Positions 1 through 64,000 of a stretch of DNA of 64,000 bases are shown one piece after another. Position 1 is the first letter of the stretch, and the number at the start of each line of letters is the position of its first letter. Both the position numbers and the translations under genes were made by a program. Source of the DNA: an uncultured Rhizobiaceae group bacterium (lineage in GTDB: Bacteria > Pseudomonadota > Alphaproteobacteria > Rhizobiales > Rhizobiaceae); the NCBI GenBank assembly GCA_947501445.1, contig CANMVS010000014.1, positions 62,001-126,000 on the forward strand, read 5' to 3'. Under the pieces are notes generated by a model that worked only from the letters and a program-made list of their open reading frames with translations, was not told where the DNA came from and did no database searches.

Positions 1-1317
1 CGCAGTGACAGCCGCATAGGGCGCTGCCTCGGACCATTCTCCGGGTGGTGTCTCAAGTGTTATCTGCTCACTGAATTCTGCAATCTCGACATTGAGCGTA
101 CCCGGCTTTTCATGTCGCGGAATCCCATTGGCAGCCCGAGCCAGAATGACCTTGATGAGGGCGGCCATTCCTGACGCCGCCTCCAAATGCCCCAACTGTG
201 GTTTTAGAGCGCCTATTACAACAGGCTGAGCCCGACCCGCCACGTCACCATAGACATGGTTGATCGCTTCAACTTCTATGGCGTCACCAAGACGCGTTCC
301 CGTTGCGTGCGCTTCAACATATCCAATTTGACCGGGCTCGATTGCCGCCTGCTCAATGGCGCGGCGCATGATCGTGCCCTGGGCCGGTGCGTTGGGTGCT
401 GCAACGCCGTTGCCATGCCCGTCCTGTCCGCTCGATGCTGCCAAAATGACAGCATGGATCGGGTCACCATCCCGTTGCGCATCACTCAGCCGCCGCAATA
501 CTAAAGTGCCTGCCCCTTCGCCGCGCACGAACCCATCAGCATCTTCATCAAAAGAACGACTGCCGCCGGTGGCGGACCAAAGCCCATGATTGTCAATTGC
601 CTTGGACACCACATCCGACAATACAAGATTGACTGCAGCCACCACTGCATTGTCACACTCATTTCTGCGCAAGGCCTGACAGGCAAGATCAACCGCAACC
701 AGCGACGATGCACAGGCTGCATCAATGACATAGCTGGGGCCGCGTAGATCAAAATGATAGGAAACCCGTCCCGGCATAAGGCTGTGAAAACTGCCTGCAA
801 TGGCATGGCGTGCAAGCGAGGTGGGGCCATCCATCAAAGCGGCGGAAAAATCATTATTTTGTGCACCCAGAGCCAGATGAACGCTGGTTCTTGATCCGAT
901 CAACTGGCCACCGGCCAGGGCTGCATCTTCCATCGCATCGCGGGTAACTTCCAGCAACAGGCGCAAATGGGGGTCTGTGGCGATGGCCTCTTCAGCGTCC
1001 ATACCAAAGGCCTCAGCGTCGAATTCAGCGATACTATCAAAAAAACCGCCGACTTTGTAACGCTCGTCCCGTGGACCGGCCATATCCGAAATGCGCGCAG
1101 ATGATACCGGCCCGACAGCAGTGTCGCCACGCTGCAGAAAATCAGCAAATTCAATGGGTCCGTCAACACCCGGGAACCGGCATCCGATACCAACGACTGC
1201 AATCGGTTCGCGTTCCGCATGAATTCGCGCTTCCAGCTGCGCCCGCAATTGCACCATGGCAGCCGCTGTACGTCTGTTGATCAGTTCGGACCGTTTTTCG
1301 TCAGATTGACTGCTCAA
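1..1317 (-). CDS. PKS-1: modular polyketide synthase, N-terminal part (runs off left edge)
   Basis: Only the first 439 codons are present; the rest lies left of position 1. A short helical docking leader (about residues 1-38, charged, coiled-coil-like) is followed by a ketosynthase starting at EPIAVVGIGCRFPG. The active-site Cys is in DAACASSL (about residue 202), and the two His are in EAHATGT and in the LGH of ALKPQLGHLEAASG. The triad is therefore complete, but the surrounding motifs differ from every other KS here: DAACASSL instead of DTACSSSL, PHLRLLLE instead of PQQRLLLE, and PQLGH instead of TNIGH. The start is taken as TTG at 1317, which overlaps the TGA of PKS-2 (TTGA) and has a GGGGA 6 bases upstream. 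The first ATG, at 1257, would remove most of the docking helix. It is the third gene of the TEII / PKS-2 / PKS-1 transcript and probably accepts the chain from PKS-2, whose C-terminus ends in a matching acidic helix. Further domains cannot be seen. Confidence 0.9.
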   Translation of the reverse strand, partial: MSSQSDEKRSELINRRTAAAMVQLRAQLEARIHAEREPIAVVGIGCRFPGVDGPIEFADFLQRGDTAVGPVSSARISDMAGPRDERYKVGGFFDSIAEFDAEAFGMDAEEAIATDPHLRLLLEVTRDAMEDAALAGGQLIGSRTSVHLALGAQNNDFSAALMDGPTSLARHAIAGSFHSLMPGRVSYHFDLRGPSYVIDAACASSLVAVDLACQALRRNECDNAVVAAVNLVLSDVVSKAIDNHGLWSATGGSRSFDEDADGFVRGEGAGTLVLRRLSDAQRDGDPIHAVILAASSGQDGHGNGVAAPNAPAQGTIMRRAIEQAAIEPGQIGYVEAHATGTRLGDAIEVEAINHVYGDVAGRAQPVVIGALKPQLGHLEAASGMAALIKVILARAANGIPRHEKPGTLNVEIAEFSEQITLETPPGEWSEAAPYAAVTA

Positions 1318-4300
1318 ATCTTGTTCCCCAACAGCCGTTCGACCTCTGCCAATTGCTGCTCAAGGAGATCAAGCGTATCTGAGTCATCCAGATCACTGGT
1401 TTTTACCCCCGGCAAAGGCAGCGTCGCCGACTGTACACCCTTTGAAAGCCTACCATCGGACGTTTGAGAAAGAAATTCAACAACATCATCAACATGCGGG
1501 TGATTATAAACAAGCGTTCCGGGCACGCGATGGCCAAGCCGCGTACTCAGTGAGTCGGAAAACTCTGCCGCCAAAAGGGAATCCAGACCCATTTCCCGGA
1601 ATGGGCGAAGGGGATCAATTTCCTGATCTTGCGGCAGTTTCAGGACATTCCTGAGACACCCATTCACAAGATCACGAACTGAAACGTTGGGATCCACTTT
1701 AGGTTCCACCTTTGACCGGTCACCGGCACCGCGCCTGACCGGATCGGCCATATGCTCCAGAAGCGGAGACGCCGCCGCAATCTTTTCATAGGTGGACCAG
1801 TTCACATCCACAATAACCGGATCTATCGATCCACCTGCACACAGGTCAAAAACAGCACAGGCGCTGTCGGGTTCCATTGGTTCTATGCCGAAACGCCGCC
1901 AGGCCTCCTGCGCACCTTCGCCCAACCGGGCACCAATCCCGACGGACCACGGCCCCCATAAAATTGACGTTGCATGATATCCGGCTGAGCGCCTGTTTTG
2001 AACCAACAGTCCCAGGGCTGAATTGGCTGCCGCATAGGCAGCCTGCCCGGCTGATGGCAGCAAGGCTGTTACCGATGAAAACGCAATGAAATTCTGTAGC
2101 GAATTGTTACGGGTAAGCGCATCAAGCACCCGTGCGCCTTTTACCTTCGCTGCGAAAACCGTCTCAAAGGCGTCAGCACCAAGGTCAGCCAACTGTCCGT
2201 CAATCAGCGAGGCTGCGGTATGAATAACCGCGTTCAAAGGTTCGACCGATTGCACGATAGCGCGCATCTGTTCGTAGTCGGTGACATCGGCACGATGCAC
2301 CTCGACAATTGCACCCTCATGCCTCAATTCTTCAACCATCGTGTCCGATATCCCTACATGGTCAATCAGAACGAGTTTTTTTACGCCCGAGCGGACAAGG
2401 TGAAACGCGAGTGCACGGCCAACACCGCCCTGTGCGCCCGTTATCAGTGCGCAGTGCCAATGATGAACAGGATCAGCAATGGCAAAGGCTTTGCGCCCGA
2501 TAACAGTTCCGTTTCTCAAAAGTTCAAAGGTATCGGCCGCGCTGCTCAATGGCACCTGATCCACAGGCAATACAAATGCGCTGTGCTGCAGGTCAACCAA
2601 TGCTTCATCCATGAGCGTGGCAAAGGCTGTCGGTTTGTCCTTGGCCAGCCGATCGATATTAACCCGCGAACGCCCCAACGGACCATTTGTAAGGTCCACA
2701 AGGCGACCGTCAGGCTTCAGCAACTGCCGCGCTTCACTTGCCAATGAACCAAATGCACCAATGGCAAAATCAACACCTTGCCCCGCTGTTATCGCCCGAA
2801 CGGATTTTGAGAAGGCCTCCCGTGAGTTTACCAGGAATTTCACACCATGCTGGCGCAAAAAAGCATGTTTGTCAGGGTGCGCCGTCGCTACAATTGACAG
2901 TTCCAGCCGTTTTGCCATCGCCATTGCCGCCAGCCCAACGCCACTGCAGGCCTGATGGATCAGGACGGTTTTGTGCTTTTGCACCTGACCAATATCAAGG
3001 ATGGCATGGCGGGCCACCATCGCAGACAAAAGACCGGCTCCCGCAATCGACGGTGATAAATTGTCGGGACAGGCACGAACCAGTCGGGCATTGACGGTAA
3101 GATGCGATCGTATTGTTCCAGTACCATCAGGCATGTAGGCAACAACCAATTGCCCCATCTGATAGGCTTCAACACCTTCGCCAATAGCCACAACCTGTCC
3201 GGCGCATTCTGAACCAAAACCCTCAGTCGGCGGGTGCGTGCCGGCCGCGACCAGAACGTCACGAAAATTGGGTGCGGCCACGGTGACCGCTATCTCGATT
3301 TCGCCAGCCTTGGGCGATCGACGTTGCACAGCGGCTATATCTGCCTGTCCTTCAACAATTCCCATCAGGGCGTGCGGCACGCGCACATCGTCTGTTGTTC
3401 GTGCCTCCAACCGCTCGGCATAGCGGTGCCCTGCGCGCCAGGAAACCGCCGTTTCATCGCTGGTATCATCCAGCTCCGCGGCCAGAATTTCGACAGGATC
3501 ACTTTCCGGGTCCAGATCGACAACACGAAGTTCAATATCTGCACGCTCAAAAGCAATCGTTCTGGCAAGGCCCCATAATCCCGCACCGGCTGCTGCTGTC
3601 TGATCCGCCAACCCGCGGGGGGACACAGTACCGTGGGTCAGGACAATAAGACGCGACGCCTGCGGCAGATGCGATACATGATGCGCCATCTTGGCGAGGC
3701 ATGAAGGTTCTTCATCAGTTTCCGGCGCAAATACAATAACCTCTGGTGCATCCGCCCCGGCGGTTTCAAAAGCCTGGTGCAACAGGTTCTCAATGGACGG
3801 CGCTAATGCGCCGACTGCATGAATATTAGCCTTGCCCGGTGTGGACATCCGGTGCGAAATTTTCTGCCATCTGGCCACGCCGTGCCAGGGAGTTTTTGCG
3901 GCCTGCTTGACGGGCATCATGGTAAGCCCCTTTACACGCACCAGAACATTTCCATCTGCACCCTGGAGCACAACATCGGCTGATTGTTCACCGGTACGTT
4001 GAGCCTGAATGACATAGGGTTCAACCGGCAGGTTCCCTGTACGGACCATATCCTCCCAACCGGCGGCAACGCGTGCACATTCCTCAAAATCAAATAGTGC
4101 AGATGCTGTTTGAGCCACAGCCTCATATACCCCGCTAGGGAGCCCAAACCACCGGCGTTCCAAATCACCAAACGGGTTCAGATTGGCAATGACACGCCCA
4201 TCACTGCCGCGCAAACGCCTGATCGGCTTGAGCGTATCGCTCAATTGAAGGCCATGACGTTCAATACTGTCATAAAAGGCAGTATGATCCATTGACGCTT

Positions 4301-7300
4301 CGCCCCCCTCATCGAAAAGGGGATTGGCAGTCCAGTTCCCAACCACTGGCGTTGCTGTGAAAATGGTGGTCCATGTACCGTCGGCGTTTTCCTGATGAAG
4401 CGTCGTTTGACCATCAGGTCGGGCATGCTTTTGCAAACATTTATCCGTTTCCAAAAATAGCGGTGACACAAAGGACGCATCTTCTATTCGCACACCATCA
4501 ACGTCCTGTTCCTGAACCAGCAGGCTCAACAAAACACCGACATGGGCCATATATCCGGACGTTTCCAATTCGGGCCAGTCCGCAGGGCCGACAGCGTCAA
4601 CTGAAAGCCGTCCTTCAAATGAAGGAGACGCAAAGCTGTTGGAAAAGAAAGTCCGTACCCCTGTGGGAACAGCCACAGATTTTTTGGGGCCATCGCCAAC
4701 AGGCGGCCAGTGACTCACAGGTCGAAACGGATAGGCCGCCAGTGGCTCGGCATCGCGCGGCACAGCACCCAGAACAGCAGGCAGATCAACCGGTGAACCA
4801 GCCTGCCAAAGCGCGCCGGCCGCATGCATTATGGCTTCTTGTGGGTTGGCAAGATTGTATCCCGGCAGGAACGACGCGTCTGACACGGTTCCCCGGCTGA
4901 GCGCGGTCAATATTGGGCGCGGTCCAATTTCCAGTAGAAAATCACAGCCATAGGCGACGATATTGTTCAATCCCGCAGCGAAAGCCACCGGTTCGCGAAC
5001 CTGTCTGCGCCAGTCCTGTGCGTTTAACTGCCTGCGTTCCCTGCCATCCAGATTGGAAAAGACAGGCACCTTTGCATCCTGGATATTCAGTTGTTCTGCG
5101 GCAGCTTCCAATTCATCCAGAACGGGTTCCATCAATGCTGAGTGAAAACCATTGATGACCGGCAACGGACGTACCGGTATCATCATGTCTTCAAATTTTG
5201 CGACAGATGCTGACATCGCCTCTGATGGTCCGGAAATGACGATGTTTTCCGGTCCATTTATTGCAGCGATCGACACGCCTTCGCCCAAGCCTGCGCGAAC
5301 CGTTGGTTCATCCGCCAATACGGCGGCCATTTCACCGGTAGCTGTTGAGGCCATCAGTCGGCCACGTTCAACCACGAAACGCGCGGCGGCCTCCAGTTCC
5401 AGCATTTCAGCATGTGTCGCTGCGGATATTTCGCCCAGGGAATGTCCAAGAACAGCCTGGGGCTCAATTCCCCAACTGCGCCATAGAGCAGCCAGTCCCA
5501 TTTCAAAGGCAAACAATGCCGGTTGAGCCAAAGCCGTATCATCCAGCGATTGAGACGGTTCATTGAGAATTTGTAGGAGCGGCACAGGCAATAGTTCATC
5601 AATATGTCCGGCAATCCGGTCAATCATCTGCCTGAATACAGGTTCCGTTTGATAAAGCTGTCGTCCCATGCCGGCAGCTTGCGAGCCCTGCCCGGTGAAC
5701 AAAAAGGCGACCCGCGGCTGGCCTGCGCGTCTTATCGTGCCGCTTTCCAGAGCCGCCTTCGCCTCATCCACAGTTTGGACAATTACAGCCTGCCGGAATG
5801 GCAAAGACGCCTGCGACAGGGATGATTCCAGACACAGGCGCTGGAAATCACGGCCAGCCAGAACGCGCGCTGAAACCGCAGCAAAATCTGTCTCCCGGGC
5901 AGCCGACAGAGCAAGTAACATGGGCGTCTCAACCGCAGGTGTTAATACCGGTTTCTCCGGCGCTTCAACGATCAGATGTACATTTGTACCACTGGCACCA
6001 AATGCGCTCAGTCCGGCAATGCGACGCTCATTGCGCATTGGCCATTCACAGGCTTTGCCAACAATACGAATAGTATCGGAAGCAAGCTCAATCTGTGGAT
6101 TGAGCTGGTCAAAATGCAAATGCTGCGGCAGTTGTTCCGTCTGCGCTGCAACGATCAGTTTCATCAGGCCCGCGATGCCAGCGGCGGCTTCCGCATGGCC
6201 AATGTTGGTTTTGATGGAGCCCACAAGCAGCGGCCGCTCCGCAGAACCATAGGTATCTGACAGCGCGTGCGCCTCTATCGGATCTCCAAGCGTTGTTCCT
6301 GTTCCGTGTGCTTCAACATAGCTCACGTCCACAGCATCAACCTGGGCCGCCGCCAACGCACTGGTGATCACGGCACGCTGTGCCGCGCCATTGGGTACGG
6401 TGTACCCCCCGGACGCACCATCATGGTTCATCGCACTGCCCCGAATAACGGCAAGAACCCTGTCGCCATCAACCTGCGCGTCGCTCAACCGTTTGAGCAG
6501 CACAAGCCCGACACCCTCGGCGCGCACGTAGCCATCGGCCTGTGCATCAAAACTGGCGCAGCGGTGGTTTGGCGACAGCATCTGTGCAGCATTGAGTTGA
6601 GCGTTGGTATCTTCGCTTAAAATGAGATTGGCACCACCGGCCAATGCCAGATTGCATTCACTATTGTTCAAAGCCTGCGCGGCCAGATGTATGGCGGTTG
6701 CCGCAGACGAACAGGCCGTATCGACAGCAATCGACGGCCCTGCCAGACCAAAGGCGTGGGAGATACGTCCCGCCGCCGCATTCAAATAGCCCCCGCCGAC
6801 AGAATGCGCGTCTGTTACGCCCCGATCACGCAGTATTTTTGCATATTCCAACCCGGTCAGCCCGACATATACACCGGTCCCGGTTCCTTTAAGGTCAGCG
6901 GGTGCACGCCCGGAATGCTGTACCGCCTCCCAGGCGACTTCAAGCAGCAGCCTGTGCTGAGGGTCAATCTGCAGTGCTTCTCGTGGGCTGATGCCAAACA
7001 GATCAGCATCAAACTGATCCACTGCGTTCAACCAGCCGGCTTTGAGAGAGCCGTTACCTTGTGGCAGCGTTTCCGAGGCACGACTTTCAGGTGGCGTACC
7101 GACAGCATCGCCGCCGCCCTCCAAAAAGTCACGCAGCGATGGCAGGTCAACAACACCGCCCGGCAGCCGCAAACCGGCACCAATAATGGCAATTGCTTCG
7201 TGCGACGACGTCCGTACAGCCGGAACAGCGGTGGCCATTTCCGGCTCAGTCTGCATATCCGGAGAATAGTTGATCAGGCCCTGAATTGTCGGGGTCTCAA

Positions 7301-10300
7301 ACATTTCAACCGCGGCGATATCCCGATCCAGTATATCTTCCGCTTTTTGACGCAAATCCATCAGAGCGAAGCTGTCGAGACCAAGAGCAACAAAACCCGT
7401 ATCCGGATCAATGGTTTCGGGATCATCGACGCCCAGAATATCCGCAACGGCCTGCCGCAAGCGCGACAGCAATTCAGCATCTGAGCGGGGGCTTCGTTTT
7501 GTGCCTCGCCGACGTTTTTGCGCAAATTCGGACAGAAAGGGACGGGCTCTGCGGCTCTCGTGTGCTGCCAGAAACGCCGGCCAGCGGATGGAAGCGACGG
7601 CACCATCTCTGCCGCTGGCTGCCAGGGCAAAAGCAAGATCAATCGCCTCATTACCGCTCATAGGATCAAGGCCGATACGGTCAAATACCGCCTCATTTTG
7701 CGCATCCAGCATGCCGCCGCCTTCAACCCGTCCAAATTCAACCACCGTTACCGGCACATGCCTTTGCCGCCGCTTGCTTGCTATGGCGTGCAAAGCGCCA
7801 TTGGCTGCTGCATAGTCCGGCAAGGCACCATCACCCCAAAGGGCGGCGCCCGAACCAAACAGAACGAATTCGCGAACGGGCCAATCAGCTGATAAGTCAT
7901 CAAGTACCTGCGCGCCCAGCAATTTGGGTTCCAACATGTCGGCAGCGGTTCCGTGCCGGATGCCGGCCGCATGAATAATGGCACCAACCGGCAAAAGATG
8001 GGCTTCTATTTCACTGGCCGCCTGTTTCATTGCATCAGCATTGCTTACGTCTGCAGCGAAACACATAATTTTGGCACCGCGCTCGGTGAGATCGGCAAAC
8101 AGGCTGGTATCCGGTTTGCGCGAAATAAGAGCAAATTGCCGCGCACCGCGTTCAAACAGCCGCCGCACAATCTGTCGCCCGAGCCCACCAAAGGCACCTG
8201 TGACAAGGACAGACGTCTGGTGATCATGAATGTCGTTATCTGCAGCATTTTGAAGCAGCAGGCGCCGTAATCTTGGAACCTGCAGGGCCTCATCCCGGAT
8301 GGCAATTTCCGTTTCCTGTCTGCTGGGCGTCAATGCATGTGCCAATAGACGGTAATCATCTCCGCTGGCCGGTGCGGGCAAATCAACGCTGCCGCCCCAT
8401 ACATCCGGCAGAGACAATGCCAGTGACCGCCCAAGCGCAGTGACGGCGGCCGAGGATGCGGATACAACTTCGTCGTTTCCAACGCTGACACCGGATTGCG
8501 TGAGCAGATAGAATTGCCGGTCTGCAGCAGCAGCCAATCTCTTTATGGTTTCAACAGTGTCGGGCAGTTCGGCCAATGGGATATCGGGCTCAGCAACAAA
8601 CAGAACGCAGGGGCTTGTGGGCGTGTCACCATCATCAACGAGAGAAACATCGAGATCCAGTTCACTCCAGACTGCAGCGATTTCATGTGCAATTGCCCTG
8701 CAACCTGCAATCTCCCATTGACCAGAAATCTGAGCCGCAGGCGTTGGCAAATCCACCCAGTCAACCTGATAGGCCAGCCCATCGTCCTTGCTCAACCGTG
8801 GCGAAATGGCCAATCCTTCAACCCAGTGGCGCTTGCCGTTGAAGACGGTCCGAGGTAGCGGTGGTCGCGCATTGCTCTGATCAGGCGCCTCAGCCAAAAC
8901 AACATGCACATTGGTACCACTTGCACCAAAACTGCTTACCGCGGCATGGGGCTGGCCTTTGGCAAATGGTGTCGGCACCACGGGCACACTCAGGTGTTGG
9001 GCGCTCTCATCAATCAGCGGGTTGATGCTATTGAAATGAAGACCGGGGGGCGCTGTTTTGCGACGCAGGGCCGTTATCGCACGAATCAGCCCACCAACAC
9101 CGGAGGCTGTTTCCGCGTGGCCGATGTTGGTTTTGAAGGACCCGACCAGAGTCGGTGAACCACAATCAGTTCCAAGTGCAGCCACAAGCGCCGATGCTTC
9201 TATCGGATCACCAAGTGCTGTGCCGGTTCCATGCAGCTCAACATAGCCGATGGATGACGCTTCGATGCCCGCATTCGAGACGGCTGCTCGAATAACCTGC
9301 TCCTGCGCTGCACCGCTGGGCACCGTCATTCCACTTGCCCGGCCATCGTGGTTCATTGCCGACCCCTTGATCACAGCAATGATGGGATCGCCATCGGCAC
9401 TGGCAGCAGAAAGCGGTTTTAGAACGACCAGGCCACAACCTTCCGCCCGCACGAACCCATCGGCAGCGCGATCAAATGTGTGACACCGACCACTGGCAGA
9501 CAACATGCCCGCACGCGCCAGAATAACTGAGGTTTCAGGCGTAAGCATCAGATTGACCCCGCCAGCCAGCGCCATTTCGCATTCACCCTCTCTCAGCGCC
9601 CGGCATGCCAGATGCAGAGCTGTCAGAGAAGAAGAACAGGCCGTGTCCACCACCAGAGCCGGTCCCTCAAGACCAAGTGAGTGCGCGATGCGTCCGGCGG
9701 CGGTATTGCTGGGAAGTCCCATTATGGCTTGCGGTGCCAGTTGGTCAAAACCGGACCGTTTAACCATTTCAGCATAGTCAGACCCGGTTAGTCCGGCAAA
9801 AACCCCGGTGCGTGTACCCGACAGAGACCTGGGATCAATGCCGCCATGTTCCAGCGCGTGCCATGCCGTTTCCAGCAAAAGGCGTTGTTGGGGGTCCATA
9901 TAGGCAGCTTCAACCGGTGCAATATTGAAAAAGCCCGCATCAAAAACATCCACCTTATCAAGAAAGCCACCCCAGCGCCCGGGTGTGTCGCCATCGTTCT
10001 TGTCCGCCTCGCTGAAGTGACGCCAGTTCCAGCGCTCAGCAGGGACCTCACCAATAGCGTCCAGCCCTGAAAATACAGCTTCTTCGAAACTGTCAAGACT
10101 GGTAATGCCGCCGGGATAACGGCAGCCGACCCCGATAATCGCTATCGGTTCATCTGTATTGTTCTGAGGGTTTGCAGGCACACGATCAATGCCCTGTGTG
10201 GGATTGAGATATGCCGTCAGCCTGCCAATCGTCGGGTGGGAGAACAAAGCCGCAGCCGGGATTTCCCGGTTCAACGCTTTCCCGAGTTTTTGACGCAGGC

Positions 10301-13300
10301 GCACCGCGCTCAGTGAATCAAGACCAAGCTCAAAAAAGCCTCTGTCATTGGGAATATCCGAAGCATTTTCATAGCCGAGTGCCTCGGCAAGCTGCCGTCT
10401 GACAATATCCTCTGTGTCATTTCCGGCAATTACCAACTCAGCGGCTTGGCCTGTTCCTGTCGGGTGGACCTGCGTTTCGCCCGGCATGGCGCGAAAAAAG
10501 CCACGCTGTTGGTTGAAATCAACAACGGCTCTGAATCGTGACCAATCCACATCGGCTATTATTGCCTGGGGCTCTTCACCGGCTGCCAGTTGCCAGGCGG
10601 TGATGAAGGCTGTTTTTGCATCCATACTCCGCAGACCCATTTCCGCCAGCCGTTGATCTTCATGTGCATCAAGCAACCCGCGAACATCGAAACGACCAAA
10701 TCCGGCTGAAAATGTGCGTCGACCCCTGGCGGTTCTCTCATGGGCGAAAGCATCCATCGCGGCATTGGCCGCAGCATAGGCAGCATTGCCCCTGCCACCC
10801 CAGGTCCCTGCCGCTGAGGAAACCAGCAACATCAAATCAAGATCAACATTGCGCGTCAGTCCATCAAGGACCCGTGCACCGGTCAGTTTGGGTGGCAGGG
10901 CAATATCCAGAGCATCAGCATCATTTCCAGCCGCATGAATAATGGCGGCAAGTGGTCTTTGAAGACGATCAAGTGCCGCGCCAATGGCAGCTTCATTCGT
11001 GACATCTGCAAAAAGAAGATCAAGGTGAACACCGCGCAATCTCATTTTTGCCAGGGCAACTTCAGTTGCTTCATTGGGTCGTGTTCGCCCCATAAGAGCG
11101 ATATGTGAGGCACCAAGATCAACTAGCGCTTCGGCAAAGGAGAGCCCGAGCGTTCCGAAGCCACCGGTTATCAGATAAATCGCATCAGAGCGTATTGGCA
11201 GCCCATTGTTGTGCGCAGCTTCATCAATCGGCACCAGTCTGGCCGCCTGCGGCCCGTTCTGCTTTATGCGAATACGGTCTTCATTGTCTGGCAAATAGGG
11301 GAGCTTGGCGGCATCCTCAAAATTGTCCAGCTGCACAAAACCGCCATTCCTGTTTGATTGCGAAGCAAGAAGGCTAAGCAGGTAGGCCCGCTCCAGTTCA
11401 TAGCGTGGCTTTTCATCGTCGCAATGTGTGATCAGACGGACACGTCCAAACCGTGTTTGTGCGCTGACCGCGTCCAGCAGTGATGCGATATCCATGGCAG
11501 GCGCTGTTGGTTCCAGCAGCCAAGTTTCACGGAATTCTCCCGCATCAGGCAGTTGGTTGCTCACGAAAACATTGTGCGTTGTTGCCTGCAGTGCCTGCGC
11601 AACGGACCTGGCATTCACACCGTCGCCGACGATGAGAAAGGCATCGTGCGACGGCGCGGCACGCGCGACAATGATACTTTGTCGATCCCCGTCAGATTTG
11701 ACGGCAACTGCATCAAATCCACTCGACAGCAATGCCGCGCGCCATTGTTCCGTGCTTAAAAGCGCAGAATTTGTTCTGACTGCATCATCAAACAGCCACC
11801 AGCCGTCCAGCGTTCCAAACACCAGATCAAGCCAACCCGCTTCGCCGGTAATTTCACCAAGGATCAGCAGCCCACCCGGGCGAAGCGTGGCGCGCACATT
11901 GGCCAAAGTCGCCTGAATATCGCGTGTGGCGTGGAGAACATTAATCGCCATAACCGCATCGAAGGGCTTTGCCTGTAATTGTTCTGGTGGTTCCTGCTCA
12001 ATATCCAGGAGTGCCGTTTCGAACCCGTCTGTCGCACCAAACCGCTCTTCAGCGCTCGAAAGGAATGCCCGTGATATGTCAGAAAATACGTATTGTGCAT
12101 CTTTGGGCAGGTGCTTTAAAAGCTGTGTTGCTGTTGCGCCCGTGCCTGCCCCGATCTCCAGAAAGCGCCGCCCGCCAGCGCTGCAGATTTGCTGAAAGAC
12201 CTGTCCAACCCAATGCGACTGCGTTGCGGAAAATGCCGCCTTTGAATAAAGCGCTGCCAGCAGATCAGACTCTCCATCGGGAAACAAAATGGACAGCGGG
12301 TTGGTCTTGCCGGACAAAATGTCAGGCAGCGCTTGCCCAACACGGGTAATCAATTGACGCTCGATATCATATCCGGCGAGCCTACCTGCATCGCCGTCGG
12401 AACCTTCAGCCAACCGTTGCAACGCGGCGCGTTGGCGTGTTTGAACAAGATTGGGATCAACCCCAGATGGCATGTTTGCCAGTGAATTGGATGCGTATCC
12501 CGCTGCCAGAGCGTCAAGCTTCGATGTGCCCGTGGCCGGCGGTGCGTCGTCAAGGGCACTCATCAAACCGTCGGGTTCGCCAAGTTCAACCAGTGGATCA
12601 GGGAGCGGAATATAGGCTACCTGATAGCCGAGCGATCCATTGTCATTTGTCTTCGGCCAATATTGCTTGCGTTGAAATGGATATGAGGGAAACACTGTTG
12701 ATTGGCGCACGAAGGCGGCGTCGAACGCCTCCCAATCGACACTTACACCAGCCTGCCAAAGTTCAGCGACCAATTGGCATAGCGCTTCACAAACCGGTTC
12801 CTGACCAAGATGAATGGCGTGAGCACCAAAGCTGCAGGAAACACAATTGGTTTCATTGACCGCACCCGTTCCTGCTTCGCCGGATTGTTCATAGGCAATT
12901 GTGTTGTCAATACATTGGGCGATTTCACCGGCTGCCCCCTGCCCTTTGACAGCAAGTGCAACACCCCAGTGCCTGAGAATTTTGCCAATCAATACGCCTG
13001 CCGCAAGACTGGATTTTTTGTCGGCTGTCAAAGCACTGTTTGTGGAATCGTGCAATTGCAGATCGAAAGCGGTTTCCACACCATCAGCAATTTCATTGAT
13101 CGCCGGGTCTATGGAGCGCCAATGGGAAAGGCCATCCAAATTCGGCATGCCGCCGTCAAAACACAAAGTAGCGTTTTGTGCTTCCGGTGAAGCGTTTGAA
13201 CCAGCCACTTCATCGCGCGGCAAATCAGTAGCGATCGCGCGCAGTTTCATCTGCAGGGTTTCAATGTCATTGGCTACAACGGCTACCCGAACGGAAAGTG

Positions 13301-16013
13301 CATCACGCCGACCGGCTGTGTGGCAGATATCCGGCAACGTCGCACTGTCCAATGCAATCACCCGCATGATCATCTCGGACAGTGCCCTGTCGGTCTTTGC
13401 CGAAAGCGGCAGAATATGGGTGGACCGATCATCCTTTGCCGGTGTCAATTCGACACCATGCACTCTCAGGTGATCAAACAGCTGCGATATGGCCTCGTCG
13501 TCATTGCCATGGCGAACCAGTGTCGCCAGCGCGACAGCAGAACCTTCACGCTCGGACAGATCACGCGCCATGCCGGAGACAAGCAGCGGATGCGGTCCAA
13601 TTTCCACAAAGGCGGCGTCCGTGTAGGTTTGCGATAGGGCTTCAATTGCATCTGCAAAACGAACAGGTTCTCGCAAGTTGCGCCCAAAATAGGCCGCGTC
13701 CATGGACAGGCCGGACAGGCGGTCTGCGGTGACACTGGAATAAAATGGCGTATCACCTGCATGGGTTTTCATGCCCGCAAGAGCGTCAATCAACTCTGGA
13801 ACACAGGGGTCCAGCGCCGGGCTGTGATAGGCGATATCAACGTTGATGGGCACAACATCAATGCCACGCGTTTTCAGATGTTCCGTGACCTGCGCAATCT
13901 GCGCACGCGGCCCTGACAGATTTACCGACTCGCGATCATTGGAACCGGCAATCACAACGTCGCGGAAAGATGCAATCTCCTTTTCGGCCTCACTCCAGGT
14001 CAGCCTCACCAATGCCATGGATCCACTGCCGGCAATGGATGATTGCAACCTGCTGCGATGATAGACAATGGCGCTGGCGGTGGCGGCTGAAACAATACCT
14101 GAAGCATAGGCCGCGGCCACTTCACCGAGACTGTGACCAACCACAGCGCTCGCTGAATAGCCATTGCTGGTCAACAATCGGGTCAATCCGGCCTGCACTG
14201 CAAAGGTCAGCATCTGGTTCAATACGGTCTGCGGCAAAGATGCAGGACTATCAATTTGCGCAAGACAGGCAAATAGATCAATCTTTGCAATATCTTTAAA
14301 AGGCACCTCCAGGGGCGCAAGTCCGGCACGAAAGGCCGGATCGCTCAACAGGCCGCGGGCCATGCCAGGCCATTGCCCGCCATTGCCACTATAGGCAAAA
14401 ATGATCGGTCGCTTGCCGGTGCCGGAAACAGGACCAACAGATATCGGCTGCGGCGGCGCTTCGGCAATCAGATGCGCATTGGTACCACCAAAGCCAAAGG
14501 AACTGACCGCGACCCTCGCGGGTCGGTCCCGCACATGGGTAAAGGGTTCAGCCTCGACCGGTATCCGCAGATTAAGCCCCTCGAAATCGATGTGCCGATT
14601 GGCCTCAACAAAATGCAGGGTTGGTGGAATGCGTGATGCCCCCAATGCCATGACGGATTTTATAAAGCCAGCCACACCGGCGGCAGCTTCAAGATGACCA
14701 ATGTTGGTTTTCACCGAACCAATGGGCAGCCGGTCTCCGCTTGGTCTTGCCTGCCCGTAAACCCGCCCGATAGCACCTGCTTCGATTGGATCGCCCAAAG
14801 GTGTGCCAGTGCCGTGAGCCTCGACATAATCCACCTCACATGCATCAATGCCCGCATCGTTGAGGGCATCCCTGATAACCTGAACCTGTGCATCAGGGTT
14901 GGGCGCGGTTAACCCGTTGGAGGGACCGTCATTATTGATTGCCGAACCACGTATAAGCGCCAGCGGTTTCAGTCCGCGTCTTTGTGCTTCAGCCAGCGGG
15001 ATTAAAACCACAACCCCGGCACCCTCGCCGCGAACATAGCCGTTGGCAGCCTGATCAAATGCTTTGGAAAGGCCGTCCGGTGCCATCGCGCCGAACTTGG
15101 TCATGGCGATCGTGCTGTCTGGAGAGACAATGAGATTTACACCGCCAGCCAAGGCAAGTCGGCTCTCACCGGCCCGCAAACTCCGGATCGCCAGATGTAT
15201 GGACATAAGCGACGCCGAACAGGCGGTATCCACCGTCATGCTTGGTCCGGTGGCACCCAGAAAATAGCTGATCCTATTGGCGATGATGCCAATGTCACGA
15301 CCGGTTGCGGAGTGCTGGTTCATGGACGATGCATCCGCAAACAGCCCTCCATAATCGCTCCACATGGCGCCCATGAAAACGCCGGTGCGCGTTCCATTGA
15401 CCGACATTGGCCTGATACCCGACCGTTCCAGCGCCTCATAGGCCAGCTCCAGCGTCACCCGCTGCTGGGGGTCCATTTCCAATGCTTCGCGTGGAGAAAT
15501 ACCAAAAAACGCGGCGTCAAATCTGTCTATGTGATCGAGAAAACCGCCTTTTTTGGTCGACATGCGACCCGGTGCCTGGGGATCATCATCGAAATATTGC
15601 TCGATATGCCAACGGTCGCGTGGCACAGGCCCAACCAGATCTAGCCCGTCATCCAACAATCGCCAGAATTCTTCCGGACTATTGGCGCCTGGAACACGGC
15701 AGGCCATGCCGACAAGGGCGATTGGTTCTCCCGGCTCCAGTGGACGGATCGCATCACTGTCAGAGGGAGTGACCTCACCAAGGAGAAAACCGGCGATTTT
15801 ATTAATCGTTGGCCGGTCCCAAATCAGGGTTTGCGGCAGGTCCCGGTTCATCGCCTTTGACAGATCTGCGATAAAACCTGCGGCAAGATGAGACGTCATG
15901 CCAAAGACACTCAAGCGTTCGTCGGGATCAATCGGATGCGTCAGATTGCAGGCTTTTTGTACCAACCCGGACAGGCACTCCACAATTTCAGCCCGCGACC
16001 CCAAGCTTGCCAT
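1314..16013 (-). CDS. PKS-2: three-module type I polyketide synthase (4899 aa)
   Basis: Domain order with approximate residues. N-terminal ACP (10-80, carrier Ser41 in FGMTS). Module 1: KS (93-515, Cys265 in DTACSASL), AT (530-850, GHSLGE at about 628), a dead AT-like domain (950-1115), a C-methyltransferase (SAM motif EIGAGTGAT at about 1283), KR (GGFGTLG at 1613, YAAAN at 1748), ACP (GLDSL, about 1895). Module 2: KS (1954-2370), no AT, KR (GAFGGLG 2603, YAAAN 2731), ACP (GLDSF 2878). Module 3: KS (2938-3345), AT (GQGSQ 3436, GHSLGE 3524, NGFHS, so probably malonyl), a degenerate DH (3790-4040), an ER-like domain (4205-4500), KR (GAQGGVG 4521, YAAAN 4659), ACP (GLDSL 4808) and an acidic C-terminal docking helix. 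The leading ACP suggests this is where the chain starts. The DH lacks the HxxxGxxxxP motif and the ER lacks its usual Lys-containing motif, so module 3 should stop at the hydroxyl. Start: the ATG overlaps the thioesterase stop (TAATG), indicating translational coupling. Confidence 0.95.
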   Translation of the reverse strand: MASLGSRAEIVECLSGLVQKACNLTHPIDPDERLSVFGMTSHLAAGFIADLSKAMNRDLPQTLIWDRPTINKIAGFLLGEVTPSDSDAIRPLEPGEPIALVGMACRVPGANSPEEFWRLLDDGLDLVGPVPRDRWHIEQYFDDDPQAPGRMSTKKGGFLDHIDRFDAAFFGISPREALEMDPQQRVTLELAYEALERSGIRPMSVNGTRTGVFMGAMWSDYGGLFADASSMNQHSATGRDIGIIANRISYFLGATGPSMTVDTACSASLMSIHLAIRSLRAGESRLALAGGVNLIVSPDSTIAMTKFGAMAPDGLSKAFDQAANGYVRGEGAGVVVLIPLAEAQRRGLKPLALIRGSAINNDGPSNGLTAPNPDAQVQVIRDALNDAGIDACEVDYVEAHGTGTPLGDPIEAGAIGRVYGQARPSGDRLPIGSVKTNIGHLEAAAGVAGFIKSVMALGASRIPPTLHFVEANRHIDFEGLNLRIPVEAEPFTHVRDRPARVAVSSFGFGGTNAHLIAEAPPQPISVGPVSGTGKRPIIFAYSGNGGQWPGMARGLLSDPAFRAGLAPLEVPFKDIAKIDLFACLAQIDSPASLPQTVLNQMLTFAVQAGLTRLLTSNGYSASAVVGHSLGEVAAAYASGIVSAATASAIVYHRSRLQSSIAGSGSMALVRLTWSEAEKEIASFRDVVIAGSNDRESVNLSGPRAQIAQVTEHLKTRGIDVVPINVDIAYHSPALDPCVPELIDALAGMKTHAGDTPFYSSVTADRLSGLSMDAAYFGRNLREPVRFADAIEALSQTYTDAAFVEIGPHPLLVSGMARDLSEREGSAVALATLVRHGNDDEAISQLFDHLRVHGVELTPAKDDRSTHILPLSAKTDRALSEMIMRVIALDSATLPDICHTAGRRDALSVRVAVVANDIETLQMKLRAIATDLPRDEVAGSNASPEAQNATLCFDGGMPNLDGLSHWRSIDPAINEIADGVETAFDLQLHDSTNSALTADKKSSLAAGVLIGKILRHWGVALAVKGQGAAGEIAQCIDNTIAYEQSGEAGTGAVNETNCVSCSFGAHAIHLGQEPVCEALCQLVAELWQAGVSVDWEAFDAAFVRQSTVFPSYPFQRKQYWPKTNDNGSLGYQVAYIPLPDPLVELGEPDGLMSALDDAPPATGTSKLDALAAGYASNSLANMPSGVDPNLVQTRQRAALQRLAEGSDGDAGRLAGYDIERQLITRVGQALPDILSGKTNPLSILFPDGESDLLAALYSKAAFSATQSHWVGQVFQQICSAGGRRFLEIGAGTGATATQLLKHLPKDAQYVFSDISRAFLSSAEERFGATDGFETALLDIEQEPPEQLQAKPFDAVMAINVLHATRDIQATLANVRATLRPGGLLILGEITGEAGWLDLVFGTLDGWWLFDDAVRTNSALLSTEQWRAALLSSGFDAVAVKSDGDRQSIIVARAAPSHDAFLIVGDGVNARSVAQALQATTHNVFVSNQLPDAGEFRETWLLEPTAPAMDIASLLDAVSAQTRFGRVRLITHCDDEKPRYELERAYLLSLLASQSNRNGGFVQLDNFEDAAKLPYLPDNEDRIRIKQNGPQAARLVPIDEAAHNNGLPIRSDAIYLITGGFGTLGLSFAEALVDLGASHIALMGRTRPNEATEVALAKMRLRGVHLDLLFADVTNEAAIGAALDRLQRPLAAIIHAAGNDADALDIALPPKLTGARVLDGLTRNVDLDLMLLVSSAAGTWGGRGNAAYAAANAAMDAFAHERTARGRRTFSAGFGRFDVRGLLDAHEDQRLAEMGLRSMDAKTAFITAWQLAAGEEPQAIIADVDWSRFRAVVDFNQQRGFFRAMPGETQVHPTGTGQAAELVIAGNDTEDIVRRQLAEALGYENASDIPNDRGFFELGLDSLSAVRLRQKLGKALNREIPAAALFSHPTIGRLTAYLNPTQGIDRVPANPQNNTDEPIAIIGVGCRYPGGITSLDSFEEAVFSGLDAIGEVPAERWNWRHFSEADKNDGDTPGRWGGFLDKVDVFDAGFFNIAPVEAAYMDPQQRLLLETAWHALEHGGIDPRSLSGTRTGVFAGLTGSDYAEMVKRSGFDQLAPQAIMGLPSNTAAGRIAHSLGLEGPALVVDTACSSSLTALHLACRALREGECEMALAGGVNLMLTPETSVILARAGMLSASGRCHTFDRAADGFVRAEGCGLVVLKPLSAASADGDPIIAVIKGSAMNHDGRASGMTVPSGAAQEQVIRAAVSNAGIEASSIGYVELHGTGTALGDPIEASALVAALGTDCGSPTLVGSFKTNIGHAETASGVGGLIRAITALRRKTAPPGLHFNSINPLIDESAQHLSVPVVPTPFAKGQPHAAVSSFGASGTNVHVVLAEAPDQSNARPPLPRTVFNGKRHWVEGLAISPRLSKDDGLAYQVDWVDLPTPAAQISGQWEIAGCRAIAHEIAAVWSELDLDVSLVDDGDTPTSPCVLFVAEPDIPLAELPDTVETIKRLAAAADRQFYLLTQSGVSVGNDEVVSASSAAVTALGRSLALSLPDVWGGSVDLPAPASGDDYRLLAHALTPSRQETEIAIRDEALQVPRLRRLLLQNAADNDIHDHQTSVLVTGAFGGLGRQIVRRLFERGARQFALISRKPDTSLFADLTERGAKIMCFAADVSNADAMKQAASEIEAHLLPVGAIIHAAGIRHGTAADMLEPKLLGAQVLDDLSADWPVREFVLFGSGAALWGDGALPDYAAANGALHAIASKRRQRHVPVTVVEFGRVEGGGMLDAQNEAVFDRIGLDPMSGNEAIDLAFALAASGRDGAVASIRWPAFLAAHESRRARPFLSEFAQKRRRGTKRSPRSDAELLSRLRQAVADILGVDDPETIDPDTGFVALGLDSFALMDLRQKAEDILDRDIAAVEMFETPTIQGLINYSPDMQTEPEMATAVPAVRTSSHEAIAIIGAGLRLPGGVVDLPSLRDFLEGGGDAVGTPPESRASETLPQGNGSLKAGWLNAVDQFDADLFGISPREALQIDPQHRLLLEVAWEAVQHSGRAPADLKGTGTGVYVGLTGLEYAKILRDRGVTDAHSVGGGYLNAAAGRISHAFGLAGPSIAVDTACSSAATAIHLAAQALNNSECNLALAGGANLILSEDTNAQLNAAQMLSPNHRCASFDAQADGYVRAEGVGLVLLKRLSDAQVDGDRVLAVIRGSAMNHDGASGGYTVPNGAAQRAVITSALAAAQVDAVDVSYVEAHGTGTTLGDPIEAHALSDTYGSAERPLLVGSIKTNIGHAEAAAGIAGLMKLIVAAQTEQLPQHLHFDQLNPQIELASDTIRIVGKACEWPMRNERRIAGLSAFGASGTNVHLIVEAPEKPVLTPAVETPMLLALSAARETDFAAVSARVLAGRDFQRLCLESSLSQASLPFRQAVIVQTVDEAKAALESGTIRRAGQPRVAFLFTGQGSQAAGMGRQLYQTEPVFRQMIDRIAGHIDELLPVPLLQILNEPSQSLDDTALAQPALFAFEMGLAALWRSWGIEPQAVLGHSLGEISAATHAEMLELEAAARFVVERGRLMASTATGEMAAVLADEPTVRAGLGEGVSIAAINGPENIVISGPSEAMSASVAKFEDMMIPVRPLPVINGFHSALMEPVLDELEAAAEQLNIQDAKVPVFSNLDGRERRQLNAQDWRRQVREPVAFAAGLNNIVAYGCDFLLEIGPRPILTALSRGTVSDASFLPGYNLANPQEAIMHAAGALWQAGSPVDLPAVLGAVPRDAEPLAAYPFRPVSHWPPVGDGPKKSVAVPTGVRTFFSNSFASPSFEGRLSVDAVGPADWPELETSGYMAHVGVLLSLLVQEQDVDGVRIEDASFVSPLFLETDKCLQKHARPDGQTTLHQENADGTWTTIFTATPVVGNWTANPLFDEGGEASMDHTAFYDSIERHGLQLSDTLKPIRRLRGSDGRVIANLNPFGDLERRWFGLPSGVYEAVAQTASALFDFEECARVAAGWEDMVRTGNLPVEPYVIQAQRTGEQSADVVLQGADGNVLVRVKGLTMMPVKQAAKTPWHGVARWQKISHRMSTPGKANIHAVGALAPSIENLLHQAFETAGADAPEVIVFAPETDEEPSCLAKMAHHVSHLPQASRLIVLTHGTVSPRGLADQTAAAGAGLWGLARTIAFERADIELRVVDLDPESDPVEILAAELDDTSDETAVSWRAGHRYAERLEARTTDDVRVPHALMGIVEGQADIAAVQRRSPKAGEIEIAVTVAAPNFRDVLVAAGTHPPTEGFGSECAGQVVAIGEGVEAYQMGQLVVAYMPDGTGTIRSHLTVNARLVRACPDNLSPSIAGAGLLSAMVARHAILDIGQVQKHKTVLIHQACSGVGLAAMAMAKRLELSIVATAHPDKHAFLRQHGVKFLVNSREAFSKSVRAITAGQGVDFAIGAFGSLASEARQLLKPDGRLVDLTNGPLGRSRVNIDRLAKDKPTAFATLMDEALVDLQHSAFVLPVDQVPLSSAADTFELLRNGTVIGRKAFAIADPVHHWHCALITGAQGGVGRALAFHLVRSGVKKLVLIDHVGISDTMVEELRHEGAIVEVHRADVTDYEQMRAIVQSVEPLNAVIHTAASLIDGQLADLGADAFETVFAAKVKGARVLDALTRNNSLQNFIAFSSVTALLPSAGQAAYAAANSALGLLVQNRRSAGYHATSILWGPWSVGIGARLGEGAQEAWRRFGIEPMEPDSACAVFDLCAGGSIDPVIVDVNWSTYEKIAAASPLLEHMADPVRRGAGDRSKVEPKVDPNVSVRDLVNGCLRNVLKLPQDQEIDPLRPFREMGLDSLLAAEFSDSLSTRLGHRVPGTLVYNHPHVDDVVEFLSQTSDGRLSKGVQSATLPLPGVKTSDLDDSDTLDLLEQQLAEVERLLGNKI
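12665..13170 (-). other. Degenerate second acyltransferase domain inside PKS-2 module 1
   Basis: After the intact AT of module 1 the protein repeats the start of a KS-AT linker (LPLSAKTD ... LPDICHTAGRR) and then an AT-like stretch. In it the usual LWRSWG-GHSxGE segment reads ILRHWG followed by GQGAAGE, so the catalytic Ser and the His next to it are gone. The second half of the fold is missing. The sequence resumes at the typical post-AT linker (AELWQAGVSVDWEAF ... FPSYPFQRKQYWP). It is an in-frame fossil within a long open reading frame. It may still serve as a structural spacer before the methyltransferase. Confidence 0.75.
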
Positions 16014-16798
16014 TAGCCTGATGCCCGTTGCCTGGTCAGGTCAAGGCAGGCTTCCAATTCCGAGGCCAGCGCGCCAAGCACCGGATTATTGGGCTGGTGC
16101 AGGTAAAAATGACCGCCAGCAAATTCTTTAGCACCACGCCATTGTGTCGTAAACTCGGCCCAGTTTTGCAGCAGCTCCAACCGCGCACGCGCATCTTCCC
16201 TGCCGCAAAATGCACCAAGCGGTACGTCCAACGGAGTTTCATCGACGTAGGTGTGGGTCTCCAGCATTTTCAAATCGGCGCGTATAACCGGCAGAAAAAG
16301 CGACATTAACTCAGGTTCTTCGCGCAATATCACTGGAACACCACTAAATCGCCGGTCGAGCTCGTCAATGAACTGTTGATCAGGCAACTGATGCAGCATG
16401 GATTCATCAGAAATATGCGAGGGCGGTGCGCGCCCTGATACGAGCAGGCAAAACGGCAATACGGCCTGCCTTCGCCGCATTTCTCTTGCCGTTTCATAGG
16501 CCAGCAGCGCGCCCATGCTGTGGCCGAAAAACGCGAATGGTCGCCTATCCTCATCACAAGCAATGGCCTGCGCCACGGCTTCGACAACCTGCTTCAAATC
16601 ATCGACAGGTCTTTCCGCCATGCGCCCTTCACGTCCCGGAAGCTGCAACGCCGTCACCTGCGCATCAAAAAAACTGCCCCACCGGAAATAAGCAGAAGCT
16701 GCTCCACCTGCATGAGGAAAGCAGAACAGCCTGAAGCGCGCGTGCGGTTTTTTGTAAGGTGTAACGAACCAGGCACTGTCAATCGCTACATTACTCAT
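16013..16798 (-). CDS. Type II thioesterase of the PKS/NRPS cluster
   Basis: A 261-residue alpha/beta hydrolase of the stand-alone thioesterase II family, which removes wrong or stalled acyl groups from carrier domains of PKS and NRPS lines. The family signature FCFPHAGG lies near the N-terminus. The catalytic triad can be placed as Ser94 (GHSMG), Asp202 (CGRED) and His230 (GGHFYL). The ATG at 16798 (MSNVAIDSAWF) is chosen because family members begin shortly before the first beta strand; an upstream TTG at 16831 adds 11 residues without an obvious ribosome site. It is the first gene of the minus-strand biosynthetic transcript. Its stop overlaps the PKS-2 start by one base (TAATG), so editing enzyme and megasynthase are made together. 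Confidence 0.93.
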   Translation of the reverse strand: MSNVAIDSAWFVTPYKKPHARFRLFCFPHAGGAASAYFRWGSFFDAQVTALQLPGREGRMAERPVDDLKQVVEAVAQAIACDEDRRPFAFFGHSMGALLAYETAREMRRRQAVLPFCLLVSGRAPPSHISDESMLHQLPDQQFIDELDRRFSGVPVILREEPELMSLFLPVIRADLKMLETHTYVDETPLDVPLGAFCGREDARARLELLQNWAEFTTQWRGAKEFAGGHFYLHQPNNPVLGALASELEACLDLTRQRASG

Positions 16799-17202
16799 GG
16801 AACTTCGAAACTCTCTCGTGCCAGATTTCAATTGAACTTAACCGACTGATCAATCTGCAAATTATGTCTGAATATTACGCCATATGAGGCGTCATTGGCT
16901 TAAGCTACAGATAAGGCATCGTTGAAATACAAGCAGAAACGCCATGCGAAAACACTCCGCGCACAGAACCAGCCTTGAATTGGGTTTTTGGAGAATTGGC
17001 CGCCAGATATCCGGGCGCCACACCTGGTCTTATCGACCCAAATCTGGCCCTATGGATATTGACACCAAGCCACACAATGCTTCACGGCAGCACCGCAAGA
17101 AACGCCCAACCCCATACCGCGGAATACCGCCTGGCATCTCTACTCACCATCACTGACTATCGTGCATTATCCATAACTGGACGCCCGCAGTCATCGATAG
17201 CG
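16799..17202. other. Gene-free region upstream of the TEII/PKS-2 transcript
   Basis: About 400 bases with no convincing gene. It should hold the promoter of the leftward thioesterase-PKS transcript and the end of the leftward transcript of the small gene at 17203. One exact dyad, ACGCC-N6-GGCGT, is present at 16877-16892, about 80 bases before the thioesterase start. I see no clear -35/-10 pair. A plus-strand reading frame here (16975-17274) has no recognisable motif, runs into the small gene and was not accepted. Confidence 0.5.
16877..16892. promoter_or_regulatory. Inverted repeat upstream of the TEII-PKS operon, possible operator
   Basis: Perfect 5-base arms (ACGCC / GGCGT) around an AT-rich 6-base centre, about 80 bases upstream of the thioesterase start codon. 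Size and position would suit a dimeric regulator. The arms are short and could occur by chance. No regulator gene lies in the window to pair with it. Confidence 0.25.
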
Positions 17203-17478
17203 TCAGTCGTCAAACATATCGCCAAAGCCAGCCTTTTGCTTGACAATGACGACCACTGTCTGTGCTCCAGCTGATATGACATCTTCTTCGGTAAGATCGG
17301 CAACAATATCTTCGACCTTCTCCATCAGCTTGCCTTTTCCGCGTTTGAGATTCTTTACGCGTTTGCGGCTTTGTGTACCAAGATCAACGATGCAAAAGGT
17401 TGAATCACCCCCATCGCCTGTTCCGTTCGTAGAACCGGCGGCGTCTACTTTTTCTTCTTTTGCTGCTTGCTGTACCAT
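17203..17478 (-). CDS. Small conserved hypothetical protein (91 aa), basic centre
   Basis: The start is ATG 17478 (MVQQAAKEEKVD), which has GGAG five bases upstream; the open frame extends further but without a better signal. The protein has an acidic, Gly/Thr-rich N-terminal tail, then VDLGTQSRKRVKNLKRGKG, a strongly basic stretch, then a mixed helical region and a short beta-like VVVIVKQ near the end. This layout resembles a small uncharacterised family (possibly DUF6200) found in alphaproteobacteria; that assignment is from memory and not verified. It has no signal peptide or membrane segment. It lies downstream of the small gene at 17564-17929 on the same strand, separated by a terminator-like hairpin. 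Whether it belongs to the biosynthetic cluster is unclear. Confidence 0.75.
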   Translation of the reverse strand: MVQQAAKEEKVDAAGSTNGTGDGGDSTFCIVDLGTQSRKRVKNLKRGKGKLMEKVEDIVADLTEEDVISAGAQTVVVIVKQKAGFGDMFDD

Positions 17479-17528
17479 AACAACTCCGTTCTCTTCCCAC
17501 GCGGCTGGTGGAATAGGATCAAAATTCC

Positions 17529-17555
17529 AAAAAAGGCCAACCTTCAATGTCGGCC
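17529..17555 (-). terminator. Rho-independent terminator after the small gene at 17564-17929
   Basis: On the minus strand, GGCCGAC, a 7-base loop and GGTTGGCC-type partner bases form a 7-pair stem (one G-U pair), followed directly by six T. It begins about 8 bases after the stop codon at 17564 and ends before the ribosome site of the next gene, so it partly separates the two small genes. Confidence 0.7.
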
Positions 17556-17563
17556 ATCAGTGC

Positions 17564-17929
17564 CTAATCAAAACTGCGTCGAAATGCCTTGCGGATATTC
17601 TTCGGGTATTCCCGTAACCAGCCGTTCTTCTTTTTTTGATTGGACCGGTCATGAAGATACAAATAGTCCTGCATGAAACGGACACCACGCCGTGCACTTT
17701 TTCTGGTGGCTTTTTCCATGGGACGCAGCATGCGGGCCTGTTTTTTGCGCGATGATTTTCCAACCGACCGCATCGCCCCATCATCACCGCGACGGATGAC
17801 GTTCACTTCATAGGCTTTGGAGCGGCGCTCAGACAGACCTGTATCCATATCGACAACAACACGTCGCCGACCGCTTCCGTCTCGTTCTACAACAACAATA
17901 TGGTCTACATCCGGATCAATATTTGACAT
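17564..17929 (-). CDS. Small basic conserved hypothetical protein (121 aa)
   Basis: The start is ATG 17929 (MSNIDPDVDHIVVVER), with AGGA five bases upstream. The reading frame is open for another 120 codons upstream, but that part looks non-coding. The protein has a short N-terminal beta-like part (IVVVERD, RRRVVVDMD), then a long Arg/Lys-rich half with SRKKQARMLRPMEKATRKS and a C-terminal NGWLREYPKNIRKAFR. The overall charge is strongly positive, which suggests nucleic-acid or membrane-surface contact, but no known fold is recognised. It pairs with the gene at 17203-17478 and the two sit between the divergent PKS transcripts. The family seems to be an alphaproteobacterial one (recall only). 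Confidence 0.75.
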   Translation of the reverse strand: MSNIDPDVDHIVVVERDGSGRRRVVVDMDTGLSERRSKAYEVNVIRRGDDGAMRSVGKSSRKKQARMLRPMEKATRKSARRGVRFMQDYLYLHDRSNQKKKNGWLREYPKNIRKAFRRSFD

Positions 17930-18612
17930 CGTTTTCCTCATCCAGCCATTGCATTTAACAGGTTCCCACAACAGGGCCTCAACTACAAGCCCGCTCATCC
18001 AGTTTATGGCAATTACCCGTCGAAGATGTGTGCCAAAAAGCCGACAATCGACGCCAGGTGCTGTATTGTGAAGTCTATCTGCAAGTTTGTAAGGATAAAA
18101 TCCTGGCACAACAAGCCAAAGCCGCATTTTGATTTGGTGGCTTCGAATCAAACTGGCCCGACGCAACAATAAATCTTTTGTGTATCCTGCCAAACAGCCA
18201 AGACAGAACAGCTTCATCTTGCAGATATCTGAAACGGCATGCCAGTCCGCAACGAATTCTTTTCTGGCGTGCTTTGCGGTTGTACACACAATTTTGGTAG
18301 CAGATTATCAAATTTCCGGCTTGTGGTTTATTGCCGGATCAATCTATTCTTTCGATGCACTGAAAGTCAGTTCCGAAAATTCACTGATTTTTACAATAGC
18401 AGCTTGAACTGGGAATTCCGGCTGCACACCCGCAACTTGGAGTATAAAGCAGACAACAACACGCCAGTGACAACGGATCCTGAACTGGGTCATTTTACAG
18501 ACAGGAATCCTGTGTCCAAAGCGCTAAAAACAGACAAAATTGTGTAATGGACTGGCCGAATGCAAATATCTGCCAGGTCATCCAGATTGGCCAATGACAC
18601 CAGGGTGGAATA
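17930..18612. other. Gene-free region upstream of PKS-3
   Basis: About 680 AT-richer bases. It should contain the rightward promoter for PKS-3/4/5 and the leftward promoter of the small-gene pair. I found no clean -35/-10 pair. A 13-base inverted repeat (arms ACAGGA / TCCTGT around one A) lies at 18501-18513, about 100 bases before the PKS-3 start. Short open frames here (for example 18239-18547) lack coding character. Confidence 0.5.
18501..18513. promoter_or_regulatory. Inverted repeat in the PKS-3 upstream region
   Basis: ACAGGA, one base, TCCTGT: exact 6-base arms roughly 100 bases upstream of the PKS-3 start codon, in the stretch that should carry the promoter. It could be an operator half-site pair or chance. 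It does not resemble the dyad at 16877-16892. Confidence 0.2.
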
Positions 18613-21600
18613 TTGACTAACGACAATTCGGCGGCGACCGAAAAACAGCGTACAATCAACCTCCTGAAACATATGCAGGCGCGTCTTCAGGCTGCGGAAA
18701 ACCGAAATCGTGAACCCATCGCCGTAGTCGGCATTGGCTGTCGACTGCCCGGTAAGGTGCGACGTGCAGAGCACCTATGGCAGAATCTCAACAATGGTGT
18801 GGACAGCATTGAAGAAGTCCCGTCAACCCGTTGGGATGTCAGCGAATATTTTGATCCTGACCCGACCGCTGCAGGTAAAATGAACAGCCGCTGGGGCGGA
18901 TTTATTGATAACGTCGACATGTTTGACGCCGGATTTTTCGGCATTGCGCCACGCGAAGCCGTATCCATGGATCCACAGCAACGTCTGGCACTTGAGGTTG
19001 CCTGGCGCGCATTGGAGGATTCAGGCATCCCGCCCAGCAGTTTGCTCGGGACTAAAACAGGCGTGTTTTTGGGTGTTTGCACCGGGGACTATGCGCGAAT
19101 TGGCGACGCCAGCGGACAACACGGCGCGCTCGACACCTATTCGGGAACCGGCGGTTCCACGGGTGTGACCGCAGGTCGACTGTCCTATACACTGGGCCTG
19201 AATGGTCCCAGTCTTGTTGTGGATACGGCCTGCTCCTCCTCATTGGTTGCGACACATTTGGCGATTAACAGCCTGCGCACAGGCGAAAGCAGTCTTGCTT
19301 TGGCTGGTGGGGTAAATCTGGTCCTGCTGCCTGACGGAACAATAACGCTGTCAAAATTGCACATGTTGGCACCGGATGGCCGCTGCAAGTCCTTCGACAG
19401 TTCCGCTGACGGTTTTGTTCGCGGAGAAGGCTGTGGCATTCTGGTTCTTCAACGTCTTTCGGATGCAAAGAAGCAGGGCTCCAGAATACTTTGCGTCCTG
19501 TCCGGCAGTGCTGTCAACCAGGACGGGCGATCGTCCGGACTGACGGCACCCAGTGGCGTGGCGCAGGAGAAAGTTCTGCGCGAGGCGCTGGCAAATGCTC
19601 AGCATCAACCTGGCGATGTCGATTATATAGAAGCCCATGGTACAGGCACAGCGCTCGGTGACCCTATAGAGCTTGACGCCCTTCAAAATGTGTTTGGCGA
19701 CGACAGGGTAAATCAGCTGCTTACCGGCTCGGTCAAATCCAATATCGGCCATCTGGAAGCAGCAGCAGGAGTCGCAGGTCTCATAAAGGCCATCGGCGTT
19801 GTCAAAGACCGGCTTGTACCACCGACGCTTCACTTCAACACGTTGAGCCCCAATGTAACAAACGGCGCGCCATCGTTACGTATTGCCGCAGGATCCCAAC
19901 AACTGGACTCCCTATCACCAACCATTGCAGGTGTAAGCTCTTTCGGGTTTTCCGGAACAAATGCGCATATAATACTTGAATCTCCACCGCAATCGCCCCA
20001 CCCCGCTGTCACCGCAAATCCGATGCAGTTACTGGTGCTCTCCGGCCGAACAAAAGAGGCGGTCAGCACGATTGCCTCTCAGCTCGCCGCTGCATTGCCT
20101 CAGGACCTGTCTGACACAGCCTATACGCTCGCCACCGGGCGGGATCACTTCGATTTTCGTGTTGCCATTGTTGCGCATAATCGTGCTGAAGCGCTGGAAA
20201 AACTCGACAATATCTGCGCCAGGCGTGTTCAGCAGCCGCATATTGCATTGTTTGCCGGTGATGCGCCCGCCGGTACTGATCGTACGCAATGGCTGACTGA
20301 TCAGGCTCGCGCATTGGGTCGGCTTGGCCTGCCCATTCAAATTGCCATGTCGCATGATCAGGCAGAGGCAGAGATTTTATGCAAACATCAATCGGCATTG
20401 CCGGTCTCGACGCAGACGCCGGGTGTGCAGGAAACAGTGGCTGCTTATGCAATCAACCTGATTCTGGTTATAGGAACTGATACCGAACAGCGCCTGCGCG
20501 CCATCGCACCGCACACTGAAACAATGGCACTCTTTCCGCCACATCTGGAAAGTGCTCTGCACATAGCGCAACTACATGCAGAACTCTATCAACGTGGGGC
20601 TTCGATAGACTGGAAGCACTACTATCGTGATGCATCGTGCCGTCTGGTAACTGTCCCTGGTCATCCATTTGACCGCAAATCCTATTGGCGTGATGGATCT
20701 GGCACACGTGTCGGGTCATCGCATCCACTCGTGGGTAGCCGAACTGATCTGGGCAATGACGGGTGGGTCTTTCGAAAAACGATCGACAGGGCAGACAAAA
20801 CCCATTTGGGCCAGCACCGCATCAACGGATCAATTGTGGCATCAGCCGCCGCTCTGTTGGAAGCTGCCGCCTCGGCCGCGCGGTCCTGTGGATATCAACC
20901 CGCACTGCGTGATGTTGTTTTTGAGCGCCCTCTGGTGCTGGATGAACCATGCGACCTGCTTATCGAAATCAGCCAACACAATGTGATCATTGCCAGCAGA
21001 ACTGACGGTGACAGCAAGAATATTCGCCACTTTCAGGCCCGCCTGGGCGATGCAGACTTCGAGACCTCACTGCCAGAGATGAACGAAGGCACACCAGTAT
21101 CGGCAGACGCAATTTATGATCGCTTTGAAGATGGGGGCATCCTCTATGGCCCCGAATACAGACGCCTGCTTGAAGCACACCAGCGGGACAATCGTGCCCG
21201 AACGCGTATTGGCGGGATAGACCACGCCGCATACATCCTTCATCCGGCAGCATTGGATTGCGCACTGCAATCAATTGCGGTGATCACAATGGATCAAAGC
21301 GGTCCCATGCGCATTCCGGCTTCCTGCACCAATGTCTGGTTCTCGGGACAGCCAACTGACGGTGACATCGATATTGACGTCCAGCTCATCACTGATGCAG
21401 CAGATCAACGACATGCCGATATTGCAGCCCATGACAGGCTGGGGCGGCCAATCTTCCGACTGGCAGGACTGCATCTGTCTGAGTTTACACCCGCTGAATC
21501 CTGGAAAACCTATCTCTATGAACGCCAGTGGCTTGCCCGCTCCCTGCCTCGCAACGCCAGCGAGATAGTCAATATTGTCAGCGTCTCGACAGCACAGCGC

Positions 21601-24600
21601 ATTGCCGAGCGCAATCTGGCATCACTTGTTGATCTGGGGCGCGCATTGGATGATCTTGCTGCCTATTTTGCCGACAGAACCATTGAGTCCATATCATTTG
21701 ACCATGTCGCACTCGAGCACAGGCAATTTTACAAACTGCTTACAGGCTGGTCACGCAGTACAATCACTGACCCGACCCATCAAATAGAGACATTGCGATC
21801 ACGCTTTCCGGATAGTGAGACGGAGATAGATCTGCTGGTTCGTTGCGGCACAGCCTTGCCACAAATCCTTCAGGGAACCGGTAATCCACTGGAACTGGTC
21901 TTTTCCGATGCGGGTAATGCGGCAATCTATGCCGATCCCCCTGTCTCACGTCTGCTCAATGAAGCCGTTGCACAGGCTGTTGCCGCAGCTCTCCCGGCAG
22001 ATGGTCCGGTGCGCATTCTGGAGGTCGGTGCAGGAACCGGCGGCACTACCAATACCATCCTCGACACCCTGCCTGATGATCGCATGGCGCTATATTGCTT
22101 TACTGATATTGCTCCGAGCCTGGTGGCCAGAGCACAAAAGCAATATGCGCAGAAACCTTGGCTGGAAGCCATGGTTTTGGATATTGAATCTGAAAACAAC
22201 TTTCCTGAAATCTCCGGTTCATTTGATATTGTCATTGCAGCAAATGTTCTTCATGCCACCCGTGATCTGTCGAAGACCCTCAAAGGGCTGAATGACAAAT
22301 TGCGACCGGGCGGGACGCTTGTTGCTCTGGAAGGCGTTGGTCAGCAGGGTTGGATCGACCTTGTATTCGGTATGACGAAAGGCTGGTGGGCGTTCGATGA
22401 TGCCAATTTGCGCGGCAACCACCCTATGCCCGAGAGGCAAAACTGGTCGCAATTGCTGGAAGAGACAGGCTTCAGCGCAACGCTATCTGCAGAGGATGAA
22501 AGCGGTCTGCTGGATCGGCAATCCATTATCGTGGGCCATAAAACTGCACCGAAAGACTGGCTTGTTGTTGCTGATGAAAGCGATCTTTCATCGGCTTTGG
22601 AAATGGAGCTGGGCGCTGCTCGCAGCCCGTACCACAACCCACTGCCGGCGCTGCATCGCAATGGCATTGTTGTTGTGGTGCCGCAATGCCAAACTGATAA
22701 TCATGCTACAGCAGTTCAAGAACTTGCCGCCTTTCTTGATCACCTGCGCACCCTGGCGATTGGTCTGACGCAACATTCTCAGGAACTGGTGCTGGTTACA
22801 CAAAATGCTTTTGCCGGTCAGATCTCGGCTGCCGGTGCGTGGGGGCTTGGGCGCGCGATCAGCGCAGAATATCCAGACCTGCATCTTCGTACCGTGGACA
22901 TTGACATCGAAGCATCTTCCTCAATGGCGGCCCGCGCACTGACAGCAGAAATTCTCCACGGTGCCGGTGATGATCAGGTTCTGTTATCAGCAGACGGTCG
23001 CAAAGTGGCCCGCCTGGCACAAGTTTCAAACGACGCCCCACCGACACAACCAGCCAGTCTCACAATTGATCCCGAGGGTCTGCACGTCGTGACCGGCGGT
23101 TTTGGCGGCCTGGGCATTGCTTCTGCGCAGAAACTGGTCTCGCTTGGCGCACGCAAACTGTTACTCATCGGTCGTTCGCCGCCATCTTCCGCCGCACAAG
23201 AGAAAATCAACCTGCTGACTGCGCAGGGCGTCAGTGTCTTTTGTGACGTCGCAGATGTGACGGATAAAGAAGCGCTTGAGCGAATTTTCAAACGCCTGTC
23301 TCAGCGCGTGGCTGGTGTTGTCCACTGTGCAGGAACGCTTGATGATCATGCTCTCGTGCAACTGAGTACCGAAAATTTTGTCACGACCATGGCTCCAAAG
23401 ATTGGCGGCTGTTTCAACCTTGAAGCCTATAGCGACAAGGCAGACTACTTTATCGCCTATTCCTCGGCAATCAGCCTCGTAGGCACAGCAGGACAGGCCA
23501 ATCACATCGCTGCTAGCGCCATGCTTGATGCCTTTGTCGAACAACGTCGGCGCGCCGGATTGCATGCGACCAGCCTCGCATTTGGTGCGTGGCGTGATGT
23601 TGGATCAGCCTCATCTTCAGACCTGGCCGAGCGGATGCGGCGATCGGGGCTCGGAACAATTGCACCCGATGAGGGATTATCCGTTCTGCAGTGGGCGTTG
23701 ACAGATCAGCGACCAGCCATGACTGCTGTCCTGCCAATTGACCGACCGGCGCTGGCATCAAATGCAGCAGACCGTCTCCCCGCCATTTTTCGATCTGTCA
23801 TGAGCCCGTGGCCGCAGGCAATGGCGAAACGGCCTGTCTTGGCGCAGACACCATCAGAACCGGTTGAAAATGCCCTCCAGGCCATCCTGCAGGAAGCAGC
23901 GATGATCATGGCGGCAGAAGGTCCGTCAGCGATCGATGCGCGACGCACTCTTTTTGTTCAGGGGTTTGACTCGCTCATGGCCGTCGAATTGCGCAACAAA
24001 TTGCAAGTTTTGTATGGCAAATCCTTCCCGTCAACACTCCTGTTTGACTATCCGGCACCCGTGGATCTGGCAGCATTCCTGGATGACAAACCGCGACAAT
24101 CACAAGCCGCCGACCTAACAGAACCAACCCGCTCACACGACATTGCCATTGTTGGTATGGCGTGTCGTTTTCCTGGTGGAGCCAATGACACTGAGGCCTT
24201 TTGGTCTTTGCTCAAACAGGGGTTTGACGGTGTGCGTAGCTGGCCTGAAGACCGACCGGCAAATGGCACCCCGAACAAAAAACCCGGCCCCGCAGCCTAT
24301 ATTGATGATGTTGCAGCCTTTGATGCCGGTTTCTTCAAGATATCGCCACGTGAGGCGGTTTCCATGGACCCGCAACAGCGCATATTGCTGGAGACAAGCT
24401 GGCACGCGCTGGAAAATGCCGGCATAGCCGCAGATCGCCTTGCCGGGACACCAACGGGTGTTTTTGTTGGTCTTTGCAACAATGATTACGCCCAGTTAAC
24501 GGCAGAAGCTGGCGGCATCGACGCCTGGTCCGGCACTGGCGGCGCGCCCAGCGTTGCGGCAGGAAGGCTTGCCTATGTTCTTGGGCTGGAGGGGCCTGCC

Positions 24601-27600
24601 CTGGTGGTTGATACAGCCTGCTCATCGTCTCTCGTCGCAATTCATCTGGCTGGCCAGGCATTGCTGGATGGCGATTGCGATACGGCTCTGGCCTGTGGAG
24701 CAAACCTTATACTGACACCGTCGACGACCGACGCCCTGGATGAATTGAACATGCTGTCACCAGATGGTCGCTGCAAGGCGTTCGACGCTCATGCTGATGG
24801 ATTTGGGCGCGGTGAAGGTGTCGGCGTGCTTGTCCTCAAGCGCCTTGCCCAGGCACAGGCTGACGGAGACTCAATTCTGGCAACCATCCGTGCCGTTGCG
24901 GTCAATCAGGATGGGCGATCATCAAGCCTTACAGCACCCAGCGGCAAGTCTCAGGCTGCACTGATACGCAATGCTCTGACCCGGTGTGATCTAACGCCGA
25001 ACGATATTGACTATATTGAAGCCCATGGAACCGGGACGGCCCTGGGCGACCCCATAGAAATGAATGTCCTGAAAGATGTTTTCGGAACGGATCGTGCGGC
25101 AGATCACCCGCTTGTTGTCGGTGCCGTAAAAAGCAATGTCGCCCACCTTGAAGCGGCCGCTGGCATGGCCGGGGTCATCAAGACAGTGCTTGCACTGGGC
25201 AAGCATGAAATTCCCGGGAACATGCATTTTGATGCACTCAACCCTCACATAGATCTGGCAGGCCAATCCATATTATTGCCAACCGATACCTGTGACTGGC
25301 CACAGGTCGATCATCGCCCGAGGCGCGCTGGTGTCAGTTCGTTTGGCTTTTCAGGCACCAATGTCCACATGATATTGCAGGAAGCACCTGTATCGACACT
25401 GCCAGCAAATACCGGCGACGAGAACCAACCGCAATTACTGATCATATCAGCCGCGACTTCAGATGCTGCAAAACGTCTCGCAACACAGCTGAGTGATTTT
25501 CTTGGCACCTGCAATGACGGTGATCTCGGTGCCATCGCAAATACACTAATGACAGGTCGCAGCCAGTTGGAATGGCGTATTGCAGTGGTCGCTGAAAATG
25601 CGCTCGATGCAGCAACTGCACTCCTGTCAGCGGAGCCAGTGAATGTTGAATTGGATATGGCGAATGCCGGCTTGGTGGATCTGAGCGAGAACCACACCCT
25701 TGAAGAATTTGCAAGGATGTTTCTGCGCGGTACAAGGCTGACAGCACCGGCGCATCCGACGCGATCATCGATAGATCTTCCTCTCTACCCATTTGACCGG
25801 ACACCTTACTGGTTCACACCCAGGGCAAAGCTAAATCACCCTTTACCGATTGCCGGGGAACACCCGCTGCTTGGACACAAACAACGGGTACCAGGGAACA
25901 AGCGCTGGTTTGAGGCAGATATTTCAGCACGTGAACCCGCATGGCTAGGTGATCATCAGGTTGACGACAAGCCGGTGCTTCCTGCAGCAGCGATGATTGA
26001 AATGATGATTTGCGCGGCGGGTGATGCTGTAAGGGCACTTGGCGATATTGAATTTGACAGGTTGCTCGATGTCAGCGAGCCCACGGTACTGCACACGGCG
26101 AGTGACGGCGCAGACATCCGTCTGCACGCGACCGCAGCAGACGACAGTTGGTCACAAATTGCCAGAGCACAGATTCTGACAGATGATGAACCCGCTCCAA
26201 TGCCGGCCCGCAATGAGGCGGATACACCGGTGGAGAAGGCCTATCCGAATTCAGTCCCGGTTGAGACCTATTATGCGGACTTCAAATCACAGGGTTTGAA
26301 TTACGGCCCATCATTCCAGGCGATCCGCAGCCTTCGGTATGGCAATGGTGTGGCGCGCGCCGAGCTGAAACTGCCTGAAACGCTGGACGGCAGCCCCTAT
26401 TGCATACATCCGGTTCTCCTGGACGCAGCTTTCCAGAGCATTGGAGCAGCTGCCTATGGCATGGACATTTCGGGCAGTGGATATCGCCCGACGGGCATCA
26501 GACGAATGTTTTTACACGTACCGGCTGGTGATACGCTTGTCGCCACATGCCACCTTGAGACAAAAGACAGCGGCGATTTGAGCGCTGACATACAATTGCA
26601 CAATACCGATGGCACGTCTGTCGCAGCAATCGATGGTTTGCTGATGAAGCCAACGCAACAGCGCAAAAGCGGCATGGCAAGGATTTACGATCTTCAATGG
26701 GAAAAAACGCCTCAAACCAAAAAACAGAACGCGCAGGAGACTCTGGTTCATCGGGTAGAACGCGGCCTTGATCCGGGCGAAGCGGTCAGCACATTGCTGC
26801 AGCGGATCCAGCCCGTTCTGGAGGCAGGTCAGGCGACACAACTCATTGTCATAACCCAGGGCGCTGAAACATTGCCGGGTGACAGTTTCGAAGCGGATAT
26901 TGCGGGCGCTGCTGTCGGCGGTTTCTGCGCAACGCTTGCGCTTGAACACCCCGAGCTGGGTTTGGTTGTCATTGACGGCATTCCCAATGAAGCCATCGCG
27001 CCTGATGCCTGTCCGCAAAAGCCGGGCCATTATGCCTATCGTTCGCAAGCCTTCCTGCGGCGAAAACTGGTACCCAGACAGACCCCTGTCACAACACTTC
27101 AACGACTGACCCCGCCGAAATCCGGCCGTCTGCGGGACCTGCAATTTGACCAGACGCATGCCACACCGCCCGGCCCCGGTGAAATTGCAATCAAAGTGGT
27201 TGCCGCAGGGCTGAATTTTCGCGACATCATGAATGTGATGGGCACCTACCCGGGCGACGCCGGCGCTTTGGGCGGCGAATGCGCAGGCTTTGTCGAGGCT
27301 GTTGGTGATGGTATGGAGGCACTGCTGCCTGGTACACCCGTTATGGCGATAACCCCCGGCTGCCACGCCACACAAGCACTTGCCAAAACCGAGCTCACAT
27401 GGCCGCTGCCTTCCGGTTGGAGTTTCGAGGAAGCGGCAACGGCGCCTACGGTCTATCTCAGTGCCCTGGCCCTGCGCGACACAGCGCATATTGACACCAA
27501 CAGCACTGTCCTTATTCACGCGGCGGCCGGCGGTGTCGGTCAGGCTGCCATTGGTCTTGCCAGGGCCGCTGGTGCACGCATCCTTGCAACCGCCGGCAAT

Positions 27601-29169
27601 GAGGAAAAACGCGCCCATTTGAAGGCCCAGGGTGTCGAATGGGTCTTTGATTCCAGATCAGCAGATTTTGCTCACGATGTTCAAAATTCGACGGACGGGG
27701 CTGGCGTTGATATTGTCCTCAACAGCCTGTCCGGTGAACTGATCCAGGCAGGATTCGATGTAGTGAAATCAGGCGGATACTTCCTTGAACTTGGCAAAGC
27801 CGGCGTCTGGGACAATGAGCAGGCGGCGGCCTACCGACCCGATGTTCACTACAGGCGCATCGTGCTGGATGATGAGATAATTGGTGATCCGGATGCCGTT
27901 GGCATTCGCTGGCAACAATTGGCAACTGAATTTGCCACCGGCGAACTTCCGCGATTGCCTGTCCGGTCATTTGCCTTTAATGCCCCGCAGGAGGCCTACC
28001 GATATATGCAGGAAGCCCGGCAGATAGGCCGGATTGCCCTGTCGCAAAACCTGCTGGACCCAAACGCTGCCTACATCGTCACCGGTGGAACCGGCGCTCT
28101 TGGCCTTTGCGTTGCCCGTCATCTGGCAGAACGCGGCGCGCGCCGGCTCATTCTTGTGTCCCGGGGCCTTCGGTCTCCGGATACCGAAGCGCTAAAGCGA
28201 TTGGAGCGCATGGGTGTTGAACTTGAAATGCCGCATGTGGACCTGACAGACGCAGACGCTGTGAACGCCTTGGCAAGGCAGACCGAAGGGCCGGTGCGCG
28301 GAATCATCCACACGGCGGGTATTCTGGATGATGGTGTCATAACAGGCATGAACAGCGCTCAGATCACAAACGTCATGAACGCAAAGGTTCAAAGCGCAAT
28401 CCATCTGGATCAGGCTTTGACAGGTTCAACGCTTGATTTTTTCATTCTGTTTTCTTCTGCCGCTGGCCTGCTGGGTTCTGCAGGTCAGGCGAATTACAGT
28501 GCCGCCAATGCAGCCCTTGACGCATTCGCACGTGCGCGGCGCAATGCGGGGCTGCCGTTTGCGGCAATTGACTGGGGTGCCTGGCAAACCGGCATGGCAG
28601 CGACGTTTGAAGGCCCGGCTATGGATGAGGCGACGGCGCTTGTCGCCTTTGATCAGGTTCTCGAAAACCCAACGGCAAATGTTGTTGTTCTCCCTGATAC
28701 CCTTGGGTTCTCGGTTGACGATGCCAAAGCTCACATCGCTGCCGCACAACTTGGCGAAGCACTGGATGAGGCAGCCCCCGGCGAATGGCTGATGATCATC
28801 AGACGGGCGATACTGAAGATTGTCAGCGAAGATATGAACATTCCGCAATCAGATATCTCTGCGCGTCGCCCTTTGAAGGATTACGGGCTGGACAGCCTGC
28901 TTGCCGTGCAATTGCGCAACGGTCTTTCTGCCCTTGTTGGAAAACCGATGCCTGCCGGACTACTGTACGATCACCCTACCATTGCCGCTCTTGGCATGTT
29001 TCTTCTCAGCCAAATCCGACCGGATTCATCTGAATTGCATCAGGAAGAAATATCAAGCAGCAAGGCAATAACCAAGGCTGCAACCGAATCATCTGCCCAA
29101 CAGGCAACTGATGGTGAAACGGATAGCGCAGCATTGTTGCTGAAGGAACTTGAACTTGCCGGATATTGA
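18613..29169 (+). CDS. PKS-3: two-module type I polyketide synthase without acyltransferases (3518 aa)
   Basis: The start is TTG 18613 after AGGGTGGAA, which keeps the N-terminal docking helix (QRTINLLKHMQARLQAAEN). Module 1: KS (34-460, Cys207 in DTACSSSL), a shrunken AT remnant without GHSxG (about 475-695, ending PGHPFDRKSYW), DH (His735 in HRINGSIVAS, Asp882 in LDCALQ), C-methyltransferase (EVGAGTGGTT near 1135), KR (GGFGGLG 1492; the Tyr position is His1631 in NHIAAS), ACP (GFDSL, Ser1787). Module 2: KS (1842-2260, Cys2003; second His in KSNVAHLEA), linker with the AT core missing (ending PLYPFDRTPYW), DH (His2448 in HQVDDKPVLP, Asp2604), ER (about 2832-3143, HAAAGGVG and ELGKAG), KR (GGTGALG, LDDG, Tyr3295 in YSAAN), ACP (Ser3428) and a short C-terminal docking tail. 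Module 2 looks fully reducing; module 1 should yield an alpha-methyl unit. Extender loading must come from another AT. Confidence 0.95.
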   Translation: MTNDNSAATEKQRTINLLKHMQARLQAAENRNREPIAVVGIGCRLPGKVRRAEHLWQNLNNGVDSIEEVPSTRWDVSEYFDPDPTAAGKMNSRWGGFIDNVDMFDAGFFGIAPREAVSMDPQQRLALEVAWRALEDSGIPPSSLLGTKTGVFLGVCTGDYARIGDASGQHGALDTYSGTGGSTGVTAGRLSYTLGLNGPSLVVDTACSSSLVATHLAINSLRTGESSLALAGGVNLVLLPDGTITLSKLHMLAPDGRCKSFDSSADGFVRGEGCGILVLQRLSDAKKQGSRILCVLSGSAVNQDGRSSGLTAPSGVAQEKVLREALANAQHQPGDVDYIEAHGTGTALGDPIELDALQNVFGDDRVNQLLTGSVKSNIGHLEAAAGVAGLIKAIGVVKDRLVPPTLHFNTLSPNVTNGAPSLRIAAGSQQLDSLSPTIAGVSSFGFSGTNAHIILESPPQSPHPAVTANPMQLLVLSGRTKEAVSTIASQLAAALPQDLSDTAYTLATGRDHFDFRVAIVAHNRAEALEKLDNICARRVQQPHIALFAGDAPAGTDRTQWLTDQARALGRLGLPIQIAMSHDQAEAEILCKHQSALPVSTQTPGVQETVAAYAINLILVIGTDTEQRLRAIAPHTETMALFPPHLESALHIAQLHAELYQRGASIDWKHYYRDASCRLVTVPGHPFDRKSYWRDGSGTRVGSSHPLVGSRTDLGNDGWVFRKTIDRADKTHLGQHRINGSIVASAAALLEAAASAARSCGYQPALRDVVFERPLVLDEPCDLLIEISQHNVIIASRTDGDSKNIRHFQARLGDADFETSLPEMNEGTPVSADAIYDRFEDGGILYGPEYRRLLEAHQRDNRARTRIGGIDHAAYILHPAALDCALQSIAVITMDQSGPMRIPASCTNVWFSGQPTDGDIDIDVQLITDAADQRHADIAAHDRLGRPIFRLAGLHLSEFTPAESWKTYLYERQWLARSLPRNASEIVNIVSVSTAQRIAERNLASLVDLGRALDDLAAYFADRTIESISFDHVALEHRQFYKLLTGWSRSTITDPTHQIETLRSRFPDSETEIDLLVRCGTALPQILQGTGNPLELVFSDAGNAAIYADPPVSRLLNEAVAQAVAAALPADGPVRILEVGAGTGGTTNTILDTLPDDRMALYCFTDIAPSLVARAQKQYAQKPWLEAMVLDIESENNFPEISGSFDIVIAANVLHATRDLSKTLKGLNDKLRPGGTLVALEGVGQQGWIDLVFGMTKGWWAFDDANLRGNHPMPERQNWSQLLEETGFSATLSAEDESGLLDRQSIIVGHKTAPKDWLVVADESDLSSALEMELGAARSPYHNPLPALHRNGIVVVVPQCQTDNHATAVQELAAFLDHLRTLAIGLTQHSQELVLVTQNAFAGQISAAGAWGLGRAISAEYPDLHLRTVDIDIEASSSMAARALTAEILHGAGDDQVLLSADGRKVARLAQVSNDAPPTQPASLTIDPEGLHVVTGGFGGLGIASAQKLVSLGARKLLLIGRSPPSSAAQEKINLLTAQGVSVFCDVADVTDKEALERIFKRLSQRVAGVVHCAGTLDDHALVQLSTENFVTTMAPKIGGCFNLEAYSDKADYFIAYSSAISLVGTAGQANHIAASAMLDAFVEQRRRAGLHATSLAFGAWRDVGSASSSDLAERMRRSGLGTIAPDEGLSVLQWALTDQRPAMTAVLPIDRPALASNAADRLPAIFRSVMSPWPQAMAKRPVLAQTPSEPVENALQAILQEAAMIMAAEGPSAIDARRTLFVQGFDSLMAVELRNKLQVLYGKSFPSTLLFDYPAPVDLAAFLDDKPRQSQAADLTEPTRSHDIAIVGMACRFPGGANDTEAFWSLLKQGFDGVRSWPEDRPANGTPNKKPGPAAYIDDVAAFDAGFFKISPREAVSMDPQQRILLETSWHALENAGIAADRLAGTPTGVFVGLCNNDYAQLTAEAGGIDAWSGTGGAPSVAAGRLAYVLGLEGPALVVDTACSSSLVAIHLAGQALLDGDCDTALACGANLILTPSTTDALDELNMLSPDGRCKAFDAHADGFGRGEGVGVLVLKRLAQAQADGDSILATIRAVAVNQDGRSSSLTAPSGKSQAALIRNALTRCDLTPNDIDYIEAHGTGTALGDPIEMNVLKDVFGTDRAADHPLVVGAVKSNVAHLEAAAGMAGVIKTVLALGKHEIPGNMHFDALNPHIDLAGQSILLPTDTCDWPQVDHRPRRAGVSSFGFSGTNVHMILQEAPVSTLPANTGDENQPQLLIISAATSDAAKRLATQLSDFLGTCNDGDLGAIANTLMTGRSQLEWRIAVVAENALDAATALLSAEPVNVELDMANAGLVDLSENHTLEEFARMFLRGTRLTAPAHPTRSSIDLPLYPFDRTPYWFTPRAKLNHPLPIAGEHPLLGHKQRVPGNKRWFEADISAREPAWLGDHQVDDKPVLPAAAMIEMMICAAGDAVRALGDIEFDRLLDVSEPTVLHTASDGADIRLHATAADDSWSQIARAQILTDDEPAPMPARNEADTPVEKAYPNSVPVETYYADFKSQGLNYGPSFQAIRSLRYGNGVARAELKLPETLDGSPYCIHPVLLDAAFQSIGAAAYGMDISGSGYRPTGIRRMFLHVPAGDTLVATCHLETKDSGDLSADIQLHNTDGTSVAAIDGLLMKPTQQRKSGMARIYDLQWEKTPQTKKQNAQETLVHRVERGLDPGEAVSTLLQRIQPVLEAGQATQLIVITQGAETLPGDSFEADIAGAAVGGFCATLALEHPELGLVVIDGIPNEAIAPDACPQKPGHYAYRSQAFLRRKLVPRQTPVTTLQRLTPPKSGRLRDLQFDQTHATPPGPGEIAIKVVAAGLNFRDIMNVMGTYPGDAGALGGECAGFVEAVGDGMEALLPGTPVMAITPGCHATQALAKTELTWPLPSGWSFEEAATAPTVYLSALALRDTAHIDTNSTVLIHAAAGGVGQAAIGLARAAGARILATAGNEEKRAHLKAQGVEWVFDSRSADFAHDVQNSTDGAGVDIVLNSLSGELIQAGFDVVKSGGYFLELGKAGVWDNEQAAAYRPDVHYRRIVLDDEIIGDPDAVGIRWQQLATEFATGELPRLPVRSFAFNAPQEAYRYMQEARQIGRIALSQNLLDPNAAYIVTGGTGALGLCVARHLAERGARRLILVSRGLRSPDTEALKRLERMGVELEMPHVDLTDADAVNALARQTEGPVRGIIHTAGILDDGVITGMNSAQITNVMNAKVQSAIHLDQALTGSTLDFFILFSSAAGLLGSAGQANYSAANAALDAFARARRNAGLPFAAIDWGAWQTGMAATFEGPAMDEATALVAFDQVLENPTANVVVLPDTLGFSVDDAKAHIAAAQLGEALDEAAPGEWLMIIRRAILKIVSEDMNIPQSDISARRPLKDYGLDSLLAVQLRNGLSALVGKPMPAGLLYDHPTIAALGMFLLSQIRPDSSELHQEEISSSKAITKAATESSAQQATDGETDSAALLLKELELAGY

Positions 29170-32100
29170 GAACAAGGCAACGGCAGAGGTGAACAAAACT
29201 GCGGGCACGCTTGATCAGCTGCAGCGCGCAGCATTTGCAGTGCGCGATATGCGCGAAAAACTGGAAGCCGAAAAGGCAAGAGCCCACGCGCCAATCGCAA
29301 TAATTGGCATGGGATGCCGTTTTCCGGCGGCACCAGACATAGGGACTTTCTGGCGTAGTGTGATCAATGGGGTGGATGCAATTCGGCAGGTTCCCGAAAG
29401 CCGATGGGATTCCGACGCCTATTATGATCCCGATCCGGACGCCCCCGGGAAAACCAGCAGTTTGTGGGGTGGGTTGATTGATGATGTTGATCTGTTTGAT
29501 GCGGAATTTTTTGGCATTTCTCCAAGAGAAGCAAAGTCGGTTGATCCCCAGCAAAGATTGCTGCTTGAAACCAGCTGGCGTGCGCTTGAAGATGCAGCAA
29601 TTCCGATTGAACGGCTCCCTGCCCGCCACACGGGCGTTTATGTTGGCATTAGCACGAATGATTACGCCAGCCTGCTTGCAGATCGCACGGACCAGAACTG
29701 GATCGATGCCCATGCAAGTCTTGGCAACTCCGTGGCGGTTGCGGCTGGTCGGATCTCCTATACGCTGGGTCTGCAGGGGCCTTCCATGTCCGTTGATACG
29801 GCCTGTTCATCTTCTCTGGTGGCAGTGCACCTGGCAATGAAAGCGCTGCGTACCGGCGAGATAGATGTGGCAATTTCCGCCGGAGTCAATTTGACGCTCA
29901 CACCGGAGCTGACAATCGGGTTCTCAAAAGCACGGATGATGGCTGCAGATGGGCGCTGCAAGACATTTGATGCACGTGCGGACGGCTATGTGCGCGGCGA
30001 AGGCTGTGGTGTTGTTATTTTGAAGCGGCTGGAAGATGCACTGCGCGACGGCAACCGGGTCCGGGCTGTGCTTATCGGCTCGGCTGTAAATCAGGACGGA
30101 CGCTCAAACGGCCTGACGGCGCCCAATGGCCCATCGCAAACGGCCGTTATCAAGGCCGCCTTGGCGGACGCGCATGTCCAGGCCGGGCAGGTATCACTCA
30201 TTGAGGCGCATGGCACCGGAACGGCGCTCGGAGACCCGATAGAGGCGCAAGCCCTTTCAGATGTGTTCGCTGGCCGTGAGAGCGAGGCAGCTGCGCCCTA
30301 TGTTGCATCGGTGAAAACCAATATTGGTCATCTGGAAGCCGCTGCTGGTATGGCTGGTCTGATCAAAACGGCGCTGGCGCTGGAAAATGGCAAAGTTCCG
30401 CCTCACCTGCATTTTCAGGAACTCAGCCCGCATATCAACGCTGATCAATTTCCATTGCGCATTCCCATATCCAGCAAGCCTATGCCGGATGTTGATGGAC
30501 GTCAGATTGCCGGGGTCAGTTCGTTTGGCTTTTCCGGCACCAATGCGCATGTCGTCTTGGAAGCGCCACCCAAACCTGCAGAAGCACCGACCCGAAAGGA
30601 CGTGGAAGTTCTGACCATTTCCGGCAGCGATGCCCAAGCGGTCGGCGAACTCGTCAGGCAAACCTGCGAACATCTGGAAGATCCTGACGTGGATTTTCCA
30701 GCATTTGCCGCAACAATGACGTCCGGCCGCAGCACTTTTCCATATCGCATGGCCGTCACTGCAAGCACCGCCGCAGAGGCGGCAAAAGCCCTGCGCGACA
30801 AGCAGCCCGAGTGTCCACCCGAAGATCCATTGGTTGGCTTTCTCTTCACGGGTCAGGGAAGCCAATATCAAAATATGGCGTCGGGTCTGATGTCCGAGCC
30901 TCGGTTTCGCGAAACAATTGAGCGCTGCGACAGTGTTTTGAATGGCATCATCAGCCCTATTCTTAAGGGAGGCACCCTGCCTGAAGGCCGTACTGATCTG
31001 GTTCAACCACTCCTGGTAACACTGGAATATGCCATGGCCGATCTTTGGCGATCATGGGGCGTGCAACCGGCTGCTGTCATTGGTCACAGCGTCGGTGAAA
31101 TCGCAGCTGCAGCCTTTGCCGGGGCGCTCAATCTGGAAGACGCCTTGCGATTTGTTGCCGAACGCGGACGTTTGATGGAAAGCCGTGCTGATCTGGGTGG
31201 TATGGCGGCTGTGCTGGCATCAGCCGAAAAAGTCAGTACGCTGATCGAGGGAAGTGATGTGGTCATCGCCGCCCTGAATGCCCCGGACAACACGGTCATT
31301 TCCGGCACCACACGAGGACTTGCGCAGGTCATGACGCGGTTGGAAAATGCCGCTATTCCGGTCGTGCCATTGCAGGTATCCACCGCATTTCACTCACCGG
31401 TCCTTGATCCGGTGCTCGATGACATCGAGGCAGCGGCGGTGGCTATGGCAACAGGTCGGGCACATATCCCGGTAATCAACAATTTGCATGCCGAGGCCTG
31501 TGACCGTTTTGATGCTGCCTATTGGCGGGCCCAAGCTGCCGCACCCGTACGGTTCAGGGAAGGGCTTCAGTGTCTGGCCGACAGGGGCTGTTCATTGTTT
31601 GTCGAAATTGGGCCACAACCGGTTCTTTCCAACTTTGGGCGAACAATATTGCCGGAGGCCACTTTCGTTCCCAGTCTCAGGCGTGGGGTCGAGGACGCCC
31701 GGACAATTGCCGACGCTGCTGCACAGCTGTTCACAGCCGGTGTACCAGTCAATTTCTCTGCCTTTTGCGGCCGCCATAAGGTTGTTGACGCGCCAGGACA
31801 CCCGTTTCGTGGCGAACGTTACTGGCCGGACGCTGCTCCGGCAAATGTCATACCGCTCAGCACCCCGACCGTTGATCAATCTTTGGTCGGCACCGTGATC
31901 GACACGCCCGGAGAGCCCGTCATCCACCAGCGTGTTGTCTCAACTGAAGCGCTTCCGTTCCTGGCCGATCATGTGGTTTTTGGCGACGTGGTTGTGCCCG
32001 GTGCGATGTACGCCGTGATGGGCATTGCCGTAAGTGGTGCAGCGCCGGGTAACGTTGAAGATCTGGTGTTTGAAGCCCCGATGACCGTACCGATTGACGG

Positions 32101-35100
32101 CCTCGTGATGCAAACATTGACCTGGCTGGACGGACGATTGGAGATTTATGGCCGTATTGACGGATCACGCGATTGGGTTCGCCATGTTTGTGGACGCATC
32201 AATAGTGCCGACACCGCTGACGTCGGGGTTCTGGATCTGAGTGATCTGGAGGGGCGCCTGTTGGAAGAAAGCGATGGTCCGAATACGTTTTTCCAGATGC
32301 TGGGTAATCGCGGCATTGAACTTGGAGACAGTTTTCGCGGCCTTCGACGGCTGTGGCGCGGCAATGCAGAAGCCATGGGGGAAATCGAGCAAACAGGCGA
32401 TAACAGTACGTTGGATGTTCTGCTTCACCCTACCGCTCTGGATTCATGTTTTCAGATATTGGGCGCAACTTTTACCGGCGACGACAATGGCAAGGGGTTT
32501 TTGCCGCTGTCGCTTGATCGCATGGAGATTTACCGTCAGGCACCCAAACGCTTTCGCTGCCATGCAACGATTGAAAGTGCGGCGAATTCCCCCGTGGCCA
32601 TCGGCCAATTCACCTTGTGTGATCTGAGCGGACAGATATTTGCGCGTGCCAGCGGCTTGCAGATAAAACAGGTTGAGGCACCCAAAGCCAGTGACCCTGT
32701 CAGCGATATGATATTGGGGGTTGAATGGGTGCCCTGTGACATCCAGCAGCCAGGATGGTCAAACCCAACGCAAATCGCATCGCTGGTCAATCGGGCTGCG
32801 GCGAATATATCCCCATTAGAAGAAAATGGCCTGTCTGAAGGACTGGATGCGCTTGCAGCACACCATGCCCGCGTGGCTGTCGAAACATTGCCGGATGTCT
32901 CGGTCGTCGCTGATGATCGCCAACGGCTTTACCAACGCCTTCGGTCACTCGCCGCGAAAGACAACGGGATGTCGTCGCAAGAATTGCTTGCGGCATTTCC
33001 ACATAATCAGGCCGAGATAGGATTGGTCGATCGGTGCGGTGCAGCACTACAAAGTGCGCTTGTTGGGATGCCCAATGCCGTGGAAAATCTCATTTCAAAC
33101 AGCGATGAGCTAAACAGCAATGTCTATTCTGATAAGGGTCTTGCTGCGCGGACAAACGAATTTGCTGCAGCCGCATTGGCGGCCGCACTTGGTCGGCGCG
33201 CTGATCACAAACTGTCCATCCTTGAGGTGGGTGCGGGAACCGGCGCTACGACACAGGCACTTTTGAGGCAAATCCCGCAGTCGGTTGATGTGGAATATCT
33301 CTTTACCGACATTTCCAACGGTTTCATTCACACGGCAGAACAACAATTTGCCGATAATCCAAAGGTGCAATTTGCGTTATTTGATCTCGAACAGGATCCG
33401 GCCACGCAGGAACTGCCGATGCGTCGCTTCGATATCATCGTGGCTGCCAACGTCATTCACGCAACCAGAGACATTGCCCAATCACTGAACCATATTCAAA
33501 AATTGTTGTTGCCCGGCGGCCTGCTCATGCTCGTTGAAAGTACGTTGAAACAGGACTGGTGGGATATTGTATTCGGACTGACCGATGGATGGTGGCGCTT
33601 CGAAGATACAGATTTACGGCCGGATCATCCGTTGCTGGGTCAGTCTGCCTGGCCAGAAGTTCTCAAATCAGCCGGATATATTGACCCGGTCACCGTCAGT
33701 GTGGATGCTGCCGCGCGCCAATCCATCATTCTGGCGAAAGCGCCACTGAGCGCACCTGTTATTGCCGTCCATGACGGGTTTGATGGTCAAGCCAAAACGG
33801 TAGCACTTGCGCTTGCTGAGGCATTGACGCAAGCCGGAACAGATGCGATCGTCACCGAACCCGAGGCCGCGATAAACCTCATAGGCCAAAAAGATGGACA
33901 GGTAATCATCTACACCGGGGGCATTTCCGCACCCTATCAACGGGCGCTGAAACAGGCCTTTGACCTGTCAAGAGCAGTTGTTTCGAGCGCAGATGCGGCA
34001 ATCACCTTCGCGGTACATGGTCTTCAGCCGGATACCAATAGCGAAGATAACAAAATAATCACGCACCATACAGATGATGCTCTCGTCAGTGCCGCCGCTG
34101 TGGCCGGATTTGCACGTGTATTTGCACTGGAACACCCTGAAACGGGCGCTGGTATTATCAATCTGGATCCAGCCAGTACGACACTGCAAGGGGACTTGCT
34201 GACGGCCATCGCAGCCAATGCGTCTGGCGAACGCGAAATTTCAATTCACGCCGGCAAACCTCATACAGCCCGCCTTGTTCCTCAGCCGCTTGATGCCATC
34301 GCAGCGCCCGAGTTGGACGCAAGTGGTGCTTATCTCATTACCGGGGCTTTCGGTGGACTTGGCTCGCATCTGGCAGCCTGGCTTGGTGAACATGGTGCTG
34401 GCCAACTGATCCTGATAGGACGAAACGCCCCCTCGCCTGAACTGGCGGCAACCTTGTCTGCCTGTGCAAAGCAAGTTGACCTGCATGAATTGGACGTATG
34501 CGACGCTGATGCGCTTGGTCGAATTGTCGCTGAGGCCGGTCAACAGCTCAAAGGGGTGTTTCACCTTGCAGGAACAACGGCAGATGGGGCCATCATCTCA
34601 CAGGATTGGTCGCGGTTTTCATCTGTTCTTGGTTCCAAGGCCGACACAGCATTGGTACTGGATGAACTGACACAGACGCTACCACTTGATCATTTCGTAC
34701 TGTTTTCAACTTCCGCTTCACTTATCGGCAATCCCGGTCAGGCCAATCACGCCGCAGCGAATGCAATACTCGATGCGATTGCTGGAAAGCGGCGCGCCTG
34801 CGGACTGCCGGGCCTGTCGATAAACTGGGGTGCCTTTTCGCAGGCCGGTGCCGTTGTGCGTCAGGATCAACTTGAATCCATGTCACAGCGCGGCGTCAAA
34901 CCAATCACCATTGAACAGGGTCTGGATGCACTTGCCCGCGCCATGCAGGCCGACACAGCTAATATTGGCGTTGTGAATATTGATTGGCCGATGTTTCTCA
35001 AAGGTACCGAAGCTGCGTTCCCGCCATTTCTGTCCCATTTCCGCGACCAGTTGACAGTAAAGCCAACGCAAAGCCGTTCAGCACCCCGCAAGTCGCAGGC

Positions 35101-35527
35101 AGATTTTTCTGCGTCCCTGGAAAATATCGCGCAAGAAGAAAGGCAATCATTGCTTGCGGGTCTGATCGCCATTGAAGCAGCGGCTGTCCTTGATATGAAA
35201 GATCCGGCCAAAATTGATCATGATCAGGCGCTCAATGAGCTGGGACTTGATTCTCTGCTGGCGCTGGAGCTGCGCAACAGACTTGGTGAGGCCAGTGGAC
35301 AAAAGCAACTGGCCACCCTGCTTTTCGATCATCCGTCCATTGCGGCGCTCGCCGAGCATATTGATAATCAGCTCTCCGATAAACCATCAGGCAGTGATAA
35401 ATCCGGAAGACCTGCTCCGATTACACCACAGGACCGCGCGTCCGACGAAGAGCTCGAATCCATGTCGGACGCCGAGATTGAAGAATGGCTGAACGCTGAA
35501 TATACCGCTGCCACTGGTTTGCAATAA
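29150..35527 (+). CDS. PKS-4: single-module type I polyketide synthase KS-AT-DH-cMT-KR-ACP (2125 aa)
   Basis: The frame opens at TTG 29150, 20 bases inside the end of PKS-3. A second TTG at 29156 has AAGGA at better spacing, and a GTG lies at 29189; the start is therefore uncertain by up to 13 codons. The N-terminal docking helix (LDQLQRAAFAVRDMREKLEAE) leads into a KS (about 45-480, Cys219). This is the only plus-strand module with an intact AT (560-880, FTGQGSQ, GHSVGE with Ser647, and TAFHSP, which points to malonyl-CoA). The DH is canonical (His941 in HVVFGDVVVP, Asp1098 in LDSCFQ). The C-methyltransferase has EVGAGTGATT near 1360. The KR has GAFGGLG (1729), but His1867 replaces the catalytic Tyr (NHAAAN). 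ACP Ser2035 lies in GLDSLL, and the tail is acidic and helical. Expected output: an alpha-methyl unit, unsaturated if ketoreduction occurs. Confidence 0.95.
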   Translation: MNLPDIENKATAEVNKTAGTLDQLQRAAFAVRDMREKLEAEKARAHAPIAIIGMGCRFPAAPDIGTFWRSVINGVDAIRQVPESRWDSDAYYDPDPDAPGKTSSLWGGLIDDVDLFDAEFFGISPREAKSVDPQQRLLLETSWRALEDAAIPIERLPARHTGVYVGISTNDYASLLADRTDQNWIDAHASLGNSVAVAAGRISYTLGLQGPSMSVDTACSSSLVAVHLAMKALRTGEIDVAISAGVNLTLTPELTIGFSKARMMAADGRCKTFDARADGYVRGEGCGVVILKRLEDALRDGNRVRAVLIGSAVNQDGRSNGLTAPNGPSQTAVIKAALADAHVQAGQVSLIEAHGTGTALGDPIEAQALSDVFAGRESEAAAPYVASVKTNIGHLEAAAGMAGLIKTALALENGKVPPHLHFQELSPHINADQFPLRIPISSKPMPDVDGRQIAGVSSFGFSGTNAHVVLEAPPKPAEAPTRKDVEVLTISGSDAQAVGELVRQTCEHLEDPDVDFPAFAATMTSGRSTFPYRMAVTASTAAEAAKALRDKQPECPPEDPLVGFLFTGQGSQYQNMASGLMSEPRFRETIERCDSVLNGIISPILKGGTLPEGRTDLVQPLLVTLEYAMADLWRSWGVQPAAVIGHSVGEIAAAAFAGALNLEDALRFVAERGRLMESRADLGGMAAVLASAEKVSTLIEGSDVVIAALNAPDNTVISGTTRGLAQVMTRLENAAIPVVPLQVSTAFHSPVLDPVLDDIEAAAVAMATGRAHIPVINNLHAEACDRFDAAYWRAQAAAPVRFREGLQCLADRGCSLFVEIGPQPVLSNFGRTILPEATFVPSLRRGVEDARTIADAAAQLFTAGVPVNFSAFCGRHKVVDAPGHPFRGERYWPDAAPANVIPLSTPTVDQSLVGTVIDTPGEPVIHQRVVSTEALPFLADHVVFGDVVVPGAMYAVMGIAVSGAAPGNVEDLVFEAPMTVPIDGLVMQTLTWLDGRLEIYGRIDGSRDWVRHVCGRINSADTADVGVLDLSDLEGRLLEESDGPNTFFQMLGNRGIELGDSFRGLRRLWRGNAEAMGEIEQTGDNSTLDVLLHPTALDSCFQILGATFTGDDNGKGFLPLSLDRMEIYRQAPKRFRCHATIESAANSPVAIGQFTLCDLSGQIFARASGLQIKQVEAPKASDPVSDMILGVEWVPCDIQQPGWSNPTQIASLVNRAAANISPLEENGLSEGLDALAAHHARVAVETLPDVSVVADDRQRLYQRLRSLAAKDNGMSSQELLAAFPHNQAEIGLVDRCGAALQSALVGMPNAVENLISNSDELNSNVYSDKGLAARTNEFAAAALAAALGRRADHKLSILEVGAGTGATTQALLRQIPQSVDVEYLFTDISNGFIHTAEQQFADNPKVQFALFDLEQDPATQELPMRRFDIIVAANVIHATRDIAQSLNHIQKLLLPGGLLMLVESTLKQDWWDIVFGLTDGWWRFEDTDLRPDHPLLGQSAWPEVLKSAGYIDPVTVSVDAAARQSIILAKAPLSAPVIAVHDGFDGQAKTVALALAEALTQAGTDAIVTEPEAAINLIGQKDGQVIIYTGGISAPYQRALKQAFDLSRAVVSSADAAITFAVHGLQPDTNSEDNKIITHHTDDALVSAAAVAGFARVFALEHPETGAGIINLDPASTTLQGDLLTAIAANASGEREISIHAGKPHTARLVPQPLDAIAAPELDASGAYLITGAFGGLGSHLAAWLGEHGAGQLILIGRNAPSPELAATLSACAKQVDLHELDVCDADALGRIVAEAGQQLKGVFHLAGTTADGAIISQDWSRFSSVLGSKADTALVLDELTQTLPLDHFVLFSTSASLIGNPGQANHAAANAILDAIAGKRRACGLPGLSINWGAFSQAGAVVRQDQLESMSQRGVKPITIEQGLDALARAMQADTANIGVVNIDWPMFLKGTEAAFPPFLSHFRDQLTVKPTQSRSAPRKSQADFSASLENIAQEERQSLLAGLIAIEAAAVLDMKDPAKIDHDQALNELGLDSLLALELRNRLGEASGQKQLATLLFDHPSIAALAEHIDNQLSDKPSGSDKSGRPAPITPQDRASDEELESMSDAEIEEWLNAEYTAATGLQ

Positions 35528-35618
35528 TGCAGAAAACACAAAACGATATGCCAACAGATGTGCTCAATGCGGCTGCGCCTTGCCTTGAACTGGTCAGAAA
35601 CTTGAAAATCGGGACACC

Positions 35619-38600
35619 ATGAACTCCACGCCACTCACGCCACTTCAAAAGGCTGCCATTACCGTTAAATCGCTGCGTGACCGCGTTGATGGACTGGAGC
35701 GTGCCCGCTCGGCACCCATAGCAGTTATTGGCATGGCATGTCGCCTTCCCGCACACAGCAATACGCCAGAGGCACTGTGGGAGGCATTGAAAAATGGCCG
35801 GATCGGCAGCATTGAGGTGCCGTCGGCGCGTTGGGATGCCGATGAGTTTTATGATCCCGAGCCCGGTGTTGCAGGCAAGATGTATGTCAAAAAAGCCTGT
35901 TTCATCGACAATGTGGATGAATTCGATCCGTTGTTCTTTCGTATATCTCCACGCGAGGCAGTCGGGATCGATCCCCAGCAAAGATTGCTGTTGGAAGTCG
36001 TGCATGAGGCGCTTGAAGATGCAGGCATCCCGCCTCCTTCACTGTCCGGCAGTCTGACCGGAGTATTTTTAGGCATAAGTACCAATGACTATTCCGCCCT
36101 GTTATCGAAAACCGCTCATGGATCAGGCAGCAATGCCGTCGCTGGAGCCGGCAATGCCGCCAGTGTTGCCTCGGGGCGAATCTCGTACACCTTTGGTTTC
36201 CAGGGACCATGTTTTGCTGTCGATACCGCTTGCTCCTCCTCGCTCGTTACGGCCCATCTTGCAGTCCAGTCGTTGCGCGATGGCGAGAGCAACCTGGCGC
36301 TGGTCGCCGGCGTCAATCTGATGTTGACCCCGGACATCAGTATCAATTTTTGCCAGGGACGTATGTTGTCACCTGACGGTCTTTGCAAGACATTCGACGC
36401 TGACGCCGACGGTTATGTCCGCGGAGAAGGTTGCGGCGTTCTGGTGCTCAAACGATTGGACGATGCCATTGCAGATGGTGATCGGGTTCTTTCGGTCATT
36501 TCCGGTTCGGCAATCAATCAGGACGGGAAAAGCGCCGGCCTGACCGCACCCAATGGCGCTGCTCAGGTAGCTGTTATCAATCGGGCCCTGGCCAACGCCG
36601 GACTGCAACCTGATGCCATTGATTTTATTGAAGCCCACGGTACCGGAACCTCACTCGGTGACCCGATTGAGATACATGCCATGAAGGCGGTTTTTGACAA
36701 TCGCAAAGGTCCACTTTCCGTTGGCTCCGTAAAAACCAATATTGGGCATACAGAAGCTGCTGCCGGGGTGTCCGGGCTGATCAAGGCAGTTTTAATGTTG
36801 CAAAATCAAACCATTCCGCCGCATCCAAGTTTCAAAAACTTCAATCCGCACATTGATCCGGGTGATCTCAACGTAGAAATTGCCCAGTCTGAAAGGGCCT
36901 GCACGCTGAACCATATTGGCGTCAGTTCATTCGGCTTCAGTGGAACGAACGCCCATATTATCGTTTCTGCAGCCCCTGAAAACCTGCCCGGTGCGGCATT
37001 AAGCGAAACGACGGCGGCTCCGCAATTGCTGATCACGGCGAAAAGTCAGGCAGCACTGGAAACACTCATAGGACGATATCGTAATCTGCTTGAGGAGCCA
37101 GGTGTTTCATTCCGGGATGTCTGCTACAGCGCATCCATTGAGCGGGCGCGCTATAAATGGTGGGTCGCAGTGGACAGCGCCGTTGAACTCAACAATGCAA
37201 CGCCGAGCGACGCCCCCTTGCCCAAAGTCGAACCACAAATGGGCAACCGGGTCAGATTGCCCAAAACGCCGTTCGAGCGTCAGCGGTACTGGATTGAAAC
37301 CGGCGGAGATGCGGAACCTGCCGCGACACCCGAAGCCCTGCCTGTGGCAAATCTTCCGGCAATGCCTGCTGCCGGGCAACATCCACTGCTTGGCCGTAAA
37401 ATCATTTTGCCGTTTTCAAACGAGAGCCGGTTTGAAAACCAACTGGCAGCAAATCAAATCGGTCTGGCGTTTATTCTGGAGCACCGGGTCTCGGGACAAC
37501 CGGTTCTGCCCGGTACAGCCATGATCGAAATGGCGCTTGCTGCCAATCCGCAAAGCGCCATCAAGGATATGCTCTTTATCGCGCCAGTTATCGTACCTGA
37601 AAGTGCACCACTGCTGGTGCAATTCATACTTGATACAAATGATGAATTTCGTATTGTCAGCGTCGATCCTGAAACCCCGCAGAACGCCGTATTGCATGTC
37701 ACTGGTCGCTACACGGCCCGTTCAAATTCGCCGGTACAGGTTGATGTTCCCGATGAGACCGGAACAACGATCGTTGAAGTCGATGATTTTTACGCTTCCC
37801 TTGCTGGCCATGGCGTGGACTATGGACCAACCTTCCGACGGTTGAATACCATCCGGCGGCTGGACGGCGCAGCTTCTGCTGCGCTTGTCCATCTTGCAGA
37901 TCCGACATTTATCGTGCATCCGGCAGTTCTCGACAGCGCATTGCAGTTGGTCGCAGCGGCGCTCGATGCGAGCTCCGGGCCGCTCATGGTTCCCGCCGGG
38001 TTCGACCAGTTGGTTCACAATCATGCACCGGGGCCTAACGCAAAAGTCTACGCGCAGGCAAACCGAGTAAAAAATCAGGTCGAAGCAGATGTCCGTATTT
38101 TCGATTCTGAAGGCCTGGCCATTGAAGTATCCGGTATAACATTCAAACGCGCCGGTGCACTTGCCGATTACGGCTTTCATAAGCTCGACTGGCAGCATCA
38201 GACGCTCACGGACGGATTGCTGCCACCCGTAGGGTTTGCCGAGGCTGCAGATCTGGCAAGATTGCTGATCGATCACAATATCGGCCAATCAGAACATTAC
38301 GCGATCTCCGATTATGATGATGCGGAAGAAGCCCTCAACAAAATGGCAACCCTATACGCCATTGAGGCGCTGGAGCGGCTGGGAATGGCGTTCGAACCGG
38401 GCACTGAAGGTACGCTGGGTGCCCTGACCGAGAGCCTTGGCATTGTCGACAAGCACAAGCGATTGTTCAAACATTTGATCGGTTTCCTGGTTGAAGATGG
38501 TGTGCTCGAGCAAAACGGGCGACGATGGAAAATCCTGAAGTCACCCGGCAGACAACAACCGGATGTTGATGCGCTCACCAGCGCCTACCCGGCTCTCGCC

Positions 38601-41600
38601 GCCGAGATCAGCGTTGCGGCACGCTGTGGTGACGCGCTTGATAGTGTTCTGACAGATGAAACAAACGCCCTTACACTGCTGTTTCCAAAGGAAGACACAG
38701 GTGCCGGAGATTTTTACACCGGTTCCACCTATGCCAACACAATCAACAAAATGGTTGGCACGGCGGTAAAACGACTGTCCAACCAACTTGGACCGGCGCG
38801 CGCCCTTCGCATTGTCGAAATCGGAGCGGGTACGGGTGCAACAACGCAATGTGTCCTCGATGTTCTTGAAGGGCGACCTGTTGCCTATGAGTTTACCGAT
38901 ATTTCTCCGGCCTTTTTCTCTGCTGCAACGCAGAACTTTGCAGTAGAGGGCTTTAACACACAGCGTCTGAACATTGAAGAAGACCCGCTTGAACAGGGCT
39001 TTACTGCCGATTCTGCCGACATTGTCATTGCAGCAAATGTTCTCCACGCAACAGCCGATATCGTTGCAAGTCTTCACCACACGCGATCTCTTTTGGCTCC
39101 CGGGGGCATGCTGATCCTGGTCGAAAGCACAAAGGCACGCCGCTGGGTGGACACGGTTTTCGGCCTCACAGAGGGGTGGTGGCGATTTAAAGATACCGAT
39201 TTGAGACCATCACACCCGCTATTGTCGACAGACCAATGGGCAGATGTTTTGAAAAAATGCGGGTTTGAACCCGGTGTTTCCGATGGCGTGGAAGTGATTG
39301 TTGCCCGCAAATCCGCACAACCGCTCGAAGCCGCAGATAGGATTGCAATTTCCGGTGGCGGTTCAACCAGGATTGTTAAGGCGCTTGAAAACCTCGGCAT
39401 CGATGTTCATTCGCCGGGGCAGGAAAACCATCATGTTTATCTCGTTCCGCCCACGTCCACGGATTTGGAAAGCCAAATTGACCTGTTTGATACCCTTTGC
39501 GAATTCATACGGACATTGGAAAGCACGCCAACACCACCAAGACTGACCCTGGTTGGACGCTTGGACACTGGACACGGCGGACTGGCGGGTTTCATGCGCA
39601 GTCTGCAACTGGAAAAACCGGGTTTGCGTTCAAGGCTGATTCAGACGGACGGAGAGCCAGCGGATCTGCTTGACGAGATAATGCTGCGTGATGGCGAAGA
39701 GGCTATTCGCTATAGTCAGAACCAACGGTTCGTTGCCCGTCTTGCTCCAGTGGAATCCGAACTTCCTGCCAATGTGGAAGGCACCTGGCTGATCACCGGT
39801 GGTCATGGTGGATTGGGGCGGGCCATAGCATCCCGTCTGGCAGAAAGTGGCGCAGAACGTCTGGTGCTTATTGGTCGAAGCAATTGTTCTGACGCACCCC
39901 AATATGACATACCAACGCTCTATCACGAGGGCGATTGTGCTGATGAGGCATTCCTGAACAAAGTGTTTGAAGACACAGGTCCCATTAATGGTGTTGTTCA
40001 TGCCGCAGGTCTTTTGTCAAATGCATCAATTGATGCGCAATCAAAACAAACAGCGGCTGAGGTCATGCACGCCAAAGTCGGCGGTGCCATTGCTCTGGAC
40101 AACGCAACCTGCGACCGGAAAATCACACATTTCATATTGTTTTCATCTGCTGCGGGGGTTCTTGGCGCAGCCAGCCAGTCAAACCATGCTTTTGCCGGTA
40201 GTTTTCTGGATGCACTGGCCGCAAACCGGCGGGCCCGAAACCTGCCTGCTCTTTCCATTGATTGGGGTGTCTGGAGGGACATAGGGTCTGCTGCAGCTTT
40301 GGGATTTGACAAACATGCCGAAGAACTGGGACTGGGCAGTATCGCCCCGGAATTGGGTGTCAGGGCGTTCTTGTCGGCACTCAACGTCGATCAACCGCAA
40401 TTGCTGGTATTGCCGGGTGTCAATTTCTCAAAAGTGGCCAGCCATTTTGGTTCAAACACTCCGTCTCTTTTTGCGCAAATTACACGCAAACCGGATGTGC
40501 CTCTCAACCAGACCGGGCGTCGGAATATCCAATCGGAACGCAACAGCGTTGAAAACAATTTAATCGATGATCTGGGGCGCATCGTCGCTGAATTGCTGAA
40601 CATAGCCAGCCCAATCGACACGACGCTGCCGCTTTATGAATACGGGCTGGACTCATTGGTCGCCGTCGAAATCAAGAACCGTGCCGAAAGGGAATTGGGG
40701 TTAATCCTGCAGGTTCGCGACATGATGGAAGGTGGTTCCATCCGCGAAATCCTCGGCAAAACATCCCTGCCGCCTCAATCAGATGATCGCCAGCGGTTAT
40801 ATTCCATCATCAGCGAATTGCTTGGCCTGACACTGGAAATCGACCCGCAACTGCCCTTGTATGAATATGGACTCGATTCACTTGTTGCCGTCGAAATCAA
40901 GAACCGTGTGGAAAAGGAAATGGGCATTGCCCTCCAGGTTCGCGACATGATCGAGGGTGGTACGGCTGAAACACTGGCGCAGGCCTTGCAGACTGTGACA
41001 CCCGCACCGACCAATGTGCGACAACAAATTGTTGCAGATCCGGCCAATGACAGCGAGCGCTTCCCTTTGACCGATATACAGCAGGCCTATTGGCTGGGCC
41101 GGCGCAACGATATGTCATTTGGCAATGTCAGTTGTTATCTTTACACGGAATTTGATTCCGATGGGATCGATATCGTGAGGCTGGAAGAAGCCTGGAACCG
41201 GCTCATATCCCGCCATGGCATGCTGCGTGTTGTCATTGACAGCGACGGTGCCCAGCGCATTCTTGATGACGTGCCGCGCTATAAATTCGACATTACTGAT
41301 TTGCGCGAGACACCCCCCGAAACATCTCAGGACAGACTGTTGCAAATCCGCAGCGCGGCGTCTTCACGTATCGCAATCCCGGATGACTGGCCGCTATTTG
41401 ATGTGCGCATAACCCTTCATGAAAACCTGACACGCGTCCATGTCGGTTTTGATCTGATCGCCCTCGACGCTGCGTCCATTCATGCCCTGCGGGTGGAGTG
41501 GGCAGCGCTTTATGACGACCTGAATACCGCTCTTCCAGCCATAGGATTGTCTTTTCGTGATGTTGTCATGGAGTCCATTCTGCATCGCAGCAGTGACGCG

Positions 41601-44600
41601 TTCAAGCGCAGCGAAGCCTATTGGCTGGCCAGGGCCGACACCCTGCCCGAGGCACCGGACCTGCCGATGTTGGATCAGGGGTCGAGCGAACCACCACGCT
41701 TCGTGCGTCACCGCATTGTCCTCGACCCTGATCTTACGCACAAACTCAAAATGCAGTGCCGCCAACGCAAATTAACCCTGCCTGCCGTCCTTGCCGCTGC
41801 CTATGCCGACATACTGGCCAGTTGGTCCCGCAATCCACATTTTGCACTGACGGTAACGTCATTCAATCGACCGAACCTGCACCCCGATATTGGTTCATTG
41901 CTTGGCGACTTCACCTCCACACTGCTGCTGGAAGTCGATGCACGCAAACCGCAATTTGAAGATCGAGCGCGCATGCTCGCAAGCCGTCTGGCTGATGATC
42001 TTGATAACAGTGATATCGGCGGCGTTCATGTCTTGCGCGAATTGTCAAAAATTCGCGGCAACGCTGTACCGAATGTGCCAGTGGTGTTCACCAGTGCATT
42101 GGGATTTCGCTCAACCGGCAATGAAGCAGATCAAGATAAAATGTCCGGTTGGGATCGACTTGGACGCACCGTTTACAATGTCTCCTCCACACCGCAGGTC
42201 TGGATTGATCATCAGGTGTCCGAGGAAAATGGAGCACTCTTTTGCAACTGGGACGTATTGGAGGCATTGTTTCCCGACGGCCTGATTGATGCAATGGTTG
42301 CAGCCCACGAAAAACTGCTGACAGCGCTTGCAAATGGACCGGCCTGGAACTGGCCGCTCAGAGCCGCTATTGCACCAATGCAGCGCGCGCCGGTATTGCC
42401 CGCACTATCGAGCGAACTGCTGCATGCTCCCTTTATGCGCATGGTTCAGTCCACACCGGATGCAGTCGCGGTAATCGACCGTCATCGAACGTTGACGTAT
42501 CGGCAATTAAACCATGCTGCATGCAGCCTTGCCGAGAAAATTTCAACCCTTCTGGGTGGTTCGCACACAACCCGTGATCAGTTGATCGCGATCAATCAGG
42601 ACAAGGGATGGCAGCAGGTTGTTGGCGTTCTTGGGACCCTCATGGCCGGTGCCGCGTATCTGCCACTTGACCCTGCCTGGCCGGAAGAACGTCAACGTCA
42701 GATCATTGAGCAAAGCGGTGCCTATGCGCTGGATAGCGACCTGATCGATGAAGCAATGGGCACTCCTGAAACACAGCACAATTTGGTGCCACCCGCGGAT
42801 TGCGACCGGTTGGCCTATGTAATCTACACATCCGGCTCCACCGGCACACCAAAAGGTGTGATGATTGAACACCGCTCGGCCTCCGCAACGATTACGGCTG
42901 TCAACCGCAAATGGAACATGGGTGCCAACGACAGAACTCTGGCTCTTTCATCGCTCTCATTCGACTTGTCGGTTTTTGACATATTTGGCCCGCTTTCAGT
43001 TGGTGGAGCCATTGTCATCCCCTATACTTCCAGCCAGCCAAATCCGCAAATGTGGGCATCGGTATTGCAGGAAAATGAAGTAACTGTCTGGAACAGTGCC
43101 CCCGCACTCATGTCCCTGATGGTTGAGCATGGATTGCCGACACCAAACAAACTGCGGCTGGTGATGATGAGTGGGGACTGGGTACCACTGGAAATCGTTC
43201 CGCAATTGCGTGATCAGGCACCCAATGCCACGCTGGTCGCCCTTGGCGGCGCCACTGAGGCATCAATCTGGTCTAATTTTCACGAGATATCAGGTCTGGA
43301 TGACAGTTGGCATTCTGTACCCTACGGCACTCCGTTGGAGGGACAAAATCTACATATAGTCTCCCGGGATTTTCTTGACCTTCCTGACTGGACGATTGGC
43401 GACATCGAAATTTCAGGCGCTGGACTGGCGCGCGGGTATCTGGGCGATGAAGAGCAAACAGCGCAACGTTTCCGTATCGATCCCGGCACCGGTGATCGAC
43501 GGTATCGAACCGGCGACATTGGTCGTTTTCGCCCCTATGTGGATGATGAAACATCTGCACGCACGTTGATTGAATTCCTCGGTCGGGAAGATTTCCAGGT
43601 CAAAGTCCAGGGACACCGCATCGAACTGGGAGAAATTGAATCCGTTCTGGAGGAATCAGAATACGTTGCAAGGGCAGTAGTCAATGCCTTTTCCACGGGT
43701 CGGGGTTCTGAAAAAATTCTCGGTGGGTTCATTGTACCAAAAACTGCCAGCGTAGCGCCATTACCCTATGACATGGCAATCCAGGTTGCCCAGGCGACCT
43801 CGGACAGGCTGGCGGTGCCCGTCGATACCGAGGCATTTGACGGTAATGCAACCTTCCTGACCCAGCAGACTGCCGATGCTGTCGCCGCCGCCTGCCAGCA
43901 TTTGACAGGTTCACATGAACAACCCGATGCGGATACACTCATCAATCAATTTGGCGTATCTGAACGGTTTCGACACTGGTTGAACCGGACACTGCCGCTG
44001 ATCCACCGGGCAAACACCTCGGATCATCAACCCCACTCAATCCACCAACTGCCCGAGCAAAATCCGCTTGGTTTCGGCAAGGCGGAGCTGGATCTGCTGG
44101 ATACAATAATCGCCAAATTGCCGGATATTCTGACCGAGAAAATCCAAACAGCGGACATTTATCTGTCTGCCCAAACACCGAACGTTTACAAGTCATTGTT
44201 TGATACGCCCTATCAGATCATATCAGATATCATTGACGCAATGGCCGTTGATCGCCCGATCAGAATTCTTGAAATTGGTGGCGGCCTTGGTACGACACTG
44301 GCCGCTATCGCTGGCAAATTTGCTGGCTCCAAAGTGTGCTACACATTCACCGATATCAGCCGGGCCATGCTCAATCGCGTGCGCACAGGTTATGATGGCG
44401 CTGATTGGCTGAACGTTGAATTGCTTGATATTGACGTTGCACCGGAGGCTGAGGCAGAACGGTATGATATCATTCTGGCAACCAGCACACTTCATGTTGC
44501 CTCTGACGTTGCGGTAGCAATTGAAAACACTGCCAAGCGACTGATACCCGGCGGTATTCTCATTGTGCTGGAACAGACGCGGTTTTTTCCCTGGTACGAT

Positions 44601-46064
44601 CTCAATATGGGCCTGCAGGCAGGATTTGATCAGCGGTCGGATTTCAATTGTCGTCCAGAACATGCGTTGTTGTCGCGCGATGACTGGCGTTTGCTCCTGA
44701 CAAAGGGTGGTTTTGCCCGTGTTGATACACCCGTCTCACAGGGCAGTTTGACCGATCATTTGGGTTTCGATGTACTATTGGCACAGACAGCATTACCCAC
44801 CAGAGACAATTTGCTGGACACGGACAAATTGAGAGATTGGTTATTACGACGATTGCCCGCCTATATGGTCCCCAGAAGTCTGAATGTGATAGCGCGGCTA
44901 CCCCTGTCGGCAAACGGAAAAGTGGATCGTGCGGCTTTGCAATTGTCTCCGCAGAATTCTGATTCAGCCACGCTGGTTGACAAGGATACGCTGCTGGGAC
45001 AAGTGTCAGATCTCGTAGCAAACTGCCTTGGAACCTCCAATGTCGGCCCCGCTCAATCCTTGTTTGAACTCGGTGCAACATCCTTAAGTCTCGTTTCGCT
45101 GCAACGACAGATCGGCGAGCGCTTTGGACGCGCAATCCCGCTACAATCCATATTTGAAGAAGCAACGGTCAATAATCTCGTACGAATGATTTCCAGCGAC
45201 GCTGTTGTTACAAATCCGATCGTTCGATTTGCACAACGAAAAACAAACGACAGCCGGCCTGTACTCATCATGATGCCAGGTATCTTCGCTCTTCCCTATT
45301 ATCTGCGCGATCTGGCATTAAATCTGGAAAACGACATTGACCTGATCTCAGTGCAACTGCCAGGTTTGTTCGCAGGCGAAGGTCCGCTTGATACAATTGA
45401 TGAACAGGTGCGTTACGTCCTGGCCCAGATCAGACAATTTCAACCGAAAGGCCCATATCTGCTCGGCGGCTATTCCTATGGCGGTACTGTCGCTTATGAG
45501 GTGACGCGGCAATTGCGTCAATCCGGTGAGAGCGTGCCTCTGCTTCTGCTGGTCGACACGGTGCGCACGAGAACAGGCCTTGAAGCTTTCACCGGCGACG
45601 ATATTGCCTATACCGCCATGGTTCGCGGATTGCTAGCGGTCTATGGCGAACACATTGATTTCGATGATACAGCCCTGCAGGACACGCCCCCAAAGGAGGT
45701 CTATCACCGCCTGACTGTGACATTGAGCGAGCAGGGGCAATTTGGCCCGATGGGTTTGCCATCAGAACGCATGGCCGCCATTTTCAAGGCAAACTTCAAC
45801 GCCCTTGGCAACTACAATGCACAATCATTGCCCGGCGATCTGAGCCTGATCAGATCGGAAGAAGGGTTTCCGGTTGAATTTCAGGATCACGAACCGGCAG
45901 ACAGCCTGGAAGATCCGGGACTGGGTTGGAGCGAACTGGTTGAGGGCGATCTGGAAATTCGCACCATACCGGGAAGTCATCTAACACTTCTGGCACCCGA
46001 ATCGCTCGGCACAACCGCTGATATTATTCGCGATCTGGTTCGCAAGAACCGCACCTGCGAATAA
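35619..46064 (+). CDS. PKS-NRPS-5: AT-less PKS module, tandem ACPs, and terminal Cy-A-MT-PCP-TE (3481 aa)
   Basis: ATG 35619. PKS part: docking helix, KS (34-440, Cys205), linker with no AT (about 466-562, ending PKTPFERQRYW), canonical DH (His622 in HRVSGQPVLP, Asp772), C-methyltransferase (EIGAGTGATT about 1067), KR (GGHGGLG 1392; His1523 replaces Tyr, and HAFAG also loses the Asn), two near-identical ACPs (Ser1679, Ser1754). NRPS part: heterocyclisation domain from FPLTDIQQAYWLGR (1815), with Asp1945/Asp1950 in DLIALDAAS, GDFTS, PVVFTSALG and STPQVWID; adenylation domain with YTSGSTG (about 2403), whose pocket residues read by hand as D-L-F-N-M-S-L-I-W, close to cysteine codes; a methyltransferase-like insert before the last adenylation motif (about 2710-3060, EIGGGLGTT); PCP (GATSL, Ser3155); thioesterase (Ser3286 in GYSYG, His3454 in GSHLTLL). 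It should add Cys, close a thiazoline and release the product. The Cy-A-MT-PCP-TE order recalls PchF of pyochelin synthesis. Confidence 0.95.
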   Translation: MNSTPLTPLQKAAITVKSLRDRVDGLERARSAPIAVIGMACRLPAHSNTPEALWEALKNGRIGSIEVPSARWDADEFYDPEPGVAGKMYVKKACFIDNVDEFDPLFFRISPREAVGIDPQQRLLLEVVHEALEDAGIPPPSLSGSLTGVFLGISTNDYSALLSKTAHGSGSNAVAGAGNAASVASGRISYTFGFQGPCFAVDTACSSSLVTAHLAVQSLRDGESNLALVAGVNLMLTPDISINFCQGRMLSPDGLCKTFDADADGYVRGEGCGVLVLKRLDDAIADGDRVLSVISGSAINQDGKSAGLTAPNGAAQVAVINRALANAGLQPDAIDFIEAHGTGTSLGDPIEIHAMKAVFDNRKGPLSVGSVKTNIGHTEAAAGVSGLIKAVLMLQNQTIPPHPSFKNFNPHIDPGDLNVEIAQSERACTLNHIGVSSFGFSGTNAHIIVSAAPENLPGAALSETTAAPQLLITAKSQAALETLIGRYRNLLEEPGVSFRDVCYSASIERARYKWWVAVDSAVELNNATPSDAPLPKVEPQMGNRVRLPKTPFERQRYWIETGGDAEPAATPEALPVANLPAMPAAGQHPLLGRKIILPFSNESRFENQLAANQIGLAFILEHRVSGQPVLPGTAMIEMALAANPQSAIKDMLFIAPVIVPESAPLLVQFILDTNDEFRIVSVDPETPQNAVLHVTGRYTARSNSPVQVDVPDETGTTIVEVDDFYASLAGHGVDYGPTFRRLNTIRRLDGAASAALVHLADPTFIVHPAVLDSALQLVAAALDASSGPLMVPAGFDQLVHNHAPGPNAKVYAQANRVKNQVEADVRIFDSEGLAIEVSGITFKRAGALADYGFHKLDWQHQTLTDGLLPPVGFAEAADLARLLIDHNIGQSEHYAISDYDDAEEALNKMATLYAIEALERLGMAFEPGTEGTLGALTESLGIVDKHKRLFKHLIGFLVEDGVLEQNGRRWKILKSPGRQQPDVDALTSAYPALAAEISVAARCGDALDSVLTDETNALTLLFPKEDTGAGDFYTGSTYANTINKMVGTAVKRLSNQLGPARALRIVEIGAGTGATTQCVLDVLEGRPVAYEFTDISPAFFSAATQNFAVEGFNTQRLNIEEDPLEQGFTADSADIVIAANVLHATADIVASLHHTRSLLAPGGMLILVESTKARRWVDTVFGLTEGWWRFKDTDLRPSHPLLSTDQWADVLKKCGFEPGVSDGVEVIVARKSAQPLEAADRIAISGGGSTRIVKALENLGIDVHSPGQENHHVYLVPPTSTDLESQIDLFDTLCEFIRTLESTPTPPRLTLVGRLDTGHGGLAGFMRSLQLEKPGLRSRLIQTDGEPADLLDEIMLRDGEEAIRYSQNQRFVARLAPVESELPANVEGTWLITGGHGGLGRAIASRLAESGAERLVLIGRSNCSDAPQYDIPTLYHEGDCADEAFLNKVFEDTGPINGVVHAAGLLSNASIDAQSKQTAAEVMHAKVGGAIALDNATCDRKITHFILFSSAAGVLGAASQSNHAFAGSFLDALAANRRARNLPALSIDWGVWRDIGSAAALGFDKHAEELGLGSIAPELGVRAFLSALNVDQPQLLVLPGVNFSKVASHFGSNTPSLFAQITRKPDVPLNQTGRRNIQSERNSVENNLIDDLGRIVAELLNIASPIDTTLPLYEYGLDSLVAVEIKNRAERELGLILQVRDMMEGGSIREILGKTSLPPQSDDRQRLYSIISELLGLTLEIDPQLPLYEYGLDSLVAVEIKNRVEKEMGIALQVRDMIEGGTAETLAQALQTVTPAPTNVRQQIVADPANDSERFPLTDIQQAYWLGRRNDMSFGNVSCYLYTEFDSDGIDIVRLEEAWNRLISRHGMLRVVIDSDGAQRILDDVPRYKFDITDLRETPPETSQDRLLQIRSAASSRIAIPDDWPLFDVRITLHENLTRVHVGFDLIALDAASIHALRVEWAALYDDLNTALPAIGLSFRDVVMESILHRSSDAFKRSEAYWLARADTLPEAPDLPMLDQGSSEPPRFVRHRIVLDPDLTHKLKMQCRQRKLTLPAVLAAAYADILASWSRNPHFALTVTSFNRPNLHPDIGSLLGDFTSTLLLEVDARKPQFEDRARMLASRLADDLDNSDIGGVHVLRELSKIRGNAVPNVPVVFTSALGFRSTGNEADQDKMSGWDRLGRTVYNVSSTPQVWIDHQVSEENGALFCNWDVLEALFPDGLIDAMVAAHEKLLTALANGPAWNWPLRAAIAPMQRAPVLPALSSELLHAPFMRMVQSTPDAVAVIDRHRTLTYRQLNHAACSLAEKISTLLGGSHTTRDQLIAINQDKGWQQVVGVLGTLMAGAAYLPLDPAWPEERQRQIIEQSGAYALDSDLIDEAMGTPETQHNLVPPADCDRLAYVIYTSGSTGTPKGVMIEHRSASATITAVNRKWNMGANDRTLALSSLSFDLSVFDIFGPLSVGGAIVIPYTSSQPNPQMWASVLQENEVTVWNSAPALMSLMVEHGLPTPNKLRLVMMSGDWVPLEIVPQLRDQAPNATLVALGGATEASIWSNFHEISGLDDSWHSVPYGTPLEGQNLHIVSRDFLDLPDWTIGDIEISGAGLARGYLGDEEQTAQRFRIDPGTGDRRYRTGDIGRFRPYVDDETSARTLIEFLGREDFQVKVQGHRIELGEIESVLEESEYVARAVVNAFSTGRGSEKILGGFIVPKTASVAPLPYDMAIQVAQATSDRLAVPVDTEAFDGNATFLTQQTADAVAAACQHLTGSHEQPDADTLINQFGVSERFRHWLNRTLPLIHRANTSDHQPHSIHQLPEQNPLGFGKAELDLLDTIIAKLPDILTEKIQTADIYLSAQTPNVYKSLFDTPYQIISDIIDAMAVDRPIRILEIGGGLGTTLAAIAGKFAGSKVCYTFTDISRAMLNRVRTGYDGADWLNVELLDIDVAPEAEAERYDIILATSTLHVASDVAVAIENTAKRLIPGGILIVLEQTRFFPWYDLNMGLQAGFDQRSDFNCRPEHALLSRDDWRLLLTKGGFARVDTPVSQGSLTDHLGFDVLLAQTALPTRDNLLDTDKLRDWLLRRLPAYMVPRSLNVIARLPLSANGKVDRAALQLSPQNSDSATLVDKDTLLGQVSDLVANCLGTSNVGPAQSLFELGATSLSLVSLQRQIGERFGRAIPLQSIFEEATVNNLVRMISSDAVVTNPIVRFAQRKTNDSRPVLIMMPGIFALPYYLRDLALNLENDIDLISVQLPGLFAGEGPLDTIDEQVRYVLAQIRQFQPKGPYLLGGYSYGGTVAYEVTRQLRQSGESVPLLLLVDTVRTRTGLEAFTGDDIAYTAMVRGLLAVYGEHIDFDDTALQDTPPKEVYHRLTVTLSEQGQFGPMGLPSERMAAIFKANFNALGNYNAQSLPGDLSLIRSEEGFPVEFQDHEPADSLEDPGLGWSELVEGDLEIRTIPGSHLTLLAPESLGTTADIIRDLVRKNRTCE
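40561..40990 (+). repeat. Tandem duplicated ACP domains in PKS-NRPS-5
   Basis: Two carrier domains follow each other, with serines encoded at 40653 and 40878, exactly 225 bases (75 codons) apart. Both contain LPLYEYGLDSLVAVEIKNR followed by very similar helices and QVRDM(M/I)EGG. DNA identity is high across the core. Tandem ACPs are known to raise flux or serve methyl-branching enzymes; here they sit right before the switch to the NRPS module. Confidence 0.9.
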
Positions 46065-46166
46065 TATCACCAGACCTGAATGCATCAGCAAAATCAAAGG
46101 CTGACACCGTTGTCCCGATTCTGACAAAATGTGAAACGGTTCAATCACACAAAGGACGAGATATTG

Positions 46167-49100
46167 TCACGCCGAAGCTGATTGTGCTGGCTCACCGTGA
46201 ATCCAGCGCTTGGCTTTCTCTCGCAACGTCTGAAATGCGACATAGAGCGACGGCACCATGAGCAAACCGAGTGTGCTGTCGACGATCATGCCGGCCAATA
46301 CCGGAATTCCGATTGATATCCTCGCATTGGCCCCGGCGCCACTGGACAATACAAGCGGCAATACACCGATTATGAAACACAGCCCTGTCATTGTCACCGG
46401 CCGAAAACGAAGCTTTGCGGCACTGAGTGCGGCCTCATGAATACTGGCACCTTCTTCCCGTCGCTCCTTGGCAAATTCAACAATCATGATTGCCTTTTTG
46501 GCTGCGAGGCCGATCAGCAATACAATGCCGATTTGAGAGTAGATGTTATTTTGCATGCCGGTGATGAGATAGAGCGGTAGCACAGCACCAAAAATAGCAA
46601 AGACCGTCGACGTCATCACTGCCATAGGCAAAAGCCAGCTCTCGTACTGCGCGACAAGGAACAGGTAGCCAAAAACAATGGCCAGCCCCATGATGTAAAA
46701 TACAAGTCCACCGGCTTTGACTTCCTGCAATGAGACGTCTGTCCACTCCAGACCATAACCGGTTGGCAGGGTTTTATCAGCCAAAGCCTGAAGGGCCGCA
46801 ATCGCCTGCCCTGAACTGATCCCCTCGGCCGACTGCCCGCTGATCGAAGCGGTTCTGAAGAGATTGTAGCGATTGAGTGTATCCGCTCCCAATGACGGTT
46901 CCTCGTCAATCAGTACCCGCAATGGTATTGCATCACCATTGGCGCTGTTCACATAGATATTATCGATATCCTCAACCGATTGTCTGAATTCAGCATCGGC
47001 AGAAATCACGACCCAGTAAACCCGACCGTTCTTGACAAAATTGTTGACATACAAGGAGCTCAGACTTGCCTGTAAGGCGGTGAATATATCGCTGACCTCA
47101 ACACCCAGGGTTTCGGCGCGATCACGATCAATCGACAGGCTGTACTGCGGCGTATCTGCTGAAAAATCACTATAGGCCTGGCTGAAATCCGGTGAGGCAT
47201 TGATAGCTGTGATAAGCGCCTTTTTGGCCGCATCCAGATCAGTGATTGCACCATTATTGAAGTCCAGCAATTGTGCAGAAACACCACCGCTGAAACCCAG
47301 ACCCTGAATAGATGGAATGGGAAACACATAGGCTGTGGCTTCCGGCAGTGTGGCATATTGCTTGTTCAGCGTTTCAAGGATCGTGAAGAATTGAGTTTCT
47401 TTCGATTTCCGTTCGTCCCAGGGATCAAGTACGATAATAACCAGACCGGAACTTGGCTTGGCACCGCCCAGCATGCTGAAGCCGGATATGGTTGTGACGG
47501 AATCAACGCCTGGAGAATCTTTCGTCAGTGCTTCAATCTTCTCCATCGCTGCCTGCGTGCGCGACAGGGATGCCGCATTGGGCAAATCCACACTGGCAAT
47601 CAGAACGCCATTATCTTCAGGCGGTATGAACCCGGTTGGAATTACCGAGAATTGATAGGCGGTTGCAGCCATTACACCCAGGAAGACGACTAGTGTGACA
47701 ACGAGATATCGAAGCGTAAACCTGACCCCGCGCAAATAAATCTTGCGCATCCACTCAATAACAGCCGGTATGACCTTGAAAATGCCCCAGGCCTTGCCGC
47801 TGCCCCTGCGCAATAGAATTGAGCATAATGCCGGACCGAGTGTCAGCGCGTTCACCGCTGATAGCGTGAAGGCAAAAATGATTGTCAGTGCAAACTGCAG
47901 ATAGATCTTGCCTGTGATACCTGGGAAAAAACATACGGGAACAAACACCGCAGCAAGAACAAAAGTCGTTGCAATGATTGGTCGGGTAACCTGCTGCATG
48001 GCTTTGAGCGTCGCCTCTCGCGGCGGTAGATCTTCCTCATCCATGATGCGTTCAGCATTTTCAACAATGACGATGGCATCATCGACAACCAGCGTAATTG
48101 CCAGAACAATGGCGAACAGGGTTATCATATTGGCGCTGAAGCCAACAATATATAGCAGCGAAAACGCGCCCAACAAAGATACCGGAATTGCAATGGCTGG
48201 CACGATTGTTGCCCGCCAGCTCAGCAGGAACATGAATGTCACGGCAATGACCAGACATGCAGTCAATCCCAGAGTAAGCAGTATTTCATCGATTGAAACA
48301 CGCACTGCTTTGGTGACATCAAATGTCAGATGGTAGTCGACCCCTTCCGGGAAATTCTTTGCCAATGACTCAAATGCACCATAGACGCCGTTGGCGACTT
48401 CGAGCGCATTTGCACCACTTTCCTGATAGACCGCAATCGAAGTTGATGCCACACCATCAAAACGCGATGATGCCGAATAGTTCTCGGCACCCAATTCTAT
48501 GCGCGCAATATCTGACAGCCTGACAATAGACCCGTCACTGTTGGCGGTTACGATTATATCTTCGAATTCACGTACGGTTTTTAACAGACCGTCCGCCACC
48601 AGCGTGTACTGGAATTCAGTCGTTTGATCGCCAAAGGGCGGTGCACCGACCTGCCCGGCTGTTGCCTCAACATTCTGATTTATTATCGCTGTCTCAATGT
48701 CGGCAACGGTAATATTGAGCGCGGCCATCTTATCCGGCCGGGTCCAAACGCGCATACTATATTCAAGTTCGCCAAACTGGCTGGCCGAACCGACACCCGG
48801 TATGCGGCTTAGCGGTTCCTGCAGAAAATCTGCGGCATAATTGCTCAGATAGAGTGCGTCCCGAGATCCGTCTTTGGAGATCAGGTTGGCAACAATAATC
48901 ATGCTGCCCGATTGTTTGGTCACCGTGATTCCCTGTTGAATCACGGAAGCTGGTAAATTAGGGGTCGCGAGCGCCACGCGGTTTTGAACGTTGACCGCCG
49001 CGATGTCCGGATCTGTGCCTATTTCGAACGTTATCGTTAGAGAATAGCTTCCGCTGTTCGAGCTTGATGACGACATGTAAATCATGCCGTCAACACCGTT

Positions 49101-49310
49101 GACCTGCTGCTCGATGGGGGTGGCCAATATATCCTGAATGAGTGAAGCACTCGCGCCGGGATAGCTGGCTGATACGTAAATCTGCGGTGGTGCAATGTCA
49201 GGATATTGGGTGATGGCAATAAATCGGATGGCGATCAAACCAAGCAGCGCCGTAACAATCGCTATGACAAACGCAAATTTCGGACGATCAATGAAAAAGC
49301 TCGAAATCAT
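46167..49310 (-). CDS. RND multidrug efflux permease (AcrB/HAE1 family, 1047 aa)
   Basis: Full-length inner-membrane proton antiporter of the hydrophobe/amphiphile efflux family. The N-terminus FFIDRPKFAFVIAIV is the typical first transmembrane helix. The proton-relay acids are present in LVVDDAIVIVENAERI (helix 4), and the matching Lys is in GLAAKKAIMIVEFAKE (helix 10). Twelve transmembrane segments in two halves and two large periplasmic loops fit the length. The start codon lies 9 bases after the membrane-fusion gene stop, so the pair forms an operon; no outer-membrane channel gene follows. It is convergent with the PKS-NRPS gene, 102 bases apart. This suggests export of, or resistance to, the cluster product, though such pumps are common anywhere. 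Confidence 0.95.
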   Translation of the reverse strand: MISSFFIDRPKFAFVIAIVTALLGLIAIRFIAITQYPDIAPPQIYVSASYPGASASLIQDILATPIEQQVNGVDGMIYMSSSSSNSGSYSLTITFEIGTDPDIAAVNVQNRVALATPNLPASVIQQGITVTKQSGSMIIVANLISKDGSRDALYLSNYAADFLQEPLSRIPGVGSASQFGELEYSMRVWTRPDKMAALNITVADIETAIINQNVEATAGQVGAPPFGDQTTEFQYTLVADGLLKTVREFEDIIVTANSDGSIVRLSDIARIELGAENYSASSRFDGVASTSIAVYQESGANALEVANGVYGAFESLAKNFPEGVDYHLTFDVTKAVRVSIDEILLTLGLTACLVIAVTFMFLLSWRATIVPAIAIPVSLLGAFSLLYIVGFSANMITLFAIVLAITLVVDDAIVIVENAERIMDEEDLPPREATLKAMQQVTRPIIATTFVLAAVFVPVCFFPGITGKIYLQFALTIIFAFTLSAVNALTLGPALCSILLRRGSGKAWGIFKVIPAVIEWMRKIYLRGVRFTLRYLVVTLVVFLGVMAATAYQFSVIPTGFIPPEDNGVLIASVDLPNAASLSRTQAAMEKIEALTKDSPGVDSVTTISGFSMLGGAKPSSGLVIIVLDPWDERKSKETQFFTILETLNKQYATLPEATAYVFPIPSIQGLGFSGGVSAQLLDFNNGAITDLDAAKKALITAINASPDFSQAYSDFSADTPQYSLSIDRDRAETLGVEVSDIFTALQASLSSLYVNNFVKNGRVYWVVISADAEFRQSVEDIDNIYVNSANGDAIPLRVLIDEEPSLGADTLNRYNLFRTASISGQSAEGISSGQAIAALQALADKTLPTGYGLEWTDVSLQEVKAGGLVFYIMGLAIVFGYLFLVAQYESWLLPMAVMTSTVFAIFGAVLPLYLITGMQNNIYSQIGIVLLIGLAAKKAIMIVEFAKERREEGASIHEAALSAAKLRFRPVTMTGLCFIIGVLPLVLSSGAGANARISIGIPVLAGMIVDSTLGLLMVPSLYVAFQTLREKAKRWIHGEPAQSASA

Positions 49311-49319
49311 CTGTCTGCC

Positions 49320-50423
49320 CTAGCTCTGACTTGATACAGGTTTCACGGTAGCACCATCATGGACCTTCTGAAGTCCCTGAGTGACAACGCTTTCGCCCTC
49401 CTTCAATCCGGATTTGACAACCCATGACTGCGCCAATTGTTCGCCCAGCACGACATCACGGCGTGCGACCTTGTCGTCGGAGCCAACAACAAAAACGAAA
49501 TGGCCTTTGCTATCCAGCTGAATGGCTGTTTGCGGTACCGTAACCACCGGTTTTGCATTTGGATCGACCAGGCGCACCGTTACAAATTGTCCGGGAATGA
49601 GAATGCTGTCTGCATTGGTAAACGTGCCCCGCAGTTCAATGGTATCCGACGTCGCATCAACCTCGGTTCCCACATAGGATATCTGTCCGACCTTGTCGTA
49701 GATGGTGCCATCCGCCAACGCAATGTTGATCTTGAGTGTGGATGCAGCTTCCTTGATAAGTCCCTGTTTTTTCTCTTCAAGCAGCGTTTTTTCATCAATG
49801 AAAAAGCTTACATAAATCGGATCAATACTGGTTATTGTTGCCAGCGCGCCTGAAGTTGTGCCAACCACATTGCCCGTATTGACGCTGGTCTTGCTTATTC
49901 GTCCATCTATCGGGCTGACCACATCGGTGTATCCAAGATCAATTTTCGCGGTCTCCAGGTCAGCCTTGGCTTCCCCCACAAGCGCCTTGTCCGCAGCCAG
50001 TGTTGCTACAGCTTCGTCGACTGTTGCCTGGGAAACATCATCCTGTTTCACCAAAATCTGCTGCCGTTTGAGATTCAGCGCAGAATTCTCTGCTGTGGCC
50101 TGCGCACCGTCCAGTTGGGCCTGCGCCTTGTCCACAGACGCCTGATAGGGTTCTTTTTCTATCTGGAACAGAACCTGGCCTTTTTTGACAAATCCGCCTT
50201 CCTCAAAATTTTTCTTTTCGAGAAACCCGTCAACACGGGCCTGCAGCGCAACCGTATGAACCGCTTCGACCCGGCCTATATAGGTTTTTTTGTTTTTTAT
50301 AATCTGGCTGCCAATCTTTGCAACCACAACGCTGGGTACAGTCGTTTTCGTGGTTTGCGCCATACCCCCAACACAGGTTGCCAATAGAAAGATACCGCCT
50401 GTCAGCAATGCACGTTTTTTCAT
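49320..50423 (-). CDS. RND efflux periplasmic membrane-fusion protein (367 aa)
   Basis: HlyD/AcrA-type adaptor that links the RND permease to an outer-membrane channel. An N-terminal signal sequence (MKKRALLTGGIFLLATCVGG) precedes a lipoyl/barrel-sandwich half (RVEAVHTVALQARVDGFLEK, VKKGQVLFQIEKEPYQ), a long coiled-coil hairpin rich in Ala/Gln/Lys (about 90-165), the second lipoyl half (YTDVVSPIDGRISK) and a beta-barrel domain. I choose ATG 50423 because it puts the signal peptide at the N-terminus; TTG 50450 has AGGA at better spacing and would add nine residues. The signal peptide lacks an obvious lipobox, so it is probably not a lipoprotein. It is first in the operon with the permease. Confidence 0.93.
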   Translation of the reverse strand: MKKRALLTGGIFLLATCVGGMAQTTKTTVPSVVVAKIGSQIIKNKKTYIGRVEAVHTVALQARVDGFLEKKNFEEGGFVKKGQVLFQIEKEPYQASVDKAQAQLDGAQATAENSALNLKRQQILVKQDDVSQATVDEAVATLAADKALVGEAKADLETAKIDLGYTDVVSPIDGRISKTSVNTGNVVGTTSGALATITSIDPIYVSFFIDEKTLLEEKKQGLIKEAASTLKINIALADGTIYDKVGQISYVGTEVDATSDTIELRGTFTNADSILIPGQFVTVRLVDPNAKPVVTVPQTAIQLDSKGHFVFVVGSDDKVARRDVVLGEQLAQSWVVKSGLKEGESVVTQGLQKVHDGATVKPVSSQS

Positions 50424-50825
50424 ATTCCCCAGCCCACAGATGTGAATCAATATGCGTCCTTACACCTTTATGGTCAGGATTTCGAACAGGCAACACAAGG
50501 TAAGCACCATTCCCCATCCCGATTATACGAGGGTGTAATCTCATTTATTCGAATGTGCCACATATCCGTGTGAATTCAAACAACTGGTGACCAATCATTT
50601 TGCATTTGATCTGAAGAACATACGATGATGCGATGCAGATTGGTGGGCAAAAACACCAGGGACGATAAGTTCAGGCGATACACAATTTTGAATTTGTTTC
50701 GCGTTGCATGGATCCCTTTCTGCCTGCTATGAGGTCGGTGTCGGTTTTCCACCCGAATCCACCTGCGCACGCGCACCCATACCGCTGCGGCTTCACGCCC
50801 GATCAAGAGATAAAACAAACCACGA
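50424..50825. other. Divergent intergenic region between efflux operon and HerA-like gene
   Basis: About 400 bases without a convincing gene. An exact TATAAT on the minus strand (50522-50527) is a candidate -10 box for the efflux operon, about 70-100 bases before its start codon; the matching -35 is poor. No regulator gene and no strong dyad are seen. A minus-strand frame at 50576-50818 is rejected as non-coding. Confidence 0.45.
50522..50527 (-). promoter_or_regulatory. Candidate -10 box of the RND efflux operon
   Basis: The hexamer reads TATAAT on the minus strand, upstream of the membrane-fusion gene. No good -35 lies at 16-18 bases, so the element is tentative. Confidence 0.3.
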
Positions 50826-52328
50826 ATGACCGTTCAAATCGACCTCGGTAACCAGAAATCAGGCGCGCCGGTTCATATGGATCTGGAAGAGCTGCTGGCA
50901 ACCAGGCTTCTTGTTCAGGGCAACTCCGGTTCCGGTAAATCTCATTTGCTGCGCCGGATTCTTGAGCAAAGTGCCCAATGGGTTCAACAGGTCATCATTG
51001 ATCCGGAAGGCGATTTCGTGACCATGTCGCAGGAATATGGACATGTGGTTGTTGATGCAAACGGCACCGAAGGTGACCTGCAGATGATCGCGGCCCGTGT
51101 GCGCCAGCATCGGGTGTCAGTGGTATTCAACCTGGAAGGGCTGGACGCGGACAAACAGATGAAAGCTGCCGGAGCATTTCTCAATGGCCTGTTCGAAGTG
51201 GACAGACAGATATGGTATCCAATGCTGGTCATTGTCGATGAGGCACAGCTGTTTGCACCAACGGCCTCCGGTGAATTTACCGAAGAGGCCCGCCGTGCGT
51301 CTTTGAGCGCCATGACCAATTTGATGTGCCGTGGGAGGAAACGCGGCCTGGCGGGCATCATCGCCACCCAGCGTCTGGCCAAACTGGCAAAGAACGTTGC
51401 AGCTGAAGCATCCAATTTCATGATGGGACGCACGTTTTTGGACATTGATATGGCACGGGCGTCCGATCTGCTTGGTATGGAGAGACGGCAGGCGGAAGCA
51501 TTTCGCAATCTTGATCGTGGGCAATTCGTTGCTCTGGGTCCCGCCCTCAGCAGGCGCCCACTACAGGTTTCTGTCGGTCCGGTCAAAACCGCGGGCATGG
51601 GGTTCAGTCCCAAATTGATGCCGATGCCGCAACAACCGGCAGAAGAAGACGTGCAGGAATTACTCTATTCGGCCAGCCCCAATGACAAACCGCCCCCGAT
51701 CAATCGCGCGGCCCCCAAACAGGTGGACCCGACCAGAGTTTTGCAGCAATTGGCGGCCCGCAAACCTGAGCCCTTACCGCGCGAAGATCTGTTTATTGAA
51801 GATGGCATGTCGCTCGAAGAGCGTGATACAACCATTGAAAAAATCCTCAGCGACATGATGGAAGATCCGGAAGCTGCCTATCAGTCGGTCTCGGTACTTT
51901 ATCAGGACTTTCAGGTGCGCTGCCGCATCAACAAAATAACCCGGGTCCCGGATTTGCAGGATTTTCGCGAACTCTTGCCGGTCGCACGCGCTGGCGTCGC
52001 ATCGGAGGAAGTTGACAATGACGAGTGGAGTCAAGCCACACTGATTGCTTCGCAATTGCCAGACAATATGCGCGGCGTCTTTTTGCTGCTTGCTCGCGCT
52101 GCACTGCAGCAGGAACCCTGCCCAACGGATCTGGAAATCGCCACCGCCTATGGTACGCGTTCGACCGGGCGGGCGCGCTGGCTGCTGACCTATATGGAAG
52201 AGAATGGCTTTCTGGTCTGTGCGAACGACCTGAGGGGAAATCGCATTGTTACGCTTCCAGACCTCGGCTGGCAGACAAAACCGGGAAGTCCGGATGAGAA
52301 AGCACCACCAAAGGCCATGACCTCCTGA
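50826..52328 (+). CDS. HerA/FtsK-like P-loop ATPase (DUF87-type, 500 aa)
   Basis: Cytoplasmic ATP-binding protein. Walker A is GNSGSGKSH (about 33-41), followed by VIIDPEGDF, a hallmark of the HerA/DUF87 group. Walker B is MLVIVDEAQLF (about 134-144). A further conserved run is RKRGLAGIIATQRLAKL (about 173-190), containing the GIIATQR sensor region. The C-terminal 200 residues include a Pro-rich linker and a helical region ending in winged-helix-like sequence (TAYGTRSTGRARWLLTYMEENG). HerA-type motor proteins pump DNA, but this stand-alone form has no NurA nuclease neighbour, so its actual role is unknown. It is transcribed away from the efflux operon and looks like a housekeeping gene outside the cluster. 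Confidence 0.85.
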   Translation: MTVQIDLGNQKSGAPVHMDLEELLATRLLVQGNSGSGKSHLLRRILEQSAQWVQQVIIDPEGDFVTMSQEYGHVVVDANGTEGDLQMIAARVRQHRVSVVFNLEGLDADKQMKAAGAFLNGLFEVDRQIWYPMLVIVDEAQLFAPTASGEFTEEARRASLSAMTNLMCRGRKRGLAGIIATQRLAKLAKNVAAEASNFMMGRTFLDIDMARASDLLGMERRQAEAFRNLDRGQFVALGPALSRRPLQVSVGPVKTAGMGFSPKLMPMPQQPAEEDVQELLYSASPNDKPPPINRAAPKQVDPTRVLQQLAARKPEPLPREDLFIEDGMSLEERDTTIEKILSDMMEDPEAAYQSVSVLYQDFQVRCRINKITRVPDLQDFRELLPVARAGVASEEVDNDEWSQATLIASQLPDNMRGVFLLLARAALQQEPCPTDLEIATAYGTRSTGRARWLLTYMEENGFLVCANDLRGNRIVTLPDLGWQTKPGSPDEKAPPKAMTS

Positions 52329-52601
52329 TTTTTGCTGATACAGGATCAATTCTGCAATTGTCCGGGTCCTATTCTGCAAGTACAAAACATCCTGTTTCCA
52401 CAAGAAGTTGTACCCACCGCCTACAGTAAATCTACAAATATGTTCCTCCCATCCGGTTAAAATTGCTGCAATGCATCAATCCAATCATGGTAATTTTACG
52501 ACTTCCCTTCGCTGTGCGCTTGACCTAGTCTTCAATTCTGGTGGCGGAAACCGGCTCAACTGAAGGCCGTAACCGCGAACAGCCAAGTGGAGGAAAAATA
52601 T

Positions 52602-53846
52602 ATGAACAGACTTTCCAAACTGATTGTCAGTGCGGCCATTGCCGGCTTGATGAGCTCTGCAGCCCTTGCAGCTGATACGATCAAGATTGCTTTTGTTGAT
52701 CCACTGTCGGGTCCTTTTGCCGCGACCGGCGCTCAGGGTCTGGCGCAATATAAATTTGCAGCCGATGAACTGGTCAACAAACAGGGCGGCGTGCTTGACG
52801 GACAGATGTTTGAAATTGTCCCATTTGACAATAAAATCAGCGCCAAGGAATCCCTTATCCAGCTTCAGGTGGCAATCGATCAGGGCATCCGTTTCATCGT
52901 GCAGGGTAATTCCTCCGGTGTTGCCAATGCGATTACCGACGCCGTGAAAAAACATAATAAACGCAATCCGGACAAGCAGGTTCTGTTTCTCAATTACTCG
53001 GCTGTCGATCCGGCTCTCACCAATGAAAAGTGTAATTTCTGGCATTTCCGTTTCGACGCCAATGCTGATATCAAAATGGATGCGCTGACCGACATCATGG
53101 CGCAGGATCCTGATATCAAGAAGGTCTACCTGATTGGTCAGGACTATTCCTTCGGCAAGGCTGTCGCATCTGCTGCGGTTAAAATGCTGGGTGAAAAACG
53201 CCCGGACATTGAGATCGTCGGCAATGAACTGCATCCCATTGGCAAGGTGAAGGATTTCACACCCTATGCGCGAAAGATTGTTGCATCGGATGCTGATGCA
53301 ATGATTACCGGCAATTGGGGCTCGGATATGGTGGGGCTTGGCAAAGCAGTCATCGAAGCCGGGTACAAGAACCCGATCTATACCTATTATGCAGCAACGG
53401 ATGGCATCACCAAGACATTTGGTGAAGACGGCAAGGGCTCATTGCGGCTGGTTGGCGAAGGCCAGCTAAACCCGCCCGTATCTGATCGTGCCATTGCCTA
53501 TACAAAGGCTTACAAGGAAAAAAATCCTGATCTTGATATTGGTCAGCCGCGTATCGCCAATGTGATGGAGATGCTTGCGCGCGCGATCAATGATGCAGGC
53601 TCGGCAACAGACATGGTGGCCGTTGCCAATGCACTCGAAGGCATGGAACATGATTCCATCTGGGGAACCAAGGTCAAGATGCGGGCTGAAGACCATCAGG
53701 CCATTCAGGACGTTCACATCCTGGCGCACACGGATGACGGGGTAACCTTCGACTTTGATAACTCCGGCTATGGGCTGGTTGCCGAAAATACCGTGAAAAT
53801 GGCCTCGGCAGACATTCCAACGACCTGCAAAATGGACAGACCATAA
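52602..53846 (+). CDS. livK: Periplasmic substrate-binding protein of a liv-type ABC transporter (414 aa)
   Basis: Type I periplasmic binding protein of the branched-chain amino acid / amide group. The start is ATG 52602 with GGAGGA eight bases upstream; an in-frame GTG at 52587 overlaps that ribosome site and is unlikely. The signal peptide MNRLSKLIVSAAIAGLMSS ends around ALAADT. The mature protein begins with IKIAFVDPLSGPFAATG, the typical first strand and ligand loop of the family. It is first of five transporter genes in a row. The real ligand is not shown by the sequence; the family also binds amides, urea and aromatic acids. A hairpin directly after the gene probably gives it higher expression than the permeases. 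Confidence 0.9.
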   Translation: MNRLSKLIVSAAIAGLMSSAALAADTIKIAFVDPLSGPFAATGAQGLAQYKFAADELVNKQGGVLDGQMFEIVPFDNKISAKESLIQLQVAIDQGIRFIVQGNSSGVANAITDAVKKHNKRNPDKQVLFLNYSAVDPALTNEKCNFWHFRFDANADIKMDALTDIMAQDPDIKKVYLIGQDYSFGKAVASAAVKMLGEKRPDIEIVGNELHPIGKVKDFTPYARKIVASDADAMITGNWGSDMVGLGKAVIEAGYKNPIYTYYAATDGITKTFGEDGKGSLRLVGEGQLNPPVSDRAIAYTKAYKEKNPDLDIGQPRIANVMEMLARAINDAGSATDMVAVANALEGMEHDSIWGTKVKMRAEDHQAIQDVHILAHTDDGVTFDFDNSGYGLVAENTVKMASADIPTTCKMDRP

Positions 53847-53860
53847 CAGCATTTGAATAA

Positions 53861-53886
53861 GCACCGCCTGCAATATCGGGCGGTGC
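53861..53886 (+). terminator. Stem-loop between livK and livH
   Basis: Perfect 8-base arms GCACCGCC / GGCGGTGC enclose a 10-base loop, 15 bases after the livK stop. There is no uninterrupted T run directly after it (ATTTTT comes 9 bases later). This is probably a partial terminator or 3' mRNA-stabilising element that lets the binding protein be made in excess of downstream genes. Confidence 0.6.
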
Positions 53887-53926
53887 AACGCTTCATTTTT
53901 GCTCAAAATGGCCCGGAGTCCCGATA

Positions 53927-54883
53927 ATGTCCCTGATCATTGTCAATCTGCTCGACGGATTGGTTACAGGGCTGTTGCTTTTTATGCTGTGCAGCGGCCT
54001 TACGTTGATATTTTCCATGATGGGTGTTCTTAACTTTGCCCATGCCAGTTTTTATATGCTGGGTGCCTATTTTGCCTACCAGATCAGCACGTATCTGGGT
54101 TTTTGGGTCGGCCTTCTCGTTGCGCCCTTCGTTGTCGGCCTCGCGGGGGCGCTGGTTGAGCGATACGGGCTCAGGCGGGTTCACAAATACGGCCATGTTC
54201 CAGAGCTGATTTTCACGTTCGGGCTTGCCCTTCTTATTGAAGAACTTGTTCAATTCATCTGGGGTAAAAGCCAGATGGCCTATGAACAACCACCTGCCCT
54301 GGATTTCACCGCCTTCGCGATCGCCGGCAATGCGTTTCCAGCCTACAAAATGTTCATGATTTTTATCGCCATGGGCATCTTTTTACTGCTTCTTTATATC
54401 CTCACACGTACCCGTATTGGCATGATCATTCAGGCAGCCCTGTCCTATCCGCACACGGTGCAGAACCTTGGGCACAATGTTCCGTTGATCTTCATGGGTG
54501 TATTCGGCGTCGGCACAGCGCTGGCCGGCCTTGCCGGTGTCATAGCGGGTCCCGCCCTGGGCACATTCCCCGGCATGGCCTTTCAATTGGGCAGCATTGT
54601 CTTTGTCACCATCGTCATTGGTGGCCTGGGTTCCTTGTGGGGTGCGTTGTTTGCCTCCCTGCTGATTGGTTGGCTGCAGACATTTGCCGCCTCCTACAAC
54701 ATCAGGTTCGCCGACATATTCGAATTTTTTGGCTTCACACCACCGGTGGACATGGCCAACAGCGCCCTGCGTGACTTGTGGACACTGACCGTGCCACAGA
54801 TTGGCCCGATCCTTCCCTATCTGCTTATGGTGGCTGTTCTGGTTATCCGGCCGCAAGGACTGTTTGGGAGGCGTGAAACGTGA
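53927..54883 (+). CDS. livH: Liv-type ABC transporter permease LivH (318 aa)
   Basis: Integral membrane permease with eight or so hydrophobic segments. The start resembles the family (NLLDGLVTGLLLFMLCSGLTLIFSMMGVLNFAHA, given here only as the region of residues 6-39). Family hallmarks are the FAHAS run in the first loop, and the AGVIAG and IVIGGLGSLWGA segments near 200-240. ATG 53927 has GGAG eight bases upstream. The stop overlaps the livM start (GTGA), indicating translational coupling. With LivM it forms the transmembrane channel. Confidence 0.92.
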   Translation: MSLIIVNLLDGLVTGLLLFMLCSGLTLIFSMMGVLNFAHASFYMLGAYFAYQISTYLGFWVGLLVAPFVVGLAGALVERYGLRRVHKYGHVPELIFTFGLALLIEELVQFIWGKSQMAYEQPPALDFTAFAIAGNAFPAYKMFMIFIAMGIFLLLLYILTRTRIGMIIQAALSYPHTVQNLGHNVPLIFMGVFGVGTALAGLAGVIAGPALGTFPGMAFQLGSIVFVTIVIGGLGSLWGALFASLLIGWLQTFAASYNIRFADIFEFFGFTPPVDMANSALRDLWTLTVPQIGPILPYLLMVAVLVIRPQGLFGRRET

Positions 54884-56169
54884 GTGTTGTCAGCGAAAAC
54901 GCTTCTGAGGCGACGCAAAGCCCGCTCATTGTCTGGTCACAGATACTTCCCTGGATCATGGCTTCCGTTTTATTGGCTGCCCTGCCATTCGTATTTGGAT
55001 CAGGCTCCGCATTGACCATCATGAATCAGATGGCAATCACCATCATATTCGCGCTGGCCTATAATATGCTGTTGGGCCAGGGTGGCATGCTCTCATTTGG
55101 GCACGCGGTCTATATGGGCCTTGGCGGGTTTTTCTGTGTTCATCTGATGAATATGGTCGAATACGACAATCTTTGGTTGCCACTGCCCTTCCTGCCACTT
55201 TTTGGCGGCTTGTTCGGCCTGATGTTTGCAACGATCATTGGCCTGTTTTCCACCCGCAGAGCCGGAACCGTGTTTGCGATGATATCGCTGGGCGTGGGCG
55301 AACTGATCGCGGCAAGTTCCATCATTGTCGTGGCATTCTTTGGTGGCGAAGAAGGTGTGAGCGGCGACCGAACTATGGGACCAACCGCCCTGGGGATCGA
55401 TTTTGCCAGCCAGAAGGAAGTTTATTATCTTACGGCTTTCTGGCTTGTGCTGTCTGCACTGGCGATGTTCCTGTTCTCACGTACACCCATGGGCCGCATT
55501 GCCAATGCCGTGCGGGACAATGAGGAACGCGCAGAGTTTCTTGGCTATTCGCAGCGCTACGTGCGGCTCATATCATTTTGTGCATCGGGATTTTTTTGCG
55601 GCATCGCCGGCGGTCTCTTTGCAATCAACTTTGAAATTCTCACACAGGAAAACCTCGATCTGACATCGTCAGGTATCATTCTTCTGATCACATTTCTTGG
55701 TGGCGTTGGGTTCTTCATTGGCCCCATCATCGGTGCAATCGTCTTTACCATGCTTCAGACTGTACTCAGCCTCTACACCGAAATCTGGCAGCTCTATCTT
55801 GGCGTGCTGTTTCTTATGACGGTCATGTTTTTTCCGGCCGGTCTGACCGGTTTGCTCGCCATGCATAGCCTGCCCTACCGGCTTGGTAAATTTTCATTGC
55901 TGCTGGTTCCCTACGCCAAGATGGCACTGCCGGCACTGGTCCTGGTGCTGTCTTCAGCCTCATTGCTTGAGCTCCTGTTTCATGCCCGACACGCATCCGT
56001 TGGCGAGAACGAGATGACACTGTTTGGCATCACATTTGATTCGCATGCGCTGACGCCATGGATTGTTCTGGTGGTGCTGCTGGTTGGCAGCTTCATGATT
56101 GTCAAACGCCAGGCACCATCGCTTTACGATGCCTGGCAATCAGCCAACCATATGGAGCCACGCTCATGA
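54880..56169 (+). CDS. livM: Liv-type ABC transporter permease LivM (429 aa)
   Basis: Second permease subunit, starting at GTG 54880 with GGGAGG at good spacing and overlapping the livH stop by four bases. Hydrophobic helices begin near residue 24. The family run AYNMLLGQGGMLSFGHAVY (about 61-79) and FLGGVGFFIGPIIGA (about 268-282) are present. At 429 residues it is longer than many LivM proteins because of an extra C-terminal pair of hydrophobic segments (about 345-420). Its stop overlaps the livG start (ATGA). Confidence 0.92.
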   Translation: MSVVSENASEATQSPLIVWSQILPWIMASVLLAALPFVFGSGSALTIMNQMAITIIFALAYNMLLGQGGMLSFGHAVYMGLGGFFCVHLMNMVEYDNLWLPLPFLPLFGGLFGLMFATIIGLFSTRRAGTVFAMISLGVGELIAASSIIVVAFFGGEEGVSGDRTMGPTALGIDFASQKEVYYLTAFWLVLSALAMFLFSRTPMGRIANAVRDNEERAEFLGYSQRYVRLISFCASGFFCGIAGGLFAINFEILTQENLDLTSSGIILLITFLGGVGFFIGPIIGAIVFTMLQTVLSLYTEIWQLYLGVLFLMTVMFFPAGLTGLLAMHSLPYRLGKFSLLLVPYAKMALPALVLVLSSASLLELLFHARHASVGENEMTLFGITFDSHALTPWIVLVVLLVGSFMIVKRQAPSLYDAWQSANHMEPRS

Positions 56170-56927
56170 ACGCTCCAGCGATTGAACTCAGCGGCCTGTG
56201 CAAGAGTTTCGGCACGATTGAAATCATTCGGGACGTCAATCTGCAGGTCGCCAAGGGCGAGCGGCATGCAATCATTGGTCCCAATGGGGCTGGGAAATCC
56301 ACCCTGTTCAATCTGATCACCGGCAAATATACAGCCACTGCCGGTTCCGTCAGTCTGCACGGCGAAAATGTTCAGAACCTCAAACCCTATCAGATCAACC
56401 GACGTGGTCTGAGTCGCAGTTTTCAAATCACCAATATATTCCCGAAAATGAGTGTTTTTGAGAATATCCGCTGCGGTCTTTTGTGGTCCATGGGTTACAA
56501 ATATTCATTCTGGACACTGGTCAACCGACAGACAAAACTGACAGAGCGCACGGACGAAATTCTGGAACAGATCAATATGACATCCCGGCGCAATGATATT
56601 GCCGGCGTATTGACCTATGCAGAACAACGCGCTTTGGAAATAGGCATCACCATTGCCGGCGGCGCCGACATCGTCATGCTTGACGAGCCAACAGCGGGCA
56701 TGAGTCATTCTGAAACCGACTATATTGTTGATCTGATCCGCACTGTTACCCAGGACAAGACCCTCGTGATGGTGGAACATGATATGGGCGTTATATTCGA
56801 TCTGGCGGACAGAATATCGGTGCTTGTCTATGGACAATTCATAGCCAGTGATACACCGGCCAAGGTCCGCAGCAACGAAAAGGTTCAGGAAGCCTATCTT
56901 GGCGCGGCAATGGAAGCGGAGCACTAG
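56166..56927 (+). CDS. livG: Liv-type ABC transporter ATP-binding protein LivG (253 aa)
   Basis: Cytoplasmic ATPase subunit. ATG 56166 lies in the ATGA overlap with livM; longer in-frame starts inside livM are unlikely. Walker A is GPNGAGKST, the signature region reads LTYAEQRALEIG (the usual form is LSYGEQ), Walker B is VMLDEPTAGM and the switch His is in VEHDM. The tail KVQEAYLGA is typical of LivG. The Gly-to-Ala change in the signature is mild and need not abolish function. Confidence 0.93.
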   Translation: MNAPAIELSGLCKSFGTIEIIRDVNLQVAKGERHAIIGPNGAGKSTLFNLITGKYTATAGSVSLHGENVQNLKPYQINRRGLSRSFQITNIFPKMSVFENIRCGLLWSMGYKYSFWTLVNRQTKLTERTDEILEQINMTSRRNDIAGVLTYAEQRALEIGITIAGGADIVMLDEPTAGMSHSETDYIVDLIRTVTQDKTLVMVEHDMGVIFDLADRISVLVYGQFIASDTPAKVRSNEKVQEAYLGAAMEAEH

Positions 56928-56928
56928 A

Positions 56929-57630
56929 TTGCTGAATGTTACAAATCTACATGCCTATTATGGCAAGAGCCACATCCTGCAGGGTGTCAATCTGAGCGTT
57001 GGCAAGGGCGAGATTGTCTCCCTGCTTGGACGCAACGGGGTTGGCAGATCAACCACCTGCAAAGCCATTATGGGTGAAGTTCCGCCAACCGGATCGGTGG
57101 TATTTGAGGGACAGGAGCTGGCTGGCAAAAAGCCATTTGAGATTGCTCAGGCCGGAATTGGTTATGTGCCGGAAAACCGTGACATATTTCCCGGATTAAC
57201 AACACGGCAAAATCTTATGCTGGGCTTGAAACCAGGACAAAAGGATGGTGACGGGCGCTGGTCCCTGGAGCAAATGTTCGACATGTTTTCCAACCTGCGT
57301 ACCCGTGCTGACGTCGAGGCATCGGTTCTTTCAGGTGGTGAAAAACAAATGCTTACCATATGCCGCACCCTCATGGGTGACCCCTCCATCGTAATGATTG
57401 ATGAGCCCACTGAAGGCCTGGCGCCCAAAATTGTGCAGCAGGTCGGTGAGCTACTGCAGGAGATTGCAGCGCGCGGTGTATCAATTTTGCTCGTCGAACA
57501 AAAACTCACTATCGCAATGAAGGTCTCCAAACGGGTCTATGTTATGGGTCACGGGCAGATCGTTTTCGAAGGCTCACCGCAAGCGCTTGATGATAATAAT
57601 GAAGTGCGCAAGGAATGGCTGGAAGTCTGA
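56929..57630 (+). CDS. livF: Liv-type ABC transporter ATP-binding protein LivF (233 aa)
   Basis: Second ATPase subunit. The start is TTG 56929, one base after the livG stop, with GGAG seven bases upstream; it gives the family N-terminus (LNVTNLHAYYGKSHILQG). The Walker A loop reads GRNGVGRST, so the usual Lys is Arg40. The signature LSGGEKQML, Walker B IVMIDEPTEGLAP and switch region LLVEQKL (Gln in place of the usual His-type switch position, as common in LivF) are present. The tail WLEV is normal. The Lys-to-Arg change could weaken ATP hydrolysis or be a trait of this subfamily. Confidence 0.93.
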   Translation: MLNVTNLHAYYGKSHILQGVNLSVGKGEIVSLLGRNGVGRSTTCKAIMGEVPPTGSVVFEGQELAGKKPFEIAQAGIGYVPENRDIFPGLTTRQNLMLGLKPGQKDGDGRWSLEQMFDMFSNLRTRADVEASVLSGGEKQMLTICRTLMGDPSIVMIDEPTEGLAPKIVQQVGELLQEIAARGVSILLVEQKLTIAMKVSKRVYVMGHGQIVFEGSPQALDDNNEVRKEWLEV

Positions 57631-57663
57631 CCACAATGTGCAAGGAAAATTCGGGGACTTAAG

Positions 57664-58890
57664 TTGCAGACAATTAGAGATCCGGCGCTATTTGGGTTTG
57701 CCCCTGAGCGTCTCAACCGCATCGATACCTGGATGCAGCGCTATATCGATGATGGCAAGTTCGCCGGATCTTCCGTTCTGGTGGCCCGCCACGGCGAAAT
57801 TGTCCATCTGGCGACCTGTGGCCAGCGTTCAATTGAGCGCGGTCAGTCGTTTGACATCGATACAATCGTACGCATTTATTCGATGACAAAACCAATCACA
57901 TCTGTGGTTGCAATGATGCTCGTCGAGAAAGGCGAATTCAATCTCGACGCGCCGGTCGATCGTTTTTTACCGGAATTTCGCAACTGCAGTGCGCTGATTG
58001 ATGGCGCGACAGATATTGATCAGTATGAACCGGCCCCCTCTCCCACTATTCATCAACTGCTGACGCATACCAGTGGCATGACCTATGATTTCAATGAGGG
58101 TGTGCTCGCCAATGCCTATGCGGCACAGGCGATGAACTTCAGCTCACGAACAGGGGCGGTTCAGGGTAATCTGGCAGATAAAACCGTTGCGCTTGCAGCC
58201 ATGCCGCTGGCCTTTCAGCCAGGTTCACGCTGGGAATATTCGGTCGGTATTGATGTTATCGGACGGGTGATAGAAGTGGTTACCGGCAAGTCCCTGGCGC
58301 AGGTATTTCAAGAGGAAGTGTTCGATCCTCTTGGCATGGTGGATACAGGATTTGCTGTCCCCACCCAGTTGATAAACCGCTTTGCCAGTTGTTATTCCTA
58401 CACACCGGCCAACACTCTTCAACTGACGGACGATGCCGAAACGAGTGAGTTTCTGGCAGGACAGATCACCACCTGGTCCGGTGGCGGCGGATTGGTCTCC
58501 ACCCTGGCGGACTACTTTCGTTTTACCGAAATGCTGCGGTGTGGCGGCGCATTGGATGGTGTGCGGTTGTTGTCCCCGCGCACGCTGGATTTCATGCGGC
58601 GCAATCACCTGAAGGGCGACATAGCCTCAATGGGCCCAAAGTCCTTCGCGGAAATGCCCATGGAAGGTATGGGCTTTGGCCTTGGCGGCTCTGTCGTTCT
58701 CGATCCTGCACGACAGCGCACGCCCGGCTCCGTTGGTGACTTCAGCTGGGGTGGCATGGCAAGCACGCTCTTTTGGTGTGACCCGGTTGAACAAATCACC
58801 ACGATCTTCTTCACCCAGTTAATTCCATCCAATATTTATCCCAACCGGGCAGAACTCAAAGCGCTGGTTCATGCAGCCCTGATCGATTGA
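57664..58890 (+). CDS. Serine hydrolase, beta-lactamase / esterase fold (class C-like, 408 aa)
   Basis: Penicillin-binding-protein-like hydrolase. The nucleophile motif SMTK has Ser73 and Lys76 (family SxxK), the second motif is Tyr192 in EYSVG (YxN-type position), and a C-terminal GGSVVLDP/GDFSWGGMAST region stands where KTG-like or HxG motifs lie in esterases of this fold. No export signal is seen, which argues for a cytoplasmic esterase or lactone/peptide hydrolase (EstB-like) rather than a true beta-lactamase. Start TTG 57664 has GGGGA six to seven bases upstream. It lies 33 bases after livF and is probably co-transcribed, so it may act on the imported compound. Its last 22 bases overlap the opposing thioesterase gene. 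Confidence 0.88.
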   Translation: MQTIRDPALFGFAPERLNRIDTWMQRYIDDGKFAGSSVLVARHGEIVHLATCGQRSIERGQSFDIDTIVRIYSMTKPITSVVAMMLVEKGEFNLDAPVDRFLPEFRNCSALIDGATDIDQYEPAPSPTIHQLLTHTSGMTYDFNEGVLANAYAAQAMNFSSRTGAVQGNLADKTVALAAMPLAFQPGSRWEYSVGIDVIGRVIEVVTGKSLAQVFQEEVFDPLGMVDTGFAVPTQLINRFASCYSYTPANTLQLTDDAETSEFLAGQITTWSGGGGLVSTLADYFRFTEMLRCGGALDGVRLLSPRTLDFMRRNHLKGDIASMGPKSFAEMPMEGMGFGLGGSVVLDPARQRTPGSVGDFSWGGMASTLFWCDPVEQITTIFFTQLIPSNIYPNRAELKALVHAALID

Positions 58891-59312
58891 AATTGGCGGA
58901 TATGGTCAAGCAGTGCCTGAGGCGGCTGAGCTGAACGGCGTGTTTTGCTGTCAAAAAAGACATTGACTGACTGCGACACCACACAGCATTCTCCCCGTTG
59001 GAATATCGCGTATTGGCTTGTCAGGGAGCGCCCGCCTATTTTGACGATCCGACCACAAACATCAACGGTCCCGGGAAATGTCAATTCATTGAGATAATCA
59101 ATGGTGACCCGCGCCAATACCATGGCAAAGGCCGAACGTTCTGTGCCTTCAAACAGGGACTCAAGAAATGATACCCGCCCTGCTTCTAGCAGCGCACATA
59201 CCGCTACATTATTGATATGCTGCATTGCATCCTGATCTGAGTAACGCAGCGGCACCGGCTCCCAGAAATGATAGTCTTCGCGATGGCGCGAAATTGTTTG
59301 CTCAGCAGCCAT
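58869..59312 (-). CDS. Acyl-CoA thioesterase, 4-hydroxybenzoyl-CoA thioesterase (hotdog) family (147 aa)
   Basis: Single hotdog domain. The motif LRYSDQDAMQHINNVAV (about 22-38) contains the Asp/Gln/His-Asn pattern of the YbgC/FadM-type active site, followed by the long helix (ALLEAGRVSFLESLF). It hydrolyses acyl-CoA thioesters; the exact acyl group is not evident. It is the last gene of a four-gene minus-strand run (ligase, dehydratase, reductase, thioesterase) and overlaps the hydrolase gene by 22 bases in convergent orientation. Confidence 0.88.
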   Translation of the reverse strand: MAAEQTISRHREDYHFWEPVPLRYSDQDAMQHINNVAVCALLEAGRVSFLESLFEGTERSAFAMVLARVTIDYLNELTFPGTVDVCGRIVKIGGRSLTSQYAIFQRGECCVVSQSVNVFFDSKTRRSAQPPQALLDHIRQFQSIRAA

Positions 59313-59352
59313 AATCAGTCAATCCAAATTGTGTCACGATAATAAACGTCCA

Positions 59353-60411
59353 TCAGTTCCGGGTTGGGTCATTTGAAACAGCAACAAGCTGCTTGCCGAA
59401 GTTGCCGCCACGAAGCAGGTTGATGAAGGCCTGCGGCGCTGATTCCAAACCATCAGATATCGTTTCACGGTATTTCACGCGCCCGGCCTGCAAATGACCC
59501 GCCACTTCTTCGGCGAAGGCCGGGAAACGATCGTAGTGGTCAGTGATGATGAAACCGCGCAGGCTCAAACGATTGACCAATATGGTACGCCACACCTGTG
59601 GCAAATGGTTGGGACCCTGCGTCATACCGGCACCGAGACTGCCGGAATTATACCAGGAAATCATCCCACAAATGGGAATACGCCCGTGTACATTCATCAG
59701 CGGGATCACGACTTCCAGGGTTTTGCCTGCGACATTCTCAAAATAGATATCAACCCCGTCAGGACAGGCATCGGCCATCTGTTGGCGTAAGGTCCGTGCA
59801 TCTGGCGCCGCCCGGTGATCCAGACAGACATCAAATCCCAGTTCCTCCACCGCATAGCTGCATTTTTGTGCACCTCCAGCCACGCCAACGACACGCAACC
59901 CATAGGCTTTCGCCAGTTGGCCAACCAGCGAACCAACGGCACCGGTCGCCGCCGACACGACAATAGTTTCTCCCGATTTGGGTCGCCCGTGGTCATTTAA
60001 TCCCACATAGGCAGTGATGCCCGGCATGCCCAGCACGCCAAGTGCGGTGGAAAGGGGTGCAACCCTGGGGTCCAGAACGCGCGCGTCCTTACCGTCTGAC
60101 AGTGCGTGTGTCTGCCATCCGAACCCACCGGCAACAAAGTCTCCTGCCGAGAATCCATCAATATTTGAGTGAACCACCTGTCCGACGCAACCACCGCCCA
60201 TGACATCGCCGATCTGCACGGCTTCAGCATAGGATTTGCTGTCGTCCATGCGCCCGCGCATATAGGGATCCAGGGAGAGCCAGATAACCCGCACCAGCAT
60301 TTCTCCGGCACCGGGCGTCGGTATGTCCGCCGTTTCAAGTCGAAAATCTCCCGGTTGCGGCTCACCTTGCGGGCGGGCGGCAAGAACAATGCGTTGCATC
60401 ATGTCGGTCAT
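59353..60411 (-). CDS. NADPH-dependent medium-chain reductase (prostaglandin reductase / leukotriene dehydrogenase-like, 352 aa)
   Basis: Zinc-free MDR-family enoyl/alkenal reductase. The N-terminal half has VIWLSLDPYMRGRM, a signature of this group. The nucleotide fold contains SAATGAVGSLVGQLAK and a following DHRAAP segment. ENVAGKTLEVVIPLM and GRIPICGMISWYN are also typical. It reduces C=C bonds conjugated to a carbonyl. ATG 60411 is preferred (GGAG upstream) over TTG 60426. It lies 54 bases after the dehydratase gene and 40 bases before the thioesterase gene on the same strand. Confidence 0.92.
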   Translation of the reverse strand: MTDMMQRIVLAARPQGEPQPGDFRLETADIPTPGAGEMLVRVIWLSLDPYMRGRMDDSKSYAEAVQIGDVMGGGCVGQVVHSNIDGFSAGDFVAGGFGWQTHALSDGKDARVLDPRVAPLSTALGVLGMPGITAYVGLNDHGRPKSGETIVVSAATGAVGSLVGQLAKAYGLRVVGVAGGAQKCSYAVEELGFDVCLDHRAAPDARTLRQQMADACPDGVDIYFENVAGKTLEVVIPLMNVHGRIPICGMISWYNSGSLGAGMTQGPNHLPQVWRTILVNRLSLRGFIITDHYDRFPAFAEEVAGHLQAGRVKYRETISDGLESAPQAFINLLRGGNFGKQLVAVSNDPTRN

Positions 60412-60465
60412 CAGTGAACTCTCCAAATTGAAAACGTCTGTGTGGTTTGTAAGGATTGTTGGAAG

Positions 60466-62190
60466 CTAAAGAATTTCCGGTTCCGGTGGGTTTTTCCCGA
60501 AGCCGGTTTCCAGATAGTCAAAATCGCAGCCTTCATTGGCCTGCGTAATGTGACGGGAATACATCCAGCCATAGCCCCGTTCGAATTTCGCTTCAGGTGC
60601 AACCCAGGCCAGTCGGCGGGCTGCGAGCTCGGCATCCGACACATCCATATTGATCGCGCGTGCATCCACGTCAATCTCAATAATGTCTCCGCTACGAACC
60701 AGTGCAAGGGGGCCACCAACATGAGCCTCCGGCGCAACGTGTAAAATACACGCGCCATAGCTGGTGCCACTCATTCTCGCATCCGAAATGCGAACCATGT
60801 CGCGGACACCTTGCTTGAGCAGTTTTTGCGGGATCGGCAACATGCCCCACTCCGGCATGCCTGGACCACCGATGGGGCCGGCACCGCGCATAATCAAAAC
60901 AGTATCCTCGCAGACATCCAGAGATGGATCATCGATCTGCTCTTTCATTTCCCGATAGCTGTCAAATACCAGTGCAGGTCCGCGATGTTTCAGATACTTC
61001 TTCTCGCATGCGCTGGGTTTTATGACACACCCGTCCGGTGCCAGATTGCCCTTCAATACGGCCAGGGCACCTTCGCGATAGACAGGGTTCTGCATGGGGC
61101 GAATGACATCATCATTCCACACCTGCGCCTCTGCGATATCCTCGCCCATCGTCTTGCCGGAAACGGTCCTGGCGCTCAGTTCCAGTTGATCACCGATGGA
61201 TTTCATCAAAGCCGGAAGTCCTCCGGCATAGAAGAAGTCCTCCATGAGATAGGTATCACCAGAGGGGCGAATATTGGCAAGGACCGGCACCTTGCGACTA
61301 GCTTTCTCAAAATCATCAAGCGAAATATCGACGTTTGCGCGGCGTGCCTCGGCGATCAGATGAATAATTGCATTGGTTGAACAGCCCATGGCCATGGCAA
61401 CGGCAATCGCGTTGGTAAAGGACGCTCGCGATAGGATGCGCGACGGGGTCAAATCCTCATGCACCATGCCAACGATGCGGCGTCCACAGGCAGCACTCAT
61501 GCGGATATGATTGGAATCGGCAGCCGGGATCGATGATGCGCCTGTCAATGTCATACCCATGGCTTCAGCAGTTGCTGTCATCGTGCTGGCCGTTCCCATT
61601 GTCATGCAATGGCCATAGGAACGCGCAATGCCCGCCTCCACGGCCTGCCACTCTGCCTCATCAATATTTCCGGCGCGTTTTTCATCCCAGTATTTCCAGG
61701 TATCAGCCCCCGAACCCAATGTTTCACCGCGCAGGTTGCCGCGCAACATGGGCCCTGCCGGCAAATAAAGACATGGCAGGTTCATGCTGATGGCGCCCAT
61801 CAGCAGCGCTGGCGTTGTCTTGTCACAACCGCCCATCAGCACCGCGCCATCTACCGGGTGGGAGCGCAGCAGCTCTTCAACATCCATCGCCAGCAGATTG
61901 CGATATAGCATCGTAGAGGGTTTGACATATTGTTCTGCCAGCGAAAGTGCGGGCAATTCGAGAGGAAAACCGCCGGTTTGGAATATTCCTCTTTTGACAT
62001 CGTCAACCCGCTGCTTGAAATGCGCATGACACGGATTGATGTCCGACCAGGTGTTGATAATCGCGATGATCGGTTTTCCGTTCCAGTCCTCCTTGCTATA
62101 TCCCATCTGCATGATACGCGAGCGATGACCAAATGCACGAAGGTCATCCGTATCGAACCAGCGGGCACTTCTGAGCTTTTTGTCAGTCAT
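60466..62190 (-). CDS. Sugar-acid dehydratase, IlvD/Edd family (L-arabinonate dehydratase-like, 574 aa)
   Basis: Iron-sulfur dehydratase. Three conserved Cys for the [2Fe-2S] cluster are Cys54 (INPCH), Cys122 (GGCDKTTPA) and Cys195 (YGHCMTMGTA), the pattern of the sugar-acid branch rather than classical [4Fe-4S] IlvD. Other family runs are GASSIPAADSNHIRM, SDARMSGTSYGACILH and GGPLALVRSGD. It removes water from a 2,3-dihydroxy acid to give a 2-keto-3-deoxy acid. Start ATG 62190 has GAGG about ten bases upstream. It lies 75 bases downstream of the acyl-CoA ligase gene. A pentonate substrate is a family inference. Confidence 0.93.
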   Translation of the reverse strand: MTDKKLRSARWFDTDDLRAFGHRSRIMQMGYSKEDWNGKPIIAIINTWSDINPCHAHFKQRVDDVKRGIFQTGGFPLELPALSLAEQYVKPSTMLYRNLLAMDVEELLRSHPVDGAVLMGGCDKTTPALLMGAISMNLPCLYLPAGPMLRGNLRGETLGSGADTWKYWDEKRAGNIDEAEWQAVEAGIARSYGHCMTMGTASTMTATAEAMGMTLTGASSIPAADSNHIRMSAACGRRIVGMVHEDLTPSRILSRASFTNAIAVAMAMGCSTNAIIHLIAEARRANVDISLDDFEKASRKVPVLANIRPSGDTYLMEDFFYAGGLPALMKSIGDQLELSARTVSGKTMGEDIAEAQVWNDDVIRPMQNPVYREGALAVLKGNLAPDGCVIKPSACEKKYLKHRGPALVFDSYREMKEQIDDPSLDVCEDTVLIMRGAGPIGGPGMPEWGMLPIPQKLLKQGVRDMVRISDARMSGTSYGACILHVAPEAHVGGPLALVRSGDIIEIDVDARAINMDVSDAELAARRLAWVAPEAKFERGYGWMYSRHITQANEGCDFDYLETGFGKNPPEPEIL

Positions 62191-62265
62191 TTGGCTTCAA
62201 CCTCACATAGGGAACTCGATGGTGCTCAGGGATGAATACCACCTTGAATTGGCGCATTGGCCGGT

Positions 62266-63852
62266 TCAAATGCGGCGACCGCTATCCTGCCAATAGGGCT
62301 GACGCAGCTCCCGTTTCAAAATTTTTCCAATCGTGCTGCGCGGCAGGGATTGACGTTGCTCCAACGCGGCCAGACGCTGACTTTTTCCAAGGCTGGCATT
62401 CACCTGTACCAATATTTCCTGCGTCGAGCGTTCCGCCCCGTCCCGCAGCACAACAAGCCCAATCGGGGTTTCCCCCCACTCTTCACTGGGTACGCCAATC
62501 ACTGCGGCATCCTCGACATCCGCATCCTGCAACAAAGCCAGCTCAAGGTCGTTAGCATATATGTTCAGACCACCCGAAATGATCATATCCTTTTTGCGAT
62601 CCGCAAGATGGATAAACCCGTCCTCATCGGCAAAGCCCATATCACCGGATCGAAAGAACACCCGCCCGGCTTCGTCTTTCCACAGGCTTTGATCTGTCAG
62701 GTCTTCACGGCCAAAATAACCCAGCATCATCGTCGGAGAACGCCCGCAGATTTCACCCATTTGTCCATTGGCCACTTCCTGACCATTTTCATCGATGAAT
62801 TTCAGTTCGACACCCGGTGCAGGAACGCCGACCGTATGCAGCTTGTCCGGAAACTCATGTGCCAGCAAAATGGTTGTGCCGCCGCCTTCAGTCAAACCGT
62901 AATATTCGACAAGCCAGCCGGGAAACCGATCAAGCACATCTTTTTTTACCGCAGCGCGCAAGGGTGCACTGGTTGAAAATTTGTAGGCCATTGACGAAAG
63001 GTCGAAAGCATCAAAATCCGGGACATCCATGATGCGCTTGTATTGAACCGGCACCAGCATGGTGTGGGTACATTTTTCATCCTCGACCAGTTGAAGATAG
63101 GCATTTGCTTCGAATTTAGGCATCAATACAACGGTGCCACCGCCGACCAGTGTTGGCAAAAGAGCGACAATCGTGGTGTTGGAATAAAGCGGCGTCGACA
63201 GCAATGTACGTGACGTTTGGTCATAGCCAAAAAGGTGAATACGTTCCATCTGTACAGCCCGCATCATATGATCGTGGGATATGCCCTTTGGAATGCCTGT
63301 TGTGCCTGAGGAGTAGATGATATTGAACAGGTCACCCAGACCAATCTCGGTCCTGGGGTCCGATTGTTCAACCGACGCCAACAATTGCTCATAGTCTGAC
63401 CAACCCGTTGCTTCAAAATCCAGTGCGATCCGCCCGTGTGGTACAATCGCCTCAAGCGTGCCACTTGAAGTCTCAATGAGCGAACGCATGGAATCGGACA
63501 GAAACAGCACCTTCGCGCTGCAGTCGACGAGCATTTTTTGCAGGGCCTCTGTCGACGCCATGGTTGACAGTGGAACCAGACAGGCACCGGCGCGCAGGGT
63601 GCCCATGAATACTTCAAGGTATTCCACACTGGTCGATGCCAAAACAGCAACTCTGTCATCACGGCCAACCCCGAGCGAATGCAACGCATTTGCGACCCGG
63701 TTAATCCGGCAATCAAAATCCAGCCAACTGATACGGGACTGACCGCAGATGACGGCCAGACTATCGGGGCGTTCAGCGGCACGCTGCCGCACACTTTCAA
63801 CAATGGTGTGTTTTGGGTGGGTATCGGGCGGCGGCGGCGAAAAAAGCGGCAT
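62266..63852 (-). CDS. Acyl-CoA synthetase / AMP-dependent ligase (about 528 aa)
   Basis: ANL-superfamily ligase that activates a carboxylic acid as acyl-AMP and then acyl-CoA. Motifs: YSSGTTGIPKG (phosphate loop), YYGLTEGGG (adenine site), RSGDMG (ribose-binding Asp), SGGLNIYANDLE (hinge) and the catalytic Lys in STIGKILKREL near the C-terminus. The start is taken as ATG 63852, with GGGAG five bases upstream; an ATG at 63888 and a TTG at 63897 would lengthen the N-terminus. The substrate is unknown (medium/long-chain or aromatic). It heads the minus-strand run with the dehydratase, reductase and thioesterase. A role in providing the PKS starter is possible but unsupported by position. Confidence 0.9.
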   Translation of the reverse strand: MPLFSPPPPDTHPKHTIVESVRQRAAERPDSLAVICGQSRISWLDFDCRINRVANALHSLGVGRDDRVAVLASTSVEYLEVFMGTLRAGACLVPLSTMASTEALQKMLVDCSAKVLFLSDSMRSLIETSSGTLEAIVPHGRIALDFEATGWSDYEQLLASVEQSDPRTEIGLGDLFNIIYSSGTTGIPKGISHDHMMRAVQMERIHLFGYDQTSRTLLSTPLYSNTTIVALLPTLVGGGTVVLMPKFEANAYLQLVEDEKCTHTMLVPVQYKRIMDVPDFDAFDLSSMAYKFSTSAPLRAAVKKDVLDRFPGWLVEYYGLTEGGGTTILLAHEFPDKLHTVGVPAPGVELKFIDENGQEVANGQMGEICGRSPTMMLGYFGREDLTDQSLWKDEAGRVFFRSGDMGFADEDGFIHLADRKKDMIISGGLNIYANDLELALLQDADVEDAAVIGVPSEEWGETPIGLVVLRDGAERSTQEILVQVNASLGKSQRLAALEQRQSLPRSTIGKILKRELRQPYWQDSGRRI

Positions 63853-64000
63853 CAGTTCTCCCATTTGACGTCTCGCGAACCTCTCCATGATCCGCAAATC
63901 CCATCATGGCGCTAAAGGCTCAAGCGATCAACGCACCTGATTGATAAACCACCACATTGTAAGAATTCACTTCAGCCATTGCACAACCGGCTGTGACAAA

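What the first reader, a model, noticed from the sequence alone, without database searches (positions are those of the whole stretch)
8840..37305. Four of seven complete modules lack an acyltransferase but keep cis-AT linker scars
PKS-2 module 2, PKS-3 modules 1 and 2, and PKS-NRPS-5 module 1 have no GHSxG AT. Each still ends the KS region with the typical post-AT linker (RHW, PFDRKSYW, PFDRTPYW, PFERQRYW). That points to secondary AT loss from a cis-AT ancestor rather than a classical trans-AT system. Extender units must be supplied by the intact ATs of PKS-2 or PKS-4 or by an AT outside the window.
Basis: partly seen in the sequence, partly recalled or inferred. Interest (0 to 1): 0.8.

Follow-up and report, generated by a model that had tools for sequence, protein, structure and literature searches.

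The report
Polyketide line with missing acyltransferases
A bacterial assembly line that builds a small molecule has lost, in most of its stations, the part that feeds in new building blocks, so something else in the cell, most likely an everyday fat-making enzyme, has to feed it; it may be a line caught part-way between two known designs.

Summary
Confirmed and extended. Four of the seven complete modules in the window have no acyltransferase (AT); the window holds three ATs. The cluster runs 24 kb past the left edge: 11 ketosynthases (KS), six without AT. So four likely extender ATs serve 11 modules.

Secondary loss from a cis-AT ancestor is favoured by KS trees and identities, though stricter tests are borderline. 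How many separate losses occurred is open.

The only discrete AT found in the 99%-complete draft genome is FabD of fatty-acid synthesis. My best mechanism is malonyl supply in trans by FabD, as reported for barnesin and pseudotetraivprolide; sharing of the four integrated ATs is the rival. Neither was tested. Lines mixing cis- and trans-AT modules are known (473 of 8,799, PMC10394414): a new variant of a known kind.

The parts
1314..16013 (-).
15783..15968 (-). N-terminal ACP of the split loading module
   Evidence: PF00550 30.5 bits, residues 16-77
13542..14405 (-). F1 AT, GHSLG, IAYH motif; probable starter AT; 15 residues after the KS, before the linker
13194..13430 (-). F1 KS-AT linker (LD), lying after the AT
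   Evidence: 47 bits; PF22621 at the same place
12777..13193 (-). 139-residue stretch where the Enhygromyxa twin has its second (extender) AT; no AT match here
8883..10148 (-). F2 KS, AT-less; linker also gone; sister of the AT-bearing F3 KS
8808..8876 (-). F2 post-AT block (RHW), directly after the KS
   Evidence: 12.4 bits
4875..5705 (-). F3 AT, malonyl-like (NGFH)
   Evidence: motif
16013..16831 (-). Discrete thioesterase gene
   Evidence: PF00975 142 bits
18613..29169 (+).
18715..19989 (+). G1 KS, AT-less, cis-AT side of the KS trees
20014..20694 (+). G1 linker (20014-20232), unassigned 114 residues (20233-20574), post-AT block (20575-20694)
   Evidence: no AT signal above shuffles
24142..25389 (+). 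G2 KS, AT-less
25420..25821 (+). G2 linker and post-AT block, 29 residues apart
29150..35527 (+).
35619..46064 (+).
35715..36977 (+). I1 KS, AT-less
37017..37298 (+). I1 linker and post-AT block, 26 residues apart
1..1317 (-). Gene E (C14:59973-63317), cut by the window edge: KS without AT, then KR domain and ACP (the latter two read by eye)

Best explanation
This is a hybrid PKS-NRPS assembly line, most likely of cis-AT ancestry (11 KS, two NRPS modules), in which seven elongation modules have lost their extender AT. One of them is a split loading module that keeps what is probably its starter AT. The modules look otherwise complete. The empty ACPs are most likely loaded with malonyl in trans by the only discrete malonyl transferase found, FabD, with possible help from the four integrated malonyl-type ATs. 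Several modules carry a C-methyltransferase (F1, G1, H and I by Pfam; A and D by motif only) and none of the four extender ATs has a methylmalonyl-type motif, so all extenders can be malonyl and losing an AT costs no specificity. Shown: AT absence; the split loading layout without its second AT; FabD as the only discrete AT found. Supported, not proven: cis-AT ancestry. Inferred: that the modules work, and who loads them.
For: KS trees and identities: 23 to 49 of 56 cis references lie closer to each AT-less KS than its best trans reference; nesting the six inside the trans clade p-AU 0.033. AT and KS inventory of the whole genome. FabD identity (TIGR00128, 310 bits, cut-off 260.9) beside fabG-like and fabF genes. 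Catalytic triads kept; long open frames without stops. F1 layout matched by the Enhygromyxa ACP-KS-AT-LD-AT-PA module. AT motifs. FabD shown or indicated to act on AT-less modules elsewhere (passages of PMC12828459, and PMC13096860).
Against: No biochemical data; FabD recognition of these ACPs was not tested. The KS backbone is poorly resolved: a place of the six, or of G1, I1, C1 or F2 alone, beside the 12 trans references is not rejected (p-AU 0.21, 0.25, 0.55, 0.43, 0.45; for I1 the held tree was even 3.3 log units better). The p-AU of 2e-142 for the 110-row set is no clean test, because it also forces together 33 trans references that are not one clade in the free tree. AT-bearing and AT-less modules nearly alternate along the line (P 0.024 or 0.045, post hoc), which fits sharing between neighbours at least as well as FabD. 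The genome is a 110-contig draft, so a discrete AT could be missing.
Confidence: 0.47

Rival explanations
1. The four integrated malonyl-type ATs (F3, D, A, H) load the ACPs of neighbouring AT-less modules in trans.
For: Ten of at most 11 runs when F1 is counted as AT-bearing, P = 11/462; nine runs, P = 15/330, when it is not; all four have malonyl-like motifs; H lies between G and I.
Against: Post hoc and weak; in the second count F1 is not next to an AT-bearing module. A review gives most ATs only about 10-fold preference for their cognate ACPs (passage of PMC11907408), which neither favours nor excludes it.
Confidence: 0.3
2. A classical trans-AT PKS, or one that captured some ATs, whose dedicated AT lies elsewhere.
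For: AT-less modules with linker and post-AT block look like classical trans-AT modules in anatomy (29 of 31); a place of AT-less KS beside the trans clade is not rejected.
Against: KS trees and identities; no discrete AT but FabD found; five integrated ATs; LD-to-PA gaps of 107, 115 and 140 residues (C1, G1, F1) against 6-50 in 29 references, and no linker match in F2.
Confidence: 0.1
3. The line is decaying: AT-less modules are skipped or dead.
For: F2 has lost the linker too; E1 has unusual motifs (DAACAS, HATGT); the G1 module has no near match in seven congeners.
Against: KS triads are kept in all 11 KS, ACP serines are present by reading, and open frames up to 4,899 codons carry no stop.
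Confidence: 0.13

Closest known systems
FabD-dependent AT-less hybrids: pseudotetraivprolide PipC (PMC12828459), barnesin BrnF (PMC13096860); FK228 DepB/DepC (recalled)
   Same: AT-less PKS modules in PKS-NRPS hybrids, no dedicated AT, FabD as the discrete AT
   Different: In the passages read PipC and BrnF appear as single AT-less PKS modules; here seven AT-deficient modules are mixed with four that keep a malonyl-type AT
[quoted passage not shown]
   Same: AT-bearing and AT-less modules in one line
   Different: The passages read do not say which of them have cis-type KS or lack a discrete AT
Split loading modules ACP-KS-AT-AT (miuraenamide MiuA and others, PMC10051162; Enhygromyxa L173 here)
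   Same: N-terminal ACP, KS, AT directly after the KS, linker, post-AT block (as in L173)
   Different: The second, extender AT is absent in F1
Classical trans-AT PKS (bacillaene, thiomarinol type)
   Same: AT-less modules with linker and post-AT block
   Different: KS on the cis side of the trees, no dedicated AT gene found, integrated ATs elsewhere in the line, variable junctions
Algal type I PKSs with displaced ATs (PMC4661987)
   Same: Proposed displacement of integrated ATs in evolution
   Different: Eukaryotic; there almost all multimodular lines are AT-less

Membership tests
Classical trans-AT PKS | KS in trans-AT clades | tested here: not met
   best trees and identities place the six on the cis side; nesting in the trans clade p-AU 0.033 for the six, 0.099 and 0.13 for I1 and F2 alone
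Classical trans-AT PKS | dedicated discrete AT gene in cluster or genome | tested here: not met
   only FabD among 11 AT matches; draft genome
Classical trans-AT PKS | AT-less modules with KS-AT linker kept | tested here: met
   5 of 6 AT-less modules
cis-AT modular PKS | KS of cis-AT ancestry | tested here: met
   the backbone is weak
cis-AT modular PKS | an extender AT in every module | tested here: not met
   4 of 11
FabD-dependent AT-less hybrid | no discrete AT but FabD | tested here: met
   draft genome
FabD-dependent AT-less hybrid | FabD loads the module ACPs | not testable with these tools
   needs purified proteins
Split loading module (F1) | ACP-KS-AT followed by a second AT | tested here: not met
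   ACP, KS, first AT, linker and post-AT block present; second AT absent
Split loading module (F1) | first AT of starter type | tested here: inconclusive
   in a 100/100 clade with the first and second ATs of split modules, away from F3, H, A and D; the clade also holds an FH-motif AT of the own genome (L015); long branch 1.71

The most novel reading that the evidence does not exclude
A cis-AT assembly line caught part-way to AT sharing: modules lost their extender ATs one after another, leaving four integrated malonyl-type ATs that serve neighbouring modules, with FabD as back-up. It would be a living intermediate between the cis-AT and AT-less designs and would show that a dedicated trans-AT need not come first.
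Probability: 0.23. Interest if true: 0.75.

Novelty: new variant of a known kind. Interest (0 to 1): 0.5.

Why it matters
It offers a line in which the order of events in AT loss can be tested: an AT-less and an AT-bearing module whose KS are sisters (F2 and F3) sit in one protein, and a loading module lacks the second AT that a relative keeps. If FabD or a neighbour's AT loads seven modules, the AT gate can be dispensed with wherever only malonyl is needed, which bears on engineering of assembly lines. It also shows that the linker and post-AT motif cannot be used to tell cis-derived from classical trans-AT modules.

Tried and rejected
Rejected: post-AT linker as evidence of cis ancestry (29 of 31 trans-AT reference KS keep LD and PA). 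Rejected: my reading of the stretches between linker and post-AT block in F1, C1 and G1 as decayed ATs; in F1 the model scored only the linker and the post-AT block, and in C1 and G1 its best score there did not stand out from 200 shuffles each (13 and 26 shuffles reached it). Tests for G2 and E1 beside the trans clade and for G1 inside it did not finish. Rejected: a proof of several independent losses; one clade of the six AT-less KS is not rejected (p-AU 0.33), although F2 pairs with F3 (99/86) and the junctions differ. The same test on the 110-row tree did not finish.

Not achieved: structure prediction for F1 and G1; the F1 job was taken but its result was never collected, so a hidden fold in the unassigned stretches is excluded by size and motif only. 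The 16S rRNA search of the own genome found nothing and the host is not identified. A search for the G1 junction (KS end to DH) in 398 genomes of the phylum, own included, listed matches that outside the own genome run no further than query residue 215 of 621, that is just past the linker (part of the match list was not shown).
Full report
What is there. The window is C14:62001-126000 of a 6.82 Mb draft genome in 110 contigs, 99.18% complete. On C14 there are 11 PKS-type KS. AT matches on C14 are five: A, D, F1, F3 and H. C, E, F2, G1, G2 and I1 have none. For comparison, in 78 of the 80 loci that best match the G1 module in named genomes (two Legionella loci left out) 131 of 136 KS with a determinable state are followed by an AT and five are not (one further KS was cut off by an end); 6 of 11 against 5 of 136 has Fisher P 1.4e-5. 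The sample was drawn by similarity to G1, so it is not a general rate.

The fifth module of the window. In F1 the AT follows the KS after 15 residues (KS ends at 521, AT 537-824) and the KS-AT linker lies behind the AT (862-940), before 139 residues without an AT match and the post-AT block (1080-1120). Of 158 AT-bearing modules looked at, own ones included, F1 alone has a KS-AT gap under 60 residues. An ACP precedes the KS. In the genome of Enhygromyxa salina SWB007 (L173) an open frame has ACP (by reading), KS, AT, linker, second AT and post-AT block in this order; four other myxobacterial loci (L169-L172; the KS of L172 is cut) have KS-linker-AT-linker-AT-post-AT. ACP-KS-AT-AT loading modules, whose first AT loads the starter, are described for miuraenamide and other myxobacterial lines (one passage of PMC10051162). 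In a 49-row AT tree the F1 AT lies with the first and second ATs of the split modules in a clade of 18 (100/100), away from F3, H, A and D; its branch is long (1.71), the bootstrap had not settled, and the clade also holds an AT of another PKS of the own genome with an FH motif (L015). The F1 motif is IAYH, where F3, H, A and D have NGFH, TAFH, TAFH and HAFH (that FH goes with malonyl and SH with methylmalonyl is recalled). F1 also has a C-methyltransferase, so its extender is probably malonyl. I conclude that F1 keeps a probable starter AT and lacks its extender AT: five of seven complete modules in the window, seven of 11 in the cluster. That one AT does both jobs is not excluded.

Ancestry of the AT-less modules. 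Trans-AT references were the 33 KS without a following AT and with at least 340 bits in five plasmid loci (Bacillus velezensis, the thiomarinol plasmid pTML1, Azospirillum, Rhizobium lusitanum, Eleftheria; L115-L119); one KS of 320 bits was dropped, and one KS of L119 has an AT and was kept apart. L115, L116, L118 and L119 also hold a discrete AT or part of one. Cis-AT references were 56 of 107 AT-bearing KS, one per locus or two for L120 and L121. In the 110-row quick tree all six AT-less KS lie in a set of 75 with all 56 cis references (SH-aLRT 99). Against a clean split: four trans-AT references lie with KS A1 and the AT-bearing KS of L119, and one (L118_t3) lies on the cis side. In a 48-row careful tree, with 18 of the 56 cis and 12 of the 33 trans references picked by hand, the 12 form one clade (98/94) without any AT-less KS of this cluster; F2 is sister to the AT-bearing F3 (99/86). 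By identity each AT-less KS is nearer to cis references: best 54.8, 43.0, 52.6, 58.3, 56.4 and 58.0% (C1, E1, F2, G1, G2, I1) against 47.4, 38.9, 49.0, 49.1, 48.9 and 48.5% for the best of 33 trans references, and 23 to 49 of the 56 cis references beat the best trans one; among solved structures the best single-domain match of G1 shown is CurL, a cis-AT module (497 bits; that CurL is cis-AT is recalled).

How firm that is. A first AU test on the 110-row set, holding the six with the 33 trans references, gave p 2e-142, but it also forces together references that are not one clade in the free tree. On the 48-row set, holding the six beside the 12 gives p 0.21, G1 alone 0.25, I1 0.55 (the held tree was 3.3 log units better than the free one), C1 0.43, F2 0.45; G2 and E1 did not finish. 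Nesting inside the trans clade, with 10 of the 12, gives p 0.033 for the six (60.7 log units lower), 0.099 for I1 and 0.13 for F2; G1 did not finish. So a place inside the trans clade is disfavoured and a place at its foot is open: cis ancestry is the better reading, not a proof. One clade of the six is not rejected either (p 0.33), so the number of losses is open.

Why the linkers do not tell. With models built from 135 AT-bearing modules, split into linker (LD), AT core and post-AT block (PA), 29 of 31 trans-AT reference KS with enough sequence keep both LD and PA. Of the six AT-less modules here five keep both (E1's PA is weak, E 0.03) and F2 keeps PA only. What differs is the spacing: from end of LD to start of PA it is 6-50 residues in the 29 references, and 21 (E1), 26 (I1), 29 (G2), 107 (C1), 115 (G1) and 140 (F1) here. 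Junctions are thus heterogeneous, as expected for separate deletions, but this is not proof. The 107-140-residue stretches show no AT match; in C1 and G1 the model's best score is no better than in shuffles.

Who loads the modules. Of 11 AT matches in the genome ten lie in open frames of 2,127 aa or more; the eleventh is a 327-aa protein that passes the FabD model (310 bits, cut-off 260.9) and lies beside a fabG-like and a fabF gene. So FabD is the only discrete AT found, in a draft genome. FabD was shown by kinetics to load the ACP of the AT-less PipC module (passages of PMC12828459) and indicated as the trans-AT for barnesin (passages of PMC13096860); for FK228 I rely on recall (one search listed one paper that I did not open, none). 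The rival is sharing of the integrated ATs: in the order F1 F2 F3 E D C A G1 G2 H I, AT-bearing and AT-less modules nearly alternate, 10 runs, P 0.024, or 9 runs, P 0.045, if F1 counts as lacking. This was noticed after the fact, and the order assumes F-E-D-C-B-A-G-H-I. I put FabD first (0.47), sharing second (0.3).

Place among known things. [quoted passage not shown] So the kind is known. What is unusual here is seven AT-deficient modules among 11, KS on the cis side of the trees, a loading module that lacks only its extender AT, and no dedicated AT found in the genome. I did not see this combination in the listings and passages from my ten answered paper searches, which cover open-licence papers only. 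A G1-like module was not seen in the seven congeners searched (best E there between 9e-36 and 1e-31, matches of about FabF length).

Noticed in passing
C14:45004-49086 (L021:10505-14587, minus), outside the window: Gene B is an NRPS with a TubC-type docking domain, condensation domain with a DLLIAD (heterocyclisation-like, recalled) motif, A domain, nitroreductase-like domain and PCP, so an internal thiazole or oxazole is likely.
   Followed up: partly
window 41016-46061: The terminal NRPS module also has a DLIALD motif in its condensation domain, a methyltransferase between A domain and PCP, and a TE, which suggests a terminal thiazoline-like ring.
   Followed up: no
C14:44243-44992 (gene A KS): KS A1, whose gene lies directly downstream of the NRPS gene B, has QSACSS instead of DTACSS and groups with four trans-AT reference KS and one AT-bearing KS of L119, perhaps a hybrid-KS clade.
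   Followed up: partly
window 478-1209 and onward (gene E): The E KS is among the most divergent of the line (branch 1.68 and 1.89; motifs DAACAS and HATGT).
   Followed up: no
window 37326-41018: Gene I has two ACPs in tandem (two PF00550 stretches).
   Followed up: no
window 46167-50450: RND efflux pump and membrane fusion protein genes (AcrB and HlyD families) next to gene I, perhaps product export or self-protection.
   Followed up: no
window 17564-18289: A 241-aa protein with DUF6312 between the two PKS operons.
   Followed up: no
C14:36093-38015 (L021:1594-3516, minus): An ABC1 atypical kinase-like protein at the end of the minus-strand run, overlapping gene A by four bases.
   Followed up: no
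C7:64557-64880: Only one phosphopantetheinyl transferase match (PF01648) in the genome; the matched stretch is nearest to the HetI model, below that model's cut-off.
   Followed up: no
L173 (Enhygromyxa salina genome) and L061 (Streptomyces sp. NRRL WC-3742): The first AT of L173 and the AT of L061, which group together (99/97), have GQSIG in place of GHSxG.
   Followed up: no
L026, L045, L050: Cis-side KS without AT also occur in a Phycisphaerae MAG, an Anammoxibacter MAG and Enhygromyxa salina, so sporadic AT loss is not confined to this line.
   Followed up: partly
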